Shown here: piece after piece, positions 1 through 39,892 of the stretch | How the letters are laid out: the number at the start of each line of letters is the position of its first letter | Position numbering within the stretch: position 1 is the stretch's first letter | From: a virus | Length of the DNA stretch: 39,892 nt | Strand: one strand, 5' to 3' | IMG/VR virus record: IMGVR_UViG_3300001737_000001 | Coordinates: 1 to 39,892 of that record | Notes under the pieces: model-generated | What the model was told of the DNA's origin: nothing | The model's input: only the letters and a program-made list of their open reading frames with translations | Database searches by the model: none | Position numbers and translations under genes: made by a program

Positions 1-57
1 CAAAAACACTTGACAAATACACAAAAACTTGGTATAATTAGGGTATCAAAAGAAAGT
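1..57 (+). promoter_or_regulatory. Early promoter copy 1 (P1)
   Basis: A perfect sigma-70 consensus: TTGACA at 10-15, a 17-bp spacer, and TATAAT at 33-38 preceded by TGG, so it also has an extended -10. The 57-bp block recurs almost base for base at 2946, 5082 and 10004. Unlike those copies, it has no TTTAACAA/TTGTTAAA inverted repeat upstream. It drives the exonuclease gene at 72 through a leader ending in an AAGGAG-type ribosome site. Confidence 0.88.
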
Positions 58-93
58 TAAGGAGTTTTAGAATGACTAAAGCAGATTTTATAA
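1..93. repeat. Left copy of 93-bp terminal direct repeat (circular closure)
   Basis: Bases 1-93 are identical to bases 39800-39892. They span the first early promoter and the first 22 nt of the exonuclease gene. A repeat that cuts into a gene at both ends is best read as assembly overlap of a circular or circularly permuted molecule, not as a biological terminal repeat; unique length is then 39799 bp. Confidence 0.93.
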
Positions 94-1418
94 AGTTATC
101 AGAAGATACAGGATATAAAAGTTTCAAAGATTTAGTTGAAGCAATGGGCTACAATAGAAGAACATTAGATAGATACAAAGAGGATAAAATATTATCATCA
201 AAGTTTGAAAGTAAAACTTTGGAATTTATATCAAAAGTAAAACCTACAGTAGAAAAAAAGCAACAACCACCAAAAGAAGAAAAAAAGGTTGTTAAAAAAG
301 AACCTGCAAAAAAAGAAACAATCAAAAAAACAGAAAATAAAAAAGTTGAAGAACATAAACATATTGAAAAAGTAGAGAAAAAAGAAACTACAGCACCAAA
401 ACAAGTTGATAAAAAAAGCAAAGATGAAATTGGCATTGATATAGATAATGAAGTTTATCACAGTAGTAAAAAACTTGGAAGTTCAAAAGTAAAGTTAATA
501 CTAGAAAATGCACTTGAATTTAAACAAAGATACATTACTAAAGAGATTGGACAAACAAAAACAGATGCTTTGCTAATTGGAAGCATACATCATACTTTAG
601 TATCAGAACCACAGCATTTTGATAGAGATTATACAGTTTTAGAAATATCATCAAGAGCAGTAAAAAGCGAACTGGTAGATGCAGTAGAAAAACTTGGTGG
701 AGTAGTTGAGACAAGAGAGAACAGCAAAAAAGAAATTGTTATTGCAGACACTATTGATACATTAAAAGAAAAAATTGAAGTATTAAAACAAAAATCAGAA
801 AAAACAATCGTAACAAAAGCACAAGTAGATATAGCAAAATCAACAGCAGAAAAAGCATTAAATAGTATGTTCACTATTGAAGTTGGTATGAAAACACTAC
901 TTAAAGCAAAACTAAAAGATGTTTTACAGTTAGATACTTGTTATGTAGAAAAAACATTTTATGGAGTGATAGATGGTGTGGAGATGCAGGTAAGACCTGA
1001 TATATTAGTAAATTTATCTAAAGAAAGTAAATTATGGTTTGTTATTGATTTAAAGACAGCAGAAGATGCAACTATGAAAATGTTTGCACAACAAAGCAGT
1101 AAATTTTTCTATGATATACAAGAGTATATATATCGTGAAGTGTTGAGACAAAATGGAATTATTGTAAAAGATTTTAGATTTTGTGTGGCAGGGAAAAAAG
1201 AAACAAGTAGAAGTGCATATTATCAGTTGCACGAAGAGGATATAGAAGATGCAGGAAAAATGGTATCTCAAATATTAAAAAAATATAAGTGGTGTTTGGA
1301 AAATGACATTTGGGAAGAAGGAAAATTTGATTATCATAGATTAAGATTTGAACCAACAGCTACAATTAAATTACCAACTTATAGAAAATTCCAAATGATT
1401 GATATGGGATTAATGTAA
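72..1418 (+). CDS. RecE-like exonuclease (DUF3799, PD-(D/E)XK fold)
   Basis: Likely a 5'-3' double-strand DNA exonuclease that makes 3' single strands for phage recombination, working with the annealing protein candidate at 6239 and the SSB at 8444. The C-terminal two thirds look like RecE/exonuclease VIII: an NEVYHSS segment near residue 126, then the nuclease core with VRPDILV (about 306), VIDLKT (about 322) and a QEYIYREVL helix (about 348). The first ~55 residues resemble a small helix-turn-helix (YNRRTLDRYK) and are joined to the nuclease by a Lys/Glu-rich linker (about 57-120), which is unusual. The start follows AAGGAG. The next gene starts inside its stop (TAATG). Confidence 0.82.
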   Translation: MTKADFIKLSEDTGYKSFKDLVEAMGYNRRTLDRYKEDKILSSKFESKTLEFISKVKPTVEKKQQPPKEEKKVVKKEPAKKETIKKTENKKVEEHKHIEKVEKKETTAPKQVDKKSKDEIGIDIDNEVYHSSKKLGSSKVKLILENALEFKQRYITKEIGQTKTDALLIGSIHHTLVSEPQHFDRDYTVLEISSRAVKSELVDAVEKLGGVVETRENSKKEIVIADTIDTLKEKIEVLKQKSEKTIVTKAQVDIAKSTAEKALNSMFTIEVGMKTLLKAKLKDVLQLDTCYVEKTFYGVIDGVEMQVRPDILVNLSKESKLWFVIDLKTAEDATMKMFAQQSSKFFYDIQEYIYREVLRQNGIIVKDFRFCVAGKKETSRSAYYQLHEEDIEDAGKMVSQILKKYKWCLENDIWEEGKFDYHRLRFEPTATIKLPTYRKFQMIDMGLM

Positions 1419-1666
1419 TGAAAAAATATACAATAGAATATGATGCAGAATTTATAAAAGATAGTAGCTATATTGCAATAAAAGTAATTGAGCCTATAGA
1501 AACAAATGAAGGAATTGGAGACCAAATTGGAATATATAAAGAAGATAATATATTAGAATTTGATGAATGTATAGATATTGATAATGAAGAAATTAGAGAG
1601 TTTATCAAAGACTATTTTAAAGACTATAAATCAGTAATGGGATTTATCAGAAGGATTACACAATGA
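1418..1666 (+). CDS. Hypothetical protein, 82 aa
   Basis: I do not recognise this acidic 82-residue protein. It begins at the ATG overlapping the exonuclease stop codon and its own stop overlaps the next ATG, so it is translationally coupled inside the P1 operon. It contains no membrane segment and no zinc-binding cysteine pattern. Position suggests a small accessory of the recombination/replication operon, which is inference only. Confidence 0.7.
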   Translation: MKKYTIEYDAEFIKDSSYIAIKVIEPIETNEGIGDQIGIYKEDNILEFDECIDIDNEEIREFIKDYFKDYKSVMGFIRRITQ

Positions 1667-2154
1667 TTACAAAAGATGATATTATTAATGCTTATGTGCA
1701 TTTGAGAAAAACAAATTTTAGCATTTCAGATGAAGCACTTGATTTTATAAAAAATAGTGCATTGGAAAAACTAAAAGAAATGAATGAAAAAGAAGGTTTG
1801 GATAATGATGTTAAATATCTAAATGAAAGATTTACACAAAAAGAGATGAGAGCAGTTGCAGAAATGTGTATGGGTACAGGAATTGGAATTGACACAGTAG
1901 CACAATATGTAAGATATAGGAATGAAATTAAGAAGCCTATAAAAACTACAAGACCATTGAAAGCACTAATAAAAAAGTTAGTAGATGCAAGTGAAAAAGG
2001 TTATGTGATACAAGAGATTTTAGAAATTATGTACGATAACGAATGGCAAACTTTTGAACTGGAATGGATAGATAAGAAGATACCAAAAAAAAGTACACAA
2101 AATTCATTATCAGAGTTTGGATTTAATTCAAGTGAACAGGTATTGTTGAAATGA
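1663..2154 (+). CDS. Hypothetical protein, possibly replication-related
   Basis: A 163-residue, mostly helical protein. The C-terminal half (about 98-150, from TRPLKALIKKLVDA through NEWQTFELEWI) loosely resembles the conserved C-terminal segment of phage replisome-organiser proteins; this is a weak likeness and not a firm family call. The N-terminal half has no motif I can name. It overlaps both neighbours by 4 nt, so it is in the P1 operon. If it is a replication initiator it would be the only one visible in the genome. Confidence 0.7.
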   Translation: MITKDDIINAYVHLRKTNFSISDEALDFIKNSALEKLKEMNEKEGLDNDVKYLNERFTQKEMRAVAEMCMGTGIGIDTVAQYVRYRNEIKKPIKTTRPLKALIKKLVDASEKGYVIQEILEIMYDNEWQTFELEWIDKKIPKKSTQNSLSEFGFNSSEQVLLK

Positions 2155-2324
2155 AAATAAAGATAGAAAGAATTGAAGAGTATGAGCTTTATATAAGAAA
2201 ATCATTACATAAATCAACTAAAGACAAAAAGAAAATAGATGCTTTAATTAAAGTTCTAATGGAAGGCTTTAATGATGGTATAAAATTCAACAGTGGAAGG
2301 CTTATGGTGGACATAGATGAATAG
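2151..2324 (+). CDS. Small hypothetical protein, 57 aa
   Basis: Short ORF starting at the ATGA that overlaps the previous stop and ending 5 nt inside the next gene, which is the coupling pattern of its neighbours. It is basic at the N-terminus and has a hydrophobic heptad-like middle (DALIKVLMEGF). No function is recognisable. Confidence rests on gapless coupling and on codon usage matching the neighbours. Confidence 0.65.
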   Translation: MKIKIERIEEYELYIRKSLHKSTKDKKKIDALIKVLMEGFNDGIKFNSGRLMVDIDE

Positions 2325-2925
2325 AGTAGATTTCTTAATGCAAGGATTAAATGTTAATGCAGTACAGGCAAGTTTAGTATCTGAATTAATATCAGATATA
2401 CCAAATGAACAGCTAAAGAATTTTCTAATATTCAGAATGAAGTTTGTGGAAGAATTTAAGAGCAATGAGCTTATAACCAAAACAGCACTTTATGAATATA
2501 GAAGATTACAAATGGAACAAAGACTAAGAGATGGAGAAGAACCATTTGATACAGTAGAGCAGGTACAAAACTTTGTAGAAACATATTACAAAAATAAAGA
2601 CATAGGTTATGGGCTTGGAAAATATTATGACTTTGTTGTACTTGGATTAGATAAAGATTGCAACATATTAAATAAATACTACATAAACGAACACGGAAGC
2701 TACTACAAGCTAAAAAGTGATGAGAAGGCAATAGTGTATGACTTCTTATTTAAAAATCAGTCTAGGATAGGTGTAGTGAAGTATTATACAAGAGAAGAAA
2801 TAGAAAATAAACTAAAGATGATAGAAAACCAAAAAGAAAAAGTTATAGAGATTGATTACAAGGATAATACTATAGACCCTAAGGTAATGGAAATGATGAA
2901 AAAAGCAAAGGATAAAAGAGTTTAA
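2317..2925 (+). CDS. Hypothetical protein, 202 aa, last gene of P1 operon
   Basis: A charged, largely helical protein of unknown function. The N-terminal half (about 1-70) has features of a small helical domain (QASLVSELISDIP); the C-terminal third is very Lys/Glu-rich and probably coiled coil. The ATG overlaps the preceding gene. The stop codon lies inside the TTTAACAA/TTGTTAAA inverted repeat upstream of the next early promoter, so this gene ends the first early transcription unit. Confidence 0.72.
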   Translation: MNRVDFLMQGLNVNAVQASLVSELISDIPNEQLKNFLIFRMKFVEEFKSNELITKTALYEYRRLQMEQRLRDGEEPFDTVEQVQNFVETYYKNKDIGYGLGKYYDFVVLGLDKDCNILNKYYINEHGSYYKLKSDEKAIVYDFLFKNQSRIGVVKYYTREEIENKLKMIENQKEKVIEIDYKDNTIDPKVMEMMKKAKDKRV

Positions 2926-2940
2926 CAAAAAGTTGTTAAA
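2921..2940. promoter_or_regulatory. Inverted repeat upstream of P2 (possible operator)
   Basis: TTTAACAA, a 4-base spacer AAAG, then TTGTTAAA: a perfect 8-bp inverted repeat ending 15 bp before the -35 hexamer of P2. The same element sits at the same distance before P4 (9979-9998), and a version with 5-bp arms lies before P3 (5060-5073). Fixed spacing suggests a protein binding site. It could also serve as a weak terminator of the upstream gene, but no T-tract follows. Confidence 0.55.
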
Positions 2941-2945
2941 ACAAT

Positions 2946-3002
2946 CAAAAACACTTGACAAATACACAAAAACTTGGTATAATTAGGGTATCAAAAGAAA
3001 GT
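2946..3002 (+). promoter_or_regulatory. Early promoter copy 2 (P2)
   Basis: Identical over 57 bp to bases 1-57: TTGACA at 2955-2960, 17-bp spacer, TATAAT at 2978-2983 with TGG in front. It starts the operon of 3014-5000, which includes the variable-region protein at 3374. Confidence 0.88.
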
Positions 3003-3013
3003 AAGGAGATAAA

Positions 3014-3202
3014 ATGGACAAAAAGAAAAGGTATGCAGTAACAGTTGATTTATATGTTTATGCAGAAGATGATGATGAAGCAAAAAAAGAAGCAGAGTTT
3101 TACAAAGAGCATATACAATTAGTTGAAGATAATAAAGCAAATGTTGTATCAATTCACGAAGCACCATTTGCAAAAATGGGAAATTTAAGAGAGGTAAAAT
3201 AA
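3014..3202 (+). CDS. Small hypothetical protein, 62 aa
   Basis: First gene after P2, with a strong AAGGAG ribosome site. It begins RYAVTVDLYVYAEDDDEA, the pattern of small phage proteins with one beta strand, an Asp/Glu/Ala-rich helix and a second strand; the 73-aa protein at 5151 is built similarly (RYEVKFNGVILLKSSTKRDAEA) and also follows an early promoter directly. The function is unknown. Its place as the first product of a strong early promoter is typical of host-takeover proteins, by inference. Confidence 0.72.
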   Translation: MDKKKRYAVTVDLYVYAEDDDEAKKEAEFYKEHIQLVEDNKANVVSIHEAPFAKMGNLREVK

Positions 3203-3203
3203 T

Positions 3204-3377
3204 ATGGCAATAATAATTGAAATTGTAAATCCAAAAATGAATTTATCTAAAAGAATTGATGTAACAAATTACACAAAAGAAGAAAAGATAAAAACATATA
3301 GTGTTTACACAAAAGCAGGTTTTGGAGTTTATGTTGCAGAAGGTATTGAAGAAATTATAAAAGGAGAAAGATTATGA
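3204..3377 (+). CDS. Small hypothetical protein, 57 aa
   Basis: Short ORF filling the gap between the 62-aa gene and the variable-region gene; its ATG lies 1 nt after the previous stop and its own stop overlaps the next ATG (ATGA). It contains an alternation of hydrophobic and polar residues suggesting beta structure (KTYSVYTKAGFGVYVAEG). Function unknown. Codon usage matches its neighbours. Confidence 0.65.
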   Translation: MAIIIEIVNPKMNLSKRIDVTNYTKEEKIKTYSVYTKAGFGVYVAEGIEEIIKGERL

Positions 3378-4357
3378 AAAAAATAAAAATAGGAGAAGGA
3401 AATATGAAAGTAGTTATAGAAACAGAAGAGAGTTTGAATTTTGAAATAAGTGGAGAAACTGTAAAGTTTAAAGTTTTAGTCAATGGTTCAAATAGAATAG
3501 TAGAAGATTTGAATGAAAAAAAAGGCTTAGAGATAAAAAAAGTAAATGCACACACTGTATCAGTAGGTGGACAAAAAATAAGCCTAAATAGCTTAGAGAA
3601 AATCAAAGGCAAAGATTATTTTGTTTATAAAAATTTACATACAAAAAAACATAAAATATCTTTAAGTAAAGATGATGCAGAAGGAAATGAAAAATTAGAA
3701 CTTATCGGTGGATTTCATTATGGACTTTATGATGAAAATTTTAAAGGCAATGAGGATATACCTAAAAAGTATGCAAAAAAGATTAGAGGTATTAATGCTT
3801 ATAGTATTTGGACACAAAATCATAAACCAAAATGTGATGCACAGGGAATGGTTTTTATTCCAAAACTTAAAATTTGGGTAGATATATACTTAACAAATTC
3901 AAACTATAAAGAGAATGGAACATCTGTATCGGAAGGAAAAATCTTAGCAGGTTGGAAAGCAGAAGGAAGAGAAACAGATGGAAGAGAAGAGTTGTTTTTA
4001 AAAGACTTTGTTGAGATAGGAGAAAGCTTTAATAAAAGATTATTAACAAAAAAAGAATTTGAAGTTTGTATGAAAGGTGTATCAGAAGGCAGAAGTGCAG
4101 GTAATATTGATGATGGAACAATACAACACATAGAGTTTTTAATGTCAAGATACGGAATAGAACAGGCAGTTGGAAATCAATGGGTTTGGAGCTTAGATAA
4201 ATATGAAGATAGAGATGATAGACAAGTGATTTTGGGTGGCTATCGTGACGTTGGCGTGCATGCAGGTTCTCGTTGTTCGCATTGGAGCGATTCTCTTTCG
4301 ACTTCGTATTGGGCTTTTGGTTCTCGTTTCGCTTGTGACAACTTGATACTTGACTAA
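3374..4357 (+). CDS. DGR-type variable protein with C-type-lectin/FGE-like C-terminus (early operon)
   Basis: A 327-residue protein whose C-terminal two thirds are homologous to the end of the tail fibre at 33686. Shared landmarks are GGFHYGL (about 116), RGIN..S.W, a WVDIYLTN-type strand, a QAVGNQWVW segment and the final VILGG...DAGSRC-like stretch ending in LILD. This is the formylglycine-enzyme/C-type-lectin fold used by DGR target proteins, whose variable residues form a ligand-binding face. The variable region is residues 285-327. The N-terminal domain (1-110) differs from the fibre's and is unrecognised. It lies in an early operon far from tail genes, so its ligand is unlikely to be simply a tail receptor (inference). 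A second start at 3404 also has a good ribosome site. Confidence 0.8.
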   Translation: MKKIKIGEGNMKVVIETEESLNFEISGETVKFKVLVNGSNRIVEDLNEKKGLEIKKVNAHTVSVGGQKISLNSLEKIKGKDYFVYKNLHTKKHKISLSKDDAEGNEKLELIGGFHYGLYDENFKGNEDIPKKYAKKIRGINAYSIWTQNHKPKCDAQGMVFIPKLKIWVDIYLTNSNYKENGTSVSEGKILAGWKAEGRETDGREELFLKDFVEIGESFNKRLLTKKEFEVCMKGVSEGRSAGNIDDGTIQHIEFLMSRYGIEQAVGNQWVWSLDKYEDRDDRQVILGGYRDVGVHAGSRCSHWSDSLSTSYWAFGSRFACDNLILD

Positions 4358-4374
4358 CGAACGAAAGTGAGTGG
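4226..4374 (+). repeat. DGR variable region 1 plus 3' homing-like end
   Basis: A 149-bp element aligned without gaps to 35033-35181. There are 18 mismatches; 17 are in coding sequence and fall in 12 codons: ten at codon position 1, six at position 2, one at position 3. Every variable codon is consistent with an AAT or AAC codon in a template whose adenines were changed. Conserved codons are CGT, TCG, TCT, GGC and GGT, rare elsewhere in this genome. The shared part continues past the stop codon (4355-4357) as CGAACGAAAGTGAGTGG, the position expected for an initiation-of-mutagenic-homing site. Confidence 0.8.
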
Positions 4375-4378
4375 TATT

Positions 4379-4636
4379 ATGAAAAAGCTTACACAGAAAA
4401 AATGGGTAGAGAGTGTATTGTTTGAAACAAATAAAATAAGCAGAAATCATTGTTTACAAAACTATGTATCAAGACTTGGAGCAATAATAGCAACTCTAAA
4501 AAGTGAAGGATATGAGTTTGAAGCAGACTATGTAGAATATCAAACACTTATGGGTTGGAGTGGAAAAGATTATGTGTACACAGTTACAAAGTTTCCAAAA
4601 GAAATACAGGAGAAAATAGATGCAAGGAATAAATAA
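4379..4636 (+). CDS. Helix-turn-helix protein (HTH_39-like)
   Basis: About 85 residues. The segment SRNHCLQNYVSRLGAIIATL followed by KSEGYEFE matches small phage winged-helix proteins of the HTH_39 type (ALxxYxISRLAxxIxxLRxxGYxIE), so it probably binds DNA. A GTG at 4367 inside the shared DGR element could add four residues (MSGI), but ATG 4379 is the safer start. It overlaps the next gene by 17 nt. It may regulate the early operon; that is inference from fold and position. Confidence 0.65.
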   Translation: MKKLTQKKWVESVLFETNKISRNHCLQNYVSRLGAIIATLKSEGYEFEADYVEYQTLMGWSGKDYVYTVTKFPKEIQEKIDARNK

Positions 4637-5000
4637 TTTATTAGAGTGTCCATTTTGTGAAAGCAACAATCAAAAACAAATAATTTCAGTAAATAGAATT
4701 AGTGAAAGTGAATGGAAAACAGATGGTTGTTATATAGAGTGTGAGTGCGGAGCAAGAAGCGGAAAAGAAGAAACACTAAATGATGCAGTAGCAAGATGGA
4801 ATAGAGATTATGAATATTTTATTAAAAAAGATGGAACACCAAATCTTTTTACAGTAAAATTTATAGCATACACAAAAGGATATAGTGGCTACAAAGGAGA
4901 AGAGCAGTATGAATTTGAAGCAGAAAATATGGAAGATGCAAGACATTGGGTTATAAATCATTTAGATTGTAGTTGCCAGTGGACTATAAAAGAACTATAA
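4620..5000 (+). CDS. Lar-like restriction alleviation family protein
   Basis: The N-terminal half has the Lar-type zinc-ribbon layout: CPFC at residues 10-13, CEC at 41-43, then DAVARWNR (56-62), equivalent to the AIxAWNxR tail of Lar-family domains. Lar of Rac prophage modulates type I restriction; most phage homologues are annotated by domain only and many may do something else. The C-terminal 60 residues form an extra domain (FTVKFIAYTKGYSGYKGEEQ) that I do not recognise. It is the last gene of the P2 operon, followed by a strong hairpin. Confidence 0.62.
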   Translation: MQGINNLLECPFCESNNQKQIISVNRISESEWKTDGCYIECECGARSGKEETLNDAVARWNRDYEYFIKKDGTPNLFTVKFIAYTKGYSGYKGEEQYEFEAENMEDARHWVINHLDCSCQWTIKEL

Positions 5001-5011
5001 TATAAACTACA

Positions 5012-5041
5012 GGAGTGCATAAAGTAACTACAATGCACTCC
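5012..5041 (+). terminator. Hairpin after P2 operon
   Basis: GGAGTGCAT (5012-5020), 12-nt loop, ATGCACTCC (5033-5041): a perfect 9-bp stem starting 12 nt after the Lar-like stop codon. On the + strand it is followed by A-rich rather than T-rich sequence, so it is not a textbook intrinsic terminator; it may be a transcript-stabilising 3' hairpin or a terminator needing a factor. Confidence 0.6.
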
Positions 5042-5059
5042 AAAAAACTACAAAAAGAA

Positions 5060-5138
5060 AACAAAAAGTTGTTAAAACAATCAAAAACACTTGACAAATA
5101 CACAAAAACTTGGTATAATTAGGGTATCAAAAGAAAGT
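5060..5138 (+). promoter_or_regulatory. Early promoter copy 3 (P3) with upstream inverted repeat
   Basis: The 57-bp promoter block occupies 5082-5138, with TTGACA 5091-5096 and TATAAT 5114-5119 (17-bp spacer). Just upstream, AACAA-AAAG-TTGTT (5060-5073) is the core of the operator-like repeat found before P2 and P4, but with 5-bp instead of 8-bp arms, because the left flank differs. Confidence 0.86.
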
Positions 5139-5150
5139 AAGGAGTTAAAA

Positions 5151-5372
5151 ATGGCAAAGAGATATGAAGTTAAATTCAATGGTGTAATTTTACTAAAATC
5201 ATCTACGAAAAGAGATGCAGAAGCATTTATGAGAAAGTTAAACAAAGACAATATGAGAATAAAAAAAATTGCACAAAAAATAGAAGATGAAGGTGGGCAA
5301 GTGTTTGGAACAGTTTACTTAGATAAAGTAGATGGGGATTATGAATATCCAATAAAACAAAAAAGGATTTAA
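5151..5372 (+). CDS. Small hypothetical protein, 73 aa
   Basis: First gene after P3; ATG 5151 follows an AAGGAG site, while an upstream start would lie inside the promoter. The sequence RYEVKFNGVILLKSSTKRDAEAFM is a strand-strand-helix pattern like that of the 62-aa protein at 3014. Basic overall. Function unknown. Confidence 0.72.
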   Translation: MAKRYEVKFNGVILLKSSTKRDAEAFMRKLNKDNMRIKKIAQKIEDEGGQVFGTVYLDKVDGDYEYPIKQKRI

Positions 5373-5373
5373 G

Positions 5374-5934
5374 TTGAAAAAGCTAACAGATAAACAAAAT
5401 GTGCAGATTGAAAGAAAAAGTGGAAGATTGAAAGATTTAGGAATTACAATAAAGTGTTACATTTTTGTAAGTGGATATGATAAAAATTCTACACATAGTG
5501 AAGATGTAACAGCATTTGGTTTACAACACAGTTCAATTCTAACAAAAGAAGATAACTCAAAAGATATTGAAGAGAAAGAAGCTTCAACACTTTTGGTAGA
5601 TGGAGAAATGGTTGAAATAGATGGTAAAAAATATGTTACACACTTAGCAGGGGATTATTCAGATGCTATATGGTTTAAAGAAGTTGGATACAAAGAATTA
5701 GTTGAGATTAATAAAAGTAAAAATTTACTTGAAGGTAGAATTACAAGAGGTGCTTATAAAGATTATATCGGTAGATTTTGTGAAAACTCTTCACAGGGGA
5801 AAACTTTTGTAGTCTTTAATGCAGATGGTAAAACAGTTGAAATAATAGATGCAGATAAAAGAATAGATAGTGAATACTTTGATAGCAAACAAGTATCTAA
5901 AATTTGGTTATCACAGTTTAGGAGAGAAAAGTAA
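5374..5934 (+). CDS. Hypothetical protein, 186 aa (TTG start)
   Basis: Begins with TTG 1 nt after the previous stop, with AAAGGA upstream. I do not recognise the family. It has several strands typical of a beta-rich protein (LLVDGEMVEIDGKKYVTHLAGD) and ends 1 nt into the next ATG (TAATG). The acidic/basic mix and lack of cysteines say little about function. Confidence 0.68.
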   Translation: MKKLTDKQNVQIERKSGRLKDLGITIKCYIFVSGYDKNSTHSEDVTAFGLQHSSILTKEDNSKDIEEKEASTLLVDGEMVEIDGKKYVTHLAGDYSDAIWFKEVGYKELVEINKSKNLLEGRITRGAYKDYIGRFCENSSQGKTFVVFNADGKTVEIIDADKRIDSEYFDSKQVSKIWLSQFRREK

Positions 5935-6242
5935 TGAAAGTTTGGAGAGAAAATTATGGTGCAGATGCAGATGGAAACAGAGGACAAATGGTAACAATGT
6001 ATGAACTTGAAGGAACAGATGCAGAAATTGAAGATATTGCAGAAATTTTATATGATAGTTTCATAGATGGAGAAGTGCAGGGATTAAAAGAAATTGAGTA
6101 TGAAGGATTGACTATAGAAGTTGAAATATCAGATTATCAAGATAAATTAATAGAAATTGCAGAAGCAGATGAAGATATTGATAAAGAGATTTTAGATTGG
6201 ATAAAAGAACTAAAAAAACATAATGCAGGAGAAACAAAATGA
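5934..6242 (+). CDS. Hypothetical acidic protein, 102 aa
   Basis: Very acidic small protein (IEIAEADEDIDKEILDWI), reminiscent in composition of DNA mimics or inhibitor proteins, but I see no diagnostic motif. Coupled on both sides (TAATG upstream, ATGA downstream), so it is part of the recombination operon after P3. Confidence 0.7.
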   Translation: MKVWRENYGADADGNRGQMVTMYELEGTDAEIEDIAEILYDSFIDGEVQGLKEIEYEGLTIEVEISDYQDKLIEIAEADEDIDKEILDWIKELKKHNAGETK

Positions 6243-6766
6243 GTGAAGAAAAAGTAGATAAAAAAGAGCAGAATTTATACTTATGGAAGCAAGTTCAAGA
6301 TACACCAAAAGAGCTAATAACAGAGTATGAAATTGAAGATGGTAAAAAGCTAAAAACAGTTGCACCAATAAACAAGATGAAAAAAGCTACAGAGATGTTT
6401 GGTGTATATGGTGCAACTTGGAAATTAGAAAAAATAGTGCATAGTGAAAAGACAATATTTAATAATTTGATATTGGCTTTAATAGATGCAGAATTTGTAG
6501 TTTATGATGAAGATAAGAAAACAGAAATTACAAGGTTTCAAATTTCAAATAGCACACCTATAGTTTCATTCGTTGATGATAAATTAAAAGTAAATTTTTC
6601 ATATAGAAAAGCACTTGAAACAGATACGATAAGTAAAGCATTATCAAGACTTGGATTTAATGCAGACACTTACACAGATACTGAAATACTAAGAACTAAA
6701 ACAGATGAAAAAGATGAATTACTTAATGCAGATTTTGTAGATATTGGAGAAAGTACAGATGAATAA
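6239..6766 (+). CDS. Candidate single-strand annealing protein (Sak/Rad52-like)
   Basis: A 175-residue protein with the pattern of small phage annealing proteins: an N-terminal YLWKQVQDTPKE, then INKMKKATEMFGVYGATWKL (about 41-60) and, late in the domain, TDTISKALSRLGFNAD (about 128-143), matching the TDAxxKALSxLGFxAD signature in Sak3-type proteins. These anneal complementary single strands and typically pair with a RecE/lambda-Exo nuclease; one is present at 72. The acidic tail (NADFVDIGESTDE) may contact partners such as SSB. Family assignment is by motif recall, not search. Confidence 0.62.
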   Translation: MSEEKVDKKEQNLYLWKQVQDTPKELITEYEIEDGKKLKTVAPINKMKKATEMFGVYGATWKLEKIVHSEKTIFNNLILALIDAEFVVYDEDKKTEITRFQISNSTPIVSFVDDKLKVNFSYRKALETDTISKALSRLGFNADTYTDTEILRTKTDEKDELLNADFVDIGESTDE

Positions 6767-7025
6767 ACAACATAACTTAATAGTGCAGTATTTACAGATA
6801 ATGCAGGAGCAGGAAAATATGATTAATGAGTTGAGCAAATCAAATGTTCAACTTGTTAAAAGAAATAATGAGCTGAAACAACACAAGAGAATGTACAAAG
6901 AAAATATACTTTATTGGAAAGCAGAACACGATAAATTACAACAGTGTTTGATTGATATAAAAGCAAAATGTGTAAATGTGTATGAAGCAAATGCAATAAG
7001 TATATATAAACAAAATCAAGGTTAA
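6759..7025 (+). CDS. Coiled-coil hypothetical protein, 88 aa
   Basis: ATG 6759 lies 8 nt before the end of the previous gene and has GGAG at a proper distance; a TTG at 6744 would add five residues. The sequence from about residue 10 to 65 is Gln/Glu/Lys/Asn-rich with heptad-like Leu/Ile, indicating a long coiled coil. No enzymatic motif. Possibly a scaffold or adaptor in the recombination cluster, by position only. Confidence 0.65.
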   Translation: MNKQHNLIVQYLQIMQEQENMINELSKSNVQLVKRNNELKQHKRMYKENILYWKAEHDKLQQCLIDIKAKCVNVYEANAISIYKQNQG

Positions 7026-7029
7026 AAAA

Positions 7030-7533
7030 ATGTACACAAAAGAAATGCAACTTGGAAAACCAAAAGCAAAAAAAGAAAGCACATTTGGAAAAAGACCATC
7101 AAGAGGAACATTTGGTAAAAAGCCTACAGTATGGAATAAAAAAGGTAAAAATTTAAAGCCAAAAGTAAAGAGAAATGATATTGTAGATGATAAATATTCA
7201 AAGTGGTTAGGAACTCAACCTTGTGCAGTTACTGGAATAGTTGCAGAAAGAGGAATGGGAGCTAACAACATACATTGCCATCATATACACGGAAGAACAC
7301 CTGTAAGAAATGATTACTTGCAAACACCTTTAATGGGATATATCCATAGTTGGGGATTTTCAAGTTATCATAGCAGTACAAAAGCAGATTTTATAAAGCA
7401 TAATAAATTACTTATAGATGATGTAATAGAATTTTTTGAAGATATAGCAAAGATGTATGTTGAAAAATATATAGATGAAGGCAATGAGATATTATGTAGC
7501 TATGATGATATTTTTAAAAAACAAAACAATTGA
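7030..7533 (+). CDS. NinG/DUF968-like HNH recombination nuclease candidate
   Basis: A very basic N-terminal arm (first ~55 residues, rich in Lys and FGKRP/FGKKP repeats) precedes an HNH-like core: CAVTGIVAERG, then CHHIHGRTPVRNDYL (about 83-97) and a later conserved His (YIHSWG). Phage proteins with this layout (NinG, DUF968) are Holliday-junction or structure-specific nucleases in recombination modules. The setting between an annealing protein and an SSB fits. The substrate remains unproven. Confidence 0.65.
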   Translation: MYTKEMQLGKPKAKKESTFGKRPSRGTFGKKPTVWNKKGKNLKPKVKRNDIVDDKYSKWLGTQPCAVTGIVAERGMGANNIHCHHIHGRTPVRNDYLQTPLMGYIHSWGFSSYHSSTKADFIKHNKLLIDDVIEFFEDIAKMYVEKYIDEGNEILCSYDDIFKKQNN

Positions 7534-7558
7534 TTTTTTGAGAAATTAATGGTATAAT
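7530..7558 (+). promoter_or_regulatory. Promoter before 7590
   Basis: TTGATT (7530-7535), 17-bp spacer, TGG then TATAAT (7553-7558), overlapping the stop codon of the HNH gene. It is a near-consensus sigma-70 promoter distinct from the four repeated early promoters, and would allow separate transcription of the 7590-9971 block. Confidence 0.7.
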
Positions 7559-7589
7559 TAAAAGAAATAAGAGAAAAAGGAAAAAACAA

Positions 7590-7961
7590 ATGAATAAAAC
7601 AGTTAAAGAGCTACTGAACATCAAAGATAGAGATGGAACTTATGCAAATGAAAATAGTGCATATACTTTTAGTCCTGATGAGGTAAAAGAATATTTTGGG
7701 GTTTCGCTAAATGCAGTTTATTCTAGTAGAGAGCATAGCAAATCTCAACAGATTAAAAAAGCAAAAGCAGAAAAAAATGGTACTGTATTTATTACAGACA
7801 AGTTAGACAAGCTTATGGCATTTGATAAGCTTAAAGAAGCTATAAAAAGAGATGAGAAAAACACAGTTAAAATAAGTGGAGATAAAGAAGGTTTGCTAAG
7901 TGGACTTGAAAATATCTTAGCAGAAGATAAAAACTATGAAATCTACTATAAGGAGATATAG
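7590..7961 (+). CDS. Hypothetical protein, 123 aa
   Basis: Good AAAGGAAAA ribosome site after the promoter at 7530. Residues 28-50 (SPDEVKEYFGVSLNAVYSSREH) read like a short helix-turn-helix, so DNA binding is possible; the rest is Lys/Glu-rich. The next gene begins immediately after the stop. Function not recognised. Confidence 0.68.
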   Translation: MNKTVKELLNIKDRDGTYANENSAYTFSPDEVKEYFGVSLNAVYSSREHSKSQQIKKAKAEKNGTVFITDKLDKLMAFDKLKEAIKRDEKNTVKISGDKEGLLSGLENILAEDKNYEIYYKEI

Positions 7962-8447
7962 ATGAAAAAGTTAGAGATACAAAAAAGCACATTAGTTGGA
8001 AAGCTTATTGAAGCAGTTGAATATAAGGATTTTGAGAAGCAAATAAAATCAGTTGATAACATTGCAGATACATTAGCAAAAGTTGATGAAACAATTGAAG
8101 CAAGAGTAGAAGAAGGGAAGGCTATAAAAAAAGATGTTGATACAACTTTGAAGCCTTACAAAACAGCAATGCAAATTATTAGAACAAACACAGCTTTGTA
8201 TATGCAGAAAAACAACATTGAAAAGATTGAGGGAATAAAATCAAAATCAATCACATTTCAAGCAGAAAAAAAAGTAATAACAACAGTTGCTAAAAAACAA
8301 ATATTAATAGGTAGAAAATATACTGATTTATCTGAAATAAGTTATGATAAATTAGTTGAAATGCTAGAAGAAAAAGGTGTAAAAACAAGAACAGTAACAG
8401 AAGATATTACAACAACAACTCCACAAAATATAAGGTTAATGAAATGA
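7962..8447 (+). CDS. Gp157-like hypothetical protein
   Basis: 161 residues with a long helical N-terminus (about 15-95, low in aromatic residues) followed by a beta-rich C-terminal part containing IEGIKSKSITFQAEKKV and a terminal strand. Siphovirus Gp157-like proteins share this helical hairpin plus KGIxSxxFxL-strand plan and sit beside SSB or annealing genes. The resemblance is moderate. It overlaps the SSB gene by 4 nt, supporting a role in the same replication/recombination set. Confidence 0.5.
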   Translation: MKKLEIQKSTLVGKLIEAVEYKDFEKQIKSVDNIADTLAKVDETIEARVEEGKAIKKDVDTTLKPYKTAMQIIRTNTALYMQKNNIEKIEGIKSKSITFQAEKKVITTVAKKQILIGRKYTDLSEISYDKLVEMLEEKGVKTRTVTEDITTTTPQNIRLMK

Positions 8448-8950
8448 TAATTAATTTAGAAGGTGTAGAAGTAGAAGATACTGAAAGAGTATATATAAAA
8501 AGAGAAGGACAAATTACTTTAAAAGCAGTAAAGGTAACAGAGCATAAATCAGCAAGTGGTTATCCTGCATTTAAAGTGCATTTTCAAGATAGAGCAGGTC
8601 ATTATGCAATAGATGAGTTTGTAGTTACAGAAAGTGCATTATGGAGAGTTAAGATGCTAACAAAAGCATTAAAGCTACCAAATACAGTAGATACAAATTT
8701 AGCAGTAGGAAGATATGTAGTTGCAACTTTTAAAGCAAAAGGTACACAAAATGGTGGACAAATATTTGAGATTAAAAAGTATGAGCCATCAAAACTTACG
8801 AATACTTATGAGCCACCAAAGTATCAAGCACCTGCACCAACATATCACGACCACAATAATAATGAAATATCAAAAGAACAGTTTGATGCAAACAATGCAA
8901 AAGCAAAAGCAGATATGGGAATTGATGATAATGATGAGATACCATTCTAG
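8444..8950 (+). CDS. ssb: Single-stranded DNA-binding protein
   Basis: About 100 residues of OB-fold-like strands (ITLKAVKVTEHKSASGYPAF, then VVATFKAKGTQNGGQIFEIK), a Pro/Gln/Asn-rich linker, and the tail DDNDEIPF. An acidic tail ending in IPF is the hallmark of bacterial SSB (D-D-D-I-P-F), the hook that recruits replication and repair partners. It protects single strands generated by the RecE-like nuclease. Divergent from cellular SSB in the core, so the call rests mainly on the tail, size and neighbours. Confidence 0.72.
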   Translation: MIINLEGVEVEDTERVYIKREGQITLKAVKVTEHKSASGYPAFKVHFQDRAGHYAIDEFVVTESALWRVKMLTKALKLPNTVDTNLAVGRYVVATFKAKGTQNGGQIFEIKKYEPSKLTNTYEPPKYQAPAPTYHDHNNNEISKEQFDANNAKAKADMGIDDNDEIPF

Positions 8951-8953
8951 AAG

Positions 8954-9160
8954 ATGGTTGATATAAGACAATTATTTTCAGCAAAAGATGAAAGTAATGG
9001 AGAACTATATGGAGCAGGTTGGGAAGATGCAATTTGCTTCATTATGGATAACTATGAAATAAAAGATAGAAATGGAGAGCCTATACAAATAGGCTTCAAT
9101 ATAGAAATAGATGAAGATGAAATAGTTAAAAAACTAATGGAGAAAAAAGATGAAAAATAA
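8954..9160 (+). CDS. Small hypothetical protein, 68 aa
   Basis: Starts 4 nt after the SSB stop and overlaps the MazG-like gene by 11 nt. Acidic; includes a GAGWEDAICFIMDNYEIKD segment and a second short acidic stretch. No family recognised. Tight packing and matching codon usage support it as a real gene. Confidence 0.66.
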   Translation: MVDIRQLFSAKDESNGELYGAGWEDAICFIMDNYEIKDRNGEPIQIGFNIEIDEDEIVKKLMEKKDEK

Positions 9161-9437
9161 AGTATTACAATGGGCAAAAGAAAAAGGGATTTTAGATAAA
9201 GCAACTCCAAAAGACCAAATGTTAAAAACAGTAGAAGAGGTTGGAGAGTTAGCAAATGCAATTGGAAAAAATGACAAAGAAGAAATAAAAGATGCAATAG
9301 GAGATATTGCGGTAACTATTATAATTCAAGCAGAATTAAATGGACTTGATTTTGATGAGTGCTTAGAGAGTGCCTATGAAATAATTGCAAAAAGAAAAGG
9401 CAAAATGGTTAATGGAATTTTTGTAAAAGAGAATTAG
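9150..9437 (+). CDS. MazG-like nucleotide pyrophosphohydrolase
   Basis: A 95-residue all-alpha NTP pyrophosphohydrolase. The metal-binding signature is clear: EEVGELANAI at 29-38 (EExxE) and, on the next helix, KDAIGDIAVT with D48 and D52. Enzymes of this family hydrolyse (d)NTPs to NMP and PPi; phage versions are thought to adjust nucleotide pools, remove dUTP or modified nucleotides, or lower ppGpp-linked stress. The substrate cannot be told from sequence. Length is normal for a single-domain phage MazG-like protein. Confidence 0.82.
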   Translation: MKNKVLQWAKEKGILDKATPKDQMLKTVEEVGELANAIGKNDKEEIKDAIGDIAVTIIIQAELNGLDFDECLESAYEIIAKRKGKMVNGIFVKEN

Positions 9438-9438
9438 T

Positions 9439-9624
9439 ATGACAAGTATTACTGGATTTTATCCAAAAGACATAGCAGTTAATGGCTTCGACCAAAAGGT
9501 TGAAGTCATTGATGTTTCAAGGGGAGAAATTGTATTTAGTTGGATAGATGAACACAAGGTAGATACAATGCAGGAAGATGAATTTGATATGATTTTTAAA
9601 AAGATAGATTATGAAAAAAAGTAA
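9439..9624 (+). CDS. Small hypothetical protein, 61 aa
   Basis: Starts 1 nt after the MazG-like stop. Short beta-rich sequence (VIDVSRGEIVFSWIDEHKVDTM) suggesting an SH3-like or small barrel fold, but without a motif I can name. It overlaps the next short ORF by 14 nt. Confidence 0.62.
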   Translation: MTSITGFYPKDIAVNGFDQKVEVIDVSRGEIVFSWIDEHKVDTMQEDEFDMIFKKIDYEKK

Positions 9625-9778
9625 AACTGGATTAAGAATAGTAAAAAAAGCAAAAGATAAACACATAAGAGCAACAATATATGGCTTTGTTTATGATGAT
9701 AGAAAAATAAATATGGAGAAAATAAATGAGAAACTTAACAGAAGCACTAAAGAAGAAAGTTTCAGAGATAGAAGATAA
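9611..9778 (+). CDS. Possible small basic protein, 55 aa
   Basis: ATG 9611 lies inside the end of the preceding gene and the ORF runs 53 nt into the next gene. It fills an otherwise empty 101-nt gap (9625-9725). The protein is basic (KKSKTGLRIVKKAKDKHIRA). The long overlap with 9726 lowers confidence; the C-terminal part may be untranslated chance. Confidence 0.4.
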   Translation: MKKSKTGLRIVKKAKDKHIRATIYGFVYDDRKINMEKINEKLNRSTKEESFRDRR

Positions 9779-9971
9779 GGCAGATTATGATGATTTAATG
9801 GAAAACATAAAGCTAAGTTCAGCACCACTTGAAATAAGACAAGAAGCAATAAACTACCTAAAAACACAACACCCACAATATGATGAAAAAAGACACACTC
9901 CAACAAAAGAAGTTTTACAAATGATTAAAGATGGAGAGTCGGATATATCAGATATTGGAAATGGTTACTAA
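9726..9971 (+). CDS. Small hypothetical protein, 81 aa
   Basis: Helical protein with GGAG ribosome site. N-terminal amphipathic helices (LTEALKKKVSEIEDKADYDD) and a short acidic tail. Unknown function. It is the last gene before the P4 promoter region and its stop lies 8 nt before the operator-like inverted repeat. Confidence 0.68.
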   Translation: MRNLTEALKKKVSEIEDKADYDDLMENIKLSSAPLEIRQEAINYLKTQHPQYDEKRHTPTKEVLQMIKDGESDISDIGNGY

Positions 9972-9978
9972 AAAAGAA

Positions 9979-9998
9979 TTTAACAAAAAGTTGTTAAA
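9979..9998. promoter_or_regulatory. Inverted repeat upstream of P4 (possible operator)
   Basis: TTTAACAA-AAAG-TTGTTAAA, identical to 2921-2940 and at the same 15-bp spacing from the -35 box. Identity of both arms, spacer and distance in two copies argues for a function rather than chance. Confidence 0.55.
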
Positions 9999-10003
9999 AC
10001 AAT

Positions 10004-10059
10004 CAAAAACACTTGACAAATACACAAAAACTTGGTATAATTAGGGTATCAAAAGAAAG
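10004..10059 (+). promoter_or_regulatory. Early promoter copy 4 (P4)
   Basis: TTGACA 10013-10018, 17-bp spacer, TATAAT 10036-10041 with TGG in front; matches the other three copies through the leader up to the ribosome site, which here is AAAAGGA rather than AAGGAG. It drives the block from 10074 towards the terminase genes. Confidence 0.88.
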
Positions 10060-10073
10060 AAAAGGATTTAAAG

Positions 10074-10529
10074 ATGGAAGCAGAAACAAGAATGTTAGTA
10101 TTGGCAGAATACTTAGGGATAAAAGAAGAAGATGTTGAAAATGAAATAATAGAAACTTCACATTGCGATAAAACATTTGAAGCAGAAGGTTGTGAGTATA
10201 TGGTGCTTACAGATGATGAAGCAGATGAGTATGCAAAAGAAAACATTGAGCAGTCAGTGTGGGCATTTGTTCCAAATTTTATTATTTCACACAGCGAGGT
10301 ATTAGACTATGATGATGCAAGTGAAGCTATAATAAAAGCAATTCAGGAGCAATGCGAAAACGGAAATGAAGCTATGACTAAACTAATTGATAATATGGAA
10401 GAGTTTATAGAAGATGCAAAACAGGCAGATGGAAGAGGGCATTTTATGAATTCTTATGATGGAGATGAAATAGAGATGTTTGGAAGTAAGGCAACAGCAG
10501 AAGATATGTATATTTACAGAATGAACTAA
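10074..10529 (+). CDS. Conserved phage hypothetical protein, 151 aa
   Basis: Acidic protein. The middle contains MVLTDDEADEYAKENIEQSVWAF, a pattern I recall from widespread phage/plasmid proteins of unknown function that also end with GDE.E.FG....YIYRMN-type residues, as this one does. No catalytic motif is evident. First gene after P4. Role unknown; an anti-host or regulatory role is possible but unsupported. Confidence 0.7.
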   Translation: MEAETRMLVLAEYLGIKEEDVENEIIETSHCDKTFEAEGCEYMVLTDDEADEYAKENIEQSVWAFVPNFIISHSEVLDYDDASEAIIKAIQEQCENGNEAMTKLIDNMEEFIEDAKQADGRGHFMNSYDGDEIEMFGSKATAEDMYIYRMN

Positions 10530-10539
10530 GGAGAAAAAT

Positions 10540-10989
10540 ATGAGAGCAAAAAAAGTAATATTATTAGATTTAAACAAAACATTGGCAGAAGAGATAAGTT
10601 GTAACTTTAGAACATTTACATATAATGTGGAAGGAGATGTTTACAGTAAGGCATTATCAGATGCAATTTGTAGAGGTTTTGAAATACACTTAGTTACAGC
10701 AAGAACAGACAACTATCAAGAGGAAACACTTGCTAAGATTGAAAAAGATTTAGGTTTAAAAATTGATGTTGCAGTATTTAAAAGTTATGCAAACAGATTT
10801 AAAAAAGTACACGACTTCAAAAGAGAATATGTTGAAAGACTTTTGATGAGTGGAGAATATGTTGCAGAAGATTTTATTGCAATTGAGAGCAATTTTACAA
10901 CACAGAGAGAATTTGAAAAACTTGGTATAAAAAGCATCTACACAAGAGTATCTTTCTTACAAATGTTAGCAGAACAAACAGGAGAATAA
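10540..10989 (+). CDS. HAD-like hydrolase domain protein with altered motif I
   Basis: The start VILLDLNKTL (7-15) is HAD motif I, D10-x-N12-x-T14; the second residue is Asn where phosphatases have Asp. Motif II is the VTART stretch (T53). The C-terminal motif, normally two acidic residues, appears as DFIAIESN (about 111-118). Phage HAD proteins of this size are often 5'(3')-nucleotidases or the phosphatase half of polynucleotide kinase. The changed motif I suggests altered chemistry or loss of phosphatase activity. It is followed 1 nt later by the methyltransferase gene, so the two are co-expressed. Confidence 0.7.
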   Translation: MRAKKVILLDLNKTLAEEISCNFRTFTYNVEGDVYSKALSDAICRGFEIHLVTARTDNYQEETLAKIEKDLGLKIDVAVFKSYANRFKKVHDFKREYVERLLMSGEYVAEDFIAIESNFTTQREFEKLGIKSIYTRVSFLQMLAEQTGE

Positions 10990-10990
10990 A

Positions 10991-11653
10991 ATGGCAAAAG
11001 AAAAAAATTTTAGTTTCAAAAGTATAGAAAACTTTGATGAACATATTGAAAACAGTATCAAAGGTTATGGAGAGCTAGTACAAGATATTCAGAATTTATC
11101 TGAATACTTTGTAGAGCCAAACACAAATGTTTATGATGTAGGGTGTAGCAGTGGAAAGCTAGTTTATGAATTAGCAAAAAAACACAGAAAAGCAAATGTT
11201 ATTGGTATTGAAAAAGAAGATAATTTTACAAAATCATTAGAGAATAAGAAAAATGCACTATTTAAAAAGATGGATTTCTTTGATGTTGAAAATATGACAA
11301 ATGCAAGTTTTGTTACATCTGTATTTACAATGCAATTTATTCAACAACACAAAAGATTTAAAGCAATTCAAAAAGTTTATAAATCTATGAACTATGGAGC
11401 AGGTTTTATTTTGTGCGAGAAGATGTTAGCAGAAAATTCTAAGTTACAAGACATATTAGCATTTATGTACTACGACCACAAAAGAAACAACTTTACAGAT
11501 ACAGAGATACTTGATAAAGAGTATGATTTAAGACATCAAATGAAACTATACACATTGAATGAAAATATTGAGATGCTAAGAGATGCAGGTTTTAGAAAGA
11601 TTGAGATATTTTGGAAGAGATACACATTTACAGGTATCTTAGCAATTAAATAA
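10991..11653 (+). CDS. SAM-dependent methyltransferase, CmoA-like
   Basis: Class I Rossmann methyltransferase: motif I VYDVGCSSGKLVYELA (47-62), an acidic end of strand 2 (VIGIEKED) and a post-I hydrophobic strand (ASFVTSVFTMQFI). The N-terminal FDEHIENSIKGYGELVQDI resembles CmoA, which acts on the wobble uridine of tRNA via carboxy-SAM. It may instead be a DNA-base or small-molecule methyltransferase given the ParB-domain neighbours. Substrate unknown. Good ribosome site. Confidence 0.72.
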   Translation: MAKEKNFSFKSIENFDEHIENSIKGYGELVQDIQNLSEYFVEPNTNVYDVGCSSGKLVYELAKKHRKANVIGIEKEDNFTKSLENKKNALFKKMDFFDVENMTNASFVTSVFTMQFIQQHKRFKAIQKVYKSMNYGAGFILCEKMLAENSKLQDILAFMYYDHKRNNFTDTEILDKEYDLRHQMKLYTLNENIEMLRDAGFRKIEIFWKRYTFTGILAIK

Positions 11654-11666
11654 TAAGGAGTTTATA

Positions 11667-12242
11667 ATGGCAAAGAAAAATGTAGAAAAAAAAGTTGTAA
11701 CACTAAAAGTTGCAGATATTAAAACAAATCCAAAAAATGAAAAAGTACACACAGCAGAAAATCTTGCATTGATTAGACAAAGTTTAAATGATATTGGATA
11801 TGTAACACCAATTATCGTAGATGATGGAAATATGATACTTGCAGGTCACGGAAGATTTGAAGTTATGAAAGAAGATGGAGAAACAGAAATAGAGGTTGTA
11901 AAACTTACAGGCTTAAAACAGGTGCAAAAAGACAAGTTTAGAATTTATGATAATCAAACAGCAAGAACAGGACACTATGACAATGAACTACTTGTACAAA
12001 CAGTAGAAGGAATACTTGGTGCAGATGCAGACTTTAATATTAGCATCTTAAATATTGATGGATTAGTTGAAGGTTTTAGTGAAGATGTACTTAGTTTTGA
12101 TATGGGCAAGGTAAAAATGACAGACTTTAAAGAACAAAAAAAAGTTTTAATAATTACAACAGATAAGCTAGGAGAGGTTAAACAACTACTTGACAGCAAA
12201 AGCATTGAATATGTTGAAGGAATTGACAATGATGATAAATGA
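11667..12242 (+). CDS. ParB/Srx-fold domain protein
   Basis: ParB N-terminal-type domain: LKVADIKTNPKNEKVHTAENLALIR..L (residues 8-35), an IVDDGNMILAGHGRFEVM motif with the GHxR that corresponds to the nucleotide-binding GxxR of ParB, and an IYDNQTAR segment. The layout is that of phage ParB-like nuclease/DNA-modification adaptors that precede DNA methyltransferases. There is no ParB-type HTH, so plasmid-like partition is unlikely. ParB-fold proteins may bind CTP or act as nucleases; which applies here cannot be seen. Confidence 0.75.
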   Translation: MAKKNVEKKVVTLKVADIKTNPKNEKVHTAENLALIRQSLNDIGYVTPIIVDDGNMILAGHGRFEVMKEDGETEIEVVKLTGLKQVQKDKFRIYDNQTARTGHYDNELLVQTVEGILGADADFNISILNIDGLVEGFSEDVLSFDMGKVKMTDFKEQKKVLIITTDKLGEVKQLLDSKSIEYVEGIDNDDK

Positions 12243-12666
12243 TGTACCCTTCAAAAGAGCATTAGTTGTAAATCTAGGTACACAAATAGTAAAGCTAGAT
12301 GAAACAAAAGATGTAATTTATTCAGAAAAAAAATTATCATCATCAAGTAAAAATCCATACTTTAAAAGCTTTACAGGAATGTTTGGCTTTTTAAAGACTT
12401 ATGGAGAAGCAATAGATTTTATTGTTGTAAATGATGTAAATGTAAGTGGAATAAAATCACTACAAAAAGTTATAGAAGAATACAAAGTTGAGAAAATAGC
12501 ATTTAGTAAAAAAATTGCAACTTTAAACTATAGTTTTTTTGATAAAAGATATAAAGCAAATTTAACTAAAGAGAAGTTTCTAGCACTTTTAAAAGATATA
12601 TTGAAAGTAGAAACATATTCAGCAGAAGAGAATGGAGTATTATATGTTTTCATTAAAAAAAGTTGA
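12229..12666 (+). CDS. Hypothetical protein between two ParB-domain genes
   Basis: Start chosen at ATG 12229 (alternative ATG 12232), overlapping the preceding stop by 14 nt. The 145-residue protein has alternating strands and helices (RALVVNLGTQIVKLD, then FIVVNDVN, KIAFSKKIATLNY), suggesting a small alpha/beta fold. I recognise no family. It overlaps the ParB-methyltransferase gene by 23 nt, so all three are likely translated together and may act together. Confidence 0.65.
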   Translation: MMINDVPFKRALVVNLGTQIVKLDETKDVIYSEKKLSSSSKNPYFKSFTGMFGFLKTYGEAIDFIVVNDVNVSGIKSLQKVIEEYKVEKIAFSKKIATLNYSFFDKRYKANLTKEKFLALLKDILKVETYSAEENGVLYVFIKKS

Positions 12667-14098
12667 AATAAGAAATGTACTTGGAGATGTAAACAATCCA
12701 CGAATACTAAGTGATGATAGATTTAAATTACTAAGATTATCACTAACTAAGTTTGGTTTGTTAAGTCCACTATTTATTACAAGAACAGGTAAATTATTAA
12801 GTGGACATCAAAGAACAAAAACACTAAAGGCAATGGGAGAAAAGCATATATATTGCACAGTTGTAGCAGACCTACCAAAAAGTGCAACAAATGCAGTGAA
12901 CTTTGCATTTAATAAAGAGCTACAAGAAATAGTAAGTGATGAAGAAGCAGAAACAAGCATAAAAGATAAGCAAAATAAACTATTAGAATATCTTGAAAGC
13001 CTTGATGATTTAGAAGATAAATTTTACCACTTAAAAAAAACTACACTTATACACAAATCACAAATAATCCAAACACAATTAAAAGATAAAAAATCACAAG
13101 GTAATTCAGCATTGCTATATATGAAAGCAAAAGTGATAATACCACTTATTTTAGATGAGAACTATAATATCATAAATGGAAATGCAAGATACCAATATTA
13201 CAGCACTATGTTTGATGAGATACCTTGTTTGGTTGTTAATGGAATTACAAATGATGTATTCAAATATATCACAGCAAACTATTCACTAAAAGGCAAAGAA
13301 GATAACATTAGACTGGAACAAAGAAGGCATCAAGTAGCAAATAGTTTAAGTGGTGTATATTCTAATGTACTTGTAGGAGATGTGTTAGCAGATGGAAGTG
13401 AAGCTTTTAGAAGTAAATATATGAGAACACATTACAAAAGAATTTTAGATTTTGGTGCAGGTAATGGAAAACAGACTGTATTTGCAAGACACAAAGGACA
13501 CGATATAACACTTTTTGAGCCATTTGCTACATCAGGAGAGGGTTTAAACTTTTCACTCAAAGAAACATACCATAGCTTAGAAAATACACTTAGAGAGCTT
13601 ACAAAAGATGAACCATTTGATTTAGTTGTAGCAAATGCAGTTTTAAATAGTGTACCTTTTGAAGCAGACTTGAAAAAAGTTGTTACATTATTGAAGTTTT
13701 TATCAGCAGGTGCAAAAACACTTATTGTAAGTAGTAGAAATATTACATCATTAAAAACAAACAGTGGAAGCAGTACAGCAACAAAGATAGAAGAATTAGG
13801 CAGTAAAGCTTTTGTAAGTACAGGTAACAAAACAAAGATACAAAATTTCCACACAACAAATGATATAGAAAATCTATTTGGAAAAGGTGGTAAATTCAAG
13901 ACTAAGGCACAGTACACATTTTACAGAGTAGATTATCCAAAGTACACAATAAGCAAAGAAGAGCTACTTGATGCAGTAGAGTTTGAATTTGGAATTAGAT
14001 ACAATAATAGGACATTTAACGATATAAGAGATAGAGCAATGATGGTTTTTAGTGAAAGATATGATAGTTTTTTAGAAAAAGGATTAATAAATGAGTAA
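12644..14098 (+). CDS. ParB-domain/methyltransferase fusion
   Basis: 484 residues from ATG 12644. Residues ~5-100 form a ParB-type domain with LLSGHQRTKTL (GHQR at 54-57). A second ParB-like motif, INGNARYQ (about 178-183), lies in the middle, so two related domains may be present. From about 266, ILDFGAGNGKQTVFA is methyltransferase motif I, followed by ITLFEPF and DLVVANAVLNSV (motif IV region). No NPPY/DPPY or PC catalytic motif typical of N6-A or C5 DNA methylases is seen. With the ParB protein at 11667 it suggests a DNA-modifying complex acting before packaging. It overlaps the small terminase gene by 8 nt. Confidence 0.75.
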   Translation: MFSLKKVEIRNVLGDVNNPRILSDDRFKLLRLSLTKFGLLSPLFITRTGKLLSGHQRTKTLKAMGEKHIYCTVVADLPKSATNAVNFAFNKELQEIVSDEEAETSIKDKQNKLLEYLESLDDLEDKFYHLKKTTLIHKSQIIQTQLKDKKSQGNSALLYMKAKVIIPLILDENYNIINGNARYQYYSTMFDEIPCLVVNGITNDVFKYITANYSLKGKEDNIRLEQRRHQVANSLSGVYSNVLVGDVLADGSEAFRSKYMRTHYKRILDFGAGNGKQTVFARHKGHDITLFEPFATSGEGLNFSLKETYHSLENTLRELTKDEPFDLVVANAVLNSVPFEADLKKVVTLLKFLSAGAKTLIVSSRNITSLKTNSGSSTATKIEELGSKAFVSTGNKTKIQNFHTTNDIENLFGKGGKFKTKAQYTFYRVDYPKYTISKEELLDAVEFEFGIRYNNRTFNDIRDRAMMVFSERYDSFLEKGLINE

Positions 14099-14456
14099 TA
14101 AAGAGAAGAAACAGTACCCAACACCTGCACAAAAAAAGAAGATAAAAATTATACTAGAAGTGTTACAAAAAACAGGTGGTAAACATAAAGCACTTGCTTG
14201 TAGAACAGCTAACATAAGTAGAACAACTTTAGAGAACTGGATAGAGAAATTTGATACACTAAAACAGGCAATAGAAGATATAAATGAAGAGACACTAGAC
14301 CTTGCAGAAACAAAGCTAGTACAGGCATTAGGCAATGGAGAGAAGTGGGCAATACAATATATGTTAGACACAAGAGGTAAAGATAGAGGTTACACAACTA
14401 GACAAGAACACAAAGTAGATGAAAATGCAAGTCTTAAAGTGGTATATGAGGACTAA
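14091..14456 (+). CDS. Terminase small subunit
   Basis: 121 residues with an N-terminal helix-turn-helix: LQKTGGKHKALACRTANISR then TLENWIEKF (about 27-57), the homeodomain-like DNA-recognition part of phBC6A51/Mu-type small terminases, followed by an oligomerisation helix (LAETKLVQALGNGE). It should bind the packaging site and recruit the large subunit. It directly precedes the repeat cluster at 14464 and the large terminase. Confidence 0.78.
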   Translation: MSNKEKKQYPTPAQKKKIKIILEVLQKTGGKHKALACRTANISRTTLENWIEKFDTLKQAIEDINEETLDLAETKLVQALGNGEKWAIQYMLDTRGKDRGYTTRQEHKVDENASLKVVYED

Positions 14457-14463
14457 AGAGGTG

Positions 14464-14616
14464 TTACACATTTTACACATTATTAGAAAATGTGTAGAAA
14501 AAAGATTGAACAGAATGAACATTTTTACACAAAATAAAAAAAGTACACATTTTAAATTACACATTTTGCACATTTACACAAAAGTAGTTACACATTTTAG
14601 AAAAGTTACACATTTT
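14464..14616. repeat. TTACACATTTT repeat cluster (candidate pac/terminase-binding site)
   Basis: The 171-nt gap between the two terminase genes holds TTACACATTTT at 14464, 14557, 14588 and 14606, GTACACATTTT at 14543, a reverse copy at 14487-14496, and partial copies (TTACACATTA 14473, TTACACAAAA 14525, TTACACAAAAG 14574). I see no gene here; an open frame across it is repeat-encoded. Location right after the small terminase gene matches the pac site of many headful phages, with an origin or operator as alternatives. Confidence 0.75.
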
Positions 14617-14627
14617 AGGAATTATAG

Positions 14628-15866
14628 TTGAGAATTAAAAAAGAAACAGTAATAAGCATACCAACAGTATTTAAGTGTTTGAGACAAAAATCAAGATACA
14701 AAGTTTTATATGGTGGAAGAGGTGGTGGAAAGTCTTGGGCTATAGCTATGACTTTATTAATTATGGGTACACAAAAGAGGTTGAGAATTTTGTGTACAAG
14801 AGAGATGCAAAACTCAATTCAAGATAGTGTACACAAATTACTTAGAGACCAAATTAATGCTTTAGATATGGAAAGCTTTTACACAGTTACTAAAACACAA
14901 ATTTTAGGCAAGAATGGAACAGAGTTTATATTTAAGGGATTGTTACACGACCCTGCAAAAATTAAATCAACAGAAGGTGTAGATATATGTTGGGTTGAAG
15001 AAGCAGAAAAAATCTCACAACAGTCTTGGGATTTTCTAATACCTACAATTAGAAAAAGAGGAAGTGAAATATGGGTATCATTTAATCCATACTTAGAAAC
15101 AGACCCTACATACAAAAAATTCATCAAAGCACCACCGCCAAACTGTATAGTTAAAAAAGTAAATCACTATGACAATAAGCATTTTCCAAAAGAACTACAG
15201 GAAGAAATGGAATATCTTAGAGAGGTGGATTATGATTTATATTTACACATTTGGGAAGGACAATGTAAAACAGCAAGTGATGCACAAATATTTAGAGATA
15301 AATTTGTAATAGAAGATTTTAGTATAAACAAAGTTGCAAAAGAAAAAAATGTACAAGATTTAGCATTTTACTATGGGCTTGACTGGGGATTTGCACAAGA
15401 CCCTACAGCAGTATTGAGATGTTGTGTAATTGGATATGAATTGTATATTGATTATGAAGCAGGAGATACACAAATAGAATTAGATGATACACATAAACTT
15501 ATAGACAAAATACCAAAAGCAAAAGAACACACAATAAGAGCAGATAGTGCAAGACCTGAAAGTATTAGTTTTGTGAAAAGACAAGGCTATAAAATAGTAG
15601 GTGTTGAAAAATGGAGTGGTAGTGTTGAAGATGGAATTGAATTTATAAGAAGCTTCAAAAAAGTACACATACATAGCAGATGCAAAGAAGTAGCAAATGA
15701 GTTTGTAAAATATTCATACAAAGTAGATAGGGTTACAGGAGACATTTTACCAATTGTAATTGATGCAAATAATCACTACATAGATGCACTTAGATATGCA
15801 CTTGCACCAATGATAAAGCAGAAAACAAATATAATGGTAATTCAGAGACCAAACATTTTAGGATAA
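14628..15866 (+). CDS. terL: Terminase large subunit
   Basis: ATP-driven packaging motor and nuclease, 412 residues. Walker A is GGRGGGKS (about 28-35), Walker B with catalytic glutamate is ICWVEEAE (about 119-126), and the RNase H-like nuclease begins with YGLDWGFAQDPT (about 249-260; first catalytic Asp), followed by ADSARPESI and the final HYIDALRYAL. The start is TTG 14628 with AGGA upstream; no ATG lies between it and Walker A. Motifs are complete, so it should be active. Terminase_3-like family. Confidence 0.93.
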   Translation: MRIKKETVISIPTVFKCLRQKSRYKVLYGGRGGGKSWAIAMTLLIMGTQKRLRILCTREMQNSIQDSVHKLLRDQINALDMESFYTVTKTQILGKNGTEFIFKGLLHDPAKIKSTEGVDICWVEEAEKISQQSWDFLIPTIRKRGSEIWVSFNPYLETDPTYKKFIKAPPPNCIVKKVNHYDNKHFPKELQEEMEYLREVDYDLYLHIWEGQCKTASDAQIFRDKFVIEDFSINKVAKEKNVQDLAFYYGLDWGFAQDPTAVLRCCVIGYELYIDYEAGDTQIELDDTHKLIDKIPKAKEHTIRADSARPESISFVKRQGYKIVGVEKWSGSVEDGIEFIRSFKKVHIHSRCKEVANEFVKYSYKVDRVTGDILPIVIDANNHYIDALRYALAPMIKQKTNIMVIQRPNILG

Positions 15867-15875
15867 AGGAAAGTT

Positions 15876-16277
15876 ATGAGAAAAGAAGTTGTAGATAGAA
15901 TATTAAAAAAGCTAAAGAAAAACAAGAGAGTAAAAGTTACACAAAAAAAGAATATGCAATACATAGGAAATTTTAAGTGTCATAGCAATAGTTTATCTTA
16001 TGCAATAAAACACAAAAAGAAAGTAAAGTGCATAGTTGGTGGAGTGCAAGTATTTACAGATTGTGTAGTTGCACATTTTATAGTTGAAATGAAAGATGGA
16101 ATATACATAGACCCTACTTATGGAAATGTATCTGATATGTACGATAGTTTTATAATTGTAGAAAAATATAAGCCTAAAGATTTTCAACCACTAGATGAGC
16201 TTATGAATATGAAAAGAACAATATATCATTTGCTTACAAAAGAACAAAAAGAAGAAGAAACAATAAATGATTTTTAA
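15876..16277 (+). CDS. Hypothetical protein with possible Cys-His-Asp triad
   Basis: 133 residues. The order NFKCHSNSL (C35), VVAHFIVEM (H67) and GIYIDPTYG (D79) has the spacing of papain-like or transglutaminase-like cysteine proteases/amidases. This is a motif-level suggestion and not a family assignment. The N-terminus is very basic. Located between large terminase and a promoter, where packaging or head-maturation accessories often sit; the genome has no other visible head protease. It could equally be a non-enzymatic protein. Confidence 0.65.
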   Translation: MRKEVVDRILKKLKKNKRVKVTQKKNMQYIGNFKCHSNSLSYAIKHKKKVKCIVGGVQVFTDCVVAHFIVEMKDGIYIDPTYGNVSDMYDSFIIVEKYKPKDFQPLDELMNMKRTIYHLLTKEQKEEETINDF

Positions 16278-16279
16278 TA

Positions 16280-16322
16280 AACTTGTTAGCATATTGACTA
16301 CATAACAAGTTTTAGTTATAAT
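16280..16322 (+). promoter_or_regulatory. Promoter with inverted repeat around the -35 box
   Basis: AACTTGTTA (16280-16288) and TAACAAGTT (16303-16311) form a perfect 9-bp inverted repeat with a 14-nt centre. The centre holds the -35 TTGACT (16294-16299); TATAAT is at 16317-16322 after 17 bp. The repeat begins 2 nt after a stop codon and is followed by TTTAG, so it could also be a terminator. The TTGTTA/TAACAA half-sites resemble those before P2 and P4. Confidence 0.65.
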
Positions 16323-16342
16323 AACAACATAAAGGGTAAAAG

Positions 16343-16966
16343 ATGAATAAAAATGAAATGAACTTAATTTTAGATGCAGTAGATAACAAAAATCCTAAAA
16401 GAGAATTGAATTATGCTTTTATAGATTTTAGAAATAATTGCATAGTTGCTACAGATACAAAAAAGTTAGTAATTTTACATCTAAGAGAAGATGAGATAGA
16501 AAATTGTTTTGGTACACATTATCTACACAAAAGAATACTAAAAGCAATTATAAGTTTTATGAACAAAGAAAAAGAGATGAATTATAAATTTGTAGATAAT
16601 CACATAATCATAGATGATATGAAAATAAAGCTAGATACTGAATATGTGTATGATGATAAATACAAATTAAATTATCCAAATATGGAACAGGCTACAAATA
16701 AAAGATTTGATGATAGTTTTGTAACAGAAAGTTTAATGTTTATAGATTTTGATACTACACATAAAAATACACACATCAATAGTGATATGTTCAAAGCAGT
16801 ACAAGAATATGGAGATGCAGGAAAATACAAAGTAAGTAGCATTGCACAAAAAGATAAAGTTGTAGGTATGGTAAAGATTGAAGGAATAAAAGAAAATCAA
16901 TTGAGATTTACAACTGTACTTATGGGAATAGAATATAAGCCACAAGACCCTACACTATTTGACTAA
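16343..16966 (+). CDS. Hypothetical protein, possible sliding-clamp-like fold
   Basis: 207 residues. NCIVATDTKKLVILHL (about 33-48) resembles the ATDxxRL strand of the bacterial DnaN clamp and of phage clamp-fold proteins; beta-strand segments continue through the protein. It ends in QDPTLFD, close to the QxxLF clamp-binding peptide. Either it is a clamp mimic or it binds the host clamp through its tail. Both ideas are inference. It sits alone between two promoters, just before the portal gene. Confidence 0.62.
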   Translation: MNKNEMNLILDAVDNKNPKRELNYAFIDFRNNCIVATDTKKLVILHLREDEIENCFGTHYLHKRILKAIISFMNKEKEMNYKFVDNHIIIDDMKIKLDTEYVYDDKYKLNYPNMEQATNKRFDDSFVTESLMFIDFDTTHKNTHINSDMFKAVQEYGDAGKYKVSSIAQKDKVVGMVKIEGIKENQLRFTTVLMGIEYKPQDPTLFD

Positions 16967-16987
16967 ATATGAATTTTACAAAGAGTT

Positions 16988-16996
16988 TGATATAAT
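16988..16996 (+). promoter_or_regulatory. Extended -10 promoter before portal gene
   Basis: TGA followed by TATAAT (16991-16996) is an extended -10 element 35 nt upstream of the portal ATG. No good -35 at 17 bp is visible, as is common for TGn-TATAAT promoters in AT-rich bacteria. Confidence 0.55.
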
Positions 16997-17031
16997 CGTT
17001 AAAATAAGCTTAAAGAATAGGAAAAAACAAA

Positions 17032-18327
17032 ATGAGTAGCACAGTAAACAATCAACTAGAAAAAATACAAAGAATGAAACATCTTGGAAAAGTTTGTAAT
17101 GATTTTTACATAGGTTCAGTAAGAGTTATGAATGAGGAATATTTGCCAGTTTGGAAAGGGGAAAATGAACAATCATACCTTACTAGATTAGCAAACACAT
17201 CATTTACAAATATGTATGCACCAATAGTTGATGGTTTAGTTGGACTTGTAACAGCAAAAGAGCCAAAGATAACAGGCTATGATGAAATGGATATGAACAA
17301 TGTTGATATGAAACATAGCAGTTTAAGTATGTTTGGTAAAGAGGTTATTAAAAAATCATTGAATGAGGGTATATGTTTTGTTGTAGCAGAGAAAAATGCA
17401 AAAGCAAATAGAATTTATCTTAAAACTTACAGCTATAGACATCTATATAATTACATAGTTAAAGATGGAGTTTTGGAGCAGATTGTATTCAAAGATACAG
17501 TGGAAGTTGCAGATGGAGAGTTTGGACTTAAAGAAAGAGAAAGATACAAAGTGTTTAGAGTTGGTGGTGGTGCAATATACTATGAAGCAGATAATGGTGG
17601 TGGTATAAAAAGTCAAGTAGAATGGAAGAACACACTTAAAGAAGTTCCAGTAGTTGCATTTAAGACAGGAAAAGAATTAAGCCAATATGAGATAGTACCA
17701 AAGCTTTATGATATAGCAAAACAAAATCAAGTTCATTTGGGTACATCAAGTTTTATAGCAAATGTATTATCTATTGCAGGAAATCCAATACCAGTATTTT
17801 ATGGTGCAACAAAAGAAGGAAAAGTTGTAATAGGTGTAAAAGATGCACTTAAATTTGATGATAAGACAAAAGAAGGTTTTGAGTGGGTAGAGATTGAAGG
17901 AAAAACAATTGATAAGCTACAGGAAAAACTAAAGAGAGATGCAGATGATATTGATAAACTTACATTTAACCTACTCACAAAGCAAGATAGTAAAACAGTA
18001 ATTGATGCAGAGAATACACAAAGAAAAAACTCTTCATTTTTAGCAGATATGGCAACAGAGCTAGAAGTTAAAATGAATAGGATAATGCAGTTTGTAGCAG
18101 AGTTAGAAAATAAGACATTACCAAAAGATGCAAAGATAGAATACAAAAAAGATTTTGATGCAACAATCGTTGATTTAGAAATTGCACAAAAACTATTACT
18201 TGCAGGGGAAATGAGCAGAGAAACTTATTACACAATTTTAAAAACAGGAAGCCTACCTAAAGAATTTACAATAGAAGAAGAGAATGATAGAATAGAAAGC
18301 CAAACATCAACAGGAATTGAGGAATAA
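17032..18327 (+). CDS. Portal protein (DUF4055-like)
   Basis: 431 residues. Portal-like layout: N-terminal EEYLPVWKGENEQSYLTRLANTSF-type segment, MYAPIVDGLVGLVTAKEP, a central domain with SSFIANVLSIAGNPIPVFYG (about 240-262), a clip-like LKRDADDIDKL and a C-terminal helical crown ending in SRETYYTILKTGSLP. This matches the DUF4055 portal family. It forms the dodecameric DNA gate at the capsid vertex. Overlaps upstream of the minor head protein; the order TerL, portal, gp7, scaffold, capsid is standard. Confidence 0.82.
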   Translation: MSSTVNNQLEKIQRMKHLGKVCNDFYIGSVRVMNEEYLPVWKGENEQSYLTRLANTSFTNMYAPIVDGLVGLVTAKEPKITGYDEMDMNNVDMKHSSLSMFGKEVIKKSLNEGICFVVAEKNAKANRIYLKTYSYRHLYNYIVKDGVLEQIVFKDTVEVADGEFGLKERERYKVFRVGGGAIYYEADNGGGIKSQVEWKNTLKEVPVVAFKTGKELSQYEIVPKLYDIAKQNQVHLGTSSFIANVLSIAGNPIPVFYGATKEGKVVIGVKDALKFDDKTKEGFEWVEIEGKTIDKLQEKLKRDADDIDKLTFNLLTKQDSKTVIDAENTQRKNSSFLADMATELEVKMNRIMQFVAELENKTLPKDAKIEYKKDFDATIVDLEIAQKLLLAGEMSRETYYTILKTGSLPKEFTIEEENDRIESQTSTGIEE

Positions 18328-18328
18328 A

Positions 18329-19234
18329 ATGCTTTACACAGAAGATGAGGTAATAACAGGAGAAATATATTTTGAACAACAGGCTATTAAAGATAGAAGT
18401 TTATCAAAATTTAGAAACTTGTTAAATACAATCAAAAATGAGATTGAAGCAGGAACACCAATAAAGAAGATAAAAAAGATTATTGATACAAGTGATATAA
18501 ATGCAGATATGCAAGATACACTTCAAGAAATGGCAGAACAGCAAATATCAATAATCACAGGAGAGGAAAGCGGTGTAAATTTAGCAGAAGTAGGACTTGC
18601 AGGTTACACATTAAAAGAAGCAGTTTCAGCAAAAAAAGAAGGTGTAAAAAAACAAGCACAAAGATTTATGGCAAATGCTAATGAATTGCTAAAAGACAAA
18701 GAAGATTTAGCAACACTTGTAAAAGATGAAATGAGTAAGTATGAAAGAGAACTTGAAGCATTTTATAGAACACAAGCAAAACAAGCAAGACAGCAAGGTT
18801 ATGAGCAAGTAGATAAAAACAACTATAGAAAAATAAGAGGTTGGATAAGCATTACAATTTTAGACAGTAAAACAAGTGCAATATGTTTAAACTATCAAAA
18901 TAAATTTTATTCAATCAAAGATTATAAGACAAGAGCAGACATACCAAACAAGCCACCACGACACCCTAATTGCAGAAGCATATTAATTACAGTTTGGGAA
19001 GGTGTAAATATAACAAAATACAAAGGTCAAAAACTAAGCACATTTTTGAAAAACAATCCAAAAGTTGCACAAGATATAATGGGTCAAAAGAAGTATAGAA
19101 TTTTTACTACAGGAAAAGCACAAATTAATAGTTTCATAGATGTAAAAGGAAAAAGATTTTACACAAATGAAGAAATAATCCAAAGACTAGGGATTAAAAG
19201 TAAAACTAGACTTGACAAAATAGGGGGTAAATAG
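18329..19234 (+). CDS. Minor head protein (SPP1 gp7 / Mu F family)
   Basis: About 301 residues from ATG 18329 (TTG 18317 would add four). The diagnostic C-terminal segment is present: RGWISITILDSKTSAICLNY then PPRHPNCRS (the TxDxRTxxxHxxxxG..PP.HxxCRC-like signature of Phage_Mu_F/gp7). These proteins attach to the portal and help DNA ejection and head assembly. The first half is helical (ELLKDKEDLATLVKDEM). Confidence 0.82.
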   Translation: MLYTEDEVITGEIYFEQQAIKDRSLSKFRNLLNTIKNEIEAGTPIKKIKKIIDTSDINADMQDTLQEMAEQQISIITGEESGVNLAEVGLAGYTLKEAVSAKKEGVKKQAQRFMANANELLKDKEDLATLVKDEMSKYERELEAFYRTQAKQARQQGYEQVDKNNYRKIRGWISITILDSKTSAICLNYQNKFYSIKDYKTRADIPNKPPRHPNCRSILITVWEGVNITKYKGQKLSTFLKNNPKVAQDIMGQKKYRIFTTGKAQINSFIDVKGKRFYTNEEIIQRLGIKSKTRLDKIGGK

Positions 19235-19313
19235 AAGTATAACGATTATGGATTTATGAAATATACAGGTGCTAGAAATAGCTTACACAAAAAACAATTT
19301 ATGGAGTTAAATT

Positions 19314-20006
19314 ATGAACGAAGCATTAAGAAAATTATTAGAAGAAATTGCAAAAGCAAATTCAGAGAACAAAGCACAATTAGAAGAACTTGCAAAAGCA
19401 GTGGTTAAAGCAGGAGATGATGAGATAGTAAAATTACAAGGTATCAACTTAGATATTATCAAGTCAAGAGATGAGTTTAAGGCAAAAGTAAAAGAAGTTG
19501 GAACAGCACTTAATATTGATATTAATACGGAAAGTGTAACAGAAGCAATTGATGCAATTAAATCAAAAACAGGTGTAAAAGAAACAGAAGCACTTGCAGT
19601 TAAAGAAAAAGAGATTGAAGCATTAAAAACACAGGTACAATCACTTACACAAAATTTAGAAACTACAAAATCTCAATCACAAGAGCAAATGTTAAAAGTT
19701 GTACTTGAAAGAGATTTAGCAATGGTTTTACCTGCACACAAAGCACACGAAGATATGACTAAATATATTGTTGCAGACATTGAGAAAAAAGCACATTTTG
19801 AAAATGGTAAGATTTTATTTAAAAATGAAGATGGTACAACTATTAGAATTGATGGAGCAGATGCAACAATTGATGATATGGTTCTACAACAAAAACTAGC
19901 AGATAAAAATGGAAGATTTTTTAACAATGAAGTTCAAGATAGTGGTGGAGATGGTGCAAATGGTTCAAACGGAAATGTATCACTTGGTGGAACACCAAAG
20001 TTTTAA
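19314..20006 (+). CDS. Scaffolding protein
   Basis: 230 residues, long coiled-coil centre (AVKEKEIEALKTQVQSLTQN; about 98-130), acidic and Ala/Lys/Glu-rich, with a Gly/Asn-rich C-terminus (SGGDGANGSNGNVSLGG). This layout and its position just before the capsid gene identify a capsid scaffold that guides procapsid assembly and is later lost. No protease domain is fused. Confidence 0.78.
   Translation: MNEALRKLLEEIAKANSENKAQLEELAKAVVKAGDDEIVKLQGINLDIIKSRDEFKAKVKEVGTALNIDINTESVTEAIDAIKSKTGVKETEALAVKEKEIEALKTQVQSLTQNLETTKSQSQEQMLKVVLERDLAMVLPAHKAHEDMTKYIVADIEKKAHFENGKILFKNEDGTTIRIDGADATIDDMVLQQKLADKNGRFFNNEVQDSGGDGANGSNGNVSLGGTPKF
19984..20004 (+). terminator. Weak hairpin at end of scaffold gene
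   Basis: TTGGTG (19984-19989), GAA loop, CACCAA (19993-19998), then AGTTTT. The stem lies inside the last codons of the scaffold gene and ends just before the stop, with a short T-run. A partial terminator here would let the following promoter set capsid levels separately. Confidence 0.5.
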
Positions 20007-20017
20007 AAGAAAAAGTA

Positions 20018-20026
20018 TGATATAAT
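20018..20026 (+). promoter_or_regulatory. Extended -10 promoter before capsid gene
   Basis: TGA-TATAAT at 20018-20026, about 95 nt upstream of the capsid ATG, in a 116-nt non-coding leader. It would give extra transcription of the most abundant structural protein. No clear -35 hexamer. Confidence 0.55.
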
Positions 20027-20122
20027 TTATGCAATATGAGTTTTTAATGGATTTTAAAACTTTGTAATGAATTGGATTATGAGTTACACATATAGCAAAA
20101 AACAAACAAAAAAGGAAAGAAA

Positions 20123-21160
20123 ATGGCATTATTAAAAGATGTATTATTTGACAATAATTGGAGTTCAGCGAGTTTTCAAAATTCATTCGCAGTAAATAAG
20201 CTTATGCAAAGTGGTATATTAACACCAATCAAAGGTTCAATCAGACAAGATATTGATGGACTTGATAGTGATAATATGAAATCAATCATTGTTGCAGGTA
20301 TCATTTCAAGAACATTTGCAGAGCCAAAAGGTATGGATGCAACAGATACTGAATTGACACCAAACGAGCTAGGACAAACAGAGTACAAAGTGAAAACTTT
20401 TTATCAAGCATATTCAGAGTTGGAAAGAAGCATACAAGCAGACATTATGCCTATGAGTATTGCAGATGCAAAAACTCACTTAATTAATGTGTATGGTACT
20501 TACTGGGCAACTCACTGGAATAAGCTTATGGCTAATATGATTAAAGGTATGGCAACTATTCCTGAAATCACAATTGGAGATGGTTTATCAAACTTTTCAA
20601 GACAACTTGTATTAGATGCAAGAAAAATCAAGGGAGATATTGGTTTTGGTAGAATTGGTAAAATGTATATGTCAAGCACAACACTTTATGATATTTTATC
20701 AAAAATTGAAGCAGGTACAATTTCAGCAGGTACAATTGTAGAAACTTATGGGCAAAATACAATCGTAGTTGATGGAGTGCAAACAGTTGTACAATCAGAT
20801 GTACCAACTTATAAATACAATGGTGTTACTGAAATTGAACTTGATGATGATATGGCAGATGGTGTAGTAGGTATTATTGAGCAGGGAGCATTTGGTATTG
20901 GAGAAAGAAATCTTAAACAACCACTTGAAACAGTAAGAAATGCACTTGCAGGAAATGGTAGTGGAATTACACAAGTTGTAAGTAGAAAAGCATTTATTTT
21001 ACACCCTATTGGATTTAACTTTGTTGGTACATTAGGTACAGACTATTCAAAAGTATCAGAGCTAACTTATGCAGAGTTACAAGGTGGTGGATTATATGAA
21101 GTTGCAAATGATGTAAAAGCAACAAATATCACAATCTTAAAGGTTAAAATAGGAGCTTAA
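20123..21160 (+). CDS. Major capsid protein
   Basis: 345 residues, AAGGAAAG ribosome site, directly after the scaffold. Typical gp13-like coat features: GSIRQDIDGLDSDNMKSI at the N-terminus, a TELTPNELGQTEYKVKTFYQAY segment (about 75-95), a long backbone helix (DAKTHLINVYGTYWATHWNK), GRIGKMYMSSTTLYDILSK, and a C-terminal HPIGFNFVG followed by L-Y-VANDVKA. HK97-like coat fold is expected. Codon use and size fit a highly expressed structural gene. Confidence 0.85.
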   Translation: MALLKDVLFDNNWSSASFQNSFAVNKLMQSGILTPIKGSIRQDIDGLDSDNMKSIIVAGIISRTFAEPKGMDATDTELTPNELGQTEYKVKTFYQAYSELERSIQADIMPMSIADAKTHLINVYGTYWATHWNKLMANMIKGMATIPEITIGDGLSNFSRQLVLDARKIKGDIGFGRIGKMYMSSTTLYDILSKIEAGTISAGTIVETYGQNTIVVDGVQTVVQSDVPTYKYNGVTEIELDDDMADGVVGIIEQGAFGIGERNLKQPLETVRNALAGNGSGITQVVSRKAFILHPIGFNFVGTLGTDYSKVSELTYAELQGGGLYEVANDVKATNITILKVKIGA

Positions 21161-21197
21161 TAGCTTCTATTTGACTTAAATAAAAAAGGAAAATAAG

Positions 21198-21626
21198 ATG
21201 GCAAAATCAGAAGTAGTAGTAGCACTTTTAGAAAAAGCAGTAGAACTTGCAAAAACAAACAATGATGTTGATTTAGCAGATGGTATTGAAATGCTAGAAG
21301 CACTTGGAGAAGATGCAGATGGCAGAACACAAGAGTATAAAGACTTAAAAGAAGTTGTTTCAAACATTGAGAATGGACTTAATGGAGATGGTAGTGAAAT
21401 TGAAGATGAAGAAGAGAAGGCAAGACTTGAAGCAGAAGCACAAGAGAAAGCTAGATTAGAAGCAGAAGCAAATGGAGCTAAAAATGAAACAGTGCAAACG
21501 GAAAAGAAAAAGTACAATCTATTTGGAATTAAGCAAATTGGTAGTTTATGGTATAGCGAAAAAGACAACTACAAAACAGGATTTAAAACTGTAGAAGAAT
21601 GTGCAATTAAGCATAATAGCAAGTAG
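21198..21626 (+). CDS. Hypothetical virion-region protein, 142 aa
   Basis: Lies between capsid and connector genes. N-terminal helices (MAKSEVVVALLEKAVELAKT), a Glu/Ala-rich middle with the direct repeat QEKARLEAEA/EEKARLEAEA, and a C-terminal small domain (YNLFGIKQIGSLWYSEKDNY). The last ~35 residues could be a small capsid-binding or decoration domain; not recognised. Probably a minor head component, by position. Confidence 0.65.
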   Translation: MAKSEVVVALLEKAVELAKTNNDVDLADGIEMLEALGEDADGRTQEYKDLKEVVSNIENGLNGDGSEIEDEEEKARLEAEAQEKARLEAEANGAKNETVQTEKKKYNLFGIKQIGSLWYSEKDNYKTGFKTVEECAIKHNSK

Positions 21627-21632
21627 TAGCAA

Positions 21633-22091
21633 ATGATACCTTTTACAGCATACACAGAAGAAGCATTTGAAACAGCTACAAGTTATCTATCAGTTGAAGA
21701 AGCAGATGGAATAATAAGCAATCAAAATGAAAGTGAAACTTGGGATGATTATGATGTACCAACAAAAGAAGCACTTTTAATTCAAGCAAGTTTGGCGGTT
21801 GATGGTGCGTATAACTATCAAGGTGTAAAAGTATCAAATGCACAGTTTTTAAAGTTTCCACGAAAAGAGTTGGAAGATGAAGAGGTTTCAAAAGTCTTAC
21901 CATTGACATTAAAATTTGCAGTAACAACATTATGTTTAAGCTATAGTAACGATAGAGCATTTAGGAACATTACCAAAGATGGAATATCAAAACTTGCAAT
22001 GGAGTTTAAAGAGATTGAAGATGATATAGGTGCAGATGTACTTGTATTTTTGAAGCCACTTAAAGCAACAACACTAAAAATAGAAGGTTAG
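21633..22091 (+). CDS. Head-tail connector (DnaT-like/gp6-type)
   Basis: 152 residues of helical adaptor type: YLSVEEADGIISNQ at the start, ALLIQASLAVDGAYNYQGVK in the middle and FAVTTLCLSYSN near the end. This is the family often labelled DnaT-like in phages but acting as an HK97 gp6/SPP1 gp15-type connector ring below the portal. Ribosome site is weak. The position after capsid supports the connector role. Confidence 0.7.
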   Translation: MIPFTAYTEEAFETATSYLSVEEADGIISNQNESETWDDYDVPTKEALLIQASLAVDGAYNYQGVKVSNAQFLKFPRKELEDEEVSKVLPLTLKFAVTTLCLSYSNDRAFRNITKDGISKLAMEFKEIEDDIGADVLVFLKPLKATTLKIEG

Positions 22092-22093
22092 AG

Positions 22094-22681
22094 ATGAATA
22101 TAAATGCTTTGATTAGAAAGTATGGTACTAAAGTAGAAATTGACACAATTGAAAAAGATGTGTTTTTTGATACACAAAAATCATCAAGATATAAGAAAAG
22201 TAAACTTTATTCATCTTTTAACACTAAGGTAATACTAACAAAAGAAATAATTAATGCAGATGCGACAATTGTTGTAGATGGTAAGAATTTCTTAGTTATA
22301 GAAACAATAGACAGTCCATCACGAAATGGTAAAATAGTGTACAGTGAAACAGGTATATTTGAAGATGATTTTATTCACGATATAAAGTTTTACACACAAT
22401 CATCAGAAATGAAAGGTTGTAACTTACCTTCAAAATCAGATTTACCATACAGTGAGTACAAAGCAAGAATAAGAACTGAAAAGCCAAATGACTATTTGCA
22501 ATTTGCTTTGCAGGGTGCAAAAGTACCAACTCACAAAATAACGATAATGTATCAAGATGGAATTAACACAAGTGATTTAATCATTTGGGGAGATAGAAAG
22601 TTTGAGATATTGTCAAGTGAGAATATAGATGAGCAAAATGTATTTTTAGAGATGAGTTGTATTGAGGTATTAAATGCCTAA
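22094..22681 (+). CDS. Head closure/joining protein, possibly two fused domains
   Basis: 195 residues. The C-terminal half (about 115-195), YKARIRTEKPNDYLQFALQG then TSDLIIWGDRKFEILS, looks like a phage head-tail joining protein. The N-terminal half has a similar strand order (FNTKVILTKEI, VVDGKNFLVIETIDSP), so the protein may be a tandem of two related beta domains. Stopper/closure role is inferred from order. It overlaps the next gene by 8 nt. Confidence 0.62.
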   Translation: MNINALIRKYGTKVEIDTIEKDVFFDTQKSSRYKKSKLYSSFNTKVILTKEIINADATIVVDGKNFLVIETIDSPSRNGKIVYSETGIFEDDFIHDIKFYTQSSEMKGCNLPSKSDLPYSEYKARIRTEKPNDYLQFALQGAKVPTHKITIMYQDGINTSDLIIWGDRKFEILSSENIDEQNVFLEMSCIEVLNA

Positions 22682-23069
22682 GATAGAATTTGACTTTGAA
22701 GAATTAGCAAGAGATACACTTAATGAAATAGGTGGAATTTTGGTAGAACAGGCACAGGGCAATATGGATAAAGTATCTTTTGGAAGAGCTTATATTATTG
22801 GTGGAAAAGTACACATAGCAAGTAAGGGTGGAGACACAGCTAACAATCTAAGTGGAGCATTACACGATAGTATAAGATATGAAGTAAAAGGTAGAAATAT
22901 GGAGTTTGGAGCAGGAGATAGTGAAATTGATTATGCTAAATTTCTTGAAGGCGGTACAGGCAAGATGGAAAGCAGACCAAATTACACAAAATCTATAATT
23001 CAGAATGAAGCAAAAATCAATGCTAAAGTGCAGGACTTGTTCATAAAAGGTTTAAGGTATAAAGTATGA
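22674..23069 (+). CDS. HK97 gp10-like/tail completion protein
   Basis: 131 residues with the gp10-like pattern: helical N-terminus (EELARDTLNEIGGILVEQAQ), LSGALHDSIRYEVKG, then EIDYAKFLEGGTGKMESRPN, equivalent to the Y-A-x-x-x-E-x-G-T-x-x-x-x-P-F signature of head-tail/tail-completion proteins. Overlaps both neighbours by 4-8 nt. Confidence 0.72.
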   Translation: MPKIEFDFEELARDTLNEIGGILVEQAQGNMDKVSFGRAYIIGGKVHIASKGGDTANNLSGALHDSIRYEVKGRNMEFGAGDSEIDYAKFLEGGTGKMESRPNYTKSIIQNEAKINAKVQDLFIKGLRYKV

Positions 23070-23770
23070 TAGATTTACTACAGAAGCACATAAAAACAAA
23101 TATTGCACAATACACTCATCTATTTAATATAGAAACACAAAGCATTACAGCTACATTAAATAGCAACATCATATCAAATACAGGTTTGAGTGATGGAGAA
23201 TGGACTTTGAGTGGTGCAGTAGATGGAGTGGCAAGTAAAGGTGTAATAAATAGCACTTACGAATTTGAAGGTGGGCAAGTAAATGTAGATAACTTTTTAG
23301 GTAAAGATAATTTACAAATGGATTTAATTGCACAAAAAGTAAATGTTGGAACAGCAATAGCAAGAGATGTAGTTTTACAAATGGTAAAAGATAAAAAAGT
23401 TGGAAATTGCATTATTGTATATTCAGATACAGCAAGGAATATTAGTAAATCAAGTCCATCAAAAATAAGTGAAAACACAGCAGTAAATGTACTTTATACT
23501 ATAGGTGTTTTGTTTAAAATAGAAGCAACTCAAATGGAAAGCATTGGTTGCACAAATACAGATATTGTTTTTATTAGAAGTGTACTTGGTATAGGAAAAG
23601 ATACAGGAACACTAATAAAATTTGAGAATGTTAAGAGTAGATTTTTTGCAGGTAACGATTATTGCGTAGAGTTTGAATTTAGCTATGAGGATATTATGGA
23701 ATTAGATGATACAATTATAGATAGGTTGAAACACTATGATGCAGAGTTTACAAACTTAACCACAAAATAA
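23066..23770 (+). CDS. Probable tail terminator/neck protein
   Basis: 234 residues; family not firmly recognised. The second half (VLYTIGVLFKIEATQMESIG ... FEFSYEDIMELDD) has the strand pattern of tail-terminator proteins. Its place between the gp10-like gene and the sheath (ignoring the HNH gene) is where a terminator lies in Mu-like tails. An unusual N-terminal insertion (SDGEWTLSGAVDGVASKG) makes it longer than typical terminators of about 150 residues. Confidence 0.55.
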   Translation: MIDLLQKHIKTNIAQYTHLFNIETQSITATLNSNIISNTGLSDGEWTLSGAVDGVASKGVINSTYEFEGGQVNVDNFLGKDNLQMDLIAQKVNVGTAIARDVVLQMVKDKKVGNCIIVYSDTARNISKSSPSKISENTAVNVLYTIGVLFKIEATQMESIGCTNTDIVFIRSVLGIGKDTGTLIKFENVKSRFFAGNDYCVEFEFSYEDIMELDDTIIDRLKHYDAEFTNLTTK

Positions 23771-23782
23771 AGGAAATCAAAA

Positions 23783-24199
23783 ATGAAAATATGTAGCCAA
23801 TGCAGAAAAGAAAAAAGATTAGAAAACTTTAGAAAGAGAAGTGATAGGGATTGTTATAGAAGTAACTGTAAGAATTGCGAAAAAATAGAATACAATAACT
23901 TTATGAAAACTAAAGAAGGAGTAATTTTAAGAATATACACATCTCAAAAAGGAAGTAGTAAAAAAAGAAATATGCAGAAGCCAACATATACAAAGAATTG
24001 GTTTAAAAAATGGATGATGAGTAATCCAAAATTTCACAGATTGTATGATATTTGGGTAGTAAGTGGATACAAAAAAGAATACAAGCCATCAGTAGATAGA
24101 ATTGATGATAATTTGGGTTATACAGAATATAATATACAACTTGTAGATTGGAATGAAAATCTAATCAAGGGTTTAAAATCAAGAAAAAAGGATAAATAA
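23783..24199 (+). CDS. HNH-type homing endonuclease candidate
   Basis: 138 residues. N-terminal zinc-finger CSQCRKEKRLENF with a second pair CKNC (about 4-7 and 30-33), then SVDRIDDNLGYTEYNIQLVDW (about 103-123), the DRIDxxxGYxxxNxxxV core of phage HNH endonucleases. It stands alone inside the head-tail junction gene cluster and starts 12 nt after the neighbour, which is the usual behaviour of a mobile endonuclease. It overlaps the sheath ATG by 1 nt. Confidence 0.72.
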   Translation: MKICSQCRKEKRLENFRKRSDRDCYRSNCKNCEKIEYNNFMKTKEGVILRIYTSQKGSSKKRNMQKPTYTKNWFKKWMMSNPKFHRLYDIWVVSGYKKEYKPSVDRIDDNLGYTEYNIQLVDWNENLIKGLKSRKKDK

Positions 24200-25695
24200 T
24201 GGGAAATGCAGACCTTCAAGCACCTATAATTAATGTGCAAGTTATGGCAGGAGATAGTAAGGCAGGATTTGGAGAACAAAGAATACTTATTATCGCACAA
24301 GGAAGCGGAACAAACACACCTAAACAACTTATTGAAGATATACAAAAAAATGAAGTTGTTGAATTATGTGGAGAAGGAAGTTTAGCTACAAGAGCTTATA
24401 GTAGAGTAAGAGATTTCAATAGAGCAAATGAAATTGATATTATCACTTTACAAGAGCCAGTAGATGGACTGAAAGCACAAGGTGGATTTAAAATTACAGG
24501 AACAGCAGGAGAAAGTAAAACTTTAAACATTAAAGTTGGAGATGATACTTTTTTAGTAAGCTTAGTTGTAACAAAAGACCAAACAGCAGAAAATATTGCA
24601 GTATCAGTGAAAGATGCTATCAATGCAAAAGATTATCCATTTACAGCAAGTATTGATGGAACAGATGCAACATTAGTATTAATTGATTTTGATATTAAGG
24701 GAGAAGTTGCAAATGGTATTACAGTAGTTGCAAAAGATAGAATTTTAGGACTTACTTTTACATCAGTACCTTTTACAGGTGGTGCAGGTGCTTATGATAA
24801 TGAAGGAATGTTTGATGGATTATCTAAAAGATACCAAACAGTATTATTTGATAGAGCTACTAATTTTGATTTAGTTGAAACTTGGTTACAGTCAAGAATT
24901 AATATGTCAAACACTGTAAAAGGTGGACAGGGTATTACTATGATGAATGGTACATATTCAGAAGTTAAAGATTTTTGTAATAATAGAAATTCACAATCAA
25001 TTACAGTAATTGGAAATGTAGATACAATGAAGTTTAATGCACTACCAATTTTAGCAGTTGCAGAAGTTGGAGCAATTAGAGCATTAAGACTTACAGATGG
25101 TGCAATTATCGGAAGTTATGTTTTAGATGCAGTTGAAGCTTATGGTGGTATCAATAAATCATCACTACCATATCACAACACACCATTAAGCTATGACGAC
25201 CCTATTAACAAAATTGAAATTGAAGAAGTGCAAGATTTGAATGATGCAGGTGTTACACTTTTTATTCCTGCAACAGTAGGTGTAGTTTTAGGTAGTGTAA
25301 AAACACTTTATAAATACGACCTTTCAGGAATTGAAGATAAAACATTTAGATACCTAAATGCAATGGACACTTCTTTAGCAATTCAAGAGTACCTTTATGC
25401 AAATTCACAAAAAAAGTTCGGACAAACAAGAGCTACAGGTGGAGATTTAGTTGAAGGTGTATCAATGACAAATGAATTATCAGTAAAAGCTTATATAGTT
25501 TCACTTTATTCAGATTTAGTTGATATGGCACTTGCACAAGGTGGAGCAGAAGCAATAAAAGCATTTAAGAAAAATCTAACAGTTACTTTAGATAGTGCAA
25601 GTGGAACTTATAGTGTTTATGCACCAACACCAATAGTATCTCAATTTAGAGGTATGAATATGACAGTAGCAATTAGCTATGATATTGAAAGCTAA
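24199..25695 (+). CDS. Tail sheath protein (Mu gpL-like)
   Basis: 498 residues. Contractile sheath of Mu L type: N-terminal MGNADLQAPIINVQVM, early ERILIIAQGSGTNTP-like strand, a variable insertion domain (about 85-200), then the core with the YQTVLFDRATNF segment and a C-terminal LTVTLDSASGTYSVYAPTPI and MNMTVAISYDI that close the sheath handshake. It shows the virion is a myovirus. It directly precedes the tube gene. Confidence 0.85.
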   Translation: MGNADLQAPIINVQVMAGDSKAGFGEQRILIIAQGSGTNTPKQLIEDIQKNEVVELCGEGSLATRAYSRVRDFNRANEIDIITLQEPVDGLKAQGGFKITGTAGESKTLNIKVGDDTFLVSLVVTKDQTAENIAVSVKDAINAKDYPFTASIDGTDATLVLIDFDIKGEVANGITVVAKDRILGLTFTSVPFTGGAGAYDNEGMFDGLSKRYQTVLFDRATNFDLVETWLQSRINMSNTVKGGQGITMMNGTYSEVKDFCNNRNSQSITVIGNVDTMKFNALPILAVAEVGAIRALRLTDGAIIGSYVLDAVEAYGGINKSSLPYHNTPLSYDDPINKIEIEEVQDLNDAGVTLFIPATVGVVLGSVKTLYKYDLSGIEDKTFRYLNAMDTSLAIQEYLYANSQKKFGQTRATGGDLVEGVSMTNELSVKAYIVSLYSDLVDMALAQGGAEAIKAFKKNLTVTLDSASGTYSVYAPTPIVSQFRGMNMTVAISYDIES

Positions 25696-25706
25696 GGAGT
25701 AAGATT

Positions 25707-26075
25707 ATGGCACAAACAGTTAATTATTCAGTACAGGTTAATGGGTCAGCAATAGCAATAGTTGGAAAAGTAAAGTTTAAAAAAGGCTATCCAAAAGTAA
25801 ACACAAAAACAGCTTCAATAGGAGACCAAATTGTACCTTATGAAGATGTTGATTATACAGAAGCAATGGGAACAGTAACAATAAAGCTACCAAACACAGC
25901 TAAAAATCAAGGTTTTGTTTCAGATTGGCAAGAAAATAGAGGGAAAAATGCTTTGCACTTAACTGATAAATCATCAGGAGAAGTTGTTATCTTTAAACAA
26001 CAATCAATATCAGAAGATGTAGAGTTTGAAGGCGAAGATTTTGATGTAGTATTTACAGGCGGACAAGGAGTGTAA
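25707..26075 (+). CDS. Tail tube protein (Mu gpM-like)
   Basis: 122 residues, AAGGAGT ribosome site. Beta-rich tube fold: YSVQVNGSAIAIVGKVKF at the start, an EAMGTVTIKLPNTA strand, and a final GEDFDVVFTGGQGV. Order sheath-tube-chaperone-tape measure is that of Mu and other contractile phages. Confidence 0.8.
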   Translation: MAQTVNYSVQVNGSAIAIVGKVKFKKGYPKVNTKTASIGDQIVPYEDVDYTEAMGTVTIKLPNTAKNQGFVSDWQENRGKNALHLTDKSSGEVVIFKQQSISEDVEFEGEDFDVVFTGGQGV

Positions 26076-26115
26076 CAACTCTTTGTTCTAATATTTTAAT
26101 AATAAGGATAACAAA

Positions 26116-26559
26116 ATGGCAAGAAAAGTTTATGATTTAGTTGATGGGGTACAAGTATATGATAAAGATGCAGGAGATTATGTTTTATCAAAAGAATTAA
26201 TCATTGATTACAAAGGTCAAAAAGGTAACACATTTGTAAGAAGTTTACAAGATAGAATATTTAAATATTTTAATGATTTACCAAAATCAGAAGCAAAAGA
26301 AGAAAAAAAAGATAAAGATGATGATGATTTAACAGCAGATGCAATTATTGGTATTGTAAGTATAAGTGGAAACAGTGCAGACTTGTATGATGCGATTATC
26401 AATTCACTAAAATCATTTGGAGAAATTGGTGGTAAAAAATGTACATCAGAAATGCTAGATGGATTAAGTGAAGATGATAACGATTTAATATACGAAAAGG
26501 TAATTGAAGATTTTTTGTCAAAAAAGGTTATCCAACGAATGAAGAGTATGAGCAAATAG
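26116..26559 (+). CDS. Tail assembly chaperone, 0-frame product (G-like)
   Basis: 147 residues. Acidic-basic chaperone with a Lys/Asp-rich linker (KEEKKDKDDDDLTADAI, about 56-78) and helical end. It wraps the tape measure during tail assembly. Located between tube and tape measure, the canonical place. The last codons contain a programmed frameshift site at 26520, so this is the short form of a two-product gene. Confidence 0.8.
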   Translation: MARKVYDLVDGVQVYDKDAGDYVLSKELIIDYKGQKGNTFVRSLQDRIFKYFNDLPKSEAKEEKKDKDDDDLTADAIIGIVSISGNSADLYDAIINSLKSFGEIGGKKCTSEMLDGLSEDDNDLIYEKVIEDFLSKKVIQRMKSMSK

Positions 26560-26702
26560 CATTCGATATATGTTATTTTATGCAAGGTGGAGTGCAATAT
26601 GAATACCTTATTGAAGAGATAGATATATTCAAATTCCAAAATTTAAAAAAGATGGTTAATAAATTGAGCAGAGAGCAAAAAAGAGAACTCAACAAAAAGT
26701 AA
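26116..26702 (+). CDS. Tail assembly chaperone, -1 frameshift product (GT-like)
   Basis: At 26520-26526 the 0-frame reads tcA AAA AAG, the classic A-AAA-AAG slippery heptamer in the correct phase. A -1 slip after codon 137 continues with GYPTNEEYEQIAFDICYFMQ and runs 58 residues to TAA 26700-26702, giving about 195 residues. The -1 extension has no start codon or ribosome site of its own, uses native codons, and contains the helical GGVQYEYLIEEI region. This mirrors lambda G/GT and the similar fusion in Mu-like tails. Confidence 0.85.
26520..26526 (+). promoter_or_regulatory. -1 ribosomal frameshift slippery site
   Basis: A AAA AAG in phase with the chaperone reading frame (codons tca-aaa-aag), 33 nt before the 0-frame stop. 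It is the same heptamer used in E. coli dnaX. The inverted repeat at 26646-26712 is too far to be a normal stimulator; no closer strong stem was noticed. Confidence 0.83.
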
Positions 26703-26712
26703 CCATCTTTTT
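26646..26712 (+). terminator. Long-armed inverted repeat after the frameshift ORF
   Basis: AAAAAGATGGTTA (26646-26658) pairs perfectly with TAACCATCTTTTT (26700-26712), and inside it TTGAG (26664-26668) pairs with CTCAA (26688-26692). The right arm contains the stop codon of the frameshift product and ends in a T-run, so it looks like an unusual intrinsic terminator between chaperone and tape measure. Confidence 0.55.
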
Positions 26713-26738
26713 GTTATACTATTTAAGAATAATATAAT
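26711..26738 (+). promoter_or_regulatory. Promoter before tape measure gene
   Basis: TTGTTA (26711-26716), 16-bp spacer, TATAAT (26733-26738), 27 nt upstream of the tape measure ATG. Together with the preceding hairpin it may reset transcription between the chaperone and the late tail genes. Confidence 0.5.
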
Positions 26739-26764
26739 AAAGAGATGATACAGGAGATTTAAGA

Positions 26765-28717
26765 ATGGCATTTGATTATAGTGTGAATTTCACAGCAGTA
26801 GATAAAATAAGTAAAAAGATAGATGCTATAAACTCAAAGATGAGCAGAATGAAAAATAAAGCAAGTCAAGCTTCATCAGGAATACAAGAAAAATTAGGAA
26901 ACTTAACACTAACTAGCACCTTCAAACTAAAAACTCAACAGGCACTACAAAAAGTAAAACAATTAAAGCAAAAAATATCAGAAGCAAAAGAAGATATACA
27001 AAACATAGGAGCAAAAGCAGGAGCAGGTGGACTTGCAGTTTTGTATGGATTAAGCAGAACAGTACAAGCTTATCAAGATGTAGCAAGGGCAAAAGGGGAA
27101 ATAGCTTCATTGGGAATAAATGATGAAGGAATAAAATCAATAACAGATGAAGCAATTAAATTTAGCAATACTTGGGCAGGAACAGGAACAAGCGATTTTA
27201 TAAGAGCTTCATACGATATTAAATCAGGTATAGCAAGTTTATCAGATATAGATGTTGGTAAGTTCACAGCAATAGCAGGTATGACAGCACAAGCTACAAA
27301 ATCAACAACAGAAGAAATGACAAAACTATTTGCACTTGGACACGGAATTTATAGAGAGCAATTTGGAACAGATATTGAATTTGGAGAAAAGTTCAGTAGT
27401 GCAATATCAGGAGCAGTACAAGCATTTAGAACAGATGGTAGCGATTTGGTAAGTGGATTATCAACATTGGGTGCAACAGCAACAAAAATGGGTGTTTCAT
27501 TAGAGGAGCAGTTATCTGTATTGGGTATGTCAAAAAGTGCATTTAATAGTGCAAGTGAAGGTGCAACATCATATAGAGCATTTTTAACAGGAGCAATAAA
27601 AGCAAATGAAGAATTTGGTGGAGAACTAACAGATAAAGTTACAGGTAAACTTTTACCAATGGCGGATATGTTAGAAAAAGTAAAAGCAAAAATTACAGGT
27701 ATGGGATTATCAATGCAGAGTGCAAAAGCAAGTGAGCTTATGCAGAAATGGTTTGGTAGTGTTGAAGCAGTTAAAATGATAAATGCAACAATAGATAAAA
27801 CAGATGAATTGAGAACAGCACAAACAAAACTTAGAGAAGGTATGGAAAGAGGAACGGAACTTACACTACAAATGGCAAAAGCTATGCAAGAAGGTAAAGA
27901 ATTTGAACTAATGAGCCAACAGGTAACAAATGCAAGTATGGCAATAGGTGCAATATTTGCACCAGTTGCATTACAGATAGGTGGATTAATAGGAAGAATA
28001 ACTTTATCAATACAAGAGTTCACAAAAGAAAATCCAAAACTTGCAAAAGTATTAGGATATACAGTTGCAGTATTAGCAACAATGGGAGTTGTAGCAGGTT
28101 TTGTAGCAGTAGCAATGTGGGCGGTATCATTACCAATATTAGCAATAGTAGGAGCAGTAGCATTGGTTGTAGTTGCATTAGTTGCATTGTATGTTTATTG
28201 GGAAGATATAACAGCATTTTTTATATCAAGTTGGAATAGAGTATATAATTATTTTGCAGAAGTATGGAACAATATTAAAATTGGGTTTTCAGAAGGATTA
28301 TCTTTTATATCTGAAATGTGGCAACAGGCAATGTCATTTATATTTGGAGAAAATCAATTCCAAACTTGGGGAGATGCAGTAAAAGGTGTGTTTGATATGC
28401 TAACAGCACCAATAAGATTAGTTATTAGTTTGATAGATAGTTTTATGAGTAAATTTGAGATATATAATCAAGCAAAAGCAAAAGTAACAGATATTGCAAA
28501 TAGTGCAGGAGATGCAGTTGAAAGTGGTTGGAATAATACAAAGAACTTTTTTGGTTTTGGAGATGAAGAACAGGTTGCAAAAACAGATAGTGGAATAAAC
28601 ACTATGCCTAAAAATCAATCAGTAATAGAAGTTAAGGTAACAGCAGAAAAAGGCACAACAGCAGATACAACAGCGAAAAGTACAGGTGCAGTAAATCTAA
28701 GAAACAAAAGAGGATAA
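26765..28717 (+). CDS. Tail tape measure protein
   Basis: 650 residues, the longest gene. N-terminal coiled coil (KISKKIDAINSKMSRMKNKA), a TP901/Mu-type central domain (YRAFLTGAIKANEEFGGELT, about 270-290), two to three hydrophobic segments at about 428-480 (YTVAVLATMGVVAGFVAVAM and ILAIVGAVALVVVALVALYV) and a C-terminal Gly/Asn-rich end. It sets tail length and is ejected into the host envelope; the membrane segments suit pore formation. Confidence 0.9.
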   Translation: MAFDYSVNFTAVDKISKKIDAINSKMSRMKNKASQASSGIQEKLGNLTLTSTFKLKTQQALQKVKQLKQKISEAKEDIQNIGAKAGAGGLAVLYGLSRTVQAYQDVARAKGEIASLGINDEGIKSITDEAIKFSNTWAGTGTSDFIRASYDIKSGIASLSDIDVGKFTAIAGMTAQATKSTTEEMTKLFALGHGIYREQFGTDIEFGEKFSSAISGAVQAFRTDGSDLVSGLSTLGATATKMGVSLEEQLSVLGMSKSAFNSASEGATSYRAFLTGAIKANEEFGGELTDKVTGKLLPMADMLEKVKAKITGMGLSMQSAKASELMQKWFGSVEAVKMINATIDKTDELRTAQTKLREGMERGTELTLQMAKAMQEGKEFELMSQQVTNASMAIGAIFAPVALQIGGLIGRITLSIQEFTKENPKLAKVLGYTVAVLATMGVVAGFVAVAMWAVSLPILAIVGAVALVVVALVALYVYWEDITAFFISSWNRVYNYFAEVWNNIKIGFSEGLSFISEMWQQAMSFIFGENQFQTWGDAVKGVFDMLTAPIRLVISLIDSFMSKFEIYNQAKAKVTDIANSAGDAVESGWNNTKNFFGFGDEEQVAKTDSGINTMPKNQSVIEVKVTAEKGTTADTTAKSTGAVNLRNKRG

Positions 28718-28718
28718 A

Positions 28719-29909
28719 ATGGCAAAAACACTACTTGTAAGCAAAATAGATAACATAGAGATTATGCAAGATGGAGATAGTGTTCTAACATCTGAAAATA
28801 AAAGCCACGAAAGCACAAAAGTTGTATTTGATGCAAGTGCAGAAACTAGCAAAGAAAGAGGAACAACAAAAACTGTAGATTTAGGTAAAGGTTCAGAGAA
28901 GCATAGTTTGAAGTTTTATGTACTTGACAGAAATCAAAATGATGCAATTTTGCACATAATAAGAGATTTGAGAACTTGTGTAATTACTGATAAGTACAAA
29001 GGTAAATTAACAGTTTATATTGATAGATACAAGATAACAGATAGTGATAAACATTTTGGTAAAACAGTATTTGAAATAGAATGTACAGTACAAGATGTAG
29101 AATACGCACCAACAGTAAACTACACAGCAAAATTAAAAAGTCAAGTTGCACAAATGGAATTGGAAATTGCAGAAAAAGTAAAAGAAATTGCAGAAAACGA
29201 AATAACAACAGTTGAAACTATTGTAGATGTTGCAACAGGTGCAGAAAATTTTGTAGATGATGTTATGAACACAATACAAAGCGGAATAAACGATATAGTC
29301 AGTTTGCAATCAGATGTACTAGATGCTTACAGTGGTGTAATGTCAAGGGTAAATAAGCTAAAGAGAATGGGAGAAACACTAAAAAATATAACAAAGTTTC
29401 CGCAAGATTTTATAGATTTAGTTATAGGTGCTACAAATGATAATAAAAAAACAAATGCACCAATATATGAAACTTTAGTAAGAGGTGTGGGGATAAGTAA
29501 AATCAATATAGATACTTTATCACAAATAGAATATATAGATGCAATGAAGCAGGAAAAAGCAAATCAGTTGAATAATTTAGTTGCATCAACAGCAGAAATT
29601 AAAAAAGCATTGAGTGATGATTTTGGTTCACAGCAAACATTTGAAACACATATAGAAATAGCATTAGAAAGACTTGCATATATTGGCTACAGCTATGAAG
29701 AAGTAGTTGATAAGCAACAGCTATTAAAAGCTTATGCAAATACACAAAAATATAGAAGTATGATTGAAATAGATATAACAACAACAAAGCCATTGACTGA
29801 AATAGTTTTTAATCTATATGGTAATTTAGATAATTATGATGAAATAGAAAAAATGAATGGATTTAAAGATAATGATATTGTTTATGGAACAGTAAAGGTT
29901 TATGAATGA
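28719..29909 (+). CDS. DNA circularisation protein (Mu gpN-like)
   Basis: 396 residues; starts 1 nt after the tape measure stop. The N-terminal ~130 residues have the DNA_circ_N plan: TKVVFDASAETSKERGTTKT, KFYVLDRNQNDAILHII, then FGKTVFEIECTVQDVEY. Despite the name, in Mu (gp43) this is a tail component at the baseplate hub. The middle is helical. The gene is followed by the gpP-like hub protein with a 4-nt overlap. Confidence 0.75.
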   Translation: MAKTLLVSKIDNIEIMQDGDSVLTSENKSHESTKVVFDASAETSKERGTTKTVDLGKGSEKHSLKFYVLDRNQNDAILHIIRDLRTCVITDKYKGKLTVYIDRYKITDSDKHFGKTVFEIECTVQDVEYAPTVNYTAKLKSQVAQMELEIAEKVKEIAENEITTVETIVDVATGAENFVDDVMNTIQSGINDIVSLQSDVLDAYSGVMSRVNKLKRMGETLKNITKFPQDFIDLVIGATNDNKKTNAPIYETLVRGVGISKINIDTLSQIEYIDAMKQEKANQLNNLVASTAEIKKALSDDFGSQQTFETHIEIALERLAYIGYSYEEVVDKQQLLKAYANTQKYRSMIEIDITTTKPLTEIVFNLYGNLDNYDEIEKMNGFKDNDIVYGTVKVYE

Positions 29910-30832
29910 AATTAGTAATAAATTCAGAATATGTAGCACTAGATGAAGTAAGTGCTACAATGAGCATACAAGACATAGCAAGGCAATTTACATTAGTAGA
30001 TATATCAAGCACTCAAAAATATTTTAAAGGAGATGTAGTAGAGATATATGATAATAGTGATGTATTGCAAATAAAAGCAGAAATAGAATATGTTAAAGCT
30101 ACAGGAGATGATAAAACAAGTGAGTTTATTTATGCAGGTAGAAACAATGCAAAATATATTGTTGATTGCTATGCAGACAAAACAATTCAATTTACAGAAA
30201 ATCAAAAACTAAATACTGTATTAGATGAAATAGCAAAAGGATTTGGATTAAAAATAACAGGAGATGCACAGTTACCAAAGAATGAAATAAAAACTATTTT
30301 AATTGGAGATAATATCGGAGAAGCATTTGTAGAAATAGTACATAGTGCAGGACAAATAATAACAAGTGATGCAATAGGAAATATAGTAATACAAGATAAA
30401 GCAGATGTTGAAAAAGATATAATATTTGAATATGGTAAAAATGTTAGAAAAAGAAATTTTATTGAAGATACAACAGAAGTATATGATAAATATGTAGTAG
30501 TGTCTCAAAGCAACTATTTAATAAAACAAAGTCAAGATACAAATATACAGGGAAGCTATGGAAGCGGAAAATTTGTAAAAGTAATGCTATCAAAACATAC
30601 ACTAACTGAAACAGAATGTGAAAAACTAGCAGAGATAGAATTTAAGAAAGACACAAAAAACTCTTTTGATTATTCAATAGTAACAGATGAGACAGACTTG
30701 ATTTTAAATGCGAAATATACAGTAATTGATAAAGCAATAGGATTAAATGAAGTTATGAAGTTAAGAACTATCGAAATGACAAAATCAACAAAAATAGATG
30801 AAGTAAGAATTTACTTAGAGAAAATATTATGA
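29906..30832 (+). CDS. Baseplate hub protein (Mu gpP/gp44-like)
   Basis: 308 residues. Hub fold of the gp27/gp44 type: early SIQDIARQFTLVDIS, GDVVEIYDNSDVLQIKAEIE, then a beta-rich core (IGDNIGEAFVEIVHSAGQII) and YDKYVVVSQSN near the middle. Overlaps both neighbours by 4 nt (ATGA). It forms the trimeric hub below the spike. Confidence 0.75.
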   Translation: MKLVINSEYVALDEVSATMSIQDIARQFTLVDISSTQKYFKGDVVEIYDNSDVLQIKAEIEYVKATGDDKTSEFIYAGRNNAKYIVDCYADKTIQFTENQKLNTVLDEIAKGFGLKITGDAQLPKNEIKTILIGDNIGEAFVEIVHSAGQIITSDAIGNIVIQDKADVEKDIIFEYGKNVRKRNFIEDTTEVYDKYVVVSQSNYLIKQSQDTNIQGSYGSGKFVKVMLSKHTLTETECEKLAEIEFKKDTKNSFDYSIVTDETDLILNAKYTVIDKAIGLNEVMKLRTIEMTKSTKIDEVRIYLEKIL

Positions 30833-31341
30833 TTAGATTTGGAATAATAAAAAAAACATTGAAGCCTTTTTTGGTTAGAATTTTAGGACTTGGCGGAGTT
30901 ACAGAAAATAGGTTTATAAGTCCAAAAGGTTTATTTAGTAAGCCATTAAATGAAAAGGCATTAATTATAAATTTATCAAGTGGAACAAATCAAGATGTAG
31001 CAATGGCACTTCAAAAAGATATATCATTAGAAGATGGAGATGTATATTTAACAGATGATAAAAGTTTTATACATTATCATTATGCTACAGGAGATATAAC
31101 TATGCAAACAAAGAAGTTAAAAGTTTTAACAGATGAAACAGAGCATACAACAAAAAAGTACACATTAAATACAGATGAATATACACTTAATTCAAAATCT
31201 ACAAATTTATTAAGTGAAACAACAGAAATTGGTGGAAGTGTTACAAATAATGGAACACCTATAGATGATACACATAAACATACTCAAACAGCAGGAGATG
31301 ATTATGGTGCAGGTGGAATTACTACACCACCAAATAGCTAG
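30829..31341 (+). CDS. Baseplate spike protein (Mu gpV/gp45-like) with HxH tip
   Basis: 170 residues. OB-like N-terminus followed by a beta-helix of repeated short strands (TLNTDEYTLNSKSTNLLSET, about 112-131) and the tip motif THKHT, with His149 and His151 forming the HxH that binds iron at the apex of contractile-tail spikes. It pierces the outer membrane. The length and motif match P2 gpV/Mu gp45. Confidence 0.82.
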   Translation: MIRFGIIKKTLKPFLVRILGLGGVTENRFISPKGLFSKPLNEKALIINLSSGTNQDVAMALQKDISLEDGDVYLTDDKSFIHYHYATGDITMQTKKLKVLTDETEHTTKKYTLNTDEYTLNSKSTNLLSETTEIGGSVTNNGTPIDDTHKHTQTAGDDYGAGGITTPPNS

Positions 31342-31350
31342 GAGCAAAAG

Positions 31351-31713
31351 ATGGATTTTTTATTAAGCGATAACTTAGATTTAAAAGTTGAAGATGGTAT
31401 AATTGGAGAACAAGCAGATGGAGAAACAACACTATTGACAGCTTTTTTTACAGATAAAAGAGTGAATGAGCAGAGAGGGTATTGGATTGATATTAAGTCA
31501 AGTGAAATATGGACATACGACCAAAGCAGATTAACAGATGAAATGGCTAGAAATTTGAGAGAAACAGCAAAACAAATAGCAGATGAGTTGGTAGATGAAA
31601 GTTTATACACAAAGATTGATACAGATGCTTACATAAGTGATGGACTAATGACACTTCATATTATGTGTTATGATAAAAAACAAATAGTTGTAGATAGAAA
31701 ATTCGCAATATAA
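31351..31713 (+). CDS. Baseplate protein (Mu gp46/gpW-like)
   Basis: 120 residues, gp25-like wedge family: LLSDNLDLKVEDGIIGEQAD, TTLLTAFFTDKRVNEQRGYW, then SRLTDEMARNLRETAKQIAD. This is the Mu gp46 pattern. It connects the sheath and hub at the baseplate. Ribosome site AGGAG. Confidence 0.8.
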   Translation: MDFLLSDNLDLKVEDGIIGEQADGETTLLTAFFTDKRVNEQRGYWIDIKSSEIWTYDQSRLTDEMARNLRETAKQIADELVDESLYTKIDTDAYISDGLMTLHIMCYDKKQIVVDRKFAI

Positions 31714-31716
31714 GGG

Positions 31717-32922
31717 GTGGGTATGAACGAGATATTAAATAAGCTAAAGGTTGATTTTCAATACTTAACAGGTTTTGTATATAAAGGTATGATAGCTTCA
31801 ATTGGAGCAGGTTTTGCTTCAAGATTAGCAGAGTTTGCAAGTAAGTTGAGTTTCATTGAAAGAAATGCTTTTATATCTACAGCAGATAAAGAGTATTTGT
31901 ATTTGCAAACAGGAAATTTATTGCCACCAAATGGAGCAGAAACAGCAGAAGGTTACGCAGTATTTTATGGAGATAGTGGTGCAATAATTCCAAAAGCGAC
32001 ACAGCTAAAAGATGACAAAGGAACTTTTGTAACATTAGCAGAAGCAACAATAAGCACAACAACACTAAGTGGAAATATTACAGTAGAAGATGGAATAGCA
32101 ACTTTAATATATCCATCTCACGAAATAACAAATTGCAGTGGAACAGCAAATGGAGCTTATGTAGATATAACAGTAATAGATGCAAACACAATACAATTTA
32201 CAGCAGGAAGTTTAGTAGATGGAGAAGCAGTAATTGTTAAAACTAAAAATACAGCAACAGTGCCTATAGTTTCAGAAGATAGTGGAGAAGTTGGAAATAG
32301 AAATTTAAATGATGTTTTAAAGCTTAAAATAACTATTGATGGGGTTGATAAAGAAGTAGGTGTTATATTGGTTTCAGGCGGAAAAGATGAGGAAGATGTG
32401 GAGAGCTACAGAGTAAGAGTTCAAGATTTTATAAGAAATCCACAAAGTCCATTTAATGATAATAATATTAAATATGTAACAAAAAAAAGTGTAAGCACAT
32501 TAAAATATGTATGGGTTGAAAGTCCAATAGAAGGAGAAGTGCAAGTAGTAGCACTAAATGAAAATTATGGATTAACAACAGGAGAAGCAGATGCAATAAA
32601 AATTGCAGTCAAAGCAATAGCACCTGCACAAATGGACACAACAGTAATAAGTGCAGTTTTACCTACAGTTCAAAGTGTACAAGTTGTGATAGCAGACTTA
32701 TATCCTGCAAGTGAAGGTTTGCAAAATGAAGTAGAAAAAAACATTAGATATATTTATGAAACAGATATGTATGAAAAAGGAATATCATCATCACTTTTAG
32801 AAGCAACGATATATAAAACTACAAGTGGAGCAGAAAAAGTTGAAAGTTTTACATTGGTAAGTGGAAGCACAGTTGCTACAGATAATACATTTTTCAAGTA
32901 CACAGGTACAACATTTGAATAG
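31717..32922 (+). CDS. Baseplate J-like protein (Mu gp47)
   Basis: 401 residues of the baseplate J/gp47 family: N-terminal helical part (FASRLAEFASKLSFIERNAF), YLYLQTGNLLPPNGAETAEG, a long beta-rich insertion (about 100-200), and the core GGKDEEDVESYRVRVQDFIR (about 225-244) with the AIAPAQMDTTVISAV stretch. J proteins form baseplate wedges. Confidence 0.85.
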   Translation: MGMNEILNKLKVDFQYLTGFVYKGMIASIGAGFASRLAEFASKLSFIERNAFISTADKEYLYLQTGNLLPPNGAETAEGYAVFYGDSGAIIPKATQLKDDKGTFVTLAEATISTTTLSGNITVEDGIATLIYPSHEITNCSGTANGAYVDITVIDANTIQFTAGSLVDGEAVIVKTKNTATVPIVSEDSGEVGNRNLNDVLKLKITIDGVDKEVGVILVSGGKDEEDVESYRVRVQDFIRNPQSPFNDNNIKYVTKKSVSTLKYVWVESPIEGEVQVVALNENYGLTTGEADAIKIAVKAIAPAQMDTTVISAVLPTVQSVQVVIADLYPASEGLQNEVEKNIRYIYETDMYEKGISSSLLEATIYKTTSGAEKVESFTLVSGSTVATDNTFFKYTGTTFE

Positions 32923-32931
32923 GATAATATT

Positions 32932-33675
32932 ATGAGTTTATGGTTTAACAGAGAAGGTCAAGATGAAATTTTATTAAAATATTTACCAAAAGGAAAAGTG
33001 TATAAACAGGCACATATTAAAGGAAGTAATTTTAATAAAATCATAAAGTGGATAGCAAGTGGTTTTACTTGGTTGGTAGATAAATATAATCAAACTTTCA
33101 AGGGATTGTATATTTGTGAAAGTGGATATTTGATAGAAGGTTTTAAAAAAGATTATGGAATACCAAACAGTGTATTTTATAATGCAGATGAAATTGAGCA
33201 TAGAAAAGATATATTTGCATTAAAATATCTAATGAAAGGAAATACAGAATGGCACTTTAGAGCAATAGCAAATTTATATGGTTATGATGTAGATGTGTAT
33301 AGTGGTAAAAGCTATTTCAAACAACATAGAATACCAAATAAAATACCACATAAATTATATGGGGATATTGAAAACATAAATAATATAATAGTGATAGTAT
33401 TTTATAATAAAGAGGTTTTACCTTTACCGCACACAATTCCACACAGGCTAGGGAGCGGATTAAAAATATCAAAAGTTAAAAAGATATTTGATATAATGAA
33501 ACAATCTCAAATTAAAATAATGTACAAAGACCCTACATTTACTTTAGTGACAGAGAATGTAACAGATTATATGCCTATAAGCATACCACATACACTAGGA
33601 AGTCAAGAAAAGATAACAACTGTATATGATGAGCAGGTAAATAATGAAAGAATAAAATTTTGTGTAAATCAATAA
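32932..33675 (+). CDS. Tail protein (Mu gp48/gpI-like)
   Basis: 247 residues. Starts with LWFNREGQDEILLKYLPKGK, the KxLLPPGxAW-like opening of gp48/tail protein I, then LIEGFKKDYGIPNSVF and two Pro-rich IPHKLYG/IPHTLGS copies, including IPHRLGSG. It links wedges to the fibre. Order J-I-fibre matches Mu. The gene before the fibre overlaps nothing, with an AAGGAG site ahead of the fibre. Confidence 0.72.
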   Translation: MSLWFNREGQDEILLKYLPKGKVYKQAHIKGSNFNKIIKWIASGFTWLVDKYNQTFKGLYICESGYLIEGFKKDYGIPNSVFYNADEIEHRKDIFALKYLMKGNTEWHFRAIANLYGYDVDVYSGKSYFKQHRIPNKIPHKLYGDIENINNIIVIVFYNKEVLPLPHTIPHRLGSGLKISKVKKIFDIMKQSQIKIMYKDPTFTLVTENVTDYMPISIPHTLGSQEKITTVYDEQVNNERIKFCVNQ

Positions 33676-33685
33676 GGAGATTTAA

Positions 33686-35164
33686 ATGTTAAATTACGGA
33701 ACAAAAATAGATAACAATGAAACGAGTGCAGGAGTTGTAGTAGCAAAAGAATACAACTCAATTATGAGTGAGCAGAAAAATACAGTATTGCCATTTTTGG
33801 GGCTAGATGAACTAGACAATAAACAGCAAGTAAAAGCAATAGATATTGCAAGTAAAGCTATGTATTATTCAGATACAGGAACAGCAAATAGTATTATATT
33901 GTCAAGAGGTGCAACAACAGAAACAATAGAAACACTATTTGAGGGAATGGTAATAATGTTCACACCTGCAAATATAAACACAGGTGCAACAACAATAAAA
34001 ATAAAAACACTTGATGCAAAGCCTTTATATTATGATGGTTCAGAATTAACAGCAGGTTTTTTAAGTTCAGAAAAAACATATACAGCAGTTTATTCAGTTG
34101 CGAATGGAAGATTTAATATACAAAAAAACTTTTCAGCAGGAGCAGAAGGTGGTGGAGTTTTAAATAATGCTTTTTCTAAGCCAGTAACAAAAGCACCATT
34201 ATTTCAAAAGGTAAATGCTTCAACAATAAAAGTTCCTAGTGCTACAAGTATTGTAGTTGATGGAGAAACTGTAACATTGGAAACAGATACAAACTTGTCT
34301 TTAGATACAAACCTTGATACAGGTATAAAAACAGCAGGTACTGATTATTATGTTTATGTAAAAACTGATGGAACATTGTATTTAAGTAGTGATAATAATA
34401 CAGGCTTAGGAAGAGTTATTGGTGGTTTTCATTATGGACTTGTAGGAGAAGCAGAAGTATCTACAGGCAGTAAAACTGAAACAATAATGACAGAGATAAG
34501 AGGTATAAATAAAAATTCATTTTGGGATTTAACTTGGCTACCTGCAAATGGAGATGCAAGAGGTATGCACTATAAGTTTGGAATATGGGTTGATATTTAC
34601 CAAACAGATGAAGATTATGGAATTAGAGGATATTCTAAGGCAGGTGGAAAAATTGCAGGTGGAACAACTGATTATGGAAGAGGAATACCAAAAATACCAT
34701 TAGTATTTGGTGGAGATGGAACTTTAACATACGGAAAATATACTTGGTTTCAGGCAAGTGAAGTTGGAAAAGCATTTAAGAAAAGACTTTTAAAATATGA
34801 AGAATTTATTGCATTTGCTTATGGAGTAGATGAAGGGAAATCATCATCAACTAATGGATATGAAACAACAGCAGGACAAATAGAGCATTATCCAAATTTA
34901 ACAAGTGCAACAGGAATGGAACAGGCAACAGGTGTTCAGTGGGTTTGGGGTGCAGATTTTGGAACTTCATCATCAGGAAGTTATAATAATATTACAGATG
35001 GAAGAGGTAGTGTATATACAAACGCAAATCCAGTGCGTTTGGGTGGCAGCCGTGGCAGTGGCGTGGATGCAGGTTCTCGTTGTTCGGATTGGAGCTATTC
35101 TCTTTCGAGTTCGGGTTGGTCTGTTGGTTCTCGTTTCGCTTGTGACCACTTGATACTTGACTAA
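33686..35164 (+). CDS. Tail fibre / DGR variable protein
   Basis: 492 residues. N-terminal fibre module (about 1-150; VIMFTPANINTGATTIKIKT typical of fibre attachment domains), a middle beta-rich part, then the C-type-lectin/FGE-like domain from RVIGGFHYGLVGE (about 243) through RGINKNSFWDLTW, TGMEQATGVQWVWG to the variable end VRLGGSRGSGVDAGSR (from 450) and the final LILD. Its last 43 residues are variable region 2. As in BPP-1 Mtd, this would be the receptor-binding tip whose variation changes host range (inference). Followed by Avd. Confidence 0.82.
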   Translation: MLNYGTKIDNNETSAGVVVAKEYNSIMSEQKNTVLPFLGLDELDNKQQVKAIDIASKAMYYSDTGTANSIILSRGATTETIETLFEGMVIMFTPANINTGATTIKIKTLDAKPLYYDGSELTAGFLSSEKTYTAVYSVANGRFNIQKNFSAGAEGGGVLNNAFSKPVTKAPLFQKVNASTIKVPSATSIVVDGETVTLETDTNLSLDTNLDTGIKTAGTDYYVYVKTDGTLYLSSDNNTGLGRVIGGFHYGLVGEAEVSTGSKTETIMTEIRGINKNSFWDLTWLPANGDARGMHYKFGIWVDIYQTDEDYGIRGYSKAGGKIAGGTTDYGRGIPKIPLVFGGDGTLTYGKYTWFQASEVGKAFKKRLLKYEEFIAFAYGVDEGKSSSTNGYETTAGQIEHYPNLTSATGMEQATGVQWVWGADFGTSSSGSYNNITDGRGSVYTNANPVRLGGSRGSGVDAGSRCSDWSYSLSSSGWSVGSRFACDHLILD

Positions 35165-35181
35165 CGAACGGAAGTGAGTGG
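35033..35181 (+). repeat. DGR variable region 2 plus 3' homing-like end
   Basis: The 149-bp partner of 4226-4374. It ends the fibre gene (stop 35162-35164) and continues as CGAACGGAAGTGAGTGG; the only difference from copy 1 after the stop is one A/G change. Adenine makes up about a tenth of the 129 coding bases here and about an eighth in copy 1, against a very A-rich genome. The shared element contains the GTG that could start the avd gene. Confidence 0.8.
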
Positions 35182-35185
35182 AGAA

Positions 35186-35596
35186 ATGCAAAAAAGACAA
35201 TCTGAAGGCGGTTTAGTTATCATAGAAAAATATGATAAGTTTCTAAGCTATATATATCCACGACTTCAAGAGATACCACGAAAACACGGAATACTGAAAG
35301 AAAAAACAATTCTTTTAGTATTTCAACAGGCAGAACTAATATATAGACTTATAAAAACAAAGCCAATCAATAAAACAAAACTTTATGATTTAGATGCAGG
35401 ACTTGCAACAGTTAGACATCATCTAAGATTTTTAGCAGAAACAAGAAATGTAACAGTAGTTTTTGATAAAGAAAGTGGAAAGTCAATAAGAAAAGAAGGT
35501 AAGTTTTTATTAGATAAAAAAGCACATACTACAGCATCAATTTTAATAGCAGAAGTTGGAAAAATAGTAGGCACAATGATGAAAGATAGCAAATAG
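35186..35596 (+). CDS. avd: DGR accessory variability determinant (Avd-like)
   Basis: A 136-residue helical protein (from ATG 35186; a GTG at 35174 inside the shared element would add four). It follows the four-helix-bundle Avd plan: IEKYDKFLSYIYPRLQEIPR with helix-ending Pro-Arg, KTILLVFQQAELIYRLI, the central DAGLATVRHHLRFLAET (LRxLRFLLRLA in relatives) and a final IAEVGKIVGTMM (EIGRMLGGW). Avd is a positively charged pentamer that binds the DGR reverse transcriptase and template RNA during mutagenic retrohoming. Here neither partner is encoded nearby. It directly follows the variable fibre, its normal place. Confidence 0.8.
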   Translation: MQKRQSEGGLVIIEKYDKFLSYIYPRLQEIPRKHGILKEKTILLVFQQAELIYRLIKTKPINKTKLYDLDAGLATVRHHLRFLAETRNVTVVFDKESGKSIRKEGKFLLDKKAHTTASILIAEVGKIVGTMMKDSK

Positions 35597-35610
35597 AAAA
35601 TAATCTATAT

Positions 35611-35640
35611 TTGTTTATTTTTAAATTTTATTGGTATAAT
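35611..35640 (+). promoter_or_regulatory. Promoter before HNH gene
   Basis: TTGTTT (35611-35616), 18-bp spacer, TGG-TATAAT (35635-35640). It starts just after the avd stop and serves the HNH gene at 35691; autonomous expression is common for inserted endonuclease genes. Confidence 0.6.
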
Positions 35641-35690
35641 AATAAATAGGGCAAGTAAGACAGCAGTGATTTACTAAAGAAAGGTATAAA

Positions 35691-36182
35691 ATGACAAAAG
35701 AAAGATTAGAAGAGCTTTTTGAATATGATAAAAGTACAGGAAATTTTATAAGAAAATGTACGACTTCAAGCAATGCTAAAAAACACACAATAGCAGGATA
35801 TAAAACAAAAGAAGGATATATAAAAATATCAATTGATGGAAAAAAATATCTTGCACATCGTTTGGTTTGGCTTTATGTATATGGATATATGCCAAAACAG
35901 ATAGACCATATAGACCACAATAGAGCAAATAACACAATATGTAATTTGAGAGATACTACACAAAAAGAAAATTGTAAAAATTCATCATTACGAAAAGATA
36001 ATACAACAGGCATAAGTGGAGTGTATTTTGATAAAAAAAGAAAATTATTTAAAGTTCAAATTTCAAAAGGAAATAAAGATTTATTTTTTGGAAGATACAA
36101 AAGTTTTAAAGAAGCAGTAAAAGTAAGAAATAGTGCTTACTTTGAGTTAGAATATCATAAAAATCACGGAAAAAATTTATAA
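35691..36182 (+). CDS. HNH homing endonuclease with AP2-like DNA-binding domain
   Basis: 163 residues. HNH core: AHRLVWLYVYGYMPKQIDHI with DHIDHNRANNTICNLRD (about 76-92), then an AP2/GIY-type domain TGISGVYFDKKRKLFKVQIS ... FFGRYKSFKEAVKVR (about 104-150). It is a paralogue of the protein at 38227. Its own promoter and position after avd, where a DGR usually has its template repeat and reverse transcriptase, suggest it is a mobile insertion. Confidence 0.85.
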   Translation: MTKERLEELFEYDKSTGNFIRKCTTSSNAKKHTIAGYKTKEGYIKISIDGKKYLAHRLVWLYVYGYMPKQIDHIDHNRANNTICNLRDTTQKENCKNSSLRKDNTTGISGVYFDKKRKLFKVQISKGNKDLFFGRYKSFKEAVKVRNSAYFELEYHKNHGKNL

Positions 36183-36197
36183 AACAGGAGTTAGAAT

Positions 36198-36602
36198 ATG
36201 CAAAATTTAATTACAGTACCAATGGTTGATGTTATATCAGAAATGACAGGAAGAACAGTAGTTATGAAAGATACAAGTTATGTATTTTTTGATACAAAAG
36301 AAGTAGTAGATGATGAAACTATGAATGAAGCAGTTTTATTGAAAAAACAAAAAGAAGATAAGCTTAACTTTGAAAAAAGTAAAGAAATAGGAGAAATTTA
36401 CACATTGAACAATGTTGATTATGTTGTTTCTTTTATGAAAAATGATGCAGATGGAATGATGCAGGTAAGTATGGCTTTCCAACTAGGACTTACAGAAACA
36501 ATTATAAACTTTGAAAATGGAACAAAGATGCCTATTAAAAGCACAGAGTTTGAAGAGTTTGCACTTTGGTTTGTTGGTAAAAGAAATAGCTATTTTGTTT
36601 AG
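36198..36602 (+). CDS. DUF4376-like tail-associated protein
   Basis: 134 residues. The C-terminal ~85 residues, YTLNNVDYVVSFMKNDADG then MQVSMAFQLGLTETIINF and NGTKMPIKSTEFEEFALWFV, fit the DUF4376 pattern found next to tail fibres, which I recall but cannot verify. Likely a fibre-associated or fibre-assembly protein. It lies between two endonuclease genes, so the original fibre-avd-DUF4376 order was probably interrupted. Confidence 0.62.
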   Translation: MQNLITVPMVDVISEMTGRTVVMKDTSYVFFDTKEVVDDETMNEAVLLKKQKEDKLNFEKSKEIGEIYTLNNVDYVVSFMKNDADGMMQVSMAFQLGLTETIINFENGTKMPIKSTEFEEFALWFVGKRNSYFV

Positions 36603-36611
36603 GTAAGAATA

Positions 36612-37199
36612 ATGAAAATAATAAAAAAGACAGGATTTAAAGAATATGGTAAAGAGAATAGAAAATATAGATTAGCAATATTTGAATGTGAAATATGTGG
36701 AAATATTGTTGAGGTTAATTTTGATTATGGGAAAAAGCAAAAGTCTTGTGGTTGTTTATTTCATAAAGATAGCTTGAAAAAATCAAAATACAATTGGCTT
36801 TATTCAAGATTTAGAGATATGAAGAAAAGATGCTACGATAAAAATTGTGATGCCTATAAAAATTATGGAAAAAGAGGAATTAAAGTTTGTAGTGAATGGA
36901 AAAATAATTATAATGCTTTTAAAAAATGGGCATTAAAAAATGGTGCAAAAAAGCACTTAGAAATAGAAAGAATTGATAATGACAAGGATTATGAGCCAAA
37001 TAATTGTAAATTTGCAACAAAGCAAGAAAATACGCAAAATAGAAGAACTACAAAGTTAAGTTTTGATGCAATAAGAGATGCAAAAAAACTTATAAAAGAT
37101 GGGTATTCAATTAGAAGTGTATCAAAGCTTTTTGGTGTTTGTCATACTACAATGGCAAGGGCAATTAAAAAAAAGACTTGGAGCAATTATAATGATTAA
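36612..37199 (+). CDS. HNH-type endonuclease with C-terminal HTH
   Basis: 195 residues. Two early zinc-type pairs (CEIC about 24-27, CGC about 53-55), then RCYDKNCDAYKNYGKRGIKV and EIERIDNDKDYEPNNCKFAT, the GRGIxVCxxW ... IDRIDNDGxYxPxNCRWAT core of phage HNH proteins. The C-terminal 40 residues, YSIRSVSKLFGVCHTTMARA, form a resolvase-type HTH. Both parts are homing-endonuclease features. It overlaps the next gene by 8 nt. Confidence 0.8.
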   Translation: MKIIKKTGFKEYGKENRKYRLAIFECEICGNIVEVNFDYGKKQKSCGCLFHKDSLKKSKYNWLYSRFRDMKKRCYDKNCDAYKNYGKRGIKVCSEWKNNYNAFKKWALKNGAKKHLEIERIDNDKDYEPNNCKFATKQENTQNRRTTKLSFDAIRDAKKLIKDGYSIRSVSKLFGVCHTTMARAIKKKTWSNYND

Positions 37200-37518
37200 T
37201 TTTCATACTGGAATAAAAATTAAGCCATTATTTAATAATAGGTTTGAATTATTGGAGAGTTGGCAATGTAAAAATGTAAAGGTGCCAAAAGGATTTGTTA
37301 CAGATGGGGCTACAATTCCTCGTATTTTTTGGTCGTTTATTCCACCATTCAAGCCAAAATTTTTACCTGCAATAATTATACACGACTATCTGTGCGATAA
37401 AGAAATGTATAAATTAGCAGATGATTTATTTGAAGAAGTATTGTTTGATATAGAAATTTCTTGGAAAACAAAAGCAATGGTTAAGGCAGTAAGGCTTTAT
37501 CATAAGATAAAATATTAA
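37192..37518 (+). CDS. DUF1353-family protein
   Basis: About 108 residues from ATG 37192; the in-frame extension upstream overlaps the HNH gene and is rejected. The motif KVPKGFVTDGATIPRIFWSF (about 32-51) followed by PAIIIHDYLCD and ADDLFEEVL is the DUF1353 signature (PxGFxTDGASIPR ... AxxxHDxL). Widespread next to lysis or tail genes; biochemical role unknown. Confidence 0.78.
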   Translation: MINFHTGIKIKPLFNNRFELLESWQCKNVKVPKGFVTDGATIPRIFWSFIPPFKPKFLPAIIIHDYLCDKEMYKLADDLFEEVLFDIEISWKTKAMVKAVRLYHKIKY

Positions 37519-37528
37519 AGGAACTGGT

Positions 37529-37963
37529 TTGGATAAAGTTTTAGCAGTAGTTAAAGAAACAAGATTGTTTTTAACTTTTATGGGTACAACAGGAATTGTA
37601 TCGGCTTTTAAATGGGATATTGTAATGGGTTATGTTTACACATACAATATACACTTAGGTGTAATTACATTAGTAGGAATATATGTAAATCATAAGTTGA
37701 GCAATAATAGGCACAGCAGAACAGAAAAAGTACAATCAGAGTTGCAACAGCAGATAAAAGACATTGTACTTGAAAACACAAAAGACCAAATAAGAGCAGA
37801 GATAAGACAGGCTTACAAAGACTACAAGGAGATAGATGAAATAGACTTTGAAACAAGCATAAAGTATCTTAGAGATTTGAATAAAAAAAGAGTTGAGTTG
37901 CAAATAAATTCATATACAGATGATATGATGAATAGTTTGTTGAGTAAGATAAAAATAAAGTAA
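37529..37963 (+). CDS. Membrane protein, holin-like (TTG start)
   Basis: 144 residues with TTG start after AAGGAACTGG. Two hydrophobic segments, FLTFMGTTGIVSAFKWDIVM (about 14-33) and NIHLGVITLVGIYVNHKL (about 40-57), then a long charged coiled coil (about 60-140) in the cytoplasm. The two N-terminal segments plus position in the lysis cluster suggest a class II-type holin; a long cytoplasmic tail is unusual. Confidence 0.6.
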   Translation: MDKVLAVVKETRLFLTFMGTTGIVSAFKWDIVMGYVYTYNIHLGVITLVGIYVNHKLSNNRHSRTEKVQSELQQQIKDIVLENTKDQIRAEIRQAYKDYKEIDEIDFETSIKYLRDLNKKRVELQINSYTDDMMNSLLSKIKIK

Positions 37964-37974
37964 AAAGGAAAAAT

Positions 37975-38175
37975 ATGAAAAATTGGAAGTCTTTATTATC
38001 TTGGTTTCTATTTATGGTAGCATATAATTACACATTATACACAGGAAAAGAAGAACCTATTGTTTACACAGCAGGATTATTTGCAGTTTTTATGTCTTTT
38101 GCTATGATGTTTAGAAGTGAATTTACATCAGATATGATAGCAAAGCTAATTGATAACATAAAGTTAGGAAAGTAA
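37975..38175 (+). CDS. Small membrane protein, holin-like
   Basis: 66 residues: two hydrophobic segments (LLSWFLFMVAYNYTLYTG, about 6-23, and PIVYTAGLFAVFMSFAMMFR, about 28-47) and a short basic/hydrophobic C-terminus. It follows the first membrane protein by 11 nt; the pair may be holin and antiholin. Which does what is not visible. Confidence 0.62.
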   Translation: MKNWKSLLSWFLFMVAYNYTLYTGKEEPIVYTAGLFAVFMSFAMMFRSEFTSDMIAKLIDNIKLGK

Positions 38176-38197
38176 AAGCATATATTTACCAACAATT

Positions 38198-38206
38198 TGT
38201 TATAAT
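38198..38206 (+). promoter_or_regulatory. Extended -10 promoter before second HNH gene
   Basis: TGT-TATAAT (38198-38206), 20 nt ahead of the HNH ATG; upstream AACAA-T-TTGTT (38191-38201) overlaps it as a short inverted repeat like those at the early promoters. Confidence 0.5.
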
Positions 38207-38226
38207 ATACCAATAAAGGATTAGAG

Positions 38227-38730
38227 ATGATAACACAAAAGTATGTAAAAAGTATTTTAAATTATGATAAAGAAACAGGAATATTTACTTGGAAAGTAGC
38301 GAAGGGAAGTCGTGGAAAAATTGGTAATATTGCAGGTAATGTAAAAAAAGATAGTGGTCGCATAGTTATAGTTATAGATAAAAAGAATTATAAGGCACAT
38401 AGACTTGCTTGGCTATATGAATATGGCTATATGCCAAAAGAACACATAGACCATAAAAATCATAATACATTAGATAATAGTATTAAAAATCTAAGGTTAG
38501 TAACACATCAGGTAAATATGAAAAACAGAAGCATACCAAAACATAATACAAGTGGTGTTATGGGTGTATGTTGGAGTGAAAAAAGAAATAGATGGTATGC
38601 ACAAATAGCACTAGATAGAAAAAATAAATTCTTAGGATATTTTACAGATTTTTCAGATGCAGTAAATGCAAGAAAAAATGCAGAAGTCTTATATGGTTAT
38701 TACAAAAATCACGGAGCAGAAAATGTTTAG
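38227..38730 (+). CDS. HNH homing endonuclease with AP2-like domain (paralogue)
   Basis: 167 residues, same layout as 35691: HRLAWLYEYGYMPKEHIDHK with DHKNHNTLDNSIKNLR and an AP2-like C-terminus (VMGVCWSEKRNRWYAQI ... FLGYFTDFSDAVNA). Both end in YKNHG. It interrupts the lysis genes between the holin-like and spanin genes and has its own promoter. Its stop overlaps the inner spanin start by 8 nt. Confidence 0.85.
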   Translation: MITQKYVKSILNYDKETGIFTWKVAKGSRGKIGNIAGNVKKDSGRIVIVIDKKNYKAHRLAWLYEYGYMPKEHIDHKNHNTLDNSIKNLRLVTHQVNMKNRSIPKHNTSGVMGVCWSEKRNRWYAQIALDRKNKFLGYFTDFSDAVNARKNAEVLYGYYKNHGAENV

Positions 38731-39049
38731 TACAATAAAATTATATATTGGTATGTTTGTTGGAGCAGTTACACTTGGTGTACTTGCTTATATGAAATAT
38801 CTTAAATCTACTAATGAAGAGCAAAAAGAAAACATTGATAGGCTAAACAAAGAGATAAAAGTAAGAAAAGAAGTTGCAAAAGATGAAGTTAAAAAACAAG
38901 TATTTGATGCAAAGCAAAAAGTAAGAGCAGAAGAAATAAAAAAGACTGAAATTACTTTAGATGAAATTGAAAAGGAGATACATAAAAATGAAGAAAGTTA
39001 TAATCAGCACAGTAGCAATGATGATGGCTTTATTACTAGCAGGGTGTAG
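38723..39049 (+). CDS. Inner-membrane spanin (i-spanin, Rz-like)
   Basis: Start at ATG 38723 (MFSTIKLYIG), 108 residues. One N-terminal transmembrane segment (LYIGMFVGAVTLGVLAYMKY), then a long periplasmic charged coiled coil (EEQKENIDRLNKEIKVRKEV). This is the Rz plan. The o-spanin gene begins inside its 3' end in another frame. Together the two link the inner and outer membrane and fuse them in the last step of lysis. Confidence 0.82.
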   Translation: MFSTIKLYIGMFVGAVTLGVLAYMKYLKSTNEEQKENIDRLNKEIKVRKEVAKDEVKKQVFDAKQKVRAEEIKKTEITLDEIEKEIHKNEESYNQHSSNDDGFITSRV

Positions 39050-39263
39050 CACAAAAACTGAATATGTGTATATCAAGCCAAAGCCTTTTGATTTTCAAAC
39101 AGTAGAACAACCAAAGGCAAGAGCAATAGATGTAAGAGCTTCACATCTAAAACTTTATGAAGCATATATAAAAAACTTTAGAGATATAATTGATTTTCAG
39201 AATAAGCAAATTTTAGATTATAAAAATAGTTTTAATCTTGAAAATAAAAAAGAGGAGAAATAG
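38988..39263 (+). CDS. Outer-membrane lipoprotein spanin (o-spanin, Rz1-like)
   Basis: ATG 38988 (MKKVIISTVAMMMALLLAGC) gives a typical lipoprotein signal with lipobox LLAGC at residues 16-20. After the lipidated Cys come Tyr/Pro-rich residues (YVYIKPKPF), typical of o-spanins. It overlaps the i-spanin by 62 nt out of frame. The lipobox proves a Gram-negative target. It is about 91 residues, longer than lambda Rz1. Confidence 0.82.
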   Translation: MKKVIISTVAMMMALLLAGCSTKTEYVYIKPKPFDFQTVEQPKARAIDVRASHLKLYEAYIKNFRDIIDFQNKQILDYKNSFNLENKKEEK

Positions 39264-39695
39264 GTGTATAGTTTTGGAAAAGTATCAAAAGAAAGACTAG
39301 ATACAACACATAGAGATTTGCAATTGGTTTGCAATGAAGTAATTAAACATATTGATTTTTCAATACTAGAAGGCACAAGAACACTTGAACAGCAACAACA
39401 ATACTTCAAAGAAGGAAAGTCAAAACTAGATGGAATTGCACAAAAATCAAAACATCAAAGCTTACCATCTTTAGCAGTTGATGTAGCACCATATCCAATA
39501 GACTTCAAAAATGAAGATAAAGCAAAAGCAAGATTTTATTTACTTGCAGGATATTTTTTTATGGCAAGTGAGAAACTATTTGAAGAAGGAAAGATAAATC
39601 ATAAGCTAAGATGGGGCGGAGACTGGGATAGCGACAAAGAGTTTAAAGACCAGTCGTTTGATGATTTGCCACACTTTGAACTAATAAAAGTATAG
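39264..39695 (+). CDS. Endolysin, M15 peptidase (VanY-like)
   Basis: 143 residues, GTG start with GGAG upstream. Zinc M15 family L-Ala-D-Glu or D-Ala peptidase: SKHQSLPSLAVDV with H64 and D73 (SxHxxGxAxD motif; Gly replaced by Leu/Pro region) and the third zinc ligand H137 in LPHFEL; WGGDWD (117-122) is the conserved Trp-Gly-Gly-x-W. It cleaves peptidoglycan stems. No signal peptide, so it needs the holin. Confidence 0.88.
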   Translation: MYSFGKVSKERLDTTHRDLQLVCNEVIKHIDFSILEGTRTLEQQQQYFKEGKSKLDGIAQKSKHQSLPSLAVDVAPYPIDFKNEDKAKARFYLLAGYFFMASEKLFEEGKINHKLRWGGDWDSDKEFKDQSFDDLPHFELIKV

Positions 39696-39710
39696 ACCAC
39701 TAAAATAAAC

Positions 39711-39746
39711 AAAAATGTGTAGCATAAATAATTGTTACACATTTTT
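39711..39746 (+). terminator. Terminator after the lysis genes
   Basis: AAAAATGTGTA (39711-39721) pairs with TACACATTTTT (39736-39746), an 11-bp A-T-rich stem with 14-nt loop and T-run. It is the only strong terminator at the end of the late region, before the circle closes onto P1. The right arm is TTACACATTTTT, the same motif as in the 14464 cluster. Confidence 0.65.
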
Positions 39747-39799
39747 ATACTCTACATACACATATAACAATAAAATTTACAACAAACTACACAAAAAAA

Positions 39800-39892
39800 C
39801 AAAAACACTTGACAAATACACAAAAACTTGGTATAATTAGGGTATCAAAAGAAAGTTAAGGAGTTTTAGAATGACTAAAGCAGATTTTATAA
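39800..39892. repeat. Right copy of the 93-bp terminal direct repeat
   Basis: Identical to 1-93; holds the fifth copy of the early promoter (TTGACA 39809-39814, TATAAT 39832-39837), which is the same site as P1 once the circle is closed. The short ATG-led stretch at its end is the cut-off start of the exonuclease gene. Confidence 0.93.

Follow-up and report, generated by a model that had tools for sequence, protein, structure and literature searches.

The early region of the phage genome analysed here (a stretch of 39,892 bases, hereafter the window) holds a gene that is probably a remote second target of a DGR, with a product that belongs to a family of tail-less Mtd-type lectins and would act as a diversified binder inside the cell. 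Phage DGRs are mostly read as host-range devices; if this explanation is true, targeted hypermutation also serves phages inside the cell, with a single machinery that rewrites an inner protein along with the fibre. As we picture it, a Mtd-type lectin without the fibre's N-terminal, tail-anchoring part, by now a family of its own, would be encoded by an accessory gene that sits in early, replication or lysogeny regions, and Avd, reverse transcriptase and template would act on two sites at once, the fibre tip and the early protein. The latter would act as a binder that does not leave the infected cell or the lysogen, and diversification would let it follow a variable ligand. The setting would most likely be phage-host or phage-phage conflict, in which the protein would bind part of a host defence or a protein from a competing phage. 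More tentatively, and with some doubt on our part, it may be an evolvable intracellular receptor: a tail-less lectin, written from the fibre's template, that tracks a changing target in the cell and that in at least one prophage would be all that the DGR writes, a hypervariable protein that the lysogen expresses for defence or exclusion. The family is a defined, testable set of genes for asking what remote DGR targets do, and it includes a prophage in which just one target was detected.

The early gene and its product

The gene (Table 1) is an intact frame of 327 codons, and an alternative ATG at 3404, which likewise has a ribosome-site-like sequence ahead of it, corresponds to where the homologue begins in a related genome, G002. 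Its match to phrog_11262 begins at profile position 71, and the profile of its family matches Mtd chains of the PDB at up to 7e-35. An AlphaFold model built on 61 alignment rows reached a pLDDT of 87.8, with residues 1-48 mostly below 60; a second structure prediction, aimed at this N-terminal extension, was poor (pLDDT 44). Foldseek pairs the model with Mtd at an E of 1e-20, VIA-align superposes 256 residues (model residues 49 to 326) on 1yu3 with a Z of 31.8 and an rmsd of 2.0, and chains of the FGE type align from residues 143-157 onward. The lectin-like fold suggested by the earlier note is thus confirmed by model, Foldseek and VIA-align.

Mtd domains 2 and 3 are present by profile and structural alignment, the tight structural alignments beginning at Mtd residue 56-58, and no counterpart of the first (N-terminal) Mtd domain was found in structural alignment, model or homologue comparison. 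In Mtd it is this domain that anchors the protein to the tail. Because the alignment starts at residue 49 and four of the nine family members begin right at the sandwich, we take the early protein to be Mtd domains 2 and 3. The different N-terminal domain that had been proposed for it did not hold up: residues 1-48 are mostly of low confidence, four of nine members do without the extension, and the difference from the fibre N-terminus lies mainly in the loss of the fibre's N-terminal part. Overall, the early target is 42% identical to the fibre protein of the window. Judged by hydropathy only, none of the nine members has a strongly hydrophobic stretch, and no signal peptide or membrane segment is suggested.

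Table 1. Features of the window (all on the + strand)
Feature	Position	Strand	Basis
Promoter P2, TTGACA-17-TATAAT	2955..2983	+	12/12 consensus matches; TG before -10
Early DGR target, Mtd homologue without the first domain, 327 aa	3374..4357	+	phrog_11262 8.7e-43; tree
N-terminal extension, residues 1-48	3374..3517	+	low model confidence; absent from 4/9 homologues
Mtd second domain (beta-sandwich), about residues 54-120, approximate edges	3533..3733	+	PF21916 7.2e-05 (just below cut-off); model; structural alignment
C-type lectin domain, Mtd/FGE type, about residues 143-327, approximate edges	3800..4354	+	structural alignment
Variable repeat of the early target (core), codons 287-322	4232..4339	+	match to fibre repeat
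3' element GAACGAAAGTGA, after the early repeat	4359..4370	+	GAAA fits the GRNA loop rule of DGR target hairpins
Small neighbour gene, function not assigned	4379..4636	+	phrog_4973, 5.4e-06
Weak Lar-like restriction-alleviation protein	4620..5000	+	phrog_599 6e-08; below Pfam and NCBIfam cut-offs
Tail fibre, Mtd type, the other DGR target	33686..35164	+	phrog_11262 8.1e-73; PF21916 3.8e-16; after baseplate genes
Variable repeat of the fibre (core)	35039..35146	+	match to early repeat
3' element GAACGGAAGTGA, after the fibre repeat	35166..35177	+	motif search
Avd, DGR accessory protein, start possibly 35186	35174..35596	+	PF22296 2.3e-21; NF033474 6.8e-18, below its cut-off
HNH endonuclease gene, in place of the G002 template and reverse transcriptase	35691..36182	+	PF13392 1.5e-13; gene order

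Repeats, templates and the recognition element

The early and fibre repeats of the window are identical at 94 of 108 bases. They agree at 84 of the 85 positions that are not adenine in the template of another relative, G003, and where they differ, at 14 positions, the G002 and G003 templates have an adenine in 13 cases (hypergeometric p = 7e-10) and the template in G007 in 12; for the window itself, a record without a template, the test is thus an indirect one through relatives. Since the repeats are far more alike than the proteins that contain them and differ at template adenines, the genes appear to have diverged first and to have received their repeats from a single template later.

Direct comparison with a template comes from six relatives, the window, G004 and G006 being left out as records without one (in G006 it was sought and not found). 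Mismatches between early repeat and template number 13/30 at adenines against 0/94 at other bases in G002, 8/26 against 0/84 in G003, 15/30 against 0/76 in G005, 10/23 against 1/91 in G007, 9/28 against 7/94 in contig L179, where the seven cluster at the 3' end, and 7/24 against 0/90 in contig L180, whose template lies on L182 of the same MAG. Summed, they amount to 62 of 161 adenines and 8 of 529 other bases, under a match-delimiting score that is milder on template-adenine mismatches and so favours the adenine result somewhat. Five fibre repeats behave alike (6/25 and 0/91, 9/29 and 0/90, 9/25 and 0/96, 12/28 and 0/91, 11/26 and 0/93 at adenines and other bases, respectively), with totals of 47/133 and 0/461. 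That the early protein is a DGR target, as the earlier note held, is borne out by the repeat, the adenine-restricted differences in relatives and the C-type lectin fold around the repeat.

Several details of these loci stand apart. The early target at L180:4198-5022 and the DGR cassette at L182:7108-8808 lie on two contigs of similar coverage from one Sulfurimonas MAG, and all 90 non-adenine bases of the L182 template match the L180 repeat. In G007 (L177:9793-11130) the template repeat lies within the reverse transcriptase's open frame of 445 aa, like a translated N-terminal extension, and in the Faavne Sulfurimonas MAG the reverse transcriptase region (L179:17368-17835) consists of short frames only, through decay or sequencing error. 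In the alignment column of window residue 323 (4340-4342), a histidine follows the ACD motif in 49 of 52 fibres and in three of the eight early proteins that have a residue at this place.

A short element follows both repeats. Across 342,031 bases (the window and ten related sources, both strands) the motif GA[AG]CGRNAG[CT]GA occurs 12 times. A variable repeat ends immediately upstream of 11 occurrences, the twelfth (L176:3685) lying elsewhere; a filter flagged ten of the 11, and the one it missed (L177:9458) lies four bases past the stop codon of the G007 fibre. The motif stands after the early repeats of the window, G002, G003, G005 and L180, and close variants of it after those of G004, G007 and L179. 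A simple stem search in the window preferred another hairpin, one that did not score above shuffles, as was mostly so for stem scores overall; of the two, the sequence motif is the stronger evidence. The available text of PMC3240598 (Guo et al.) describes a hairpin after the repeat, with a GRNA loop, as required for efficient homing, and relocation of the IMH and hairpin region as enough to turn another gene into a target. The early and fibre genes have one repeat in common and share a type of 3' recognition element, and therefore the DGR is taken to act on both.

The window genome and its incomplete DGR

The first and last 93 bases of the record are identical, so it closes into a circle. Terminase, portal, major head protein, tail sheath, tape measure and baseplate genes identify a contractile-tailed phage, the first 7 kb hold an exonuclease VIII-like gene and replication-type genes, and no integrase-family match was found in the window. 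The early target had been described as far from the tail genes, which is right for the 29 kb that separate it from the fibre along the record and for its place outside the tail module; because the record closes on itself, however, it lies just ~8 kb beyond the fibre round the circle. There the early operon comes after the tail and end-of-genome genes, and late transcription could therefore read through into it.

The target begins 0.4 kb behind P2, one of the exact 34-base copies of TTGACAAATACACAAAAACTTGGTATAATTAGGG at 10, 2955, 5091, 10013 and 39809 (chance expectation 0), the last being the terminal-overlap copy of the first. The record thus has four identical perfect sigma-70-type promoters, every one in its first quarter. 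Of the proposed expression from P2, the promoter stands as sequence and no terminator-like site was found in 2800-5400; transcription of the gene from it is predicted. The two genes named as its companions in the operon are less secure: the helix-turn-helix label of the small neighbour has no Pfam or NCBIfam match, and the Lar-like label of the next gene has its PHROG match but remains weak, under the Pfam and NCBIfam cut-offs.

An Avd is clearly kept (76.7 bits against a PF22296 cut-off of 40). No reverse transcriptase was found in the window by motif scan or as an RVT_1 match at E up to 1, nor was a template when a third repeat was sought on either strand. In G002, template and reverse transcriptase lie between fibre plus Avd on one side and the homologue of window 36198-36602 on the other; the window has an HNH gene instead of template and reverse transcriptase. 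With reverse transcriptase and template absent and Avd retained, the window genome cannot diversify the early gene alone, so the notion that it is currently doing so is not supported, and its early variant is probably frozen unless the missing parts come from elsewhere.

A further relative, G001 (end overlap 127 bases), has a shortened Avd whose end, by eye, resembles the end of the G002 reverse transcriptase, and on that account it appears to have lost the same DGR parts by a separate deletion. At L001:10001-10318 the start of Avd is apparently fused to the end of the DGR reverse transcriptase through that deletion. The window and G001 look like two independent losses of reverse transcriptase in which the repeats stayed intact. 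The HNH gene of the window at 35691-36182 is related to another at 38227-38730, both of the HNH_3 type.

A family of early targets

Relatives were slow to appear: neither the DNA pattern of the window repeat, sought in viral contigs, nor the early protein alone as query found any, and a first scan of genome contigs yielded zero members. The family first surfaced through relatives of Avd and then through alignment searches: two aligned members, scanned against viral contigs, brought up 244 relatives, of which 80 were kept, and seven, scanned against genome contigs, brought up 15 loci. Nine members emerged, namely the window, G002, G003, G004, G005, G006, G007 and the Sulfurimonas MAG contigs L179 and L180, together with a partial tenth that an Arcobacteraceae MAG has at the edge of a contig. 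A tree of 61 rows, built with the repeat excluded, places the nine on one side of a branch with support of 100/100 and a length of 0.85; a recent duplication of the fibre as origin of the early target is rejected by this tree. Compared with four fibres aligned alongside, all nine are without the insertion before the KRLL motif and without the RGxxY segment.

Any match at 1e-30 was found in only six of 398 Campylobacterales genomes, with one full-length early type and the partial one among them; 50,697 phage records gave 14 matches, which are Mtd or other tail-type genes where so annotated, and a plasmid search gave zero. The MAG relatives point to Campylobacterota as the probable host group. 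Five pairs computed among four members have dN/dS values of 0.12-0.26, the window gene itself being too diverged for the test; these values support a functional gene apparently under purifying selection, and a pseudogene reading is rejected by them and by the intact frame. At ten variable sites, aromatic residues and histidine are commoner in the early family (32/90 against 114/520, p 0.007), a hint only, drawn from related sequences and hand-picked sites.

The gene has different neighbourhoods in different genomes. It occupies the early operon behind P2 in the window and, two genes ahead of a single-strand-binding-like gene, the early operon of G002; in G003 it follows excisionase- and integrase-like genes and precedes an exonuclease-like gene, and in L180 it sits between CII-like and O-like genes. 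In G007 it comes after a DnaB-like helicase gene and one gene upstream of terminase, an arrangement that G004 and L179 share by the look of the sequence; because the gene lies directly before terminase, late expression is possible in these three. In G006 it is at the record start beside an HNH gene, with a ligase 9 kb further. The prophage G005 places it between a CI-like repressor and an integrase, whose strand it shares, as do Avd, template and reverse transcriptase. The opposite strand carries terminase, portal, head, tape measure, fibre-assembly and helicase genes; no other Mtd-type gene or DGR target was detected in G005. A phosphoadenosine phosphosulfate reductase-like gene (L172:15189-16118) lies between its DGR and integrase.

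None of the nine is inside a tail module, G006 being judged from the HNH/ligase stretch alone. In G001, which has no early target, the counterparts of 3204-3377 and 4379-4636 have a few bases in common; those of G002 also overlap, its early target being elsewhere in the early operon. The empty site in G001 and the different position in G002 mark an accessory gene. By position only, it is a gene of early or lysogeny regions. The earlier placing of the target in an early operon stands: it lies among early and replication genes outside the tail module, and since such a target recurs in relatives, a dead copy of the fibre is very unlikely.

Competing explanations

The non-structural reading first proposed for the early protein fits its position, the missing first Mtd domain and the prophage case in a lysogeny region; where the protein resides is suggested by this genomic context, and it would be a cytoplasmic, non-virion binder in conflict, for which we infer a host or defence ligand. 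Alternatively, it could belong to the virion, as a second receptor-binding tip or a substitute for the first that attaches to the tail by way of its lectin or sandwich domain, seeing that its fold and closest known relatives are those of tail tips and that in G007 and L179 the gene lies by terminase, ~2.7 kb upstream of the fibre. We consider this unlikely, given that the fibre part preceding the sandwich is missing or swapped for a short extension in all nine members, that elsewhere the gene is found in early or lysogeny regions, and that the structural module of G005, fibre assembly gene included, is on the other strand.

Less probable again is an exclusion factor, expressed from the prophage or during infection, that binds the receptor or the tail tips of competing phages and so confers superinfection resistance. 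The lysogeny-side position in G005, the CI/CII-like genes nearby in L180 and a fold and template shared with the receptor-binding fibre would suit such a factor, but hydropathy suggests no signal peptide or membrane segment, and variable-site residues are not significantly shared between an early protein and the fibre of the same phage (permutation p 0.1, six phages, one pairing contigs L180 and L182). The idea that both proteins of a phage bind the same ligand was set aside on this result. The near identity of the window repeats outside adenine sites might also suggest that the gene is a spare cassette from which the fibre acquires repeat variants by recombination and whose own protein has no function. 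We regard this as highly improbable, as a common template explains the likeness, the protein outside the repeat forms a clade of its own and is under purifying selection, and G005 has no other detected Mtd-type gene for such a cassette to serve. A remote second target that yields an intracellular binder remains our preferred reading.

Comparison with known systems

Mtd of Bordetella phage BPP-1 (PDB 1yu0-1yu4) resembles the early target in its beta-sandwich, C-type lectin domain and C-terminal variable repeat (Z about 32), and the BPP-1 DGR is alike in its Avd and in a GRNA-type element after the repeat. Unlike BPP-1 Mtd, however, the early target is without the first Mtd domain and the fibre-specific insertions, lies in early or lysogeny regions and is a second target in most relatives, and the window genome, unlike the BPP-1 DGR, is without reverse transcriptase or template. 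No title or abstract found in the literature searched names the early family, and we did not find in print, within the available portions of those sources, a Mtd-derived family of this kind, its spread across Campylobacterota-type phages or a case in which it is the only target. A large survey (PMC8144416) would, by its available text, leave undetected any target that does not adjoin the reverse transcriptase.

The concept of a remote second target is not new, since distal second DGR targets are published in what is available of PMC8008677 and PMC12629997. Quimbyvirus (Benler et al. 2021, PMC8008677) is described there as having a second C-type lectin target away from the structural module and near defence-related genes, thought to be non-structural. 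That is a Bacteroidota gut phage, whereas the present case is a family of nine, once as the only detected target; no Bacteroides phage was among the 14 family matches in the phage records, a collection outside which Quimbyvirus may lie. Four gut prophage species in the accessible part of PMC12629997 carry a second variable repeat distal from the reverse transcriptase and near counter-defence genes; these are human gut phages, and their likeness to the early family is one of repeat position and neighbourhood. In two-target DGR phages with tentaclins, as the available text of PMC10743442 presents them, both targets are written from one template, but both lie in the DGR cassette, the second with its repeat near the 5' end, and they are proposed as receptor-binding proteins.

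Follow-up and report, generated by a model that had tools for sequence, protein, structure and literature searches.

The window analysed here is the whole 39,892-nucleotide stretch of a viral genome (IMG/VR record IMGVR_UViG_3300001737_000001), which is closed (39.8 kb) by a 93-bp end repeat. It contains two genes that are homologues of Mtd, the major tropism determinant of Bordetella phage BPP-1. The long gene, mtd_L (33686..35164, plus strand, 492 aa), lies after baseplate J and the tail gene next to it; its product matches Pfam mtd_2nd (E 4e-16) and, across residues 159-492, PDB 1YU4 (E 2e-39), and this homology together with the gene order behind the baseplate genes makes it a putative receptor-binding tail protein. 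The short gene, mtd_S (3374..4357, plus strand, 327 aa), is found among early genes and lacks the N-terminal region present in mtd_L. Its product belongs to PHROG 11262, a tail protein family (E 9e-43), and falls slightly under the cut-off for mtd_2nd, while the best Foldseek match of its AlphaFold model is Mtd-U1 (1YU4, E 4e-13; pLDDT 67, with the variable region [VR] poorly modelled). The two genes are paralogues with ~35% amino acid identity.

Both genes close on the same kind of target site. The VR of mtd_S ends in the IMH-like sequence AACTTGATACTTGAC (4340..4354, plus strand) and that of mtd_L in CACTTGATACTTGAC (35147..35161, plus strand), and both ends are unlike the template repeat (TR) in relatives. 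Each is followed by a hairpin on the plus strand: ACGAAC-GAAA-GTGAGT at 4357..4372, with a GRNA loop and tandem G.A in the stem, and, from its sequence, ACGAAC-GGAA-GTGAGT at 35164..35179. This layout recurs in relatives that carry a reverse transcriptase (RT), and it follows the rule established for BPP-1 of an IMH with a GRNA-loop hairpin downstream (PMC3240598). Judged by sequence, a BPP-1-type target site, its IMH assigned by likeness, is thus intact at both genes.

The avd gene and the vacated TR-RT slot

Directly downstream of mtd_L lies avd (35186..35596, plus strand; the open reading frame opens at a GTG at 35174, and the ATG is at 35186), whose product matches Pfam bAvd (E 2e-21), PHROG 3206, and the PDB entries 4DWL (Bbp7) and 8UB7 (Avd). 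The idea that this Avd is a decayed remnant is unsupported, because its long loop is shared, by alignment, with the Avd of the RT-bearing relative L058. In the relatives G526 and L004, the cassette has the order mtd-avd-TR-RT-next gene, which places the slot of TR and RT, both missing here, at 35597..36197 on the plus strand. An HNH endonuclease gene (HNH_3; 35691..36182, plus strand) lies inside this slot, and a homologue (56%) is present at the equivalent slot in the RT-less genome L011. The right boundary of the lost cassette is marked by a conserved gene (36198..36602, plus strand) that is directly 3' of the RT gene in RT-bearing relatives.

Neither an RVT_1 profile nor tblastn found an RT in the window genome, and no third copy of the VR/TR sequence that could represent a TR was found there; the window therefore has DGR targets and Avd and not a complete DGR. 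A hidden RT was rejected on these negative searches and because all open reading frames above 250 aa are assigned via Pfam or PHROGs save one (28719-29909), which has no Pfam match and lies between the tape measure and baseplate genes. At the level of sequence, we show that the window phage has lost TR and RT and has retained both target sites and Avd.

Origin of the two variable regions

The initial annotation had described 4226-4374 and 35033-35181 as one 149-bp region shared by the two genes, and we reproduced this gap-free alignment exactly, together with its 17 coding mismatches (ten at codon position 1, six at position 2, and one at position 3). As claimed, no change is synonymous and every differing codon alters the amino acid; the sole third-position difference is TAT/AGC (4243/35050), and one extra, non-coding mismatch (4364 A/35171 G) falls in the hairpin loop. 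The repeat itself stands, but only ~4226-4339 of it corresponds to a template-copied portion. The rest, 4340-4374 in one copy and 35147-35181 in the other, comprises the IMH-like end with its hairpin, a stretch that in relatives departs from the TR and is conserved as target-site sequence. We accordingly delimit VR1 to 4226..4339 and VR2 to 35033..35146, both on the plus strand, as the parts that correspond to template-copied sequence of relatives; their constant bases read GGTTCTCGTTGTTCGAATTGG ... GGTTCTCGTTTCGCTTGTGA.

A template repeat, which the initial annotation had proposed to seek by aligning related phages, was found in five two-target, RT-bearing phages or prophages (G526, G005/L045, 3300026512_000698/L047, G506, and G461). 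One TR per relative fits both the short-gene and the long-gene VR, with changes nearly all on TR adenines: non-A changes in the VR core number zero in G526, G005/L045, and G506 and one each in L047 and G461, and the reading of the window's regions as products of retrohoming is therefore correct. Against the majority TR of four RT-bearing relatives, none of it from the window genome, 13 of the 16 columns that differ between VR1 and VR2 fall on adenines (23 A among the 114 columns of 4226-4339; hypergeometric p = 1e-8), and against the closest TR (L045/G005) this rises to 15 of 16; the number of non-A differences between the window's two VRs is one. At fourfold-degenerate sites, VR1 and VR2 are identical (19/19), as compared with 20/33 in the remainder of both genes (Fisher p = 0.0009). 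The mismatch pattern and these p-values exclude a chance repeat or drift as the source of the two regions. With changes on the TR adenines of relatives, Mtd homology, and intact target sites, the claim that adenine-specific retrohoming wrote both regions is borne out, and we regard a DGR origin of VR1 and VR2 as practically certain.

In having a single non-A difference between its VRs, the window resembles these five relatives and not G010, whose RT is broken and whose short-gene VR shows six non-A changes. L037, a further candidate DGR, proved to be a chance match to the pattern, and a search with the window capsid protein found no sibling phages.

Present mode of the window phage

Comparison with the relatives shows that an error-prone RT wrote copies of one TR into the long tail gene and the short early-region gene, at the end of each, randomising adenines and preserving every other base. 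The phage then lost TR and RT, and the slot is now occupied by the HNH endonuclease gene. We propose that it persists as a target-only client whose VRs would be rewritten when a co-resident DGR of the same lineage is present, with RT and TR supplied in trans by a prophage or co-infecting phage. On balance we lean towards this whole chain, trans action included, by analogy with a different RT-less pair, G518/G519. There is a precedent in BPP-1, in which a target site can be transplanted and served by a donor on its own plasmid (PMC3240598). Given a closed genome with neither RT nor TR, elevated variants at the VR codons, which the initial annotation had expected in reads, are to be expected only where some DGR writes in trans.

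G518 and G519 are RT-less, avd-less, and TR-less, near-clonal and circularly permuted relative to each other, with ~99.85% identity outside mtd. Their VRs differ at nine sites, all nonsynonymous and at codon positions 1 or 2, and all nine fall on an A of the TRs of five relatives (p = 5e-7 to 7e-7). RT-bearing near-clones across other samples behave likewise, with 6-15 changes in their VRs and 0-4 changes in the flanks, and L111/L118, an RT-less pair without the hairpin, lacks this pattern of VR change. Target genes of RT-less phages can thus go on varying, probably helped by a second genome in the same cell. Conceivable donors are prophages of Campylobacterota that bear an RT as well as both genes, namely G506 and G461, the latter on a contig of 192 kb.

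The VR1/VR2 pattern by itself also fits a recently lost, frozen DGR, and a relic of this kind, in which VR1 and VR2 are unchanging snapshots of former activity, is a serious rival for the window phage that we consider possible rather than probable. The missing RT and TR speak for it, and the cassette has often been deleted in this group (L033, L069, L071, L076, and G001). Searches of the viral collection, the genome collection, 399 Campylobacterales genomes, phages, and plasmids yielded no donor TR of exactly the window's type; the reconstructed TR matched only Butyrivibrio phages (74%). Moreover, in L003 the target end and the hairpin are gone, but the VR agrees with that of L008 at 19/19 fourfold sites, a pristine state that overturns perfect fourfold identity as proof of current activity: such identity limits only the time elapsed since the last writing. 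Against a relic stand the retention of both hairpins and both IMH-like ends together with an Avd that shows no obvious decay, the diversification of RT-less G518/G519 after loss, and the comparison with the sister genome G001, which is closed by a 127-bp repeat and also lacks RT and TR. The two genomes align at ~72%, and their VRs are identical at 17/17 fourfold sites, as opposed to 127/170 in the mtd_L bodies (p = 0.009); the last VR writing is later than much of the window/G001 divergence, though both are RT-less.

Homologous recombination could instead deliver finished VRs, diversified in RT-bearing members of the population, to RT-less genomes with no retrohoming in trans, which we consider improbable. 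The window phage encodes an exonuclease VIII-like protein, and a further difference between G518 and G519 is a recombined block inside mtd (1211-1571), which proves allele exchange and makes VR import by recombination possible there. However, their changed tract is flanked by 225 identical bases upstream and, downstream of the VR, by >3 kb with zero mismatches, so that any donor must share those flanks. That RT and TR are present but were missed, because the assembly is wrong or represents a deletion variant within a mixed population, is very improbable: VRs can interfere with assembly, as is known (PMC8008677), but the genome is closed by its end repeat with the order avd-HNH-36198 gene unbroken, G001 is independently closed and RT-less with another lesion, and the RVT_1 and tblastn searches were negative. 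Plain duplication or conversion of the genes, coupled with positive selection for change in the lectin-like domain, for which the paralogy of mtd_S and mtd_L might speak, is refuted by comparison with the TRs of G526 and other relatives, as conversion would remove the differences at A sites and drift or selection would not restrict changes to template adenines with all 19 fourfold sites identical.

Target-only phages and known DGR systems

The window shares with the BPP-1 DGR (mtd-avd-TR-brt) an Mtd-family target, a VR at the 3' end, an IMH-like end, a GRNA-loop hairpin, and an adjoining downstream Avd, and the complete cassette order is seen in the relatives L004 and G526; it differs in the missing TR and RT, in having two targets, one of them remote and short, and in the HNH gene in the TR-RT slot. 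Quimbyvirus likewise has one DGR and two C-type-lectin targets, one structural and the other elsewhere in the genome, a likeness that leaves target family aside, but it retains its TR and a frameshifted RT (PMC8008677). Phages nd4 and nd12, with their tentaclins, also write two VRs within one phage genome from one TR, but their target 1 has its VR near the 5' end and their cassettes are complete (PMC10743442). Adenine-mutated VRs at loci without an RT gene have been described in Nanoarchaeota, where the authors leave both fossils and remote diversification possible (PMC4372165); those are cellular genomes with DGRs elsewhere, whereas here RT and TR are nowhere in closed phage genomes.

Tentatively, and with somewhat less than even confidence, we suggest that target-only phages may be a stable class of their own, clients of foreign DGRs. 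Such phages would keep VR, IMH, hairpin, and often Avd while repeatedly losing TR and RT through homing endonucleases or deletions at short repeats, and the DGRs of prophages or co-infecting phages in the same cell would diversify their receptor genes. The recurrent endonuclease genes in the vacated slot suggest a route for cassette displacement. Among the titles, abstracts, and passages searched, we found no paper describing RT-less phage targets or homing endonucleases at DGRs. RT-anchored surveys are blind to such phages, and a passage in a large metagenomic DGR survey states that its approach would miss remote targets (PMC8144416). In the near-clonal, RT-less G518/G519, nine template-adenine VR substitutions are the sole changes across a stretch of >3 kb. 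If writing in trans does reach the VRs of RT-less phages, co-resident phages would share hypermutation as a common resource instead of each relying on its own, and diversification could outlast the loss of the cassette.

Two Mtd-like targets and their template

Recomputation returned the initial annotation's gap-free alignment of 4226-4374 with 35033-35181 and its 17 coding mismatches (10, 6 and 1 at codon positions 1, 2 and 3), with the amino acid altered in every differing codon and all of its numbers correct; one extra mismatch (4364/35171) lies in the non-coding tail. Both variable repeats (VRs) have a G+C content of ~48-53% in a genome of 30%. Pfam assigns the long gene, mtd_L (33686-35164, 492 aa), to mtd_2nd (E = 4e-16); its residues 159-492 match solved structures of BPP-1 Mtd variants (1YU4, E = 2e-39), and avd follows directly 3' (bAvd, E = 2e-21; PDB Bbp7/Avd). 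The short gene, mtd_S (3374-4357, 327 aa), also belongs to the Mtd relatives but is shorter and has no N-terminal region: it matches PHROG 11262 (E = 9e-43), and Foldseek of its predicted model (pLDDT 67, VR region poorly modelled) found nothing below 1e-3 other than the five Mtd structures. The remaining genes form a myophage set (terminase, portal, capsid, sheath, tape measure, baseplate). In the window and in the related closed genome G526, the short gene has early or replication-type neighbours and no N-terminal region or obvious signal peptide; short mtd genes lie at L209 (7749-8708), L014 (6432-7292) and L010 (11219-12193). A 56-bp repeat (1-56, 2946-3001, 5082-5137, 10004-10059) that includes a perfect predicted TTGACA-17-TATAAT promoter precedes several early genes, the mtd_S operon among them.

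The last template-like base is 4339 in mtd_S and 35146 in mtd_L, followed by a short end unlike the relatives' template repeat (TR), a stop codon and a hairpin, ACGAAC-GAAA/GGAA-GTGAGT, with a GRNA loop and tandem G.A within the stem. The same layout is seen in relatives bearing a reverse transcriptase (RT), and the tandem G.A mismatch around the GAAA/GGAA loop is common to the hairpins of the window, L004, L006, L008, L010, L013 and G526. These hairpins resemble the very stable d(GCGAAAGC) mini-hairpin. The non-coding mismatch keeps to the GRNA loop rule; in BPP-1, the hairpin contributes to efficient homing and has a loop that agrees with the consensus 5'-GRNA (PMC3240598).

Aligning related phages, the route to a template that the initial annotation had proposed, yielded TRs in RT-bearing relatives that fit two VRs. 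Locus L004 has the BPP-1 order (mtd, avd, TR, RT), and its VR differs from its own TR at 16 positions, all adenines, and at no other base. G526 (3300036546_000131; closed, 127-bp end repeat) has the window's two-gene design of long and short Mtd together with avd, TR and RT, then a homologue of the window gene at 36198-36602. One TR fits both VRs in G526, and likewise in the two-target relatives G005 and G506, with 0 non-A changes in the core; the short gene of L047 and the long gene of G461 show a single non-A change each from the shared TR. Because one TR fits both VRs in relatives, the use of a single template to write both a tail gene and a short gene far away from it is a shared design and not an oddity of the window. 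Adenine-specific retrohoming thus holds as the history of these VRs, since the relatives' VR changes fall almost only at TR adenines.

Loss of the diversity-generating core

A 93-bp end repeat closes the window, in which we found no RVT_1 match, no RT by tblastn with two RTs of diversity-generating retroelements (DGRs) as queries, and no third VR-like copy. The place of TR-RT in G526 is taken by an HNH endonuclease gene (35691-36182, HNH_3) together with 94 bp of intergenic DNA. Two more HNH-type genes (36612-37199, 38227-38730) lie near tail assembly chaperone and spanin genes, making three within 3.1 kb. The sister genome G001 (closed by 127 bp; mtd_L 83% identical, aligned DNA ~72% genome-wide) is also without RT but by a different deletion, from mid-avd to the same downstream gene, and lacks the short mtd.

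Among Mtd loci surveyed in the viral collection, most carry mtd-hairpin-avd-TR-RT and many lack the core. In L033 and L069 the deletion runs from avd into the end of RT; in L071 (7870-8889) the RT begins with the first Avd residues, fused within a common EK-I motif, the rest of avd and the TR being gone; and an RT fragment remains in L076. In four phages the lost core is replaced by homing-type endonuclease genes: the window, L011 (93 kb; HNH at 2441-2905, minus strand, in the same slot, 56% identical to the window's, avd shortened), and L003 (11014-11664) and L036 (3' of the VR), both with a GIY-YIG-type gene and no hairpin, the L003 match being slightly under the Pfam cut-off and L036 assigned by likeness to L003. 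A literature search of partial coverage revealed no description of homing endonucleases in a DGR slot, or of closed phage genomes whose targets are intact and whose RT is missing.

Probable writing without a resident RT

G518 (42.9 kb) and G519 (22.1 kb) are near-clonal phages from different samples, and no RT, avd or TR was found in either. As G519 crosses the two ends of G518, the latter is most likely a whole circular genome. Their alignment outside mtd has 29 differences in ~19,500 bases; 225 bases 5' of the VR and >3 kb from it onward are identical. The VR has nine mismatches in eight codons, all nonsynonymous and at positions 1 and 2, and 9/9 fall on adenines in the TRs of five relatives that have RT (p = 5e-7 to 7e-7). 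VR-only change of this kind is also seen among RT-bearing near-clones from the same collection, and a single RT-less pair without the hairpin shows none. The plain reading is that the VRs were rewritten after a shared loss, and therefore by a machine encoded elsewhere. The alternative, that a finished VR was imported by recombination, draws support from a recombined block farther 5' in mtd at 1211-1571 (L059 compared with L067; ~360 bases, strongly divergent between otherwise near-identical phages).

At 4-fold degenerate codons VR1 and VR2 of the window agree at 19/19 sites and the gene bodies at 20/33 (p = 0.0009); between the mtd_L genes of the window and G001 the VR agrees at 17/17 and the body at 127/170 (p = 0.009). 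Such agreement only bounds the time since last writing, because L003, having lost target end and hairpin, still agrees with L008 at 19/19. The RT-bearing, two-target G005 is like the window (18/18 against 17/41), and G010, with a broken RT and six non-A differences between short VR and TR, is unlike it. This short VR (L014 6484-6600, minus strand; Sulfurimonas MAG) is a chimera that matches its own TR in the first ~90 bases only, its last ~24 matching the TR type of other phages. The short mtd bodies of L012 and L014 are 88% identical, and their VRs belong to distinct TR types, which would fit rewriting from separate templates.

Two-target phage DGRs are already known from Quimbyvirus (PMC8008677) and nd4/nd12 (PMC10743442). 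For adenine-mutated VRs without RT in Nanoarchaeota, fossils and remote action were both left open (PMC4372165), and remote targets could not be detected by one metagenomic DGR survey (PMC8144416). The collections searched yielded no TR of exactly the window's type. Potential donors of RT and TR are two prophages of Campylobacterota genomes, G461 (192-kb contig) and G506, which combine the two genes with a complete cassette; the relatives that carry names, L013 (Helicobacteraceae) and L014 (Sulfurimonas), belong to this clade too, and from these relatives we infer a putative Campylobacterota host for the window phage. Between continued writing in trans and freezing of the VRs, we consider writing in trans somewhat more likely today, because target sites and Avd are kept in the window, because the last writing is younger than much of the divergence from G001, itself RT-less, and because the comparable RT-less pair changed in exactly such a manner.
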